Positions 1 to 64,000 of a stretch of 64,000 bases of DNA are shown one piece after another (position 1 is the first letter of the stretch; each line of letters begins with the position of its first letter). The DNA is taken from assembly GCF_008831285.2 (NCBI RefSeq), contig NC_045142.1:22939300-23003299 (forward strand), given 5' to 3'. Made by a program: the position numbers and the translations under genes. This DNA is from Nymphaea colorata (taxonomy: Eukaryota > Streptophyta > Magnoliopsida > Nymphaeales > Nymphaeaceae). The notes beneath the pieces are model-generated. The model had not been told where the DNA came from and did not search any database. It worked only from the letters and a program-made list of their open reading frames with translations.

Positions 1-595
1 AAAGTACTGTGCATGTGTTGCAGAAAGAAGTTGCTTTATGGAAAAGATTGTTCTTTAATTTGTTATCTATATCCAGGTATATGGACCTGTTAAGATGTTA
101 CCATTGCTCGTCTGAATAATCTTGAACATTCAAGAGGTTTTTGATGCAAGGTTCAATAAGTGTGTCAGTGAACATCCATAATGTTTACCTGAAAATCCTT
201 CTTACAAGGCACTATCACTACCATAATTTTGGATATGTTCACTTACATCAAACCATGGTCATTCTCAATGTTTCCTTCCTGAAGCTTCAACACTAAAATC
301 ATAGTTATCACCACACTCTCTATCTTCCCAACTTGAAACCGTAGAACTCTCAGCCATTTATACCCCCGCCTACAAACTAGGAGTGATATGTTTCTTTCGC
401 TCTTAAATTAGATACTTTATCACCTAATCTTCATATGCCTTCTTAATCATGCATCTTATCGCCCAAACTAGAGTTTTAGAAGCCACACTCTATCTCTAAT
501 TAGACAGTCCTGACCCCTAATTACAATTCTAATTGCTTGCTCCACTTTACACACTTTCCCATGTTGAAGGAAAGAAACAACTGCATATGCGCATT
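1..595. repeat. Direct repeat L1, left copy
   Basis: This segment recurs, nearly identical and in the same orientation, at 17712-18310. Both begin with an AAAGTA...TGTGTTGCAGAAAG stretch and end near GAAAGAAACAACTGCATATG. It contains no coding sequence I can recognise. Together with L2 it brackets the inverted gene X/RPA3 block, so it is probably part of a larger segmental duplication, not a transposon terminus; I see no TG...CA ends or primer-binding site. Confidence 0.8.
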
Positions 596-1676
596 ACTTT
601 GACGAAACATGCCATGGTAACCAGTGGCTGTCTGGACCTCAATTTCAGAATGTTTTACCTCCATGGGTACAAGACCGATTAGTTTCCATAAGGATAGCTA
701 GGTTAATCATCTTTCAGAGCCTAGATTGCTCATAAGATAATTACAGACATTCCATGAACATTTGAAAGCGATTCTGGAGAAGAAACGCATGTTAACCAAC
801 TGCACTGAAACGAAAACTCTCTATCATGAATTTATACATTGGCAATTCTCTGTGCACCCAAATTTTTATTTTGTACAAAAAAATGCCCATCTGGGTTTTC
901 AACTTGTTAAAATCCTATCGACCTGATATCATTCATAAGCTCCGTTATCAGTTCAGGAACACAATCATTCGGAATTCTATGTGACAGTGAAGAACTTTCG
1001 AAGCTATCCACCGCTGGGGAGCCATAATCTTCGCTTTCACGGGGAACTTTTGTGCTGTTCGCTGTTCGAGAGGCTGTTCGCTAGGAACACCTGTTCGGCT
1101 ACCGCCTACCCACTACAACCTACCCAGTACCCACAGGCCACAGGCCCACAACAGAGAGAGAGTCGAGAGCGAGGAAGAGATATACCTGATAACTTGAGTA
1201 ACCACAGGTCCACACGGCGGATGGAGTGAGAATCAATTGGGCATGCTGGAGTCACCGGAGCTTCCGACCTGCGAACGCCGAACGCCGGATGGGAGGTAGA
1301 CCGTCAGAGACACGGAGGAAGCTGCGCCCGAAGGAGAATGAAGGCGGGAATTGGGACATCACCTGAGGGAGATGTGCGAAAGCAGGGGTCGAGTGCAGAG
1401 CGGAGCCTCCCAATCTGCGGGGAAGAGCTACTGCGGAAGACAGAGCTGCCGTCCCCTTCTGTCTTCCTCTCGAAACAAGGCGGAGAAGGAGAAGGAGGCC
1501 CTAACGGGCATTTTTCTTCTCCGAAATTTTTTTTCCACCCTCGAGGTGGAAAGATTTTTCCGGAATAATAATTCCGGAACTCAACTCAACGGACACTTTT
1601 TCAGTCCTTGTTTAATGGGAGAATAATTTTTTAAAAATTTAAAATTTTTTCCTGAAACTACAGTGTATTGCTAATG
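596..1676. other. Intergenic; GC-richer patch with small fold-backs
   Basis: No supportable gene. About 1000-1500 is GC-richer than its surroundings, and its short open frames show no recognisable domain. At 1532-1552 lies a near-perfect palindrome centred on CTCGAG, and at 1558-1579 a TTCCGGAA...TTCCGGAA fold-back. These could be remains of a MITE. The interval is absent between the second copies of L1 and L2, so it was either inserted here or lost there. Confidence 0.5.
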
Positions 1677-2450
1677 CATCAAAGGCTCCCCTTATGGATT
1701 TATGGTTGGATCATTCTCCTTTTTATTCAACATTGATCTTCCAAAACAAACCTGTCTGTAAAAGCTATCAAACACAACCTAAGGCCAGCACATCCTCTCT
1801 CTCTCTCTCTCTTTTTCATTTTAAAGAATGTACATAACAATTCAATCCTATTGAATGGCTAACAACTAAAAATTTGTCACTAGCATTTATAGTGTACCAA
1901 CAGTTTATAGTGACTTTTAATGATAGTTTATAATTATTTTAGTGACAAATTTTTAGATTTTAATCGTCTATCATTATTGACTATATATATATTACCAAAT
2001 GGTTAAAAATAAAAAATCTGTCTTTAAAAGTATTATATATATTTTCAATGTTGTTGCAACCATAGTATGTTGGATGTCGATTATGAACCGATGGCTAAAA
2101 AATAAAGGAGCCATCACTAAACACGTCCAATTCATGGTAATTTTGGCAACAGCCTCTGGTTCTCTAAACCCGTGTTGTTGAGGGCACACGCTTCGAGGCT
2201 TGAAGCGTGCGCGTCAAAGCGTCTTCGTGAGGCGCAAATGAACCTGATGCGTGCAAGGCATCTGGAGCGCACGCTTCACAGGTCTAACGCTTGCTGTGCT
2301 TCAACGCATTTAACAACATTGCTTTAAACAGCCCATTTGAATTTTGGCAACATCCCATATTGGGTAGATTTGAATCCTCATATATATATATATATATATA
2401 TATCGTACCCAGTGATGTAGGACTTATTCCTACCTAATTTACCTAATTAA
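1677..2450. repeat. Direct repeat L2, left copy
   Basis: Recurs in the same orientation at about 20735-21130. Shared landmarks are TATGGTTGGATCATTCTC near the start, a hairpin MITE at 1866-1956 and CCCAGTGATGTAGGAC near 2410. The left copy is longer: about 300 bp at 2000-2380 (GC-rich around 2180-2290, with GCGTGCGCG-like words, plus a TA microsatellite) is missing from the right copy. Confidence 0.7.
1866..1956. mobile_element. Short hairpin MITE
   Basis: The ends are 17-bp inverted repeats: CTAAAAATTTGTCACTA at 1866-1882 and its complement at 1940-1956, enclosing about 57 bp. No protein can be encoded. A second copy lies at 20950-21040, and diverged relatives with TTTATGGTGACTTT-like interiors occur near 28580, 29860-29990 and 54030-54110. 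The fold-back shape and multiple copies support a miniature inverted-repeat element; the superfamily is not clear. Confidence 0.6.
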
Positions 2451-2582
2451 TTAGCCACTTCTTGTATGATGCACTGGAGAGAAATATAATGATGTAGGAC
2501 TTTAATTATTCACTTGATAATAACAAATATGTCACACATAATCTAGTTGCACCTACTCAGCACCTACATCATTATATTTATC

Positions 2583-3093
2583 TAGTCTGGAAATGTAAAG
2601 CAAAAAGTTTTGCATTATTGCATTTAACACACTTTCTCTTGAATCAGCAAGTGATAAGTCAAATGAGGTCTTTTTCTTTCTTGCGGAAGAATGGATATTT
2701 CTAGCCCTGCAGCTTTGTCAATAGGGTGCTGACTGTAGTTAAGGTTTTGCAGAATGATGGTGGGGTTCTTACTGGGCAACCACCAGATGGCCATCAAATA
2801 TCTGTTAAGGGCCTCATTCCTTCCAAGTTGTCAAAATATGTTGAAGTTATTGGTGTTGCTGAGGGCAATCAATCCATACGTGCTGAAATATACACAAATT
2901 TTGGTGATACTTTTGGTAATTCTCTTATCATTCATATTCATTTAAGCAGAATTACAGAAGATGATTTGAGCTTGATGATAAGAATTCACAGGTTAATGGT
3001 AGTGACCATATGATAGTGGGGTTTCTCCAATTCCTGTGCCTCCATCAATGCATGATTGGTGAAGATTTTGCTCTGAACATCATTATATTTCCC
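2583..3093 (+). pseudogene. RPA14 (RPA3) pseudogene, inverted truncated copy
   Basis: Matches, in opposite orientation, the end of intron 1, the main coding exon and the start of the next intron of the intact RPA3 gene at 7447-9765. Three faults make it dead. The splice acceptor before the start codon reads TTGCGG instead of TTGCAG. About 30 bp are missing after codon 8 (SSPAA), which shifts the frame. The final exon is absent. The frame from 2726 (VVKVLQNDGG...) still shows the OB-fold core, so decay is recent. The copy ends in the scrambled junction at 3094-3193. Confidence 0.85.
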
Positions 3094-3193
3094 TATAAAA
3101 TCAACACCTTCCAATTATTAAGAAATGAGGCCCTTAACAGATATTTGACTTATCACTTGAATAAGTGAATATCAAACTATGGTCAGTACCATT
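3094..3193. other. Scrambled junction of templated fragments
   Basis: Between the RPA3 pseudogene and the gene X arm lie four short fragments, each identical to forward-strand sequence in or beside the intact RPA3 gene: 3095-3127 equals 8497-8529, 3126-3148 equals 8044-8066, 3144-3160 equals 8228-8244, and 3178-3193 equals 7851-7866. Adjacent fragments overlap by 2-5 nt. This is the signature expected of template switching during repair. Confidence 0.8.
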
Positions 3194-6100
3194 TCATTGA
3201 ATGATGCCTCATTACTGTGTGCCTTGTTACATGGTTGCAGAGTTTTGATTCGAGCCACACACTCACGCACACATGAAGTTAAAACTTAAAAGTAAAGACA
3301 ATTTTGCAAGTTTGCATTTGTGTGCCACCCTAGGTATCTTCTTCTTTCTTCTTCCTCTTTCTCCTTTCTTCTTTTGTCTCTTCCTCCTCTTTCTTCTTCT
3401 TTTCTTCTTCTCCACCAAAATGTCTTGTCCATGTATGTGGTTGAACTTGTGGATTTGCCCTTTTTTTAGTGAATCCAAACAGGCAGCCTGAACGGCCATG
3501 CACTCTTTCATGAAGAGAAAAACTTTGTAACTTGTTGAAGAAACCTTATTGTATTGGTAAAAAATCAAATGAAAGCAACATTGCCCAGTTTATCTTAATC
3601 CATTGGGGATTTGTTTGCCTAGCAGAAAGGTATGTGAAACGACAAAAGCAAATAATATAACAAATATTAATATTTTGTAATACTCTCAGAATAGGCAATC
3701 ACTTCAACATTTCAAAATTTCTTCTCCATCCATATATTTTTAATTATTGAGATATGTTCATAACATCTCTGATCTTTGCTGCATGGTTTTGAAGTGAAAA
3801 TGTGGATTACTTTACATGTTCGATGACGTTTCACTGGTTCACGACCACAAATTATAGCTTGACCAACTATCCAACAATGTGACCCGGGTTTTTAGTAAAC
3901 TTGCAGTGTCTATTGCCATTTTTTCCATTCCTCATGAGCGTTGTCCAATCTGAGATGAAGTCAGGAAACTATACAAATATCACATGATCTAGATTGATAT
4001 TCCCGGCCACTGTGACTTTACCTTGCAAGGTTTGAGATGTTGCAGTTGCATCATGTTGTCATTATCCCTGATGTGGGATTAGGGTTGTTCAAACTTGGAC
4101 ATTACCCTGTGAATTGATTTGGTCTATTGGCACCAACTTTTGAACAAGTTGAATTTTGATCTCAACGTATATTAATTGTATTTATAGAAGGAGAAAGAAA
4201 GAGTGAAGGAGAATGGTAGACTAATTTATCTATTCATATTGAATTCATATTCTGCATTTCTATGTAAAAGTTTTGAAGGGGTTTTATCTTCTTCCAAATT
4301 ATTGTCATTTGTTTATGTGCTTGTCAACTGTCGATCATGTAAAGTATCTTCATGTTTCCCATCTTCTCCTGTGTGAGCAATGAGTTGTAACCAGCTTCTG
4401 CACTCAATTTTTTGCATGAAACATTATTGTTTCTGTGCAGTCAGGTAGTATCAGTGATTATGTACGAGAACCAAACGTCAAGAAAGCTGATAGATAACAT
4501 GGACGACAAGGAAGAAAAGAAGTCCTTCAGAAAACTATTAAAGGCTGTTGAGCTCTTAGGTAAAAACCTTGTCCGTGCTTTGCTTCTTACAGAAATAGTT
4601 ATTCCTTCCTTTGGTTGTCCATACTTTTTCAGGGTCATGATAATAAAGATAAACAAAAAATTTCACATTGTATTAGTCTCTTCACTAATTTATAAATGTA
4701 TTATGAAGCATTTTTCTGTTAGTTTTCCAGTATGCTGCTGAACTTTTCAACCTTGTATTTTTGGCTTGTGGCTAAAGTTTACTGGTAAATATGTTGGAAG
4801 TTGTTCATCCTTTACAGCAACTAGCTGAAAAGCCTACTGGTCCAGCAACATCTCTATGCTGCTGAGTGGAAAGATACTGCTTTCTTGACTTGTCAACTCA
4901 GTTCAAGATGTCTGCATCAGGCTAAGTAGTAGCTATCCACACTTATGGAGGCTGGTCTGATGACCAAGATATCTGGATCGTTTCTTAACCTCCTGAATAT
5001 TATTCTTGAAGTTTCCAATCTCATTTTTCATGTTTCTGTCCTTGTTTTCACTTCTTTTCCATGATCAGCCACTTCTTGTATTTCTTTTGCCCTTAAGTTA
5101 GTCTGCTTTCTGATCGCTGTTCGGAAAAGTCATTGAGATTTAAGTATGATACCCACAGAAACAGAGATACATGGATTTTATTTTTTAAAAGGGCACAGGA
5201 TAAGAAAAGAAAAAACATAATTACTCACCACAGCTTTTAGCAGAAGAATGCAAAAAAAAAAAAATCTCAATCGTTCACTATGCAGGGTACCAGAAAAGGA
5301 ACTAAGGATCAAAGGCGCTTTGCAGAAGTCACCAGAGTGAGAAACCAAATCCACTATTAGCCTGACAGCCAAGAATTTCCTTTTGAGATCCTAAGCGTCT
5401 CTATTGTCACTGCAAAAATTCTTTTCCAGTGTATGTGAGGTGATTTCTGGCATGCTGCCTGAAGTTAAATCCATAAATCCCTGATGAAGTTAATTTCATT
5501 ACACCAAGAAATGCAGATTAATTGTGAGCCTTTTCCAAATTAACATCAGTCTGTGCACTTGAAACCGAAATGCAGAAACTAAGGATGTTGGTTAGCAAAA
5601 CTGATGATATCCTGTAACGCAAGCAATGCTGCATGAATCAAATAAAACCACACTCATACTATTATCATGACTTCACATCGATACGGTTATCAACTTTATC
5701 TAGCAAAAGTTAGAAAGCAGATGTTATTGTGCGTCTTTTCTTTTGTGTGTGATTTTGTTGTGTGTATCTTTTGACTGTTCTATGTCTTGTCAAGTGTAAT
5801 TTCAAATGTCTCTTGTGCCTAACATATGTGAGGCTTTCTTAGGATCTTCACGAATGAGTTGGAAAGAAAGGAAGAAGATGGAAGACCAAAATGTGGCTTC
5901 CCTAGGTGGAAAGATGAATGTTCATCCCTCTATTGGTTAAATCATGGTATCATTTTTATAGAGGTCTGACATTATTATATACTGATATTTTTACATTCAT
6001 GACAGCCTAAAAAGAATTGCAAGATGCCTGTCATTTTGGGGAGGAACATCATGAAAAAAAGGCAGGAAAAAGAGCAAAAATTATTTGAGGAGGTATTTTA

Positions 6101-6780
6101 TACACCAATGGTTTATGTGCACATGCACACACACACACACACATCCTAAACTTGGTAGGTGTGCACCAGATTTATGTCGTCTGCATGTCCATATTGGGCT
6201 GCTTATCAAAATTAAAAAGTAAGATTTGTATCCGTGTCTTGTTTTGTGTGGTTTGTTTAGCAGAAAAATTCAGGATCCTGTTAGTATGATGTGAAAAAAG
6301 GCTTGTCAAGTTATAAGTACTCTGGATCTTAGATCCCGTCATGGTAAATGCAGTTGGATGATCCCTATCTATCAAAAGACTTGGAGGCAGAGACAAGGCT
6401 ATATGTGGTGTCTATTAAGTATTAAGTGAGAATGAGGTCATCGACTTGGGTTTGGAACTCTTTCTCTCTCTAAACTTTAGCTTCCTCCATGCTTTTTCCA
6501 GGGTCTTATTGATCAGATTCCTCGGAAATATACTAGCAAAAGCCAGAAAACCGGGCGAGAAGATCAAGTGCTCAAAATTAGCCAAGGTAATTTCAGAAAT
6601 GGCATGTTGGATGTGAAGCATATCTTGAGAAAGGATGAAGCTGCTTCTAGGATGGAAGACCATAACCACCGAGGTGGTAAAGACAAGAAGAGAGGCAAAA
6701 GGAAGCAGCAGAACGGCAAGAAGAGAAGGCGAAGGAGCTAATTTGGACAGCAAATTAATGCTAATCGGTTAGAGACACGA
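3194..6780. repeat. Inverted-repeat arm B, left
   Basis: This 3.6-kb arm is the reverse complement of 12303-16080, with many substitutions and small indels. The outer end carries GAATGATGCCTCATTACTGTG and the inner end TTAGAGACACGAA. It lacks about 105 bp near 3300 that are present in the right arm. It holds a decayed copy of gene X. Only about 5.5 kb separates the arms. Confidence 0.9.
4441..6741 (+). pseudogene. Gene X pseudogene (left-arm copy)
   Basis: Exon remnants lie at 4441-4559, 5843-5913, 6006-6092 and 6502-6741, mirroring the intact gene on the minus strand at 12346-14648. Two lesions are visible. One extra T near 4459 shifts the frame of the first exon. The donor after GGTGGAAAG is ATGAATG where the right copy has GTGAGTG. 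The last two exons stay open and end in the same basic tail. RPA3 pseudogene sequence sits upstream where a promoter would be expected. This is most likely an unexpressed duplicate, although it could be transcribed as antisense to the right copy. Confidence 0.75.
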
Positions 6781-7446
6781 ACAGACGCAAACAAATGCAC
6801 CAACCATATTGTGATAAGCGCATTTAACACAGTTTTGTGGTAAGACCTGCAAACATGCTCATGAAGAGACGCAAACAAATACACCAACCATATTGTTCTG
6901 TCAAACCCAATCTCATAAGGTGCTACTTCATATCCACAGGCAATCAAAAGAATGTTCTCCAGAAATTTTGATAAGATATAAGTGGCCCGTCTTGCAAAAA
7001 TATTCTGGTTCCACCTCTACACTTGCACAGGTATGCACAAGGAATGTACAATAAGAAGTCAACCGAATCACTTGATTAATAATAAACTTTTGGTTTGGCC
7101 CAAATCTAAGTTCGAAGCTACCAAATCCAAATCAAGTTGCACCTACTCAGCAAGGATATTTGGTTCAATAGTTAATAGTTGGATTGAATAAGAAAATTCA
7201 CATCGAATTAATCATCAGATGCAAATAAGATATAGTGCTTTCTTTCTTTCAGTAGGTATAGTTATTCAACTTTCCAGTCTGATCAGTTTTTAAAAACACA
7301 TGCACAAGAACTAAAAGATCTCCGTAAAGAACCAAATGTATACAGATTCCTTCATATACATGCTGCTTTCCAACATACTGCTTTCCAAAACAAAATTTGA
7401 TTTAAAGCTGAAAATTAAGCCTTCCAACCCTCTGAAAGGACCACTC
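6781..7446. other. Spacer 3' of RPA3
   Basis: No gene seen. It holds two copies of a 29-bp sequence beginning GACGCAAACAAAT, at 6784-6812 and 6868-6896, differing at one base. Both touch the inner edge of arm B, so they may mark the breakpoint. From about 7250 to 7446 the sequence is probably the 3' UTR and downstream flank of the RPA3 gene. Confidence 0.4.
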
Positions 7447-9765
7447 CTAGATGAACAGACTCTTGTACTCTGAATTTGCTAGATGACACAACTTATTGAA
7501 GTTATCCAGAGCTGCAACAAAGAAACAAGTACAACAATGTCAGATTCTAATAAGCACTGGGCACATCAAATAATCTATCACTCATATGCGCTTCAAAATG
7601 AGCGTATCATGCCATTGGTGGACAATTATATATAAGGACATAAAGGTGGAGTAAATCAAAGTATTCCTGCAATACAACTAATAATAGGCTTGGTGAATAG
7701 CCGAGTCACTCCCCGGCATTATAGCAAGTATCAGAGATTCAGACACATTTGCAATTTGTAACTGAACAGAAATATAATGATGTTCAGAGCAAAATCTTCA
7801 CCAATCATGGCACTGATGGAGGCACAGGAATTGGAAAAACCCCACTATCATATGGTCAGTACCATTAACCTGTGAATCTTATCATCAAGCTCAAATTATC
7901 TTCTGTAATTCTGCTTAAATGAATATGAATGATAAGAGACTTACCAAAAGTATCACCAAAATTTGTGCATATATCAGCACGTATCGATTGATTGCCATCA
8001 GCAACACCAATAACTTCGACATATTGTGACAACTTGGAAGGAGTGAGGCCCTTAACAGATATTTGATGGCCATCTGGTGATTGCCCAGTAAGAATCCCAC
8101 CATCATTCTGCAAAACCTTAACTACAGTCCGCACCCTACGCCCTGTATACATCTTTAATAGTTCTGCATTGACAAAAGCTGCAGGGCTAGAAATATCCAT
8201 TCTTCTGCAAAAAAGAAAAAGACCTCATTTGACTTATCACTTGATGATTCAAGAGAAAGTGTGTTAAATGCAATAATGGCCATACTTAATGCCATAATGC
8301 CAAAAACATTTTGCTTTACATTTCCAGACTAGACAATAATTGACCAGATATTAGCCATTAGGTTTTCACAAGGACCTCCAGTTCAACTGCTTGGTGCTTA
8401 TGTAATGAAGCTAATTATCACTCAATTGTGTGATAAAACAAAGACAAAGAAAACAAGTGAATTAAAATGTGGTCGAATCAAATCTATATATGAACAATAA
8501 AATCAACACCTTCCAATTATTAAGAAATGTCATTTTTTTTCCTCGTCACATACATTTTACTTATTTTTGTGATTTACTTTATTTACAAATGCCTTTTCTC
8601 TATAATAGCACATGTCATTCTTACTTTTTTTTTTTCAGTGGTGAACTCCTTTAACCATTCCAATTTCCCTCATCAAATGAACCAAGCAAAGAAGAAAAAT
8701 GAAATAGCAAGTACCAGAGGAAATGGAAAATCATACTCATATTTAGAAAGGGAAGAGCGTGAACTTTACAAGATGAATGCTGTAAGCTTTTAGTTTACTC
8801 TTGCTTTCAGTAAATCGAGCACCCAAAAAGATAACGAACTAACCTAAACAATACTGAGGGTTCCCTAGGTAAAAGGACTTCTGATTGGCCTTTCTTTATA
8901 TTATATTAGAAAAGGATGTTTCTTTGTTGAAGTTCTATTTACATCTATTCACCAGTCAAGTTGGTCCACCGACACAGTGATGTGTTCATGATTTGATAAA
9001 GTATTCTGTTTCTACATTTTGCTGATTCGTTGCTCTTTAACCTTAAAAGTTTAAACAGCTATTTCCACTGTGGGTACGATTAACTTCAGCTTCAGACTGA
9101 TTGTTATTATCGTACAAAATTCATTCTAGTTTTTCTCTTCTATTAAAATTAAGTGTACATATTAATACGCAATTGGCAAAAGTTATCTAAGTTGCACATA
9201 GATCAAGTAGAAACCTAAGTATGAAACAAGATATCCCTAGTTACAGGCTGTTGAAACAATGATATAGCAAAAGATTGTTAGTATGCTTCATTAGCAAAAT
9301 CTTTCACTTCTGTGTCTAAGAAGTCCATGTCTCCTATCTTGGTTTGTTTTGGCCTTTTAGGATTGAAAATCAAACCAGAAAGAAGCTACGAAGAAAGTGA
9401 ACCATCATCAGGCATCACTCCATTAAACAGCTGATAGAACGCGAGCAGAGATAACAAAGCCCTAAGCAACTAGTGATCCATGTACAGCCAAATCCTTTTT
9501 TTTTTTCTTTCTTCTTTGCCTACGGTCATCAATTACTAGGGTCCCCCCTCAACCAAAATAGAGGTGGCTGAATATAAACCCTACTTGCGATCCCAGCGAC
9601 TTTTCCAACTTTGAAAACCAAGTAAATGAATACCCACCGAGTAAGAGATCAACGGAAATTTCAAGTTTCAATAGAGGATCGTCCTAGCCCACAAAAACAT
9701 AGGTCCTTTCTTCTTCTTTCTCCCCCCATGCAGGAGTGAGAGAGAGAGAGAGAGAGACTCTTACC
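7447..9765 (-). CDS. RPA3: Replication protein A 14-kDa subunit (RPA3/RPA14)
   Basis: Smallest subunit of the RPA heterotrimer, which coats single-stranded DNA in replication, repair and recombination in the nucleus. Coding exons are 7945-8200 and 7447-7511, joined in phase to 106 residues, the usual length for plant RPA14. The protein is one OB fold: MDISSPAAFVN at the start, then the YVEVIGVADGNQSIRA core typical of the plant family, and a C-terminal helix NFNKLCHLANSEYKSLFI. Splice sites are CTTTTG/GTAAGT and TTGCAG/CTCTGG. An upstream non-coding exon ends at 9765 (AAG/GTAAGAG) and joins an acceptor before AAGAATGG (8204). This 5'-UTR intron is about 1.56 kb. Paired E2F sites lie at 9823-9855. 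The flanking inverted arms and pseudocopy show that the locus was rearranged, but this copy is intact. Confidence 0.93.
8205..9764 (-). other. 5'-UTR intron of RPA3
   Basis: A long leader intron bounded by GTAAGAG (donor beside 9765) and a pyrimidine-rich TTTTTTGCAG acceptor beside 8204. Its 3' end was copied, inverted, into the pseudogene at 2583-2690. I see no further gene in it. Short poly-T tracts and a GA microsatellite at 9736-9756 are present. Confidence 0.6.
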
Positions 9766-9822
9766 TTGGTAGCGATCAACTGGGATGCCCACCTGCAACA
9801 AAGAGAGAGAGAGAGAGGAATG

Positions 9823-9855
9823 GCGCGGGAAAGTAAAGGTAGTTATTTCCCGCGC
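9823..9855. promoter_or_regulatory. Inverted pair of E2F sites in the RPA3 promoter/leader
   Basis: GCGCGGGAAA at 9823-9832 and TTTCCCGCGC at 9846-9855 form a perfect 10-bp inverted repeat with a 13-bp spacer. Each contains the plant E2F core TTTCCCGC. They sit 60-90 bp upstream of the leader-exon donor, near the expected transcription start. E2F control of RPA subunit genes at G1/S is established; binding here is inferred. Confidence 0.75.
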
Positions 9856-9892
9856 GTGGTTTTTCTAGGCGCGTGGTTTTTTTAGGGGTGGG

Positions 9893-10271
9893 CGTCGGGC
9901 CGGCCCGTCTGGCCAGAAGCACGGGCCCCGGCCCGGCCCGATATCCCAGGTCCCGGCCCGGGCCGTTTGAGCAACACAGTATTCGTCCGACGGTCCGCGC
10001 GGCGAAGTCACAGCCACGTCGCCGTCCGATGGCGTGCTGGGCGTGCCGGCCTTCATGTCGCCGGAGGAGGAGGAGGAGGGGTTGGAGCGGGAGATGGAGG
10101 GGGAGCGGGAGACGGAGGAGGGGTTGGAACGGGAGAAGAAGGGGGATGGTGAGCGGGTGGGTGGGGTCGGGCCGACCCGGGTTGCGTCATCTGGTTCGGT
10201 CGGAAAAACGGCTCGGACCTGTGCCCGACCGGGTCGGGTATCAGGTTCTCGATAGTGGCTTGACCCACCCA
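9893..10271. mobile_element. GC-rich non-autonomous element with GGCCCGG words
   Basis: An abrupt GC island in AT-rich DNA. Its ends are related inverted sequences, GGGTGGGCGTCGGGCC at the left and the complement of a TGGGTGGGTCAAGCC end at the right, filled with repeats of GGGCCGGCCC and CCCGGCCC. The middle (about 9990-10140) has gene-like composition, with runs of GAG/GAA codons in the plus frame from 10034, and could be a captured exon; I do not recognise the protein. No clear target duplication was found. It lies immediately upstream of the RPA3 E2F sites. Confidence 0.45.
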
Positions 10272-12302
10272 GGCCTTTTTCCCTTTTGAATACAATATTA
10301 CAAAAATTGCCACTCTTTATGTAAAAATGAAAATTATATGTGCTTTTCCAATTTCGGTTTGACACTATGGATATGAGATCCCTAAGATCTCAAATCCATG
10401 ATAATTCATAGTTTTCAACATGTGCTATCAATCAAACTGATGATTTTCTAAAACACACCTTTTTACTCAGTCTTGGACTTAAGATCTGAGGTTATCAAAC
10501 GTAACCTTAAAGAAAAGGGTGTTTGATTCCTATTCCAATTTTGATTCAAATTATTGGTCAAATCCAAATCCGAATTCAAGATCTAACAAAATCTATATTC
10601 AAATGTCGAGTGAAGGTCAAGTCACCAACCAAGCCACTTTGAGAGGTTGTTTGCCATATGCCACAACCAATGCACCTAGTTGAGTGGTTGAGATTGTCTG
10701 GTTACTCATCCAGGTTACTACTTAAGAGGTTGTTTGGCAACAGTAATACATTGTCATGTGTAAAACATCATGAGATTTATACTTGGTAATTTGCACATAT
10801 ACAATCAGATTTAACTCCATGCCCATTTAACTTCAATTGCTTTATGGATTGAAACAAATCTGGAACATTTCATTAACATAAATGAACTTTCAGTTGTATC
10901 AATCAGGTTCATGTCCATTGCTATAGAATCCATGCCTGAAATCAGGTCTCGGAGTCTCGGAGTTTGGATACAACCATCTTGCTCAACACTTAAACTGGAC
11001 CAAGCAATGGTCCAAAAAGCACCTAGAAGCTGGAGGTGCCATGTTGTTGGTAGAGGTTGTGTCCCAGGTTGAAAACAAATAAATTCTATTATATACTCAA
11101 ATCCAGATAAGGTTTAGAAGATGTCAAATCCAAATATATCACCGAAACCCCCTTTTTTTTCTACCTCGGGGGGTGAAGGACTGTTTCTAAACCTAGGTGA
11201 TGAGCAGTGTTGCACATCCACTATTTGCAGTCCATATGAGTAATAATAGGAATTGAACTGATGGCCAGACTTTCATTGACCCACCAGTCTAACCAAATCT
11301 GCTACGTCCTTTAGAATAAATGAAGACATATAGGCAAGCTTTGAGGAGTTAGGATTGAAATAATGTGGTCCTTTTTCATCTTCCCCTGTTTAGAAACTTC
11401 ATAAACAATATGTGAAAGCCTCCATAACTAAGCATAAATGAAGATCAACCAAGCCCATAAAGGCTCCATCAGATTTATAATAATGGTCAGGTTAGACCCA
11501 ACCCGAAAGCTTGCCTAAGGTTCAAGGACTAGGACATGCATTTTTTGCCGCAATAGAGAAGCATAGCAGTGGCCGAAAGATTTCCTCACTCACCGGACCA
11601 AATAGATAAGATCTTCACTGGTACAAGTATATAAGGATTTCAGACCAAGACAACTGTGACTGTAGCTCCTTCAGAAAGCTTGGTGAAAGAAAAAAGAAAC
11701 AAGACCACAAGTTAGAACTTCCAACAGAAACTCGAGGGCAGCATCCAAAGGAGAAACAACGTGCAACTATTACATTTATACTGTTTGTTTCAATTTCGAA
11801 TTGAAGGAGGGAATAGGGGATCCTATCTGCTGTTGGAACACTGGATTTTAGAAGCAAAAGGAAGGTGAGAACAGACTTGGCTCCTCCTTTGAACGTCGTG
11901 CTCATCCGGACATAGCTGGTTATAGGCAACAAGGGCAAGCAAACAGCAAACTAAACCACCTTGATCTTTAACAATCTCGTTAAATAGGGAAATAGGATTC
12001 ACAGAGCCAACCCCTATTCAACATGACGATAAGACGCTGGAACTGGGTAAAAGTAATTGGAACTCGAAGCACGAGGCTTACAGCATGTTTACTTTTTGTG
12101 CACGCCAACAGACAACCATGTAATGAGACCAAAACACGTAAAGAACAAGCTCATTTAATTGCTGTAAAGTTCTAACTGTGAAACCATCAATTACTGCGAA
12201 AGAAGAAGGAAATACTTTCATGGAACATTGAAACAGTGACTAGATTTTGTATGCAAGCTATAAAAAAATCATCATATACATAATCTCTATTAGCAATGCT
12301 CA
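10272..12302. other. Intergenic spacer inside the inverted repeat
   Basis: No supportable gene. At about 10369-10500 there is sequence rich in AAATCC/GGATTT and AGATCT words, related to the element at 52986-53602. The rest is unique AT-rich DNA with scattered short open frames that show no domain. Confidence 0.4.
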
Positions 12303-15300
12303 TTCGTGTCTCTAACTGATGAGAATTATTCATTTGCTGTCCAAATTAGCTCCTTCGCCTTCTCTTCTTGCTGTTCTGCTGCTTCCTTTTGCCTCTCTTC
12401 TTGTCTTTACCACCTCCATGGTTATGGTCTTCCACCCTAGAAGCAGCTTCATCCTTTCTCAAGATATGCTTCACATCCAACATGCCATTTCTGAAATTAC
12501 CTTGGCTAATTTTGAGCACTTGATCTTCTCGCCTGGTTTTCTGGCTTTTGCTAGTATATTTCCGAGGAATCTGATCAATAAGACCCTGGAAGAAGCATGG
12601 AGGAAGCTAAATTTTAGAGACAGAGAAAGAGAGAGTCCACACCCAAGTCAATGACCTCATTCTCACTTAATGCTTAATGGACACCGCATATAGCGATGTC
12701 CCTGCCACCAAGTTTTTTGACAGATAGGGATCATCCAACTGTATTTACCATGACGGGATATAAGATCCAGAGTACTTATAACTTGTCAAGCCTTTTTACA
12801 CACCATACTAACAGGATCCAGAATTTTTCTGCTAAACAAACCACACAAAGAAAGACATGGATACAAATCTTACTTTTTAATTTTGATAAGCAGCCCAATA
12901 TGGGCATGCAGACGACATAAATCTGGTGCACACCTACCAAGTTTAGTGCGTGTATGTGTGTGTGTGTGTGCATGTGCACATATACCATTGGTGTATAAAA
13001 TACCTCCTCAAATAATTTTTGCTCTTTTTCCTGCCTTTTTTTCATGATGTTCCTCCCCAAAATGACAGGCATCTTGCAATTCTTTTTAGGCTGTCATAAA
13101 TGTACAACTATCAGTATATAATAATGTCAGACCTCTATAAAAATGATGCCATGATTTAACCGATAGAGGGATGAACACTCACCTTTCCACCTAGGGAAGC
13201 CACACTTTGGTCTTCCATCTTCTTCCTTTCTTTCCAACTCAGTTGTGAAGATCCTAAGAAAACCTCACATATGTTAGGCACAAGAGACATTTGAAATTAC
13301 ACTTGACAAGACATAGAACAGTCAAAAGATACACACAACAAAATCACACACAAAAGAAAAGACGCACAATAACATCTGCTTTTTAACTTTTGCTAGATAA
13401 AGTTGATAACAGTATTGATGTGAAGTCATGATAATAGTATCACTGTGGCTTTATTTGATTCATGCGGCATTGCTTGCATTACGGGATATCATCAGTTTTG
13501 CTAAACAACATCCTTAGTTTCTGCATTTCGGTTTCGAGTGCACAGACTCATGTTAATTTGGAAAAGGCTCATAATTGATTTGCATTTCTTGTAATGAAAT
13601 TAACTTCATCAGGGATTTATGGATTTAACTTCAGGCAGCATGCCAGAAGCCACTGCACATACACTGGAAAAAATTTTTGCAGTGACAATAGAGACACTTA
13701 AGATATCAAAAGGAAATTCTTGGCTGTCCAGCTGATAGTTGATTTGGTTTCACACTCTGGTGACTTCTGCAAAGCACATCTGATCCTTAGTTCCTTTTCT
13801 GGTACCCTGCATAGTGAATGACAGTTTTTTTTTTTTTTGCATTCTTTGCTAAAAACTGTGGTGAGTAATTATGATTTTTCTTTTCTTATCCTGTGCCCTT
13901 AAAAGAAACAAAATAAATTCCATGTATCTCGGTCTCTGTGGGTATCATACTTAAATCTCAATGACTTTTCTGAACAGCGATCAGAAAGCAGACCAACTTA
14001 TGGGCAAAAGAAATACAAGAACTCTAGAAGTGGCTGATCATGGAAAAGAAGTGAAAACAATGACAGAAACATGAAAAATGAGATTGGCAACTTCAAGAAT
14101 AATATTCAGGAGGTCAAGAAACGATCCAGATATCTTGGTCATCAGACCAGCCTCCATTAGTATGGATAGCTACTACTAAGACATCTTGAACTGAGTTGAC
14201 ATATCGAGAAAGCAGTATATTTCCACTCAGCAGCATAGAGATGTTGCTGGACCAGTAGGCTTTTCAGCTAGTTGCTGTAAAGGATGAACAAGAACAACTT
14301 CCAACATATTTACCAGTAAACTTTAGCCACAGGCCAAAAATACAAAGTTCAGCAGCATACTGGAAAACTAACAACAAAATGCTTCATAATACATTTACAA
14401 ATTAGTGAAGAGACTAATACAATGTGAAATTTTTTGTACATCTTTATTATCATGACCCTGAAAAAGTATGGACAACCAAAGGAAGGAATAACTATATCTG
14501 TAAGAAGCAAAGCACAGACAGGGTTTTTACCTAAGAGCTCAACAGCCTTTAATAGTTTTCCGAAGGACTTCTTTTCTTCCTTGTCGTCCATGTTATCTAT
14601 CAGCTTTTTTGACGTTTGGTTCTCGTACATATCACTGATGCTACCTGACTGCAGAGAAACAATATTGTTTCATGCAAAAAATTGAGTGCAGAAGCTGGTT
14701 ACAACTCATTGCTCACACAGGAGAAGATGAGAAAGATGAAGATACTTTACATGATTGACAGTTGACAAGCATATAAACAAATGACAAGAATTTGGAAGAA
14801 GATAAAACCCCTTCAAAACTTTTACATAGAAATATAGAATATGAATTTAATATGAATAGATAAATTAGTCTACCATTCTCCTTCACTCTTTCTTTCTCCT
14901 TCTATAAATACAATTAATATGAATAGATAAATTAGTCTACCATTCTCCTTCACTCTTTCTTTCTCCTTCTATAAATACAATTAATATACGTTGAGATCAA
15001 AATTCAACTTGTTCAAAAGTCAGTGCCAATAGACCAAATCAATTCACAGGGTAATGTCCAAGTTTGAACAACCCTAATCCCATCAGGGATAACCACAACA
15101 TGATGCAACTGCAACATCTCAAACCTCGCAAGATAAAGTCACAGTCGCCGGGAATATCAATCTAGATCATGTGATATTTGTATAGTTTCCTGACTTCATC
15201 TCAGATTGGACAAAGCTCCTGAGGAATGGAAAAAATGGCAATAGACACTGAAAGTTAACTAAAATCCTGGGTCACATTGTTGGATAGTTGGTCAATCTAT

Positions 15301-16080
15301 AATATGTGGTCATGAAACAGTGAAACATCATCGAACATGTAAAGTAATCCACATTTTCACTTCAAAACCATGCAGCAAAGATCAGAGATGTTCTGAACAT
15401 ATCTCAATAATTAAAAATATATGCATGGCGAAGAAATTTTGAAATATTGAAGTGATTGCCTATTCTGAGAGTATTACAAAATCTTAATATTTGTTATGTT
15501 ATTTGCTTTTGTCGTTTCACATAACTTTCTACTAGGCAAACAAATCCCCAATGGATTAAGATAAACTGGGCAATGTTGCTTTCATTTGATTTTTATAAAT
15601 CAACCAATACAATAAGGTTTCTTCAAGAAGTTGCAAAGTTTCTCTCTTCATGAAAGAGTGCATGGCCGTTCAGGCTGCCTGTTTGGATTCACTAGAAAAA
15701 AGAGCAAATTCACAAGTTCAACCACATACATGGACAAGACATTTTGGTGGAGAAGAAGAAAAAGAAGAAGAAGAAAGAGGAGGAAGAGACAAAAGAAGAA
15801 AGGAGAAAGAGGAAGAAGAAAGAAGAAGAGGCAAAGATACCTAGGGTAGCACACAAATGCAAACTTGCAAACAGACATAAGGATTGGGGTTCTTTTTTTT
15901 TCATTCGAACCTTCCTTCTATTACCATTTTCAAAATGAGACTCATTTCCTTTTAATTTTGAAGCTTATTAATTGTCTTTACCTTTAATTTTAACTTCATA
16001 TGTGTGTGTGAGTGTGTGGCCAGCATCAAAACTCTGCAACCATGTAACAAGGTACACAGTAATGAGGCATCATTCAATTA
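12303..16080. repeat. Inverted-repeat arm B, right
   Basis: Reverse complement of 3194-6780. This arm holds the intact version of gene X and is slightly longer, because it keeps about 105 bp near 15870-15980 lost from the left arm and has an extra 67-bp tandem copy at 14914-14980. Gene X reads outward-in, on the minus strand, with its presumed promoter just beyond the arm. Confidence 0.9.
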
Positions 16081-16263
16081 CCAAAAGAAAATGTGAAGAA
16101 AAAAGGACCAGAGATGAAATTAGAAGGTAGAGACACTCGATTGGACACAGAAAGTTGTGAAACACACCATGAAATTGTGCCTTTCCATTGCTGCAGAACG
16201 GTGATTCAGTTTGAGGGCAAGCGAACCTGAGTTGTCATGCACGACTTGAGGGAATCCCACCAT
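12346..16263 (-). CDS. Gene X: small lysine/arginine-rich conserved plant protein, family unnamed
   Basis: I do not recognise a named family. Four exons join in frame with consensus splice sites: 14531-14648, 13183-13253, 13004-13090 and 12346-12585. Together they give 172 residues of the C-terminal part. The order is an acidic/basic helix (NMDDKEEKKSFGKLLKAVEL), a SWKERKKMED stretch, a KKNCKMPVILGRNIMKKRQ block, a predicted helix RQEKEQKLFEE, then REDQVLKISQGNFRNGMLDV and a tail of KKRGKRKQQ and KKRRRRS ending at the stop. Such tails are typical of nuclear or nucleolar proteins, so a role near ribosome biogenesis is only a guess. A possible first exon is 16168-16263 (start MVGFPQVVHDNSG, donor ATG/GTGTGT), lying just outside the duplicated arm. 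Exons between it and 14648 are unresolved. The left-arm copy is a pseudogene. Confidence 0.6.
14847..14980. repeat. 67-bp tandem duplication
   Basis: Two adjacent, essentially identical 67-bp units (14847-14913 and 14914-14980) starting TTAATATGAATAGATAAATT. The matching site in the left arm (about 4170-4240) has a single unit, so this duplication arose after the arms separated. It lies in non-coding sequence of gene X. Confidence 0.85.
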
Positions 16264-16375
16264 CTTAACGAGAGAGGAGAGAGTTTACTTCGGGCAGAAA
16301 TCAGTGAGCTCCTGTGCATTCAGCAGATTCTGACAGCTGTTGGCATTAGCCTGCTCCTGTTAGAGTTATGATTTT

Positions 16376-16460
16376 GGGTTTTTGTTGTTGTTGTTGTTGT
16401 TGTTGTAGGGTGGGGGGGGGGGGGGGGGTGGGAGGGAGGGAGAGAGAGAGAGAGAGAGAA
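16376..16460. repeat. Compound microsatellite with a long G run
   Basis: TTG repeats are followed by about 17 consecutive G, then GGGAGGGAGGG and a GA repeat. The G run and spaced GGG tracts could form a G-quadruplex. The tract lies about 110 bp upstream of the putative gene X start codon at 16263, so it may fall in its promoter. Confidence 0.8.
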
Positions 16461-17711
16461 ATGGGTATTGAACAAGGGAGGACACATCAAACACTAATGT
16501 CAACTGTGAACTTCCGAGTTATATAATCAAAGAGCATCACTAGGTATTCGAAGAAACAGTAGATATCATGAAACATAGTTGGCGCACCCTTGTGACATAG
16601 ATTATCATAAGAACATCAATAAAAATAGTAATCGGACTAAACTAAAAGTGTAAAAATATTGAAAGGTGAAAGTCGATTGACACTCACAGGAAACAGAAGA
16701 AAAGATGTAACACATGAAAACCACTCATAGCTGAAGCAAAAAGAAGCTACTCTATTATCTAAAATTTTCTAAACAACTTGGTCAACCATGAAAACATTTG
16801 CAGCATTAACAAGAATCAGCACTCAAGGTGTTGAAGTGTACAATCATTAATGGGTTTTAAATGGTGGGGATTTGCTCGGGTATTTTTCGGCAAAGCTAAA
16901 AATTTCAGGAAAATCTAGGAAAAAATTCAACAAATTTTTAGAAAAAAAATCCTAGAAATTAGGAAAAACTAAAATAAATAAAAAACTAACAAGAAAACAT
17001 AAAAAATAACTTGAAAAAACGATAAGCAATGATAGAAATGAAGATAAATAATTTAACATAAGCTTTAAACTTTAAAGCAAAAAACAACATAAAAATAATG
17101 AGAAAACATCGTCTTGGAGTTTTTTTCAAAATCCATTGCTGGCACTCACTAGCAATGGTCTGAATACCAACTACAAGAACTTACAAAAAAATCTACAATA
17201 GCATATATAAACACAAACAACCATATATGGGATCATCCTCAAATTGACCTATCCTAGCAAAACCTTCTAAAAAAGCAATATAATAACCTCTTTTCAAAAA
17301 TCATTTTGCATAACAAAGTTAAGTCGCACAAGCATCTCAGAAATAACATTGTGAAGGTTGTCTCATCTGATGAAAAATTGTTTGTCATGAACAATTTTTT
17401 TTACTAAGACCACCATTGTTGCACAAAAGTAACATTCACAAATAACCACCAAAACTGGCAAAACCATGATTGAGGTGTCAATATAAACGAAAAGGCCCAA
17501 CTATAGCAACAAATATACAAGTAAATAATGATATAAAAAAGACATTTAATCCCTTAAGCAAATATGTCACACATAAATAAAATGTAATTCAGTTTGAGAA
17601 CAAGTAGATAAAAGAGAGAGAGAGATGCTTTGGATGAAGGCTACAATGATCCTCACAACTCACAAGTAAATATTTGAATATTGCACATTGTACCCAACCA
17701 TGATCACTCAT
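16461..17711. other. AT-rich intergenic DNA
   Basis: No gene or recognisable transposon domain. The sequence from 16860 to 17300 is extremely A-rich on the plus strand, which breaks all frames. Confidence 0.5.
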
Positions 17712-18310
17712 AAAAGTATTGAGTATGTGTTGCAGAAAGAAGTTGCTTTATGGATAATATTGTTCTTTAATTTGTTATCTATATCCAGGTATATGGGTCT
17801 GTTAAGATGTCGCCATTGCTCGTTTGAAAAATCTTGAACATTCAAGAGGTTTTTGATGCAAGGTTCAATAAGTGTGTCAGTGAACATCCATAATGTTTAC
17901 CTGAAAATCCTTCTTACTAGGCGCTATCACTACCATAATTTTGGACATGTTCACCTACATCAAACCATGGTCATTCTCAATGTTTCCTTCCTGAAGCTTC
18001 AACACTAAAATCATAGTTATCACCACTCACTATCTTCCTAGCTTGAAACCATAGAACTCTCAGCATTTATGCCCCCGCCTACTCACTAGGAGTGATAAGT
18101 TTTTTTCCCTCTTAAATTAGATACTTTATAACCCAATCTTCATATGCCTTCTTAATCATGCATCTTATCGCCCAAACTATAGTTTTACAAGTCACACTCT
18201 ATCTCTAGTTAGACAGTCCTGACTCCCAATTACAATCCTAATTGCTTGCTCCACTTTACACACTTTCCCATGTTGAATGAAAGAAACAACTGCATATGTG
18301 CGTTACTTGA
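17712..18310. repeat. Direct repeat L1, right copy
   Basis: Same orientation as 1-595, with scattered substitutions and single-base indels. After 18310 the two copies diverge abruptly. See the left-copy entry. Confidence 0.8.
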
Positions 18311-19839
18311 AATGACAGCAACTGGTGTGGGAAACCTTCAGGATAAAGGAAGCGCAAGAAACTCTATCAATACAACATGCTGGATGATTCCACAAATGAT
18401 CAAAGGTAATACCCCCTAAACATGTATTTAAATTCCACAACTGATCAAAGGTACCACCTCACCTGTCGATCAACCAAGATCGAGCACTCAGCCCGCTGCT
18501 GCGAGTTCTCTCCGACTCTCTCCTCTTCTCTTCCGAGTCTCCGACCTCCTTCTTGCAGGCTGCAGCCCTGCTCTCTCGTGCTCCCTCTCTTTTGTCTCGC
18601 GTTCTCCCCCTCGCACTGTCCCTTTGTCTCTCGTTCTCTCCTTCGAAACGGGGATTTCTAAATAGGGCAACGAAAGGGGTTGGGTTGGATTCGTGTGGGA
18701 TCAAATAATTGAACCGTGACCAACGACAAAACTAAAAACTCGAAACAAAAAACTTCCCCCGGCGTCCGATCCGATGTTTTCTTTCATTTCGAACTGGTTT
18801 TTTTATTAATAACGAGTCGATTTTTTTTTTTTTGGCACCAGCTAGATTGGAACAACGTAGAATAGAATTCGAACCCGACTAAACGAGTCGAGTTATGAAC
18901 GAAAAAACTCGGCTCGAACTCAAGCTCAACTCGAGCCAAGCATTAACGAGTCGAGTTCGAACATAGTGTCAAACAAATGGAAGCAATAGTGAACTTAGAT
19001 GATTTGTCATAACTGCTCTTTAAACTGAAATGAAATCAATCAAACTTACATACAGGTTTTAATTTCTTAATTCCAAAAACAAAATACCATGTTAATTTAA
19101 TAAATTCATTTTTTTTAATAAGTATTTCAATTATAAAATTTCATGATCCTGGGTATATCAAATGCCAACAAAATGACATGGATTCTTACAATAGTCAATT
19201 AATGAATCATTAAATTCCATTTTAAACAAAAAATAAAAGCAAAGATCTCAAACAGCTGATGCGTTTGAGGCAGGAAGAGCTAGAAAAACTGTAAATTGAT
19301 CATGACTAAATGCATCTCACCTTCACATTTCAAATACAGATGCAGGAGAAGGGAGAGAAAGATCACTCAATCCGACATTGGATGGAGGTCAGGATCAGAC
19401 ATAGAGAATGAAGAACATGAAATGAAAGAAGCAAGACAAAAAAGAATTTTTTAAGTGGTTCGGATATAAAATCCTACGTCCACTATCTCTTACACTCAAA
19501 ACACGATACTGTGAGGTTTCCTTGATTCCAGTATTTATACAAGATTCTTGGAGGGTTTTTTGCAATTTTGTTTGAATTTTGAACAATCCTTCCTTAAATC
19601 TCTATTATTTGTAACTGTTTGTTTCATTCATTCTCAATGAGGATTTTTTGCAACGCTGTATGCTTAGATTTCATTTCTTATGATATGCTCTATTTTGATT
19701 TATCAAGCGGATGTAGTTTCCCTTCTGTTAGGATTATGTTGAATTGATTTGTCAACTCCATCCTGATTTTCTCCATCCTTTGTGTAACTATGACCAGATT
19801 GTGCATTAACATTCCCCGTCAATCTCGAGCGTAGGTCTT
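18311..19839. other. Intergenic, repeat-derived
   Basis: 18460-18660 is pyrimidine-rich and GC-richer, with only low-complexity open frames. At about 18870-18965 there are repeats of GAGTCGAG/CTCGACTC words, a fragment of the same family as the element at 36507-36863. About 19400-19810 may be the downstream LTR region of the copia remnant that follows, but I could not define its ends. Confidence 0.4.
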
Positions 19840-20735
19840 GTCAGAGACCGAGATTGTAACCCAACGTAGTCAAGCGCGAGTGAGGCGAAGGCTTGGTAAA
19901 TAAATATGCAAGCTGGTGAGTGGATTATACAAATTGAGTGACTAAATATCCGAGAGGCTCAATATGCTTCATCCGGGAGTGATTGGCCGTTATGATGGTG
20001 GATTGCAAAGCAGAAAAATTTTCACATAACATAAGTGGAGGTTGTGATAGAAAGGGACGAAGACTCTAAGGATAAAATTATCCATGTTAGTTCTGCGGCT
20101 GCTGCTACGAGAGCGCGATATTCAGCTTCGCAAGATGATCGAGCAATACCATGTTGTTTCTTAGAAGCCCAAGATATGCAGTTGGGTCCCAACATGGTAC
20201 AGTAACCTATTGTAGACCTACGAGTGTTGGGGCATTGAGCTCAATCTGCATCTAAATAAACTCGAACGGATAACCGTTTGGGCATAAAAAATTGTATCCC
20301 TTAAAGATACACTTCCTTGAATGTAGCGAAGAATTCTTTTAAGCAGCTGAAAATGTCTTATAGAAGGCCATGCATAAATTGAGAAACATAATTGACGGCA
20401 TAAGGTGATGTCAGGTCCTGTAAATGTAAGATATTGCAAAGCGCCAACAAGACTGTGTTATATAGTAGCATTGGGATAGATTGTCTTCGAAGTGCTTATC
20501 AGTGTAGCAGTTGGTTTACACGATTGCATTTGTGCTCTCTCTAAAATCTCCATAGCATAGCGTTGCTGGTTGAAAAAAAGTCGTGAAGTATTGTGTTGAA
20601 TTTGAATGCCAAAAAATTAGTGTAGTTCTCCAAGATCACTCATGGCAAAGGTATGAGACACTAGCTTTTGGAAGGAGGCAAGAAAGTTTGGGCAACTGCT
20701 AGTTAATTCACATATAGTAAAAGTACAGTCGCCAT
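19840..20735 (-). pseudogene. Ty1/copia polyprotein remnant (end of RT and RNase H)
   Basis: Minus-strand translation gives the classic order of a copia pol C-terminus in several frames: FAMSDLGELH, QRYAMEILERAQM, ALQYLTFTGPDI, LDADWAQCPNTRRSTIGYC, SWASKKQHG, and ARSSCEAEYRALVAAAAELT. The RNase H motif residues DAD and EAEY are visible. Stop codons and frameshifts interrupt it repeatedly and no gag, protease or integrase remains, so it is a dead fragment. Its upstream end abuts the right copy of L2. Confidence 0.88.
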
Positions 20736-21130
20736 GGAATCCTGTGATCCTCTATGGATCTATGGTTGGATCATTCTCTTTTTTATCCGACTGGTTTTTA
20801 ACATGTAGCATGAATTTTTTATATGTTCAAACAACCACCTTTCTGTATAAGCTATCAAACACAGCCTAAATATCAAAGACCAGCACATCTACTCTCTTGT
20901 TTTTTTTTTTTCATTTTAAACAATTCAATCCTATTGGATGGCTAACAACCTAAAAATTTGTCACTAACATTTATAGTGCGCCAACCATTTATAAAGACTT
21001 TTAATGATAACTTATACTTATTTTAGTGACGAATTTTTAGATTTAATCATCTGGCATTATTGCCTATATATATATATAAGTTACTCGTACCCAGTGATGT
21101 AGGACTCATTCCTACCTAATTAATTAGGCC
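20735..21130. repeat. Direct repeat L2, right copy, with hairpin MITE
   Basis: Same orientation as 1677-2450 but shorter. It includes the second copy of the hairpin MITE, with inverted 17-bp ends at 20950-20966 and 21024-21040, and the CCCAGTGATGTAGGAC landmark near 21095. Confidence 0.7.
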
Positions 21131-23598
21131 TGCATTAAATTGGCGCCTGCCATTTAATAACTTGGTTCTAATCTCCGCGGGACTTTCTCGTTCTAATAAT
21201 TTTTAAGTGACATGGAAAAACTGCCACATCGTGTCAACATGTCGACATATGGGTATGGGGGTACACTTGGACATGGCTTTTAAAAAACATTATTTTTTGC
21301 ATTTGCGATATTTATTTTAAAGTTTTGCATATTATTTTTTCATTATTAATCGTCTAAAATATATTTTTCACATGTTTTTTACACTTTTCCAACGTGTTTT
21401 GTCTGAATTTGCATATTTTTAGTGGAATTTGGCACACACATATATATATATATATATATGTGTGTGTATTATATTTTGTCGTATCCCCATAACCATTTAT
21501 TTTAAAATTATTGTGTTTGTGTCTGTTCCTCCATACCTCTATTTATACCCATACTCGCATTTGTGTGACCTAAAATTAGCCATACTGACCTAAAAAAATA
21601 GTTTTTGCTATGAGCTAGCTAGCTTGTACAACCTTGGCTCTGTCATGTAATAATTCTTGATTAAAAAAAAAATCTCATAAATGTGTTTGCATATATGAAA
21701 ATGCAATGTGAACACAAAGATTTAATTGCACTCTTAATAGCGTTAAAACAACATAGTTGACATTATACTTGTGCCAAGTTAAGGCTTGTGTTGACACGGC
21801 GCTTGTGTAATGCTCCAAAAAATTTAGTCTCGTATTTAAGAATGTGAAAGATTTTGAGGAAATTATAAGAGAGGTTGTTAAATTTACTTGGTTGTCCTTA
21901 TTCCTATTTTTTTCGGGTTGAATCCGAAACCATTACAGAGCAGGTTGGGATTCATCGGACCAGTAATTTGAGTTCGGTTTAAGAGTGGATTGGGTCCTGA
22001 CAAGTGATATCAGAGCACAACTCAATACTCAGACCTATGTACTTTAAAGGGGTGGATTAAAACACATCAAAAGTTTAGTCTTGTATTTAAGATTGTGAGA
22101 CATTTTGAGAAACTTGTAAATGACATTGTTAAAGTGGTTGCTTGTCCTAGTTCTTACCTTTTCCAGGTTGAGACAAAAAACTTTTAAGAGGTGGGTGGGG
22201 ATCCACTCAACCAATAATATGAGCCCAATATGGGAGTGGACTGGATCGTGACAGATTGTGATCTAATAACTCTTGGTTGTAGACACATCAAAGAGTTATT
22301 AGTCCCTGGAAATCAACAGCTCATTTGATGAGGCTTGTCAATGATTGATCATAAGTTTGTCTATATGTCGGTCTTTAATAGAATCTGGACCGGAGGAGCC
22401 AATATCTTACATGAATTAGGTTACATGTTAGGCGCCTAACACATAATTGTATGTTAGGAGCAATGTCACAAAAAATGCGTCTTACTGGAAAAAAACACTA
22501 TTAAACGTGAAAAAAAAACACATTTTTTTTAAATAAATGCCAAAAAATAAAAAAAAAAGTGAAAAAATGTGTATTCTATGCATATAATATGCATTTTTTC
22601 GTATTTTTATTTTTTATAATTTTAAGATTTATTACATGTTTTAATTTTAAAAAAAATTGCCGATATTTTCTCATTTTATTGTCGAGATATACAGCTTTGT
22701 CGTATTATATCAGAGAAATTTCTCGCCATATAATACCCATACACTTTTTTTTTGTGACAATGGTTAGGAGTTAAAAATGACCCTGGAAGACAAGAATGTG
22801 ATAATGGACGGATCATCATTAAGATAATTTCTAATGCAACTCTGCTGGAGATTGGTCACCCTACCCTTAAAGATCTCGAGGATTTTCATCATTTGGATAG
22901 CAAATATATATCACATTTTTTTCATCACGCAGAACTGTACTGACACAATATTCGCGTCACTAAAAGCAACTATGCCTAGAACCACTCGTACTACCTTCTA
23001 TGACATGTTTTTAGATCATTTCTCACACTCGTTTATGTCAGTAATGATGTCCCTTCATAGACCCATGCGCATTTCATTGGCATCACTTTCATTGAGGTCT
23101 TGTATCGAGCTACTAGTTGCGTTTGTGAAAGCGTTGGCTGTCTTTCAAAACTGGTTACGTGCACACCTCTGATCTAATGACTAAAATATTTTCAAAAAAA
23201 AAAAAAAAAAGAAGATTTTTATAAAGACAAAAAAAAAGAAGAAGAAGATTTTTATAAAGACAAAAAAAAAGAATTATAAAAGTTTTAAACATCTAAAATG
23301 TAAATACTTTATACAAAAAATTAAAATGTCCCAAACTCCTTTCTTTGTTTTTTAAAATGCATATTTGTTGTGTGTGCAGAGGTGTGCACGCAACTCAATC
23401 TCAAACCCTTAGTTTTTCTGGCGCCACACTTTACTTTTTGGTGCTCCTAAGTATAAAATATTGTTTTCTTGTGGAGGAGAACATGGGTTACGTGGAGTCT
23501 CACCAACTCTGACTTCAAGTTGAACTTCTTTTATTCTCTTTTTTTTTTTTTGTTTTTTGTTCTTCCTTTGACAACATACTTCTTGATTTTTTTTTTAT

Positions 23599-23634
<36 letters not shown>

Positions 23635-23665
23635 CTTTGACTACATACTTTTTGAATTTTATATA

Positions 23666-23696
<31 letters not shown>

Positions 23697-23861
23697 GAAT
23701 GAATCCCCTGTTACTTGACAAGTTGATGATTTGATCATAAGGAGAGAGAGAGAAATGTGTACATTGGCAACAACCAAAGAGACTTAGCAATCACCAAAGC
23801 CATAAAGCCATGCAACAACAGGAACCCAACAAAAGACAAAACAACCAAACACAGACATTGA
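21131..23861. other. Intergenic; degenerate LTR-like tandem and microsatellites
   Basis: At about 21831-22045 and 22072-22265 a segment of roughly 200 bp is present twice. Each copy runs from a GTATTTAAGA.TGTGA start to a GTGACAG/GTGATATCAGAGCA-like end; the first resembles a tRNA-Met primer-binding site, so these may be LTR-edge fragments. An AT microsatellite is at 21437-21460 and GA repeats are at 23601-23630 and 23667-23692. The 22834-23172 open frame shows no known domain. The last 200 bp are probably MYB 3' UTR. Confidence 0.4.
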
Positions 23862-24935
23862 TCACAACATCTTCCCCATGTGATCCTCCTCCTCCTCTGG
23901 TGCAAAAAGCCAAGCTGCCATGGATTCTTGCTGCTGTTCACAGCAGCAAGAATCCATCACCTTCTGCACGCACTCTCCTTCTCCCTCATTCTCCCACAGC
24001 CATGAAAGCATCTCCTCCGCACATCCCTCCCTCAGTTTCTCCTCCAAGCTCCCCCAGTCGAAATCCAGGTAATCCTCCACTCTGAACGGCTTCTCTACCT
24101 CCTCTGCAAGCCACTCTAGGGGAGGGCTGAGTTGGTCATGATCCTTTCTCTCACTACTTGCCCCACTGATCTCCCCTTCCTGAGCAACACCAGACTGGTC
24201 AACGCTCATCTCACTGTGATCAAGCACAGCTTCCAGTTCCCCACTTTCTCTCTCTTGGTTCACATCAAGCACCCAACTCCCCTCCTCCTGGCTCAAACCC
24301 AGCAGCTCACATGACTCCCCATCATTGATGAAGAACCCATTCTCCCTCTCCTGTTGCACACCCAGAACCCCACTTTCTCCCTCCAGATCCAGCTCCAAAA
24401 TGTCATCAATTCCTGCAGCCCCCACTTCATCTGTGAACTGCCCACTGCTTTCTCTCTCTTGCTGCTGCACACCCAGTGCTGGAACCTCAGTCCCTCTCAT
24501 CCCTTCCTTTCCAAGACACCCACTTTCTCTCTCCTCAGCGGCGCCATTGATGACCGTGGCCCTCCCTTCGCTTTCAGGCCTGTTCTTGAAGGTTCTCTCC
24601 CCATTAACTCCCACCCTTTCATTGATGGACATGGTCTTTAATACAGTGCCTGCACCTTCCTCATTTCTCTCTTGGTCCTCATCAGTGGGCCTCTTTATAG
24701 AAGACCTGCCATTCTTGTTGAGCCTCCTCCTTGGAGTGGTGCCTATAATGAGAGGGAACCCATCTTTCCCCCTCCTGTAGCTGTTGATCTTTCTGCTTAA
24801 GTGAGAATTCCAGTAGTTTTTTATCTCATTGTCCGTCCTCCCGGGCAGATACCCGGCTATCAAAGACCACCTGCATCACAATACGCTCATCAGTCGGTAC
24901 TCTTCAAGAACACATGCATATGCATGTGCAACATG

Positions 24936-24975
<40 letters not shown>

Positions 24976-25824
24976 CACCGACACACGGACCCCTTAACTT
25001 TTTGCTAAAAAAATATTTTAAATAAAATATAAACTTCTTAATATATTTTATTAGAACAAGCTGTTTTTATGAAAAATATGTTTTTTTTTTACTATCAGAA
25101 TGTTGATGCTATGGGAGTAAATTCATTTTTTCTTAGTATAAAAACACTATTTAAGTCTAACAAATGATCTATCTTTTGCACCAACCTATTCTTAAGATCA
25201 TATCAATAAAGTTATATTACAAAAAAAAAAGACATTTTAACTTGAAAATTAAAGCGTAAGTGTTTGGTTTTTACCAATTTCCATGCACACAAACACATAC
25301 ATATGTGTGTGTGTAATTGCAAAAGTGAAGTGCATTTTAGACAACTAAAAGCATCAGAGGTCAAGTCCAAATCGGATTTGTGGAATTGAAAATGACAAAC
25401 CCTTCAAAATAGATTGAACCCATTTATAAAACTCACCTATATTTGTACCCCTTTTTGTTGGCCTTTTGGTCCCTACAAGGTACATGGTCACTCACTCGAA
25501 GATTTGACACGACAGATAAATTTAAACTCATAGCATATATATATATATATATAGAAACAATTATGTGCTTTAAGCAATGATTTACCGTGATTTTAGCAAA
25601 AAAATTTTAGCAGATTTAAATCTTTATATATATAATATATGAAAATTGAAATCAACTAACTACCTTTATGCATGGTTGGATTTTTTCATTTTTATTTTTT
25701 TGTCAATAAAACCATAACAAAAGGAAAATCATGGCTAAGTAGCTGACCATTGTCAAATCCAACGCACCGGTTTTTAGTAACACAAAATTAAAAAAAAAAA
25801 AAAAGAACAACCGGCCAGGACTGA

Positions 25825-25855
<31 letters not shown>

Positions 25856-27908
25856 CCCCAAGCACATTAAATATTCCAGACTTGGCTTCGCAATGGTGTT
25901 AAGTGAGACAAAAGTGTGCTGAGCTGAGCAACAACCAACAAGTTCTAGTTTGACCGACTGATGAGTTTATGGTGCTCTCTTTTAGCAAACACTTTATTGT
26001 TTGTCAGATATGTAATCTTGATACTTACGTGTCTTTCTTCTGAAAATTGTCAAAATCATGAGGTTCATGTGACACCTAAAATTGATTAATAAAAAACCCA
26101 ATTTTTTAGTCACATATAGACACATGCACCCTTCGCTCCACGCTAATACCAGTTTAAATTTCTGCTTTCAACTTAGAGAGAGAAAATTTCGTCACTTCTA
26201 GTGAAATTAAATAAATGCAATTTACTCATTAAGTTTCGCCTTAGGCCTCAAATTTATTTTTTTCAGTTCATTCTTGTAAGTTTTCAGCTCAAAAACATTT
26301 TTTTGTTTTTGTTTTCCTTTTTAATGAATGAGAAATCAGTAGCGATTAGAGTTCCAAGAAAGCCTATAGAGCAGAGACTTTATATAAGAATGTTGTACTT
26401 GGTTCATTTAATATATCAAATATATCTTGCTTGTCATTATAGTCAGATAAAATGAAAGAGAAGTATAACGCCTTGGGTAGGTAAAAAGAAGAGACAAAAG
26501 CGACTCCAAAAAAGTAAAAAAGCAAAAAGAAAAGACCCATAACAAATATATATCAACAACTCACCATGACCATATTTCTTGAAACTTTTTTGTTGGACTT
26601 ATTGGTGCAACTCATTTAATTTCCCTTTCTTCTTTTCTAGAATTTTCATTTTAATGAGTTGAGGCTGCTTAGTTTCAAGATTTATATCTTGTTTCATGAA
26701 GTTGGGATCTAGAAAACTTGTCTTCCTTTGCATATGAGAATTTTTAATGAAATAAAAAAGCCATTAATGTGGGCTAGCTCCTACAGCACAGAAAGAAATC
26801 TGTCAGAAAAATCTTTCAGTAACCAAAATGACAAAGGCACGAAATAAAAACTTGTATGTCTAGAATTATGTCTTTCAAGTGATCAAAACATTTAGAAAGA
26901 CAACTCAGTAAAATTCCCTCTCTCTCTCATTCTACATCTCTCTCTTTCCTTCTCTGTCAGCACTGTTATAAACCCATTGATATTGGGGGCAAACTAGAGA
27001 TGTTCCCAAGACTTAAGAACATTTTCTTTGGGGTTTAGTTTCTTGGCAAGAGGCATACTTATGAAGAAATATGGTACCTGTTGCCCAAGGAGCCATGAAG
27101 CTTGATGATGATCTCTTCTTCCTCTGGAGAGATGTTCCCTCTCTTCAGATCAGATCTCAAGTAATTGATCCATCTCAGTCTGCAACTCTTCCCACACCTC
27201 AACAATCCTTCAAGTGTATAAAAAACATATGCAGAAGGGACACAAAATTTCAGTACAGGAAACAAACTGTTTCTAACGCTCCCAATGAAACATCTGCAGA
27301 CTCTTTCAACAGTAGTTGAGTAGTTTATTGAGAGGTTTTGCTAAGCCTGAATATTAATGCTGAGCAGAAAAAAAAAAAACTTGCTTTGTAAATTAATAGT
27401 GCATTTAAAGTAATATTAAGACAAGAAAAGCTGTTTATTAAAATCTGGGTAGTTTGATATTGTTTTCATTCACAAACACAGAGAAAATATTAAATTTCCG
27501 AGTAACATTAAGGCGAAAACAGTCCATTTTTAAGTAAAATTCAAGGTAAGAAAAACTTCTTTTTAAGGAAAATGTGTATATGGGCATATTTCGATTGCAC
27601 ATCTACACAAACACAAACAATGCCAACTTAATAAAACATTCCGATGAAGAATTTTCAGAATGACAGTAAAAAAAAAGGGAAAATCAAAATGGGATGAGTT
27701 TTCGTCGGTCGAAGTATCTTTTCCTGGTTCTGAGATGCGAAATCCAACAACAGTTAGCAGAGAGCATCTCCTGACCTGCATTCTTGGGCAACGTTCTCCA
27801 AGATCCTTCTCCATTCTGCTGAATATACTTCGTCAACATCTCGTCTTCCTCAGCCGTCCACCTCCCCTTCTTCAGACCAACTTTCTCACAGCAAGGAGCT
27901 CTCCCCAT
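23862..27908 (-). CDS. R2R3-MYB transcription factor, subgroup 7 (flavonol regulator) type
   Basis: DNA-binding activator expected in the nucleus; closest in layout to MYB11/MYB12/MYB111, which switch on chalcone synthase, flavanone hydroxylase and flavonol synthase. Exons are 27776-27908, 27078-27207 (130 bp, the standard MYB middle exon) and 23862-24870, giving 423 residues. It starts [23 protein letters not shown]2 has W residues in GRW, GSW and LRW; R3 starts at I/L where the first W is usually replaced and ends [14 protein letters not shown]. No bHLH-interaction motif is evident, as expected for this group. After R3 comes GRSSIKRP, resembling the subgroup-7 GRTxRSxMK motif, and the C-terminus has AAWLF near the SG7 WLL motif. 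The middle holds repeated QERESG-like acidic segments. Intron 2 is 2.2 kb and holds no gene. Subgroup assignment is by motif reading only. Confidence 0.9.
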
Positions 27909-31624
<3,716 letters not shown>

Positions 31625-31790
31625 CAATGTTATTGAGGTCGGCCTGAATCCGCCGATTTGAATCGAATCGGCTCCTTTGCCGATTCGATGCAGTGGCTGA
31701 ATCGGTGAACTCTTAAAATTGGGCGATTTGTTAGTGACTCGGCAGAATCATGGGTGAATCAGGCGATTCAATGTGAATCGCCTGATAAAG
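31625..31790. mobile_element. Truncated hAT-like element with GATTCGG words
   Basis: Begins CAATGTTATT, the same terminus as the element at 59098-59794, followed by a GTCGGCCTGA motif and many copies of CCGATTC/GAATCGG in both orientations. I could not find the matching ATAACATTG end, so the right boundary is approximate. No coding capacity. Confidence 0.5.
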
Positions 31791-33411
31791 GAAATCATGC
31801 ATGCTTGCACAACTGCATATTAATTCTTATATTTTTTTTTCCTTCATATTAATTCTTTTTCTCCTTTTTTCTTCTTCTTGGGCTGCATGCTTGCAGGGCT
31901 TTCATTAATTCTTATATTTAATGCACGGGAATGCATATATATATATATATAATTTGTGTGGTTCACATAAGGTTAATGCATTCATTTTTGTGTTAAAAAC
32001 CTTGAAGAGTCTTGGCAGGCTTTTAGAGCAAATGTATTAGTGATCATTTAAAATTTTAAAATAAATTTTTGGTAACTGCTTATACTGGATGTACGGACCA
32101 TGGAGCTACCATCAAACAAGTGTGTTAAATATCTTATTTCATTTGGTCATTAATGACTATAATTTAATCTTTTTATGACCTTTCATTTTTTCTCAAAACG
32201 GTAAATCTTGTATGTTAATTTTTATAAATTTTTTTTATTACTTTTGATTTTTAATATTTTTCAAATTTTAAGTATTAAGTATAAAAAAAAATAGTTTTCA
32301 CAAAAACCAATTCTTTTAAGTATTAAGTATGCCATCCAAACTTTGCCTTAATATTTTTTTTTTCTTTTTTCTTTGTGCTTGAAAAGTAGTTGAACTTTGA
32401 CTAGTGGTTATAGGCAGCTATTTGAAAACTTACTTTTATTGTACCTGACCAGACAAATTATTAACTTGCAACTTGCATGCATTAAAAAAGAGAGTTTGTA
32501 GATTAAAAAAATTGAAAAGCATGCAGCAGCAAACCTCTAAATAGATAAACTTGACTATGTGTAGAAACAGGGATTCTACATTTCAGATTTTCCTAGGAAA
32601 AAAGGCGTTTGGAACCTGCATTCTCGGTACATATGATCTGATTCCCCTCCTTGATCGATCCAGAACGTAAAATCCTCATGTTTGAAGGTCTCAAACACTT
32701 TTTTTTTTTTTGCAAGAAAAATGAGGAACAATTGAGTTGTAATAAATGTGTAAATTTCTAAAATAATTTTGAAAAAATCCAGCGTATGCTATTACTTCAA
32801 TGGCCAATTAGTGGGGAAAAGGTTAGCCTTACGGCTCCAACTTTTCCCTGGAAAACTTTTCCGGTTGTAAAACAGAAAAGTTTTACAGTAACTTTTGTCG
32901 TGGCAAGAGATATCCCCACCTTCCCTTCAAGGCAGGACTTTTTTCTCCCATAATTAGGAAACTTTTGCTAATTCAATCACATCCGTTCTTTATCGAATGC
33001 CAATCCAATCTTATCCTGTGGTTCCTGTTCACTTGTCATCTTTTATCCACTCAAAATTAGTGATTTTACACTTTTTACAGGATTTTTTTTCACCCAAACT
33101 GGAAAGAGATGATAAGTGAATGTAAAAATGTAAAATATGTAAAAGGAAGCGTATTTAATGAAAGTAAAACTGTAACTAAATTTGGAACACTCCCTAGCTA
33201 TGTTGATGGGTTTTGGTACAGGCGCTAGGGGTATAATATAACTGGTTGAGTCATCGGATCGATTTTCACCGGTACCATTCCTTTTGAACACAACACTCTA
33301 GTTGAGTGAGTGTGTTGAAAGTCCGCTTAGCTCTGTAAGCCGTCTTAGACCCCAGATGTGGGAGAAAAGGGAGAGTACTTTGTCTCTTCTTCAGGCGGCT
33401 TTTGCTTACCC
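31791..33411. other. AT-rich intergenic DNA
   Basis: No gene. A TA repeat is at 31935-31951. At 32815-32900 there are repeated AAAACTTTTCC/GGAAAAGTTTT words, probably another fold-back relic. Confidence 0.4.
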
Positions 33412-33414
33412 TTA

Positions 33415-34176
33415 GGCCACGTTTGATGCGCGCAGATATTACTGTGCATGGGATGAAATTTACCGTTTTTGTACGGTTTTTCACAAGCATATCAAACGCA
33501 GGAAATTTTCCTCTGCAAAAACAGTACGATAAGGGTAACTTTACCCCGGAAAAAAGTCGGACCTTCAGAGGTCCGACTTTTTTCCGTGGATTTTTTTCCT
33601 GCCCATTAGGAAGGGCGCTGTGAAAAGCCGAGAGGGAGCGCAAGACCTCTTCCGATGGCAACGCTGGCACTGATGGATGCCAACACCAGCCGCATAAGGA
33701 TAAGGGAGGGTGGAGGGAGGGCCGTATCCACTAATAGTGGAAGGGAGATGAAAGAGGCAAGGGCCACTGCACGGCGGCCCACACTTCACTCATTCTTCCT
33801 CTTCTTCCTCCTCCCCTCTCCTACCATATGCACACTGGAGTTGGGAGAGCTCAACGCAGCCCATTCGGTTGTACTTACCTCCGGCAAGCAGGGATCTGGC
33901 GCAGACGCGTCCCATGACCAGCCATATCCATGGCTTGGCAGCAGTGATGGCGGTGAGTGCGGTGTGGCTGTAAGGGGAGGTGAGGGATGTCCGGCTTCAC
34001 CTTCTCCCCTCACCAAGACGACGAACACTGAATTTTTTACCTCGAAAAAGATTTCCAGGCCATCAAACATGGCCTGAAAATGGAAGAAGGAAACTTTACC
34101 TTAGGTAAACTTACCCTGGATTTTTTCCCTTGAAAAAATCTTCCTTATGAAAAAATCCAGGCCATCAAACGTGGCC
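33415..34176. mobile_element. Tourist/PIF-Harbinger-like MITE
   Basis: 14-bp perfect terminal inverted repeats, GGCCACGTTTGATG at 33415 and its complement ending at 34176, flanked by TTA on both sides (33412-33414 and 34177-34179), the target duplication typical of PIF/Harbinger. The interior is GC-richer, has a hairpin GTCGGACC...GGTCCGAC near 33555-33580, and near 34050-34075 a second, imperfect CCATCAAACATGGCC end. Open frames inside are not recognisable, and at 762 bp it cannot encode a transposase. Confidence 0.82.
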
Positions 34177-34179
34177 TTA

Positions 34180-34611
34180 GGGATGGCAAATGATCGAATT
34201 CGGATCGGATATATCCTTAATCATATCCGCTTTTCGGATATTTACATAATCGAAATTCAAATTTTGAATAAAGAAAAGTAATATCCGAATCCAAATATGA
34301 AATCTGATTTTACCATCTGAATCCGATTCTAATCCAATTTTTATATTTATATCTGAATCCGAATTCGAATTTCGAACCAGATTTTGCCAATTTTCAAAAT
34401 TTAATAGCATTAGATACAAAATATTTGTCTAAAAATGAATATGATCCAAATCTGTATCCTATTCGAATCCGAATTGAACATGATCGGATGCCATTTATTA
34501 AATTTAATCCGATCTTATTTCTGAATCAAATATTAAATTTTTTTTCGTATCCGATTTTTTTTTATTAGTTCAATCGAATATCTGATTCAAATCAGATATA
34601 TTGACATCCCT
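34180..34611. mobile_element. hAT-like MITE with TCCGAAT/GGATAT words
   Basis: Ends are TAGGGATGGCAA and TTGACATCCCTA (one mismatch). The body is made of repeats of ATCCGAAT, GGATAT and GAATCCGA in both orientations. An 8-bp flank, CTTACCC plus one base, occurs at 33405-33412 and 34613-34620, matching 7 of 8. The left flank is separated from the element by the Tourist MITE, which inserted at the TTA formed at its 5' edge. Confidence 0.65.
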
Positions 34612-34620
34612 ACTTACCCA

Positions 34621-36506
34621 TAGGTCTTCACACGTGGCACTCCAGCATGGAAATGAACTTAGAACATGTAAATGATATAAAATGACCAAATAGCCCTCAT
34701 TCGAACTACTTCTTCCTTTATTCAATGAAAGATTCCTTTGTCTTTAAGAGGGGTGTTTGTGTTATTTTACATCTAAAACTTTTTTTTTTTCAGTTAGTAG
34801 ACAGATCTTTGTGAATTTCTTTGTTGGGCACCTATTTGTTAACTTTCAAAAGTTGAAAATGTTAAGCTCATTTATGCAAATTTTTCTAAGTTCATAAAAA
34901 TCCAGTTAATCCATGACAGGAACTGCCCAATGTCACATAAAAAGATTGCTTTGCCAAGAAAATGAACTTAAATTCCACTAGATCATATGGTATGTCACTT
35001 CTTTTTAGTGAATTAATATTTTTTTGAGATTTAGAGGAGGAAATATGAAGGTTGACTTTAGGGTCACGGGCTCCTATTGAAGGGTGTGAATGAAGTGCCC
35101 CTATATGCCTCGTATTTCGATGGGTTACGTAAAAGAAGGGAGATGTTTTTTGTAATTAAAAAAAAAAAAAACATGTCAAGAGACATGTTCTTTGTAATTA
35201 AAAAAAAACATGTCCCTTATAGTCATTTCACTTTTTTTTATTTTCATTTTTATCTCACTCAAAACTTGTTTTTTTCTGTGTGCATGAAAGGTACTTTTGT
35301 TATTAACCATACTGTGCCTGAAATTTTGTGTACCAGTATGGCACATGTAACTCAAAACTTGTCTTTTTCTATATGCATGAAAGATACTTTTGTCATTAAC
35401 CATATATTGCACATGAAATTTTTTGTACTAGTATGACACATATAACCAGCCCTTCATTTTATGTGCTTCTCCCATGCCCATATCAAACAACTTCCTCTGA
35501 AACATGTGAATATATTTTCATGAATATCTAAGTTTTAGTGATGCCCAAAATGAAGACACTAGTGATGTATTGCATAGTTAAAATAACATGTGAATAGAAA
35601 ATGCACAACCCAAACTATTTTGTATCATAACAACATAAAAAAGAGACGTGTTTGTTTTTTGCGTTTTTTCCTGTTTGAGTATTTTTTTCATTTTTCACTT
35701 TTTTAATGTTTTTTTCGGTTTTTTTGTTACCAGATTTTTATTTTCACATTCTTTGCATTAGTGATACATTTTTAATTTTTAAGGGACATCAATATATAAA
35801 TGAGAAAATTTTCTATTGTTCTAAAATTTGCCGAACTATTTCCATTTTTTTAGTAAAAAAATAATTTTGTCATCTTATACATGTACAAAACTTCACAGCT
35901 TAAATTATGAAGCAACTAATGGTTATCAACACCTCAGAGGAAAATAAAATTATTTTCTTAAGTAATCATTATATGAAAGCTACATGATGGAGAGCATTTC
36001 AGAGCATAGGTAAACAAACATCAGACGGAAAGTGATGTTCCGATATTTCCGTGAATTTGCTTTCATAGGAAAGATACATTTGCGTATGAAGCTGCACTTA
36101 ATTTCGATTTATTGTAATGAAATATTTACATCTTTTTACACGTAAAAAAAAAAAATCTTATTTTCGTTTTCCCTTCGTCTTCGAGTTTTACACTAGAGAG
36201 GAAATTACCGCGATAATGTGGCAAGTTAAACTAAGTGTCTGAATCTACCAATCTTATAATTTGTCCAAACAAATATAACGTAGTGAATGTCATTTTAACT
36301 AATCAGCAGAACCCAAAAAACCCTCATATAAGAGAGCTTTCTTTCTACAAAGCACTCGCAAAGCAGGTCTTTATCAGTGAACTTTACAAGTGCTTTGTTC
36401 AAAGCTCTAGGCTTTATGCAAAATCATGACACCATTGAAAGTTGCGAGTTTTCTAACATCATTCTCCGCTTTTCTCATAAGCAATTCTGATGTTCGCTCT
36501 TTCTTA
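34621..36506. other. Intergenic with a 93-bp tandem duplication
   Basis: 35257-35349 and 35350-35442 are two 93-bp tandem units starting ACTCAAAACTTG, about 85-90% alike by eye. Near 35145-35215 is a smaller repeat of TTTGTAATTAAAAAA and ACATGT words. Nothing here looks like a gene. Confidence 0.5.
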
Positions 36507-36861
36507 GGGGTGAACACGAGCGCAGTCGCGCCCGAGTTCATTCAGCTTGAGTTCCGCTTGACTAATGGAACCTCGAAAATAGCTCGACAGAAGCAGCTAG
36601 AGTTTGACTAGGCATGTACGTGTTGAGCTCGAGTTCAACTCGATTAAGGCTTGACAAACTCGTAAATTCATTTGAATATATCGAAAGGCTTGACAAACTC
36701 GATTAAGGCTCGAGCTCGACTCGGCAGTTACGTGTTGAGCTCGAACTCAACTCGATTATTTGAACGAGTCGACTCATGAACTCAAGCTCTACTCATTAAG
36801 CAAATGACTTGGCTGAAACTCGTTCACCAGCCGAGCTTTAATGAGTTGAGCTATTGTTCAC

Positions 36862-36863
<2 letters not shown>
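36507..36863. mobile_element. Non-autonomous element with GAGCTCGAG words
   Basis: Ends GGGGTGAACA and TGTTCACCC form a terminal inverted repeat. The interior consists largely of GAGCTCGA, AACTCGAT and CGAGTCGA repeats in both orientations. The right flank is a TC microsatellite, so a target duplication cannot be judged. A fragment of the family lies at about 18870-18965. Confidence 0.6.
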
Positions 36864-36911
<48 letters not shown>

Positions 36912-36913
36912 CT

Positions 36914-37004
<91 letters not shown>
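36864..37004. repeat. TC/AT compound microsatellite
   Basis: Nearly uninterrupted CT repeat followed by an AT repeat. Similar CT-to-TA transitions occur at about 30403-30501. A further AT tract is at about 37298-37352. Confidence 0.9.
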
Positions 37005-37007
<3 letters not shown>

Positions 37008-37325
37008 GGATGTAACTGTAAGTTCACTCACGTTATGAAGCAACCTGAGAGCAGAAGGGGGAGAGGTTTCGATCGCTCACAAGGGTGGTGGAGTTATCCT
37101 CACTTGCCTGAAAACATAAATATACTAACATCTTCATTAAACACATGGACATTTTAGTGCGATATATCTAATTGTAAAACTTTCAAATGGCTATCATCAA
37201 AGAAGCTCACGTGTTGTGCAATTTAACCAAGTAAAATTGACTTGCAACTTTCGTTGCCTGTATCAAACTACCATTGAAGATTGGAAGAAATCAAATTATA
37301 TATATATATATATATATAGATATAG

Positions 37326-37356
<31 letters not shown>

Positions 37357-38084
37357 GTGTTACTCAACAATCTAACTAAGGTCATCCAATCCAACATGAG
37401 GTGATAAACATTTTAGTTACTTAGTATTAGTTCATGTATTTTTCTCATTGTTTTTCTCTCAAACCTCCATTTGCTTACGATGGATGATCTTAGTTACATG
37501 GCTGTGACACTCTAGAAATTTTTTTTACAAAAATAATTTGAACTAAAACATGATTTATGAAATTGGTAGAAACCAGTTCACTTGGGTATGTGATAAAAAC
37601 CAGACCCATTAGAATTAATTATTAGAGTATTTTTTCTACAGTCTAACCTTATTAATATGATTTTATGAGTGATTTGGTGAGAAACATATTGTTAGTTAAG
37701 TCATTTTTACGTTAATAATGTTTAATAATAAAAAAATCAAAATCTTGATAAGAGGAAAAGATCAATTTTTTTTTTACAAAAATAACTTGAACTAAAACAT
37801 TAACTATTAAGAAGTTCACATTTTGTTAAAACACTATTTAACAAGGTCTGGTTTCTCTCTCTTACCAAAGCGGTAAGTTATTTACCAATTACTATATAAA
37901 TAGAAGTTGGTAAAAACTAGACACGTTGATTTGGTTTTTGAAGTGTGTTTTTTTTTTCAATCTAATCTTATTAAGATGTTTATATTGTATTTAAAATAGT
38001 TTTTAGACAAAAAAGTAAATATATATATATTCGTTCAATGTCAAAATATTTGAGAGTCATTTCTTGAACAAAGAGGGGTATTAA

Positions 38085-38197
38085 GGGGCTGTTTGGCACC
38101 AATAACAAATTGTTATTGCCCATACATTCATGAAAATTGTAGGTCCGAATTACTGAACAGTAATTGTAACAATCTGTTATTGGTGCCAAATGACCCT
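38085..38197. mobile_element. 113-bp hairpin MITE
   Basis: Inverted ends GGGGCTGTTTGGCACCAAT and the complement ATTGGTGCCAAATGACCC, extending through AACA on both sides, about 22 bp with two or three mismatches. The GGCTGTTTGG end is common in plant Tourist-like MITEs. The flanks are TTAA and TCAA; an exact target duplication is uncertain. Confidence 0.7.
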
Positions 38198-41100
38198 CAA
38201 CAGTTTTAAATTGATGTACAACTAGAACAATGCGTATGAATGGAAAAATATTCACTTTTATGACAAAAAATTGCTTCTCTAATGAAGTTTATTAGCATTA
38301 TTCCCCATCCTTGTAAAACGGTTCATCTTGCCATGCAATTGCTTGAAGAACTTCTTGGTAAGAATATATTTTCAACGCTCATTATTCCTCACCATGATAA
38401 AACTATGTGTCACAACACGAAACCGAAAATAAGTCAAACATGAATTATTTGTCTCATTAAGAGAATAATATTAACCAAACTAAAGATTCTTACGAGGGAG
38501 TGATCAGTAATAATAATGGTGAAATAGTTGGTGTCTTGATCATGAATCCTTCTCTCAGCTTGTCTCAAAAGCTGTGCACCAATCAAAGGTTGGGAGAATT
38601 AATGGAACAAGCAGGTGAGCGTGGGCTGACTTTATTTAAGGGAATTACAATAATTCATTTTCAACTATTAGAGAATCCATTTATTAACTTCTTTTAACGT
38701 ATGACGATTCAGTTTGAGCATTAACATGAAACAATGTTGAAAAAAAAAAACTTTTTATTTCATTTTTGAAGTTAGAAATTAAAAAGTATTCAGTATCTGT
38801 GTAGCATCTCCCAACACACATACAGGGCAGAACTAGGGTAAGCTCACGTGTAAAATTTTAAAAATTTCACTTGTCCAAATATAAAAATTTTGAAAAATGA
38901 TATTTTGGTTCATGTCTAAAATTTAGAAACTTTAATTCTACCCTCTTCATGAAAAATTTTTAGCTTTACTCCTGTGCTCCTGTGCGCACGCACAGACACA
39001 CACACACTCTCTCTCTCTCTCATCCTTGCAAAGAAAGGGCCAGATTGTGCTATGGTGAAAAGGAACAAGAATGCTTACCTAAGTTTTATGGTTCGCTTTT
39101 GAATGGACTACAATAAAAGAAGTGTATTTATGTTCAATTAGGAACGGATTCAACTACCTCCACAGGAGGGTCTACCAAGATGGCTTGGATAAATAAGATT
39201 CATGGTATCCTTTTTTCTAGGGATTATCAAGAGATTGAACGAGAATTGCAATACCAAATATATAAACTTGATGTAAAATCATCATCTACAGGCATTCAGG
39301 ATTCATCAATTTCAATTGGTGAATTAGTTGGCAAATCAAGAACTTGTTTCAAACAATTTGCTTTTTGAGGGAGAAAAAAAAAAGTATTCGATATGGTTAG
39401 AGCTTATCTGGATGATCAAAAAATTGGTAATTATATATAAATATACACACGCACACACACACAGATTTATAGAGAGAATGGTTGAGAGAGAGAGAGAGAG
39501 AGTAGTTGATAAATATCAACTACTCTATAAATATCACACCACTTAGGTAAGAATAAGATGCAAAAGTCAAATCTCTTAAATTTGCAATAAAATCCAACTC
39601 TCTGCTTATCTCCCCTTATTCATGGCCTTTGGTGCCAAGATCAACTATGGTCTTTTGGGGTTCCATATTTGGATCCTTGGCTCCCCATGATCTCAAATGA
39701 TTCTCTCAAGCATTAAAGAGCAATGGCAGGGTGGTTGGGTGCCTCATTGAATATGAGGTAATGGAATGGACCACATTTGTCGTTTTCGAGATCCAGATCC
39801 AGAGAACATCCCTCAGAGTCTTGATGAAATGTATAGGAGTATATGCGGATGTCACCGGATCCGAAATGGGGTCCAATCTGATTCACCTTCATTTTCTAGG
39901 AACAAGGATGGAGACAGGTGAACAAGAGCTCAGCTCAAGTAAATGTGTTACATAAAGCCGTCCACACGGAAGTTGACATGTGTCCTACAATGAGGGACAT
40001 GCCAGCTCTTTGCGTTTTTACATTAGCAGTGTAAAATGGCGTTTTACTTGACCCTTTTCTTTGTGCTCCAGCTGAGGAGCAGGTTTTGCCCTAGATGTAT
40101 TCTGGTGGGTGAGATGTATCTAATTCACATTGTTGAAGAACAGTTTGGTCTGTGGCAATGGGCCTAGATCACTTGCAGTGAACCTACATCTTCACTTGCA
40201 CTTGGGTTCGCCGACTTGACCTACATCTTCACCTGTATTCGGGTTCGTCGACTCAACCTACATCTTCACCTGTATTCGGGGTCGTAAACTCGGACCCGAC
40301 TGAAACTGATCCATTTTCAGCAGTGCCCACAATGGTAAATCCAGTCCCCACATTAAGGTAAGCATTATTTTGAGACTCTCCATGGCCAGAACCAGGCCAA
40401 TCTGGCTGAAGCTGTGTCTGTAATTCTATTGACCTTTTTAAGGCAGACCATGTGATGATGATTATGATTATGATCATGATTCATGATGTACTGGAATGGG
40501 GAGATTTCACCATGTATTGAACACTCATGTCAGTAACAATATATTTCTTCCTGCATGCATGGATCCTATGCCTGCTAGCAAAGATCTATCACACTGGGCT
40601 GAGTATCTTAGTTTTCTGATATCTGACCTGGGTCAGGTCATGCTCACAGGGTACATAAATGAAAGCTAAGTCACATGGGTACTGTACCAAACTTAAAGTG
40701 GGTACTTAGACATACTTGGTTATTTTTTAGCTCTAAGCTGAACCAAACTACTTAATTGATTTATTTTTTTAAACTCAGTTTTCATTCTATTTTTTAGCGT
40801 TATTGTTCATTAACATGTAATGTTTTTATTTATATCACTTGATTATTTAAACCATGTTTCTATTTTGTTCATTAACATGCAATGTTTTTATTTGTATCAC
40901 TTGTTTATTTAAACCATGTTTTTATTTTGATTTTTATGTGCTATTTTGCACGCACACACACACACATGTGATGTCCATTTTCTAGAGTTACTGTGTCTGT
41001 GTTTGCATCTGAATCGGTGTCTGTACTTCTATCTGAATTGAACCTATACCCATGTGACTTAGAATGAAAATGAACCGGCTAATTAGTAAGTCCGGGCCGG

Positions 41101-44100
41101 CAGTTGCGAAAAATCTGGATAGCTGCATCCTGGCTCGATGTAATGGAATCTGGCAATCCCATGCCCAGCCCTGTAACTATCATTCTCGGCTGGAGCCGGC
41201 CTGAACCTTTTTCCGGCAGGTTGGGCCCTACTCAAGGGAGATATGAGCAAACATGAATGTCCGAACCCTAAGCTGACTCTCTCTTCCTAGGCCTTGATTT
41301 AAATTTGGCCAGCAAGTGGCTATAATTCCTCACTTAGTGCTTTAGCGCTAATGACTACTGAAAATTTTTCCTCAAGTAAATGTTGTCATCGGTTGCCTTT
41401 TTTCTTTTTTTTTTTAAATTTGTAGCTGCTGCAAAATTGCGTTCTGTTCTAGCAAAAGGTTGCATCTCAATCGAGCTAAATTTTTGATGTAGACATAGAC
41501 AAGGACACTAATAATGGAGATGGCATTATACATTGACAAGGTCATAAAAGGTTTGGATGTGAGTCCGATCTAGTTTCTAGAAAAATGGGATTCGGATTCT
41601 AAATCAGATTTGAACCTTATTTCTAAATTCGAGTTCAGGTCTCGCTAGAATATGATGCAGCATTTATATCTTTTTGGTTCAGATCTTTATGGAAATCTGC
41701 TGGGTTTGGAATTCAGAATTGGATTCAGTTTGACACTGGACATCAAACCTGTATAATTGGATCTGAATTTGTTTACCACATCCAGACTAAATGGGTCAAA
41801 AACTGGATCTACCCTTTACATTCTTCAATGTATGTGTGCATTGTAATAAAACCCACATACATCTCAGTAGGTAATTGGTCTGCTCAGTTTTTTGACCCTG
41901 TACTAAAAGTTCCATACCAGGGAACAAATGAATTCTGGACCTCTTTCAACCTAAATGGATGAACACACTTTATATTAGGTATGGTTTAGTTCAATACATC
42001 TTTTTCACTTTAAATGTTTATACTCCAAAATGATCACCAGCTGAATGCAGTAAATTCTTACAGCCTACACATTCAATTAGAAACTTCTTTTATAGCAAAA
42101 CCCCACCTAAAACATGGAAATCAACCTTTTTTAGTTTAAGCCAAACAGGGTTTCAGCAGATATTCACCACTTTGTACCAAGTGACAAAATTGGTTTGTTC
42201 AACTTTAGGGCCCTTACAATTTGAGGGTATCAAGTCCAACTTCTTATTTAGCCAAGTGGATGGAGTTCTTGTTCGCCCGAAATCTACTTATTTGAACTGT
42301 CATAATCCTAACAAATATAGGCCTATTTTTTCTAACTTTCTTTTTCATTATTGAGAGTAGAACTTAAACTAGGGCACTTTCAGCATTAAGTGTAGTAAAC
42401 CAAGCAGTTTAGTGATTAGGACACCTTTAATGGCTCCAGGCAAACCTCATGATTGCATGTCAATCCATGTGCTGCACATTGCTGTAATGTTGTCCAGATT
42501 TGCATCTATACTTTTCAATTGATTATGAACCACGTCGGCGCTAAACTTGGCCTTGGCCAACCATCCAAAGCTCTTGATGCCTTCATATGACTAATAAGTC
42601 CGCGAACATCATCATCATTGTCATCATCATTATTGTTGTTGTTGTTACAAGTAAACCCAGCAGTTAGTCGCCGACTTCTGCTTCGCACTTGTAGGCTCAA
42701 AGCTGCCTTTCCAAGGAAATTCTGTTGAGACATAACACCTAAATTGTTAACCATCTAAATTTTTCATATTTCTTTGAAACCCTAGTCTTGCTAAAAGTGG
42801 TAGGTCCTACCTATTTTTCCTGATTATGTCAACATCTAAAGTTTCATCTAAAGGAAATCACCTCTTCCGCTAAGACTCGATCTCTTCATAATAAATAAAG
42901 TTAAATAATCTAAAGTAAATCACATCTAAAGAGTTCAACATGAGAAAAAGTTAAATTGCTTCTTCTATGAACCCAACATAGCACCGGTTTTATTAGACAA
43001 AAAATTTGTCTATAAAAGGTTTTCCTGGGAAACCTTGAAGGGCCTTGAATGATTTGTTATTCCTTGGCCATTTCAAAGGGGAAGCCGACTTTGACAGTAT
43101 ATTGGGTTCACCCCATGGGTATGCCAGGTAAATCTCTTTGAAGCTGTTGGGGCAAGCACAAACTAAACTCGTATAATACAAAGTAAAATCCTTTAAACAC
43201 ATATGGTTCTAGTTACCAAGCTCATATGCGTTGAATAATCCGTCCAATAAAAAAGTTTATACAAGTCAAACAGTACCTGTTGGCGGTCTATGGGACGGAA
43301 CGAGCTCTTTTGGAACCAAGCCCACAACATGTGGAATGGAAGTAACAATATAATTCAAATCAGTCAACCTGCAATCTCATAATCTGAGTGAACAGGGCCA
43401 AAATGAACACAGCTTGCCTCAATCTCAAACCTTCTTACACACTTGGTTGCGTCGGAAGGTCAAAACTTTGAAATTCAAGGTCAGGAGGCTGATCTCCATG
43501 CATGTCCCTCGCCTTAAGAGCATAACGCATGGGAGATTTTATCAGTTAGCATGAAGGATCGACCAGTAGTAGTTTGACGAAACTCAGAGCGACTTCCTTC
43601 ATTGTCCAATTTACTATTTATCCAAAAACAAAAGTGCCTTGTATCATTGTATGAAATCGAAAGCATGATCATAATCAGCAGGCCAGACAAACGGCGTTGG
43701 CTCATGAAGGAGCCATGACCTACTCTGCTCATCAAAAGAGAGAAACCTGAATGCACAGTGGGAAATGATCTTGTAATCCTAGGGAGTAAATCGTTTTATA
43801 GAAGACAAACAAATAATTATCAAGAAATATCTGATGCGCATTTACCAGTTTTTTTCATGAAATCAGAATTTGCTTGCACAGTGGGCAAGAAATTGTTAAC
43901 TAAAGGAGGGAGAGAGGTTACACATTCTCATTACAAGAGTAGATTTTGAATTAATACTTTGGTTTTTCTTTTTTTTTTAATCAGCAAAACCAAGAAGATT
44001 CAGATGGGAAAGCTTATCCCTTCACCAAAATTTGCATTTTACAGATGTCCTAATGGCTGCTCACCTTCCTACATCCTCAAACATGGTACAGTGGGAGCAG

Positions 44101-44115
44101 TCGCCGACTCAAAAC
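38198..44115. other. Intergenic with gene-like fossils; no confident gene
   Basis: Candidate exon-like pieces that I cannot assign: plus strand about 39770-39930 (frame reading RDPDPENIPQSLDEMYRS), minus 40290-40440 (ALKRSIELQTQLQPDWPGSG), minus 42530-42735 (FLGKAALSLQVRSRSRRL), and minus 43010-43190 and 43510-43750. None joins into a continuous product and stops interrupt them. 41050-41230 has CGGGCCGGC/GCCGGCC words like the element at 9893. The last roughly 170 bp are likely the 3' UTR of the ERdj3B gene. Confidence 0.35.
40183..40293. repeat. Three tandem 37-bp units
   Basis: Units at 40183-40219, 40220-40256 and 40257-40293, each starting CCTACATCTTCAC; the second and third are more alike. 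Because 37 is not a multiple of three, the repeat breaks the minus-strand frame that continues to 40440. Confidence 0.8.
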
Positions 44116-46581
44116 CTATGAAAGAACTGCCTTGATCTTTGCTTTCTGGTCTTCTGTGAGCGAAGTTGGGAACAGAACCTCAAATGTAATGTACAAGTCG
44201 CCTTTCTTTGAGCTCATATACAAAGGCATGCCTTCCCCTTTGAATCTCCTAACTTCTTTTGGTCTCGTTATTCCCTGAAAAATTACCACAAACTTTTTAC
44301 ACTCAACATAAAAATCCAACCAAGTCCCAAGTGGGACAACACATTTGTTATATCTCCGACGGAAAACTACTCTTAGTTCTGTGCAGACCTGAAGTCTCGA
44401 TGTTGGATCTAACTGTCCAACACTGGACTTGACTCAAAAGGTCAGGAACATTAGCTAGGTATTCAAGGACCTTTTTATCTCATTCCTGTTCTAGAGAGCG
44501 GGCCGATCAAGTTCTAGCCTCAGGAACCATATTGAAATCTGGGCTCCAGACAGCTTGTGGGTTCAAGTAGTTTATCACAACAGTGATCAAATTAGCAGAG
44601 CATGCTAAATAGCACTTAGATGGCACATATGAGCACACCTTTGTTCCGATGTCTACTGGGTGTTCATCCAAGTGCATGATGGTCTTCTGGAAGCCAACGA
44701 GAGCTTGAACCTGATTCATTGAGAAGCAATAACCAAGATCAGAAAACCAACAAGACAATTACAGTGATCAAAATAACAGAAGACAACCGGACATGCAGAG
44801 GAAGCGAATTGAACAAGATCAAAGCAGTCCTATAACTCAATAAAGGCAAATATGTATATTCGCGTCATTAACTTCAAAGTTTCAAACATGGACCCGGCTA
44901 AAAGCAACAGTTTTTTATATTTGAAGTGACTAATCAATAGAACCCAGCAAGACATCTCACAGAAACAGCAGTCTATTTAACAAATTAACTCCAATGCCCA
45001 GTCAGCATGCAGATCATGCAAAGTAATAGCTTTAACTTGATAACTCAACCTTTTTTTTCCACTGGGAAATTAATTATAATAGCACATCATTGAAGAATGT
45101 CAGAATACACACACAGTCTCTTTATTGTTTTCTTCATCTAATTTCAATTTTTACTGGCCAAATTAGATTTCATTTTTTCTGAGGGTCTGTACATCAAAGT
45201 GAGTCAATATTTTTTGAATTATTTTATATACACTGAACACACATTCTTGAGATATTTGCCCAAACTGGTGGACAAGCCGAAAAGATATAGAGAAACAAAA
45301 CAACCTAACATGTTCATCAACTATAAATTGAAAACTTACAACTAGGGCTACAGATAAGAGAACAAGAAAAGTCTGCTTGCAAACGCTAGAAATGCATAAT
45401 TGTTTTAACAAACATCAAGATTGTTCTGTCGGCCTATTATATAAAATAAAGTGCTTCACATGGTGGAGTCATAGTCTCATGCACTTGTCACTTTTAACAT
45501 CAACCAGTGAGGTCATTAAGCTATGGATGCTATCAGGTTCTTCATAGTAGCGCATAAAAATCTTCCAAATTGTGAAATTTTCATTATATCAGGGATAGCA
45601 CAAGCTTCATGATATTATCACAAAAAGAACACCCACAATAATTTCATGATATCCAAACTCCAAAGGTCCTATTTCATTTATTAAATATATATGTTATCAG
45701 TCATTACGTTTTAAAACCTTCTGAATTTTTTCTAGGAAAAAGAATCTCTTCTTTATGTTATTCATGCAAAAACTTGGTGATATCCCATTTTCTATTGTCC
45801 TTCTGAATTACATTTTGTCTTTTTAACGATCAGTTTTTTCCTGACAGAAAACCATCTAAGAGAAATTTTGATAAAGAGTATGAGTCATTAACGAGAAACA
45901 CACCACATTATACCAGACAAGCAACAAATTCCAATTGGTCCACTTGAACCAGTCCATGTAGGGAACATACTTTTATTCAAGGAAAAAAGGAAAAATACCA
46001 CAAAAGATACATACCAGCGTAATCGTGACAGTCATATGCAGGTCATCGCCTTCTCTTCTGAAACGATCATGTGGTGCAGTTTGAATCCTAAACTGTACAT
46101 ATAGACAAGAATCGGAATCACCAATCAATGAAGATCGAAGAGCAGCTGTACGCTGGCAAGAGATGAGCAAAACCAACCTTGAGATCACCAACTTCACCGT
46201 CTATTATAGGCTCACCATCCTCATAAAACACAATCTCCTGTAAGAGGACCAGAGTTCCCAGTCATTAGCTAGTGCAATATGGTGACAGATTCCAACATAA
46301 GATAAGTTGCAAAATCATTAATTTATTAGAAAAAAAAGAATCTGGGTGTGAGCTGTAACTTTTACCATCCCTGCATGTCCAAAGAATCAACCTCAGACTA
46401 ACTGATGGAGTTGGCTAACTAACGGCATTCAGGTGAAATAACACAACCCATGTAGGAACAGATTGCTGATAGACTGAAGTGCAATGACTATCTTTGGCCC
46501 TATGTCACATAGGTACGGGTACGGACCATTTTCAAAAAATTTGGGTGCGGGTGTGGGGTACGGCCGTACACACATGCGGAC

Positions 46582-46625
<44 letters not shown>

Positions 46626-49600
46626 CAAAAAATTTGAAAATGAATAACATATTCACAAAACACAAACGAAGATCACTTCTATTGTCTTCTTGCTTTCCTA
46701 TTATACAATTATGTTCTTAGTTATCCACAATGCTTCAACTTTTTCCATGTTTAGACGTCTTTCTTAATATAGAACTTGCTCTGCTGGAATCAAAATTCTG
46801 GAATGTTAATTCCAGAATGTTGATTCTGGAATTGATGGAATCGGAAGTACAACGCAAGATTACAAAACTGATTCGTGTCTGCTTAAATGGTTTGGATTCG
46901 TGGAAGCCTATTTCTGTGTTTGGGCATGGAAAGGTCAAAATTGGAATTAAAATATTGATTGAAAACTTTAAAGGTCATGAGTTATTCGTGTAAAATTTTA
47001 TAAAGGATTTAACAATGTTTAAAAAAATTCTAAAAATAGCAAACATCGAGGTAATTTTTTTAAATAGGACGCCACACTATTTTAAAAATTTGTAAAAAGC
47101 AGTAGGGTGGACATGAAATTTTTTATAAACAGCTATTAAAGCCATTAGGATTCACTTTCTTTTTTCCTTTTTCATTTTTTTCTCTCTTTTCCCCACATTC
47201 TCTCTTCCTGTGACTATGTCGGAGAGGAATTGACTTTAAAAATTTGAATTTGTTTCCCTGGGCTACAGTAGATTTTCCAGGGGAGTAAACACACCTAACT
47301 TTTCAAGTCAAGACAACATTATAGACCGGTTCCATGTTATTGTCCTTTTATACCTATTCATTCACAAATATCATTAATTTTTTCCCCCATAAAGGGAAAA
47401 TAAAACAATGAAAAATTCATGATATTTTGAAATGATGCAAGATGAAAGCATAACCAAAATTTTGTAATTGGACCCAATTAGAATTTTTAGTATTTGTAAA
47501 TGGATCCAGATCCGCAGTCCATCCCTTTCTCTATATAAGGAGGCGTTGGATCATTTTGTAGTTAGTCAATCAGTTGAAAGAAATGAAGTGTTTGTTAGTT
47601 TTTTTATGTTCTTCTTGTTCCTTTGATCGTTTGCTTGAGTTTTAGTTAGTTTTAGTTTAGTTTTAGTTTAGTCTTGAAAGCAGTTGGATTTAGATTCCTT
47701 AATCTTCATTTTTATTGCATCAATTGGTATCAGAGTGAGACTTTACGTTCATGAGAGACCAAGTTCAGCAAACCTTGTTGTCACCCCTACAGTGTGTTCC
47801 TACCCTGCACATGGCTGCAAAAGATAAGAAAAAGGCAAAGGGTTCTGCTGCTACAGAAAAAAGGGTTGCAGAGTTTGCATTGAACGCAAACGAAGAAAAT
47901 CCAACAGAAATCGTGCAGTCTGAAGAAGAAAATCAAGAAAACTTACAGCAGACTGTAGCAAAGCACGGATTTGAAATCACCCGCATGAGACAGGATCTTG
48001 CTCTCATAACCAGAAGCATTGATGAAATCAGAGGAATGCTCTGCTTGGTTTTGCAGAACGCGCAGAATAAAGATGAAAATCTGCAGGCGTTTCCTGCTGC
48101 AAACTATACTCCCAACATCTGTGCATTGGGAGTGGACGGAGGTGAGCAGTCACGAGGAAGCATTGGGAGTTTGAGGGAAACAGGAGCCACGTCTGATGGG
48201 AGTCCTGCCGGAGCTCTGTCACTGGCCGTCGAACCTCACCCAGCGTTGAGACTCCTCACCGGAGTTCCCGTCTGGGGCGTCTTCCTCCCATCGTCAGGCA
48301 GGAACGACGACCATGGGGTTGTCCCTGCCCACCAGTCGGCAAACGCTGGTACTCTGCTCAGCGAAAGGAATGTCGGCGGGTCTTCCCGCCACATTGGGTG
48401 GGCAAGGGGAAGCGCAGAGGGCATCACTGTTTCCGTTGAGCTAGCGGCAATGCAAGGAACGTCGCCAGCAATATCGCCAGCAGTTCTCCAACCGGAGGAA
48501 AAGATCTGGTGGCACCTCTGCCCAACCGGCCGCCGCCCGTCCCCCTGCCTCCCACCGTCGCACTGCCTCCCGCGCAGTTCGTGGACCGAGGGAGAGTCGC
48601 CTTCCGTCGTTCACCCACCATCATTTCAGGTGGGGGGTGGTGGGCGCCCCTCCCCCTACCGCTGGTTTCCCCTCTTTCACTCAGACGAAAAGGGGGGAAC
48701 TCCAGCTGCGCCTCGAGCTCGAGGGTTTGAGCTAGTTCTTTTGGGGACCGGTTGAAGCGGAACCGGGTTTTAGACCCTATTCGAACCTGTATCGCTCAGT
48801 CTCCAGGTTCAAGAATTGGAATCCAAACCCAATCTCACTTCTTCCACTTTCTTTAGCTAGATCCGATGCAGGGTCGTTCCAGAACCAAGTCCAAGCTCGT
48901 GTTCCTTCTCCGAAGCCACCGCCTAAGCCGCCACCTTGATCATCTTTAGAAGAAGTTGGGGACCACCAACCAGGGGAGCGGCGGGTCTTTTTTTGTTCAG
49001 CAGATCCAAACCTTATTCAAACCCTCTAAGGTGAAGAATCATTTTGGCAGAATGAAAGATTTAGACTCGTCGAGGGCGACTCTTCTCCAACTAGGAGAGT
49101 CTAATGCAAGATGAAAGCATAACCAAAATTTTGTAATTGGACCCAATTAGAATTTTTAGTATTTGTAAATGGATCCAGATCGGCAGTCCATCCCTTTCTC
49201 TATATAAGGGGGCGTTGGATCATTTTGTAGTCAGTCAATCAGTTGAAAGAAATAAAGTGTTTGTTAGTTTTCTTATGTTCTTCTTGTTCCTTTAATCGTT
49301 TGCTTGAGTTTTAGTTAGTTTTAGTTTTAGTTAGTTTTAGTTTAGTTTTAGTTTATCCTTGAATGCAGTTGGACTTAGATTCCTTAATCTTCATTCTTAT
49401 TGCATCAATATCTCAAATTTGTCGATATTGCTTTTAATTTTAAACAACTTTTCTGGATTTTGATCAATGTCTCTATAAGAAAGTCAACTCAAATGTTCAA
49501 AAACCTTCAAGATCATATTGAAATGAGTGCTTTCTGAAAGAAGAGAATGGATGGTCATTGGAATTGTCATTGAATGGTTCTTGATACTGAAGGTCACTTA

Positions 49601-52479
49601 ACTGATTTAGGTCTGACAAATCATTCAAAGTGCTGACCAATTGCCATTACTCTTTACATTTTCTTTAAAAATTTTGAATTCGCAATACTTTTTCCAAGAA
49701 AAATAACTTTCTCGTATGGTACATGAGAAAAAATTGCCAATGAAACCTGAGATCAACATTTGTGACAATGCTCCTATTACACCTAGTATATTATTTTTCT
49801 ACCTATTATATTTTTTTAAAAAAAATTGAAACACCAAAAGCTCAATACAAGCAGTATAATTCCTAGAAGCTTCATTTCTTTGTTGCTGGTATTGGAGCAG
49901 GAGAGAGAGGAAGAGAATTTAAAATGGGTGGTCTTCTAAACAATTGTATAACAAACGCAAAACTATGATTGCCACATTGAACATGAACGCAACAAATCAA
50001 TAAATTTTCCTTTTGTAGCATGAGAAGTTACAACATATGAAGTAAGAAAACCTACTTGTCCATCTTGCATTCCCTTTTCAATATCGACAGTGACAAAGTA
50101 TCCTTCTCGCTCATATTTTACATTGGGGCACTTCTCACAAACCTGAAACACATAATATTTATCAATTTGTTAATCAAGGCAAAATTCAAGCTATGAACAA
50201 CCAGGCGTAAGGTCAGAAAGCAAGGAAATTATTTTTTAAAAAATAACTGCACATGTGTATTGTACTAAAACTCCAATAAGAGATTTACTTGGTGAATGCT
50301 TAGGGGTGTTGGTAAACAATATTTTCACAGCAGAACCATACAAAGCCTATTACCACCATACGTTATGCTTGCTAAAAAAAGAGAAAATACAAACGTCTGT
50401 AGTAGGACAATTGCCCCATGGTTCATGGGGTTTTGAGCTTTTAAATACTTGGGTTCTACTGTTACAGAAGATAACATTGAGAAAGAAGTTTGATATGAAG
50501 AACGTGAGACTCAACAATTAACCCATTAATATTATACTAAAAAATTCATCATCATTTTAGTTGATTTTTTTTTGTTTTTGTTTTCACATGATATTTAAAA
50601 CAAAAGGCATGGAGTATAGTCCAGCTATTTGACAAATACTAAAAGAAGGTGGTCAAACTATCAAAGAGAAAAGCATATAAGTTTGATTGCAAGTGAAGAA
50701 TAATGAATTCAAAGCCAGACAATAGGATTAACTGGAAACTCCAATATGAGCAGCCCACACAGATAATGATGGTTTTTCTTAAGAACAATAATCATTTTTT
50801 TCAAAGAACAACGTGGAGAAATCTGTACCTGCTCTGTGATCTGCTGGAACATTCCAGGGCCAATTTGTTTGTGATAGACCTCATTTCTGCAGTTACATTT
50901 TCTCTTGCCAGGGGCTGGCTTCAGCACATTTTTTTCTCTCCAAACCTGAAGAATTCAAAATGCATAATATGTTAGTCTTAGAGCATTAGAATCTTAAAGG
51001 TCAAATTCACCAAAAAAATTGAAAAGGATGTAGCCTACTTTTAATGTGCCACCCATGTACAGATCTTCTAACGTTGCATGCAATTCCACAATCACATCAT
51101 CCCCTTTCACAATCTTTTCTTCCTCCTCTTGCATCCCACCACCAAAGAATCTAAAAAGCAAAAACAGTTACACAGAACGGTCGTCATGAAAAACGTTGAC
51201 TAATAAGCTGAAGCACCAAATGAAAAAGGGTAGGATGTAACGTGATCATACTCAGGTTTAAACATAACGGGTTAGACAAGTCAAGTCGTCACGACAAGAC
51301 CACTTAAGCTAAGCAATTGAAGCTATATTGGAGGAGGATATGGGAAGAGAATCTGGTTCAGTTTGATCATTGTTCTGACTCCTCGCAGTTCTCTTAATTG
51401 TATTGGTATATACCTCACATAAGTTTCCAATATAAAATAACTCACTTTGTATGTATACAGGAAAAGTAAAACAAAATACAGTGAAAACCAAGAGCCTTCA
51501 GTATTAAACTCTTTAACTTTCTAAACTTCTACGTATCAAGACCAACACCTTAACCAGGTGGCGGAATTCTCTTATTGGATCTTTCAGCGATACGTCCCTC
51601 CAACCCAAAAAAAAAATAGCCGTCCCTTCGGAACAAGGTTGAGCTCACGAACCAAACCACGTCCAAATATGGAGTAAGTCAGCAACAGTTTCTATTAATT
51701 CACAAAATAATCTGTTTATTTCGATTGAGCTGAGAGTAAAGAAGAACCATCTGTCTGTATTGTTCACTAAAAGCCTAGATTTCTCTGACATGGCCATATA
51801 GCTTCTGGTCGATTCTAAAGAATCTAAACAAAGAATTCTGGGGGAAAATAATTTCCGCGTGCAATACTTAAACAACATTAGCAATAAAGGACATGCATCA
51901 TGGAGTTCAATAAACAGAAGTTAAGACATACTGGCTAAATATGTCCTGGAAGCTCCCCCCACCCCTTCCGCCACCAGCCGCACTTTGTTTGAGACCCTCC
52001 TCGCCATATCTGTCATAGATTTCTCTCTTCTCTCGATCCGTCAGGACCTCATATGCTGACAAACCACAGGAAAACATAAGCAATTAAGACTTGGCTTATC
52101 CCCAATCTTACCATCCCATTTGCATCAAGCAACACAAACAAATAACTAGTAAGTAAAACGGTAACTACCATTATTGATTTCTGCGAATCTCTTGTTGGCC
52201 TCCTCGTTCCCTGGATTTTTGTCTGGATGGTACTTCAGCGCAAGCTTCCGGTAGGCGCGCTTGATTTGCTCCTCGGACGCCCCCCGCGGAACTTGCAACA
52301 CATCATAATAACTCTTCCTGCGACATTCAGCCCTCGAAATCAAGACACAGCCCTAGAAAACAGCCCAAATCTCACAAGCAAGGCCAAACGGAAACATAAA
52401 ACGCTTACCCGGCAAATGACGAACAAGTAAACGCCAAAACGAATAGGAACGGCACAACCAGGAACTTCAACGCCCCCAT
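44116..52479 (-). CDS. ERDJ3B: ERdj3B-type DnaJ (HSP40) co-chaperone of the ER lumen
   Basis: J-domain partner of BiP; in Arabidopsis ERdj3B works with SDF2 and BiP in folding of secreted and receptor proteins. Ten exons: 52409-52479, 52169-52317, 51932-52055, 51039-51150, 50829-50945, 50056-50142, 46178-46237, 46015-46092, 44639-44710 and 44116-44274. All have GT-AG sites and phases fit, giving 342 residues, close to the family's ~346. Residues 1-24 are a signal peptide ([17 protein letters not shown]...). The J domain follows ([19 protein letters not shown]) with HPD at 54-56, then a short Gly-rich linker ([10 protein letters not shown]). The substrate-binding part carries the Cys pairs C169/C171 and C193/C196 expected for this class, then the C-terminal domain ([23 protein letters not shown]). 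There is no KDEL-type tail, as in known plant members. Intron 6 (3.8 kb) carries an LTR element. An ERSE lies upstream. Confidence 0.96.
46500..46640. mobile_element. Partial hAT-like element with GGTACGG words, in ERdj3B intron 6
   Basis: Starts CTATGTCACATAGG followed by GTACGGGTACGG, matching in inverse orientation the right end of the complete element at 57899-58423. The match continues through GTACGGCCGTAC, the TATATA/TGTGTG tract and TCAAAAAATTTGAAAATG, then fades. The other end was not found, so this is a truncated copy. Confidence 0.65.
47433..49407 (+). mobile_element. Small non-autonomous LTR retrotransposon (gag-like only)
   Basis: LTRs at 47433-47722 and 49102-49407 differ at roughly ten positions by eye plus a short AGTTTTAGTT repeat expansion. 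The 5' LTR starts TGATGCAAG and the 3' LTR ends TTGCATCA. One base after the 5' LTR is TGGTATCAGAG, the initiator-Met tRNA primer-binding site. The internal part is only about 1.4 kb, with one open frame and no protease, integrase, RT or RNase H. The 3' LTR starts TAATGCAAG (G to A at the second base). I found no target duplication. It lies antisense to ERDJ3B within intron 6. Confidence 0.88.
47751..48755 (+). CDS. Gag-like protein of the LTR element
   Basis: A 334-residue open frame starting 16 bases after the primer-binding site. The first part is Lys/Ala-rich, followed by a charged helix ([19 protein letters not shown]) and [20 protein letters not shown], like the coiled-coil N-terminus of plant LTR-retrotransposon gag proteins. 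The second half is Pro/Ser/Gly-rich with no CCHC zinc knuckle. It may be a partial gag fused to unrelated sequence. Mobilisation, if any, would need proteins from a full-length relative. Confidence 0.5.
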   Translation: MRDQVQQTLLSPLQCVPTLHMAAKDKKKAKGSAATEKRVAEFALNANEENPTEIVQSEEENQENLQQTVAKHGFEITRMRQDLALITRSIDEIRGMLCLVLQNAQNKDENLQAFPAANYTPNICALGVDGGEQSRGSIGSLRETGATSDGSPAGALSLAVEPHPALRLLTGVPVWGVFLPSSGRNDDHGVVPAHQSANAGTLLSERNVGGSSRHIGWARGSAEGITVSVELAAMQGTSPAISPAVLQPEEKIWWHLCPTGRRPSPCLPPSHCLPRSSWTEGESPSVVHPPSFQVGGGGRPSPYRWFPLFHSDEKGGTPAAPRARGFELVLLGTG

Positions 52480-52740
52480 CTCTTCAGCTCCAAGAGGCCA
52501 GAGCCAAAGATTCCCAAATTAAGCCTCGCAGAATCCAAAGAAAACGCAGAAAGTACAACAGCTAGATCGATAGAAAGATTCGTAGAGTTGTGTACAATGC
52601 GAGCGAAAGATGGACGGATGGACGGATCGACCGATCGCTAAGTAGCGGAATCACGAAAGAGATGCTGACAGTTGCAGAGAACAGGAATAGGAAGACGAAG
52701 AGGAAGGAGAGAGAGACGGTGGTTTGGAGGCAGAGAGGGC

Positions 52741-52749
52741 TTAAATATG
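52741..52749 (-). promoter_or_regulatory. Probable TATA box of ERDJ3B
   Basis: The minus strand reads CATATTTAA about 265 bp upstream of the start codon and about 90 bp downstream of the ERSE. Position and sequence suit a TATA element; the start site itself is not visible. Confidence 0.4.
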
Positions 52750-52837
52750 GGCTGAAGAATGGGCGTTGCTCTCTTTTGCGGATGACGTGTCTTCCTTCGA
52801 GCTCGACCAATTAGGGATGCTTATTTCGTTATAACAA

Positions 52838-52856
52838 CCAATTAACATCTGCCACG
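52838..52856 (+). promoter_or_regulatory. ER stress response element (ERSE-I)
   Basis: A perfect CCAAT-N9-CCACG: CCAAT at 52838-52842, nine bases, CCACG at 52852-52856. It overlaps CCACGTGG, itself a bZIP-binding palindrome. It lies about 360 bp upstream of the ERDJ3B start codon, in the opposite orientation to the gene; ERSEs can act in both orientations. NF-Y with bZIP17/28/60 would be the expected binders in the unfolded protein response. Confidence 0.8.
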
Positions 52857-52985
52857 TGGAAGAAACGTTTGCTGACTCAGCTCCCATGAAACTGTGACTT
52901 AGTCGATACGGCGGGTCCTGGATCGGGTCTAGTGGACCCCGTATTGTTGTCCCAAAATTAAAAGAAAAACCACACCCAAGTCAAG

Positions 52986-53602
52986 TCCATAGATCTAAAC
53001 AGCCCCAAGTATCAAATCTGACCTTAGATCTTGTGAGATATTGAATAAGAGATCCAAGATTTGTGGATTTCATGTTCACTGAAGGGAAGGGGCGCTTCAT
53101 AATCTCTGATTTGAGATCTTCATGATTTCAAAATCATGGATTTAAGATCTGACTCTCTCCCTCTGATTTCAAATTTGAAACTTTCTCAATGTAAAGAAGT
53201 AAAATAACAGGGTGTTTCATTGATCCTGATCTAAAATTCTCATAATATGATCAGACTCTCCTCTTTCCAATCTTAATAAATCTGACATTTTTCCAATGTA
53301 AAGAGGTAAAATAAAGATTAAACTGAGGATAGTAAGTTTGACATGAGACCATTAGTTTGATAAACCATAGATTTTGTCATGGATCTTTCGCCGCGTTAGC
53401 AAAAATACGCTACATCAGATCCCCAGATTTTAAATCTACAGCAAAAAACAAATGTCTCGTTTAAGATCTTTAGTGCATATCTTAATTTTGATCTAAAATC
53501 CATGAACCATATATTTTACCTGACATATCAGATTCAAGTTAGATACACAGATTTAAAATCAAGAGTAATCAAACGCTCTTCAAAGCTTAAATCCATAGAT
53601 CT
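52986..53602. mobile_element. Element-like region with AAATC(C)/AGATCT words
   Basis: Between two copies of TCCATAGATCT (52986-52996 and 53592-53602) the sequence is filled with GATTTAAGATCT, AAATCATGGATTT and related words in both orientations. CAGCCCC near the left and GAGCGTTTGATTAC near the right may be degenerate ends. Similar words occur at 10369-10500. I treat it as a decayed non-autonomous element. Confidence 0.4.
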
Positions 53603-54306
53603 CAACCTAAAGGGAGAGTCGAGGGCTTGAAGTCCTCTGCAACTGAGAAAAAGATGGCAACTTTTCAAAAGAAAGGAAAAAACTAACAGATCAATCCACT
53701 GATGCCTTGAAAAAGAACCCCAAACACATCGAATTTGTCGCCTTTTAACTAAAGAACAAAGGCATAACAAATAATCTATAAGAATCAGAACATAAATTGT
53801 CGAATCAAACCACATAATGAATCAGAAATAATGAAATCAATACAACCAACAGTGAAGAAGAAACCAACCACCAAGAGGAAACAACAGAATGAAATTTGTT
53901 CAAATTTGACAATAAAAACAAGAAGATCTCTTGTCTAAACAAAAACTTGGGTATGGTAGGAAATCACATGGCTTACCATTGATGTAGAGATTTTACCATT
54001 AAAAAACAATAACCGCGGGAGAATCACCAATGGCTGATGCAACAATAGTTGATAAATTTACAGTGATTTTTAAATTTTTAATCATTCAACAACATCTGTC
54101 ATTCCACATATTTGAATTCTCATACATATATGTATATAATTTTGAAACTAAGACAAATAAGAGGAGCGTTGCATCAAAAAAAAAAAAAAAAAACTTTTGA
54201 TAATATTGTGAATCTCATTTATATGTTACGTCAACGAGCTTAATTAAGTGTTTCAATCCGAAGTGGACTTGCTTAATAAACGAGAAGAGATGGAGGAGAG
54301 TCTTAC
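53603..54306. other. AT-rich intergenic DNA
   Basis: No gene seen. A diverged hairpin-MITE relative (TTACAGTGATTTTTAAATTTTTAATCATT) lies around 54050-54110, and a poly-A tract at 54175-54193. Confidence 0.4.
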
Positions 54307-54447
54307 TTGCCAGTGTCTCTTCGAGTTGGATCCAGATCTGTAGGTCCACAACTTCGCGGCCCGACACCGCTTGCTCGTGCGAGACAGCATTGTGTGCGGA
54401 AGGAGGGGCCTCGATAAATCGTCGATGGCGATTCCCCTGTCGTCCAT
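54307..54447 (-). other. Possible orphan first exon, divergent from ZMAT2
   Basis: An ATG-initiated frame of 47 codons starting MDDRGIAIDDLSRPLLPHTM and ending at a consensus donor (GGCAA/GTAAGA) in phase 0. Composition is coding-like and it is divergent from the ZMAT2 start 375 bp away. I do not recognise the protein and found no continuing exon before ERDJ3B, so it may be a truncated gene or a transcribed leader. Confidence 0.3.
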
Positions 54448-54581
54448 CGCAGCACGAAAACCACGAAGATCAAAAGGGCGAGAGGTTCGATTTTTAGCTT
54501 CTCTCTCTCTCTCTCTCGCTCGCTCAGGAGAGTCGCGATTCCACAACGTGAACTAGAGAAGCGTAGAATTGATTGCTCTGA

Positions 54582-54712
54582 TTTTTTGGCGCCCTTTTTC
54601 ATTTCCTGCTCTCCTGGTTAGGGCTTCCGACGGATTTCAGCGTTTTTGGAACTCTCATTCTGCTTGTGATTGATTCCTAGACTCTCCAACCCTTGTCTAT
54701 CTCTTATATATA
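54582..54712 (+). promoter_or_regulatory. Core promoter region of the ZMAT2-like gene
   Basis: A TATATATA box at 54705-54712 lies about 110 bp upstream of the start codon. A TTTTTTGGCGCC motif at 54582-54593 fits the E2F core TTTGGCGC. Both are sequence matches only. Confidence 0.45.
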
Positions 54713-54821
54713 CTCTGTTCTGTTTGGGCAGAACACTTCAAGCGGAGAGCGACTATTTGTAATATTTCACTTATCGTGAAAGCAAAATCAAATACGTTCA
54801 GCTGAAAATCAGAACTTTTTG

Positions 54822-57800
54822 ATGGCTCATTCTGCTAGCAACGTGAGTTCCTTCTTTTTATCTGTCGAAATATTAACGAATTTGTGAATATAAACGCGTG
54901 CCATCTTGATGCTGGCTCTATGTTTGTGGATGTTGTTGTCAATGGGCACCATCTGTGGCTGGTTTTGGGTGCAGACCGTGGGTGTGGATAATACCCACAG
55001 AAGAAAATGGAACAGAGAGGAGTATTTGGAGCGAGCTCGTGAACGCGAGTTGCAGGTGAGGTGGGTCGACGCCTGTATGGTTGAATTTGACAAGAGTTAT
55101 TGTTGTTCTTCCTGTTATTTCCGGATTCTTGTTAATTTGCTTGTTTTTTGGTTTTGCTAATCGTGTATAGGAAGAAGAAGGCCATTTTAAGCAGAAAGGC
55201 AAGTTGTTTCACTCTCCTATCTAATTTTGAAGGGTAGAAATGCAGTTTCGGTTTGTCAGGTCGAGAGAAGGGAGTCTTGAAATATATGAAGATAGTGATT
55301 TTAGCATTACTAAAATTTGGTTTGGAATTGGATGTATTCAGCAAAGGCTCCTCCTGTGCAAAGAAAACCGCTGAAACACAGGGACTATGAAGTTGACCTG
55401 GATTCTCGTTTGGGGAAGACTCAGGTTAGTGCTGAATCTGCTGATCGTTTCTTTTTGCGTTCCATTTCATCTCTCTAACTTTCTGTTTTTTTGGTTAGTG
55501 TTTGTTACATTGTAATTGGCATGGTAACTCCATGCTGGAAGAAGTGGGACTGGCTTCATGCAAGTTAGACTATTTTGAAACTTTTAATATGGGATATGGA
55601 AAGTTAGACTACTTTGCAACTTTTAATATGGGATATGGATTAACGTGACCTGTCTCCAACTATTGATTTGATAGCAGGATATATGATAATGGTCATACTT
55701 GATATGGACCAATTCAGAATGTATTCTAAATAGGGCTACTTTACTGTTTAATTAACTTGCTTCACAGGGAAAGATGTTAATGGTTTCATATCCTTATAGG
55801 TTTTACTTGAATTTTCGGATGAAGTTAGGCCATGTAGTTGAGCATTTAGCTCCTAGCTGGTAGTCATATTGATCCAAAATTGCCGTCCTTCTTCTTTCTA
55901 TTTAAATTTTAAGGCATCTTATTTTAGAGGAAGGAAGAAATAAAGCTCTTTACAAGTTCTGCTTGTTCCCTAATGAACATCAAACCAAGTTAGGAACATT
56001 TTCATGCATAGCATTCTATGCATGTCAATGATTATCTCTTGTGCCTTGTTGAATACATGCGGGCATTTTTCTTGACAAAGCATATTTAAGAAATCGTTAC
56101 ATGTCAAACAGATGTACTTTTTCCTGTAAGTGGTTGGTTTTTCTCTTGACCAAGAATGTGTACTGGAAATCATATTTCTTTTACTTATATGTATATGTTG
56201 AAATTTCTTTTTGTGCAGGTTGTCACTCCTGTTGCACCCCTAAGTCAGCAGGTATGTCTCCATTACATAATCTTGTCTTGTTATGCTACTTATCAACAAC
56301 ATTTATTTCTTTACAAATATTTCTGATGTTGATCAAGAGATTAAGAATTCGCCTCATTGTTGTTTCTTTGGGATGAAATTTTCCATTTTCCCATGGTTGT
56401 GGAGTCTAGATTGTCACATTGGAGCATAACAGATGGTTTTGATAGCGACGAAAAATCTTTCTGATCAAGTTCATGACCACATAACGCTCTGCATTTATTT
56501 GATGTTTTTGATGGATTTTGTGTTTGATGATGATTTTGATTTTTGTGATTTTAGGTGCCACAGCAACTTGTTTTGTATCAATCTGCCTGTAACAACTGTT
56601 TTACAGTAATTTTTATTTGTCCAACTGTTTTGGCTTACCTAGCTAAGAGGATTCATGCATCAAACTTCTGTGTAACTTTTTTGATGCCATGTGCTGCATG
56701 GAGATTGCATGTTTGAATTCCCACTTTTTATGAAACATTGGAGAATCTGTGGAAATCCAGTTCTCATTATTCCTAACCAACGTAAAGATGATGATGAGCA
56801 TAAAGAGAAAAAGAGCTGAATAGAGAACAGGCTAACCAACAACTGTTAGAGTAGAATTTACCAAAGCCACCTTATGAGCTAACCACAGAGAGAGTTTTTA
56901 TGTGACTGGCCTGACGAGTACTGTAACAGAGAGCAAAATTGATCTATTTGCATATTCCTTCTCCACGACAAGAGAAATTGGACTATGGCATCTGCCTGGA
57001 CTTATTGCTTCCAAAAACTGACTATGTTCTGAGAGATAAGGCTGTCATCCTTTCACTTGGATGGCCTAGCTGTTGGAAAAATAAGAGCTGTGAACATAGA
57101 AACTGTTTGCAATAACCATTGGTAGAGTTCAAAATATATCAATCAAATTTGGAGGAATTGAAGAAATTACAGATTGGATCTTAAAAACCTAATATCTGAG
57201 ACGACAAAAAGCATGTAAACAACACTTGGTCCAAGACCATATCTATGGTTGCTCAAATTGGTTTATTAAGCTATTTCAACTTTTTGATGAAAGATTTTTT
57301 TTCTATGATCATCTATCTTAATTTCTTTGCTTTGTGCAGGCAGGGTATTATTGTGATGTTTGTGAATGCATAGTAAAGGATTCTGCAAATTTCTTGGATC
57401 ACATCAATGGAAAGAAACGTATGTTCCATGCATATGTTGATGGATTTGCACAATAAACCCTATCTGACTTTTTTTTTTCTCTGTGTTACTTTAGACCAAC
57501 GTGCACTAGGAATGTCAATGCGGGTAGAACGTGCTTCTCTTCAACAGGTATGCTATTCTGAAAATTGTGAGGTTCTCCTGATTTGGTGTTAATTAGTGTT
57601 GATCCTTTGTTGACTCATAATCTGGATATAAACTACTCATCTGTATTATATGAAACGTTTGCCTTGGTTGAGGTTAAATTGTATCGCTGTTGGTTAGGTA
57701 TTGTTCTGCTGAACGACATTGCATATTTTAGTTTGATTGTATTGTTTTGCCTGTTAATTGGGCAAATTGGTCTTGATGTCTCGGGACTCTAGCTGGTTCT

Positions 57801-60530
57801 TTCTCAGCAATGAAGAAGTAGCATGTGTCAATTTGCAAGTCAATCACTTGACCTGATCTTCCAGCTTTTAGGGTTTCCCCACTGTACTCAATGCTTACCT
57901 GGGTACTCCTCGGGTACGGTACGGGTACGGGTACGGCCCTGGGTACGGCCCTAGTCCAAAGTCCAAAGTTGTCCAGTTTTTGAGTTGAAAATTAAAAATC
58001 CCCCTCTTTTTTTGTTTCCTTTTTCACTCTAAACCTTTCTTGTACATAGTTCCTCACAACTTTTCATTTAAAATCTTCCATACAATGTTTCGAAAATCCA
58101 TTCCTTCTCTATAACTTGACTCTTCGATAATAGTGTGAGCCATAACCAAAGCGATGTCAATATATCTTAAAAGCATGACCTATTGCTCCTTCTAATCTTG
58201 ATGATGCGACGAAGAATCAAGAAAGCTGATATATTTGTATGTTAATTACTTCCATACTGCATTTTGTAAATATATTATTCATTTTGAAATTTTTTGACAT
58301 ATATATATATGTCTGCGTGTGTGTACGGCCGTACCCCCGCACCCAAATTTTTTGAAAATGGTCCGTACCAGTACCAGCACCGGTACCCGTACCCACACCC
58401 GTACCCGTACCTATGTGACATAGATGCTTACATTAATATGTCCAAATGTGCAGCCAAGCATTTCTGAAGTTAATGGCATATCTGCATGGTGATGTTAAAT
58501 ATATGTATAGGGTGAGCCAGGCCTGTATCCTTGGCAGCCCATGCTACAGCATTACCAAATATGATCTATTAAAAAGCTGATCTGGGAAAGGGTTCAAATA
58601 CCAAGTCCAACCTAACCTACACGTACTGGGCTAGGTTGCCTGGCATCTTGGTCTGTCCTTGTTTATCTTCTGAGATGCACTGGCCATTGAGCCTTTTTGT
58701 AGGTTAAGGGGTGTGGAGGCCCCTTCTTGTTGTAGTGATTGATGGGGCCGTTGACACTATGAAGATCTTGTGTTTGTTTGAGTACTTGATACTTTTGAAG
58801 GCTTCTGGAGATCCCATCCATGGAAATGCCCAACCACCTGTAACAGTTCAGACTTTTCTTTTGAAATGACAAACATGCTTTCTTCTACTACTTCTTCAGT
58901 TACTTGCTCTTTAGTATGAAGCCTGAGAAATGTAGCCTGTAGTCCTGATTTTTCTGCTGTTGTTTTGGTGATACTGGTAGTGTTTTATGGTGTCATTGAC
59001 TCTGATGCAATAAGTCATGCATTGCCATCATTTTCTGGAAGATCTAATTCCTCTTTGCTTGTTGGTTGCTCTTAGCAATCAGATGATTTGTATCTTCCAA
59101 TGTTATAAAAAGCGTAGCGTATCGCGTATCGGTCAGGCCGACCTATACGCCGTATCGTAATGTATCGCAAACGTAGCGTATCGTAAAATTAAATTTTTAA
59201 TTTTAAAAAATATTTAAAAAATCATTAAAAACTGAAAAAATAAACAAAAAATCAGAAATAAAGAAAAATGTATTCAAATATAAAAAGGATCATCATACAT
59301 AAGGAACATTCATGTGTGTCAACAACACATTCAAAAATAAAAAATCAAATATTCAAAATAACATAATAAGCATCCATCACAATTTTAAACTTGAAAATTT
59401 TATAGAATCTTAGGATTTAGAGTCTTAAGACTTGGAGTTTTAGGACTTTTAGATTACATCGCAATTTTATAAGTTCAAAACATATAGTTATTATCTTTCA
59501 TGATTCCACGATAATATCTCCCAAATTGATGAATCCTCGGTTATGTTTGATGAAAATGGGCAAAATCTCTCTCTCCTACGTCTATTGGAGTCTTTAAATA
59601 CAAGAAGAGAAGGGGGGGGGGAGTGTTAAAGAATTTTGTGTTTTAACTCGTATCGTACGATACGGGGGTGTATCACCTGTATCGTACGATACGGGCGATA
59701 CGCTTACGATACACGAGCGTATCGTGTATTGTAAGCGTACTGTATAGGTTTTCTAAACCTATACGATCTGTATCGTACGATACAGATAACATTGGTGTCT
59801 TCAACATCTTCAAATCTATGTTGGATTATGGTCCCTAAGTTGTTTCACTTGAAGTTGCACATCTTCTTTGGTAGTGCTTGTGGGACTTGTGTCACCAGTT
59901 CAACTGATCCAGTATATCACATGCCTCCAAGTTTCACATTCTTTTAACCTTAGCGCTGAAGTATCTGAACTTGTTTCAGAAGTTTTTGTGGCAGATGTTC
60001 CTATACCATGGTCTTCCAAGTTTTGTCTTTATCATCTGCTGACAAGTTTTAACTGTATTTCCAGGTTCAGGAAAGATTTGAATCCCTCAAGAAACGGAAA
60101 ATTGGAGGAAGCTTTACTGAGCAAGGTAGTTTGTCCAGAATTGTTGTTTTGCGTCTGAATTTTCTGTGGTGAACTCATCCTAATATTTCTTTATTATTAC
60201 TGTTATTGTTATTATTGGAACTTGTTAACTGACCTATATTGTATGATAGATTTGGATGCTAGAATATTGAAACAACAGCAAGAGGAAGAAGAAAGAAAGA
60301 GGGAACGCAGGGAAAGGAAGAAGGAAAAGAAAGTATGCATGATATGGCTTAGAAATTATAATAAATCATTGTGCATCCTTTATCGTGTAAAACTTTTAAG
60401 CTGTTACGTTGATTTTTTATTTTTTTTTGGATTTTAGAAGGAAAAGGCTGCAGAGGATGAACCTGAAGAGGATGCGGATATTGCAGCTATGATGGGATTT
60501 GGTGGCTTCCGGTCATCTAAGAAATCGTAA
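54822..60530 (+). CDS. ZMAT2: ZMAT2/Snu23-like matrin-type zinc-finger splicing factor
   Basis: Likely component of the U4/U6.U5 tri-snRNP, acting in spliceosome activation in the nucleus. Ten exons: 54822-54842, 54975-55055, 55171-55198, 55342-55424, 56219-56251, 57340-57418, 57495-57547, 60065-60125, 60250-60332 and 60438-60530, giving 204 residues in one frame. An N-terminal [17 protein letters not shown] helix is followed by [18 protein letters not shown] and [16 protein letters not shown]. The matrin-type C2H2 finger has ligands C87, C90, H103 and H109, then [16 protein letters not shown] long Glu/Arg/Lys helix (about 150-178) and an acidic segment ending in [12 protein letters not shown] complete it, as in plant and animal orthologues. 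Intron 3 uses a GC donor (AAAG/GCAAGT), required to keep the frame. Intron 7 (2.5 kb) holds two hAT-like elements. Confidence 0.95.
57899..58423. mobile_element. Complete hAT-like non-autonomous element, GGTACGG words
   Basis: Flanked by the exact 8-bp duplication ATGCTTAC (57891-57898 and 58424-58431), the target-duplication length of hAT elements. Starts CTGGGTACTCC and ends GTGACATAG. Both ends carry arrays of GGGTACGG/CCGTACCC, direct at the left and inverted at the right. The 525-bp body has no coding capacity. A related partial copy is in ERdj3B intron 6 (46500). Confidence 0.82.
59098..59794. mobile_element. hAT-like non-autonomous element, CGTATCG words
   Basis: Terminal inverted repeat CAATGTTAT (59098) and ATAACATTG (ending 59794). 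Flanks GTATCTTC (59090-59097) and GTGTCTTC (59795-59802) match at 7 of 8 bases, fitting an 8-bp hAT duplication. The left subterminal part has GCGTATCG repeats and a TCAGGCCGACC motif; the right has the palindrome GTATCGTACGATAC several times. No coding capacity. It lies in intron 7 of the ZMAT2-like gene. Confidence 0.8.
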
Positions 60531-62334
60531 AAGTTACCAGATTGTGAAGTCGCAATGCTGTAATATTGAACTTGTTGAAATCAATTTTTGTTATTTGAAA
60601 AAAAATATTCCTCGTTTGGAAAGGTTGTGTTGATTAGTAATAGAAAAGTTGTCAGCCTATTAGCAGCCTGTCAAATTTTGTTCACTTTTTTTTTTTTCTG
60701 TACCTACTTTTTCCTGCTTAGGAAGACCGTTTATATTTTATATGGATTTTTCTTCGGATAGAAAACCATTCTTGGAGTGGAAGAACTGGCCATTTAACTT
60801 GCACTGCATACGATACTCCGTCGGTGTAAAGCTCTTGCGATGAACCTCTAGGAAATCAGTGCAAAACTGTGGTCATAGTGAAATCCTTCTTGCAGTTTAT
60901 CTGATGTGGTTGGTAGAAAGAAGCCTATTTAGATATTTCAGTTGCTGGGCTTTCAGACCTGAGTGAAGAGAGAATCTGTATGATAGCTGGAGCTTATCCT
61001 AAATTAGGTAGTTCACATCTTTTTGCAGTGTCTTCAAGGTAGGAAGGTTTGATATTTCTTAACGAATAAATGCCATGCAAGAGTTAGGTCAGGGGCTGAT
61101 ATTCAGAATCCTTTCGGTGCTTGGTGGAAAGTCTCATTTCAAAGAAAATGAACACAAAGTGTGTTGGGGGTTGTCTTTGGAATATTTTGGTAGATTAGAA
61201 ATGAGTCATTCTATTAATCATACCCATGATCGCAATAGAAAATCGAGCACGGGCTAGTCACAAAGAAAGAATTTTAGATCCAACATGGACTCCTGATCAG
61301 GTGGAATGAAATCAGATTCTGGCTGGAATTTGGTTTCTGTCCCAAGTCAGAAGAAGAATCTGTCTAAAATATTGTATAACATTCGAAATGCTTCGGTTGA
61401 TAAGAGGACAAATCTCATTGTTTATTTAGCACCTGACTGATTAAGGAAACAGGTTCTCATTGAATCTGATAGAATCCTTGTTGAAGCGGCCCAAGTTTTT
61501 TAGGAAGTTTTATTCCGTAATCAGATGAAGTTAGCTCTAGCAATCATCCACCGACCCATCTTCCGCTTGGCCGGCCAGTTCAAAGCAACAAGTTCGGTAA
61601 AAAAAATGCATCCTTCTATACAACCTGTTAGTCCTGTACTTAAACCCAACTATAAATAATAATAATAATAATAAAAAACTCCTACTTACATGCATATGCA
61701 CGATTGGTCGACAAACTTTGTGTTAAAGCCAAGGACGCGCTAAGAACCTCACCATAGATGAGCCCAGACTCAATCGCTGGGTGATGATCTATTGAGAAAG
61801 AATCCTAAGCTACATCAGGAGGATTAGCACTTGATCAATATCATATCCACCACACAATCCGTTTCAAGCTATTAATCTGCAATTCCAGATGGTATAAAGA
61901 GGAAGATCATTGTTAGTTACACCCATGCCAATCCTGACTAGTTTAAGTACAGTTCTCCCCATGGGTCACTATTCTCTGTTAAAGGTGAAATCATCATTAT
62001 CGATACCTCAAGGGATCTGACGGAAACTGCAGCATGATCTAGCGCAAGTTCACAACCTCATTTATACTGAGGCAAATGTAATAGCTAGAAACATTGTTAA
62101 GAAAATATGTTTCAGTGAGAATAACAGTGTTTCACTTTAGGTTGTTGACTGCAGAAGGCGGCAATACAGTTGAATATTAACTGTACAAGATGCAAGCGAG
62201 CATGAGAGGCATTGTGAGATGCAACCGAGCATGAGAGAGGTAATCTGAAAAGGGAAGTGCCGATTGCTGAGATATTTTACTACTGGCGTAACAGGATGAA
62301 GTATAAGCAAACAACTCTCAGTCACACATGCATG
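60531..62334. other. Convergent intergenic region ZMAT2-TAF13
   Basis: The plus-strand ZMAT2 and minus-strand TAF13 genes converge here. The first few hundred bases after 60530 are probably ZMAT2 3' UTR. An AAT repeat lies at about 61656-61673. No further gene is recognisable. Confidence 0.45.
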
Positions 62335-63845
62335 TCAATCAATGGTCGCCAGTTTCTCCTCATCAACTTCAAAAGCTTTCCGGGCCTGCTTAAGCTCCTC
62401 ATTCATGGAGAGCAGTTCTGTACATCTGTGGAGTTTAGGCGTGTCCTGCTCCAAAAAAAAAAAAAGAAAAAGAAAAAAAGTCATGTCACCTACTAAGATC
62501 GTATCTCAGAGAGTAACTGTTCAACTCAAGTCTAACTCATATACAAGGCAAGCACTGTAATGGCATTAAATGAAAAAATCAAGATTAACACAGAAAAAAC
62601 TCATGCCTGTCATGTAAGGGTTAATCCATTTTAGAGGCAAAGCCACAAAACCAGTATACTCTCTTGGTTTTTATGCTCCCATTTATAAAACATGAAAGGG
62701 TGTTACAGTCTCACTTATAAGCATATTCTTGCAAGCATGGATAGAACATTACAGTCTAGTAGTTTCACAACACTTTAGATAATATAACTGCAACTTGAAC
62801 TAATGATTTCCTCACTTGAAGGTAACAAAGACACAACGTGGCCTTCAAGGGAACTCAACTAGGTAATGTTTTCCCAGTGTGAAAAATTAGCCCATGGCAC
62901 AACATTTTCTTAGGGAATTGATGCGCAGTCAAAGCCTTGTATAACAAAATGATAAAGATGGAAGACTACTGACCTTACGAATCAAAAACAAGAAATCCTC
63001 TGTCAAAAGTTTTCCTCTTTTTGATGCAACAACCTGGGCTTTATGCACCTGATATGTTACCGAAAGCATAAGCAGAGAGATGACCAGTTGAGAACACAAT
63101 GCAAAAGAGAGCATAAATCTAATTTAGAGAACTTATTCAACTCTAGATTATTCGTTCCAACGGCACACATGATATTAATATGCCATGCAAGTTATATGGG
63201 CTTTATATGGTATAAGAGCAGGAAGTATAAACGATACTGCTTAATTTGAAGGAAAAATTCAGCATGAGAAAGGGTACCTGCAACTATCCTATAATGAGAA
63301 AGCAGATGCTTCCCCAAGGCAAATAAGTTGCCACGTCTGTAAAATCCAAGTAATAATGAAAATGAAGCTTAAAGCAAACCTGGTAGCAAACAAAATCTTA
63401 CCATATCGGTGATATACTCAACAACTATGTCCTCAACTAGGGCAACAGTTTCTGGAAGGGGCTGCAGCCAATTAAATGTCAAAATCAGTTCATAGTTGCA
63501 AGAAATTACATAAGGAAACACTTAGAAACACCACAAGTAAAAGAGCCATTTTTTTACTGAAACTCATCATTATACATGTCCATACAATGACCATGAGGTA
63601 TTCCACGCCCCGAAAACAAGAAACATGACAATAATCCTTAAAGTATGCAAAGACATCTTCGGCCAATGCATAGTAAACCAAGCACTTGACATGCCAATTT
63701 CAGCATCTGCCTATTGTGCTGGCTGCTTTTCATATTTGGTTTTGATTCAATTCAGAATTTTGAAGAAAAAATATGAAAACTAAATTTTTCATGAGAGAGA
63801 ACCATACATTAGGATCATCCCCAAAGCCGTACATCATGTGCTGCA
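62335..63845 (-). CDS. TAF13: TFIID subunit TAF13, 3' part (start outside window)
   Basis: Histone-fold subunit of TFIID, the general factor that recognises core promoters. Four exons are visible: 63808-63845, 63402-63461, 62974-63048 and 62335-62445, joined in phase with GT-AG sites. They encode LQHMMYGFGDDPN, then PLPETVALVEDIVVEYITDM, VHKAQVVASKRGKLLTEDF plus LFLIRK, and DTPKLHRCTELLSMNEELK to a final KLATID and stop. This is the histone fold and C-terminal helix of TAF13 and pairs with TAF11 in known complexes. The N-terminal exon(s), from before the split Leu codon, lie beyond 63845 and probably beyond the window edge, so this copy is partial only because the sequence ends. Confidence 0.93.
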
Positions 63846-64000
63846 CTGCAAAACAATTAACAGAACAATTCCATTTTGAATCACAGATAAAAGTATAGCA
63901 GACTATTCTCAAGCTATTAAATGATCACGCTTTTCCAAGTTGAAGTGAAATGATTCCATTCATAGATAAGAATAGGACAAGCTTCATCAAGATTCTCTTA

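Follow-up and report, generated by a model that had tools for sequence, protein, structure and literature searches.

Families of short hAT elements with family-specific word arrays in the Nymphaea colorata genome

The Nymphaea colorata genome holds several families of short, gene-less hAT elements, each with a word of its own repeated densely at the ends. An initial annotation of a single window, the 64,000-nt stretch at 22,939,300 to 23,003,299 of contig NC_045142.1 (GCF_008831285.2, forward strand), had proposed such families, and the picture proved mostly real. Systems of this kind are already known (Ac/Ds, Hermes). We consider it probable that these are parallel non-autonomous hAT families, each keeping the terminal inverted repeat (TIR) of its parent and a clade-specific word array that would be bound by its own BED finger.

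Multi-copy families and target duplications

Copies gathered genome-wide supported the ends of four multi-copy non-autonomous families, with the words GGTACGG, CGTATCG, GAGCTCGA, and ATCCGAAT and the short TIRs CTATGTCACA, CAATGTTAT, TAGGGGTGAACA, and TAGGGATGTCAA. Their members are short (∼360 to 780 bp), non-coding, and high copy, with conserved ends, and can be classed as MITEs; there were 962, 1241, 1210, and 2516 first-look candidates in the four families, the best 40 of each were scored, and all of these matched at least partly. One TIR may accompany different words: CAATGTTAT is found in both CGTATCG and GAATCGG elements, and TAGGG-TG with three other words. The annotation had listed at least six elements of one design; beyond the four families, its GGCCCGG element is low copy and degenerate, and its GATTCGG copy is degraded, the word there being GAATCGG.

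An 8-bp target duplication (TSD) matching at seven or more positions flanked 46 of the 59 copies in which both termini were placed (GGTACGG, 23 of 25; CGTATCG, 13 of 13; GAGCTCGA, 5 of 11; ATCCGAAT, 5 of 10), compared with 4 of 956 in a swapped-flank control. The consensus for hAT duplications is nTnnnnAn; the pooled TSDs favor T at position 2 (23/46) and A at position 7 (28/46), a bias rather than a rule. Same-word relatives encode hAT transposases, as described below, and hAT-like mobilization of the word families, which the annotation had thought likely, is well supported by these sequence comparisons.

Word-bearing elements in the window

Word counts were compared with those in 200 Markov sequences of each element's own composition, at k = 5 to 8. 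The GGTACGG element (57899 to 58423, forward strand) is flanked on both sides by ATGCTTAC (57891 to 57898 and 58424 to 58431; 8/8, read by eye), and its word count was reached by 0/200 Markov sequences at every k. Its right terminus, CTATGTGACATAG, is intact, and its left terminus is short relative to the family start, CTATGTCACACGGGTACTCC. All 13 occurrences of the 7-mer in the window lie in this element or in a truncated end of a second one (46500 to 46593, reverse strand, terminus CTATGTCACATAGG), which taken alone showed no word enrichment, at least 39 of 200 Markov sequences reaching its count at every k. Across 25 copies, left ends hold 71 GTACGG and 1 CCGTAC, right ends 15 and 80, and no copy has a word outside the terminal 150 bp. 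The words had been described as nearly self-complementary; those of this family are directional more than palindromic.

The CGTATCG element (59098 to 59794, forward strand; TIR CAATGTTAT) was also confirmed. Its flanks, GTATCTTC and GTGTCTTC (59090 to 59097 and 59795 to 59802), agree at 7/8 positions, 9 of the 13 CGTATCG occurrences in the window fall within it, and its word count was reached by 0/200 Markov sequences at k = 6 to 8 and 1/200 at k = 5; in all 13 copies the terminal 200 bp contain every word. The same left terminus, CAATGTTAT, begins a degraded element at 31625 to 31790 (forward strand). The literal GATTCGG claimed for it is absent at 31625; the repeated words are of the GAATC/GATTCA type (0/200 at k = 5 to 7, 82/200 at k = 8), with three occurrences of GAATCGG/CCGATTC. 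A search for its right end found none, which leaves the TSD unplaceable, and it matches five places genome-wide, short of a high-copy MITE.

Word enrichment and genome-wide copies also back the GAGCTCGA element (36505 to 36866, forward strand; TIR TAGGGGTGAACA; 0/200 at k = 5 to 7, 3/200 at k = 8), but its words fill the whole MITE, interior included, so the confinement of words to the ends, seen for GGTACGG and CGTATCG, does not extend to this family. Its flanks match at 7/8 inside a CT microsatellite and are therefore uninformative as a TSD. For the ATCCGAAT/GGATAT element (34178 to 34612, forward strand; TIR TAGGGATGKCAA), genome-wide copies back the ends, whereas the window copy is marginally enriched once its composition is allowed for (95/200 at k = 5, 8/200 at k = 6, 39/200 at k = 7, and 22/200 at k = 8) and its flanks show no TSD (a 4/8 match by eye).

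The GGCCCGG element (9883 to ∼10271, forward strand) is degenerate. Its left end, TAGGGGTGGGCGTCGGGCCGG, recurs at other loci, with 27 match rows elsewhere within the first 91 bp, 12 of them starting at position 1; among the best 40 of 83 candidates scored, nine loci match the left end and interior in separate pieces and none matches end to end in one piece. The element shows no word enrichment when its GC-rich base content is taken into account (28 to 92 of 200), has a weak 6/8 TSD, and is not a high-copy MITE. The annotation had reported two 8-bp duplications and one 7-of-8 match. In the window, we see an 8/8 match at 57899, a 7/8 match at 59098, an uninformative 7/8 match at 36505, a 6/8 match at 9883, and no duplication at 34178. 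Two further claims were not confirmed. A GGCCCGG echo at 41050 to 41230 has no word enrichment (62 to 200 of 200) and is not supported as an element. The possible seventh element, with AAATCC/AGATCT words (52986 to 53602), has a direct repeat, CCATAGATCT, but lacks matching termini or a TIR, and 0/200 was obtained only at k = 5 (16, 55, and 68 of 200 at k = 6 to 8).

Transposase-bearing relatives and their BED fingers

The search for transposase-bearing relatives was successful for three words. Three such hAT elements of 5.6 to 8.0 kb, each with a perfect 8-bp TSD, have terminal arrays of GGCCCGG, GAGCTC, or ATCCGAA words that reach about 190 to 410 bp inward, and no such words elsewhere. The GGCCCGG element (5,585 bp; TSD CTAAAGAA) has 14 and 15 word matches at its ends and 0 between; its frame is broken, but that of a related locus, L062, is intact over 670 aa. 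In a tree of the 30 top-scoring hAT transposase loci, 18/20 members of one clade and 0/10 others are followed downstream by GGCCCGG arrays, which makes the predicted association of this word with its transposase strong.

The relative of the GAGCTCGA family (6,645 bp; TSD CATTCAGC) contains a 759-aa open frame, with 6 and 33 GAGCTC matches at its two ends and 0 between, and its TIR, TAGGGCTGCACA, differs from the MITE TIR TAGGGGTGAACA at two positions. This pairing is supported by a single element; five clade relatives show no GAGCTC array (0 to 1 matches) in the 1.5 kb read downstream. The ATCCGAAT relative (7,986 bp; TSD CTTGCATC; 35-bp perfect TIR) has a broken reading frame and 21 ATCCGAA word matches at its left end, 42 at its right end, and 0 between; one complete element, with three downstream arrays read for their words, supports this putative pairing. 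Flanking sequence was read at 48 of 150 scored hAT loci, and none of the 48 proved to be a partner for GGTACGG, CGTATCG, or GAATCGG. The proposal that words diverged with the transposases is supported for three words, most strongly GGCCCGG, while two of the strongest families, GGTACGG and CGTATCG, are partnerless in this sample.

All three transposases contain Dimer_Tnp_hAT and a hAT RNase-H fold by Pfam. The zf-BED match is above the cutoff (20.6 bits) in one and below it in two (18.9 and 16.1 bits). The BED helix reads [TA]SHL[SK]RH for GGCCCGG, TSSMKRH for GAGCTC, and TSRLKNH for ATCCGAAT. By hand alignment, the helices vary at the positions of the Hermes contacts N67 and R70 given in PMC10368747 (H/R, S/R, and R/N, respectively). 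BED type thus appears to track the word as a correlation among three words, two of them with sub-cutoff zf-BED matches.

Possible roles of the words and known systems

The words are likely to be subterminal transposase-binding sites. Each MITE family would keep a short TIR and a subterminal word array from a transposase-bearing hAT parent; N-terminal BED zinc fingers may bind their own word, with head-to-head or tandem copies leading to transpososome assembly, the short TIR would serve the cleavage step, and each transposase would prefer its own array. If a BED finger binds its own word, word and recognition helix should change together. A bolder reading, which we rate as somewhat less likely than not, is a natural BED-finger recognition series made up of three or more (probably five or six) hAT lineages with a common transpososome plan, near-identical TIRs, and switched words. 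The switch would map to the two helix positions aligned with Hermes N67 and R70, so that the word, not the TIR, would separate the families and prevent cross-mobilization.

Membership of another superfamily with 8- to 9-bp duplications (e.g., P, Merlin, or MULE) is very improbable. We know of no match for the TIR CTATGTCACA, and the partnerless state of GGTACGG and CGTATCG in the 48 loci read would fit such an origin, but the duplications lean to nTnnnnAn, and in the three remaining word families the same architecture encloses a hAT transposase. It is also quite unlikely that the arrays are passive short tandem repeats, degenerate hexamer microsatellites that slippage expanded within the transposon ends and that transposase does not bind. 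GGTACGG arrays do read as near-tandem GTACCC/GGGTAC units, with different unit numbers in copies ∼90% identical, and one locus, L071, has 56 GGCCCGG matches in tandem at ∼15 to 24 bp. Slippage fits poorly with the mirrored orientation of the GGTACGG arrays at the two ends (71:1 left, 15:80 right), with the array-free interiors of the GGTACGG and CGTATCG MITEs and the three transposase-bearing elements, and with the recurrence of one word in elements of different size and across a single transposase clade whose members have diverged.

The TIRs shared between words (CAATGTTAT; TAGGG-TG) raise the alternative that all families are served by a single promiscuous hAT transposase, or by a few, for which a short TIR is enough, the words being neutral lineage markers passed on by descent. 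Shared descent alone would yield the word-clade association, with no function needed. According to PMC3260210, some Ds1 elements lacking AAACGG transpose while the tested Ds-l3 and Ds-l4, which have it, do not, so the hexamer is not strictly needed in Ac/Ds; the same text reports three 5′-end AAACGG copies as required for transposition. We judge this alternative unlikely, as arrays persist across the divergence of the GGCCCGG clade and are kept in MITEs that retain little else.

Among plant hAT elements, Tag1 of Arabidopsis, whose TIR starts with CAATGTT and which has a hexamer in its subterminal regions, may be comparable to the CAATGTTAT families, for which the 48 loci read gave no partner transposase. 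Dart/nDart of rice, with a TAG-GGTG-type TIR and subterminal sequence rich in GC, may likewise be comparable. A close parallel, described in PMC3260210, is Ac/Ds of maize, with an 8-bp TSD, a short TIR, a repeated hexamer in the terminal ∼200 bp, and small derivatives sharing little but their ends; Ac transposase binds the subterminal AAACGG repeats, most likely imparting specificity. Ac/Ds uses one word, whereas this single genome has at least five, three of which are associated with different transposase clades. In Hermes, according to PMC10368747, an N-terminal BED finger reads subterminal repeats, two of which form a quasi-palindrome bound cooperatively; weighing against the word-binding model, ∼70% activity remained after mutation of two inner left-end repeats, and in the structure the right-end repeats have no BED domain contact. 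The Hermes motif, AAGT/AAGC, occurs 17 and 14 times in its two ends (PMC10368747), whereas the words here are 6 to 8 bp, GC-rich or mixed, in dense arrays.

This one genome yields three word-transposase pairs of identified sequence, two with intact open frames (L062 and L080). To our knowledge, how hAT transposases distinguish their own ends, and the BED finger code, are known for very few pairs. Non-autonomous test substrates, perhaps numbering in the thousands (5,929 first-look candidates in four families, best 40 per family scored), have common TIRs and differing words, and pairs and substrates together make hAT specificity a small matrix experiment. For annotation, we suggest that the word, more than the TIR, should name the family.

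When the entire window was scanned for TIRs with TSDs alone, it gave 4 structures, against 0 to 9 in each of 15 Markov sequences, so a structure in a single window proves nothing and the multi-copy test is the one that counts. A further hAT-like element, absent from the initial annotation, lies at 40666 to 41062 (forward strand), with a 12-of-12 TIR, CTAAGTCACATG, and TSD AATGAAAG/AATGAAAA; nearly all of its 40 scored matches cover only the left half (about positions 16 to 208 of 397). It overlaps the start of the claimed echo at 41050. A putative hAT-like mini-element at 22461 to 22762 (forward strand) has an 8/8 TSD, GTTAGGAG, and TIR CAATGTCACAAA versus CATTGTCACAAA; it contains no word array, which suggests that some families do without words.

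Genome-wide copies and target site duplications

A structure scan of the whole window for TIRs of 12 bp (two or fewer mismatches) flanked by an 8-bp target site duplication (TSD) gave 4 matches, compared with 0 to 9 in each of 15 Markov sequences. This is no better than chance, so structure within the single window was rejected as evidence and genome copies were used instead. The 407.8-Mb assembly (783 contigs; the window lies on contig 5) was searched with each element, and the best 40 first-look candidates were scored. These came from 962 for the GGTACGG element (57899-58423), 1210 for GAGCTCGA (36505-36866), 1241 for CGTATCG (59098-59794), 2516 for ATCCGAAT (34178-34612), 549 for a further hAT-like element at 40666-41062, and 83 for GGCCCGG (9883-10271); the degraded copy at 31625-31790 gave only 5, all scored. 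Nearly all of the best 40 of 549 matches to the 40666-41062 element covered its left half only. Among the best 40 of 83 candidates, the GGCCCGG element had no other end-to-end match in one piece; its first 91 bp gave 27 match rows elsewhere (76-91% identity), 12 of them from position 1, and nine loci matched the left end and interior in separate pieces, with a locus on contig 618 spanning 1-384.

From the 40 scored in each family we examined 28 GGTACGG, 14 CGTATCG, and 12 GAGCTCGA copies, as well as 10 ATCCGAAT copies picked among full-length matches. Each terminus was assigned solely from its mismatches to the TIR, or from the match ends for ATCCGAAT, and both could be placed in 25, 13, 11, and 10 copies, respectively; three GGTACGG copies without a left end, including that of the window, thus fall outside the 25. 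An 8-bp TSD matching at 7 or more positions was found in 23/25 GGTACGG, 13/13 CGTATCG, 5/11 GAGCTCGA, and 5/10 ATCCGAAT copies (23, 13, 9, and 8 at 6 or more positions), compared with 4/956 when flanks were swapped between copies. These counts include the window's own CGTATCG and GAGCTCGA copies, and the TSDs of the latter and of one CGTATCG copy (L028) prove little, because they lie within simple repeats. In the pooled TSDs, T occupied position 2 in 23/46 and A position 7 in 28/46; hAT elements favor T at position 2 and A at position 7. The hAT-like mobilization proposed in the initial annotation is therefore well supported by 8-bp duplications across copies of four families. Two GGTACGG copies included in the 25, L048 (contig 7) and L049 (contig 6), have nearly the same target duplication and flanks on different contigs, and thus are probably one insertion inside a duplicated segment.

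Subterminal words and terminal repeats

All 13 occurrences of GGTACGG in the 64-kb window lie within 57899-58423 or the partial copy at 46500-46593, and 9 of the 13 occurrences of CGTATCG lie within 59098-59794. Word counts were tested, element by element, against 200 Markov sequences of matched composition. None of the 200 reached the word count of the GGTACGG element at k=5-8, the CGTATCG element at k=6-8, or the 31625 and GAGCTCGA elements at k=5-7. The ATCCGAAT element was marginal (8/200 at k=6, 22-95/200 at other k), and enrichment was not significant for the GGCCCGG element (28/200 at best) or the 46500 partial copy. An echo of GGCCCGG proposed at 41050-41230 was rejected on the same control, its word count not being significant. 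GATTCGG, named as the word at 31625, is absent there as a literal 7-mer, GAATCGG/CCGATTC being present three times instead. A possible seventh element built from AAATCC/AGATCT (52986-53602) shows word enrichment at k=5 only and contains a direct repeat with no accompanying TIR; the proposal is unsupported but not disproved. Its similarity to 10200-10800 consists of short matches only.

Confinement of words to both ends held for two families: interior words numbered zero in 25/25 GGTACGG copies (terminal 150 bp excluded) and in 13/13 CGTATCG copies (terminal 200 bp excluded), whereas the interior of GAGCTCGA copies carries words too. Word number varies among copies of one family. The initial annotation also described every word as near-palindromic. 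Counting perfect palindromes of at least 10 bp, we found enrichment at the ends of GGTACGG copies (22 in 7,500 bp versus 0 in 7,631 bp of interior), CGTATCG copies (51 in 5,200 bp versus 3 in 4,441 bp), and the full GGCCCGG and GAGCTC elements described below (3 in 500 bp versus 7 in 5,085 bp, and 16 in 840 bp versus 5 in 5,805 bp), but not of the full ATCCGAAT element (2 in 840 bp versus 18 in 7,146 bp), and GGTACGG words are mostly directional. The general description of the words as near-palindromic is weakened to that extent.

The GGTACGG family starts CTATGTCACACGGGTACTCC and ends CTATGTGACATAG; the window copy starts CTGGGTACTCC and so lacks part of the left terminus, although inspection by eye shows a perfect TSD, ATGCTTAC, around it. 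The CGTATCG family has the terminus CAATGTTAT in common with the 31625 element, and L056, an opposite-strand relative of the latter, has it at the same place; TAGGG-TG is common to GGCCCGG, GAGCTCGA, and ATCCGAAT. Different words thus share TIRs, and the word is therefore not a function of the TIR. A hAT-like mini-element at 22461-22762, with a perfect 8-bp duplication (GTTAGGAG) and TIR CAATGTCACAAA, has no word array.

Transposase-bearing relatives and their BED fingers

A genome search with the hAT dimerization domain returned 1,113 candidates, of which 150 were scored, all above the cutoff. We read 48 loci: for the 30 top scorers, the locus plus 1.5 kb of flank on either side; for 18 others, the 1.8 kb downstream. 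Using further flanks, three complete transposase-bearing elements were bounded. The ATCCGAAT element (7,986 bp; flanked on both sides by TSD CTTGCATC; perfect TIR of 35 bp starting TAGGGATGTCAACGGATCGGATTCGG) has 21 words at its left end, 42 at its right, and none in the ∼7.4 kb between, with a reading frame broken into pieces. The GGCCCGG element (5,585 bp; TSD CTAAAGAA) has 14 and 15 words at its ends and none between; its frame is also broken, and a relative, L062, has an intact frame of 670 amino acids. The GAGCTC element (6,645 bp; TSD CATTCAGC) has 6 and 33 words at its ends, none between, and a 759-amino-acid open frame; because its TIR, TAGGGCTGCACA, has two mismatches to TAGGGGTGAACA, the TIR of the window MITE, it is a related, not a proven, parent. 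Among the 18 downstream stretches, where the transposases lie outside the sequence read, arrays of 9 to 14 ATCCGAA, the word of the complete ATCCGAAT element, were present in three (L096, L099, and L110), and 4 to 24 GGCCCGG matches in six (L100, L101, L104, L105, L106, and L111). Transposase-bearing hAT elements sharing the word were thus found for GGCCCGG, GAGCTC, and ATCCGAAT, but no partner for GGTACGG (CTATGTCACA ends) or CGTATCG (CAATGTTAT ends) appeared in the 48 loci read, of 150 scored among 1,113 candidates.

A tree was built from 30 transposase fragments, the top scorers of one model rather than a random sample, and placed 20 in one clade with 100/100 support. GGCCCGG arrays (at least four matches within 1.5 kb downstream) accompany 18 of these 20 and none of the other 10; the exceptions, L084 and L088, have no array within the stretch read. 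In the six-member GAGCTC clade, an array was seen in L080 only, where the 1.5 kb read holds just its start; the other five gave 0 to 1 matches in the same length. The ATCCGAAT transposase (L083) sits on a long branch, grouped with three loci, possibly domesticated genes, that have no words. L071, a GGCCCGG-clade locus on contig 1 near 42.05 Mb, has one hAT end with 56 GGCCCGG-type words in a regular ∼15- to 24-bp tandem, the highest count of the 30 top scorers, so arrays can expand; four AAACGAG-type matches lie within it.

For the GGCCCGG protein, the Pfam zf-BED match scored 29.8 bits, against a cutoff of 20.6; segments from the GAGCTC and ATCCGAAT elements fell below that cutoff (18.9 and 16.1 bits), although their C-x2-C and H pattern is plain. 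Helices were sought with T/S/A, S/T, L/M, and H fixed and positions 67 and 70 left free. Among the GGCCCGG-clade loci, 19 of 20 were readable; 18 of these have the helix [TA]SHL[SK]RH, and the remaining one has a stop at the arginine. TSSMKRH was found in 5/6 GAGCTC-clade loci (the sixth unreadable), the ATCCGAAT element has TSRLKNH, and two of the three wordless loci have TSHLKKH (the third unreadable). A search of solved structures with the BED segment gave weak zinc finger matches only, with Hermes not among them at E values up to 1, so the register comes from aligning T-S-x-x-x-x-H by hand. Between the second cysteine and the histidine, the spacing is 18 in the Nymphaea fingers and 17 in Hermes. 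Aligned on the histidine, residues at Hermes positions 67/70 are H/R (GGCCCGG), S/R (GAGCTC), and R/N (ATCCGAAT). In Hermes, base-specific contacts involve S66, N67, R70, Q64, and main-chain groups, H71 being a zinc ligand (PMC10368747). The helices thus differ among the three words, but with three words only, the relation between BED type and word is a correlation, not a code.

Two known systems bear on mechanism. In Ac, the transposase binds cooperatively to AAACGG repeats near the element ends, which most likely confer its specificity; yet some Ds1 elements that lack AAACGG do transpose, and the tested Ds-l3 and Ds-l4, which carry it, do not (PMC3260210). In Hermes, BED fingers bind two left-end repeats that together form a quasi-palindrome; ∼70% of activity is left after mutation of two inner repeats, and the right-end repeats are uncontacted in the structure (PMC10368747). 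By analogy, each word array would be where the BED fingers of a single transposase clade load, with cleavage at the short TIR. The data show mobility with an 8-bp duplication, words confined to the ends, and, for GGCCCGG, a word associated with its transposase clade; word binding, family specificity, and joint change of helix and word are inferred. It is likely that the elements are parallel non-autonomous hAT families with clade-specific, putatively BED-bound word arrays derived from transposase-bearing parents. That they form a BED recognition series within one genome, in which a switch at helix positions 67/70 changes the word and the word, not the TIR, prevents cross-mobilization, is a more tentative reading that we regard with some doubt. 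The five GAGCTC-clade relatives without an array and the contrary Ac and Hermes results lower our confidence in both.

In the part of the open-access literature covered, six word or TIR strings occurred in no relevant context, the sole match being a glioma paper. Open-access titles and abstract openings on subterminal repeats, hAT, and BED concerned Ac/Ds, Hermes, Kat1, Tgf2, and MITE surveys, and parallel word families in one genome were not noticed among them; the name Nymphaea was absent among the open-access matches listed for that genus.

Other repeats and frames in the window

The window is plant-like; among its open frames are matches to a Myb DNA-binding domain and to replication factor A protein 3. 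The arms of an inverted duplication (3196-6781 and 12303-16078) are 92 to 94% identical over ∼3.6 kb, with an axis near 9.6 kb, and the spacer between them holds the GGCCCGG element (9883-10271). In a second inverted pair (2578-3091 and 7769-8336; 87% identity), the latter copy holds the open frame at 7865-8224 that matches replication factor A protein 3. A 338-amino-acid frame (47739-48755), with no Pfam match at an E value of 0.001, lies between direct repeats of ∼300 bp (47435-47724 and 49104-49409); these are 92% identical, are spaced by ∼1.4 kb, and resemble LTRs of a short element. A longer direct repeat, of 599 bp, joins 1-599 with 17713-18308 at 93% identity.
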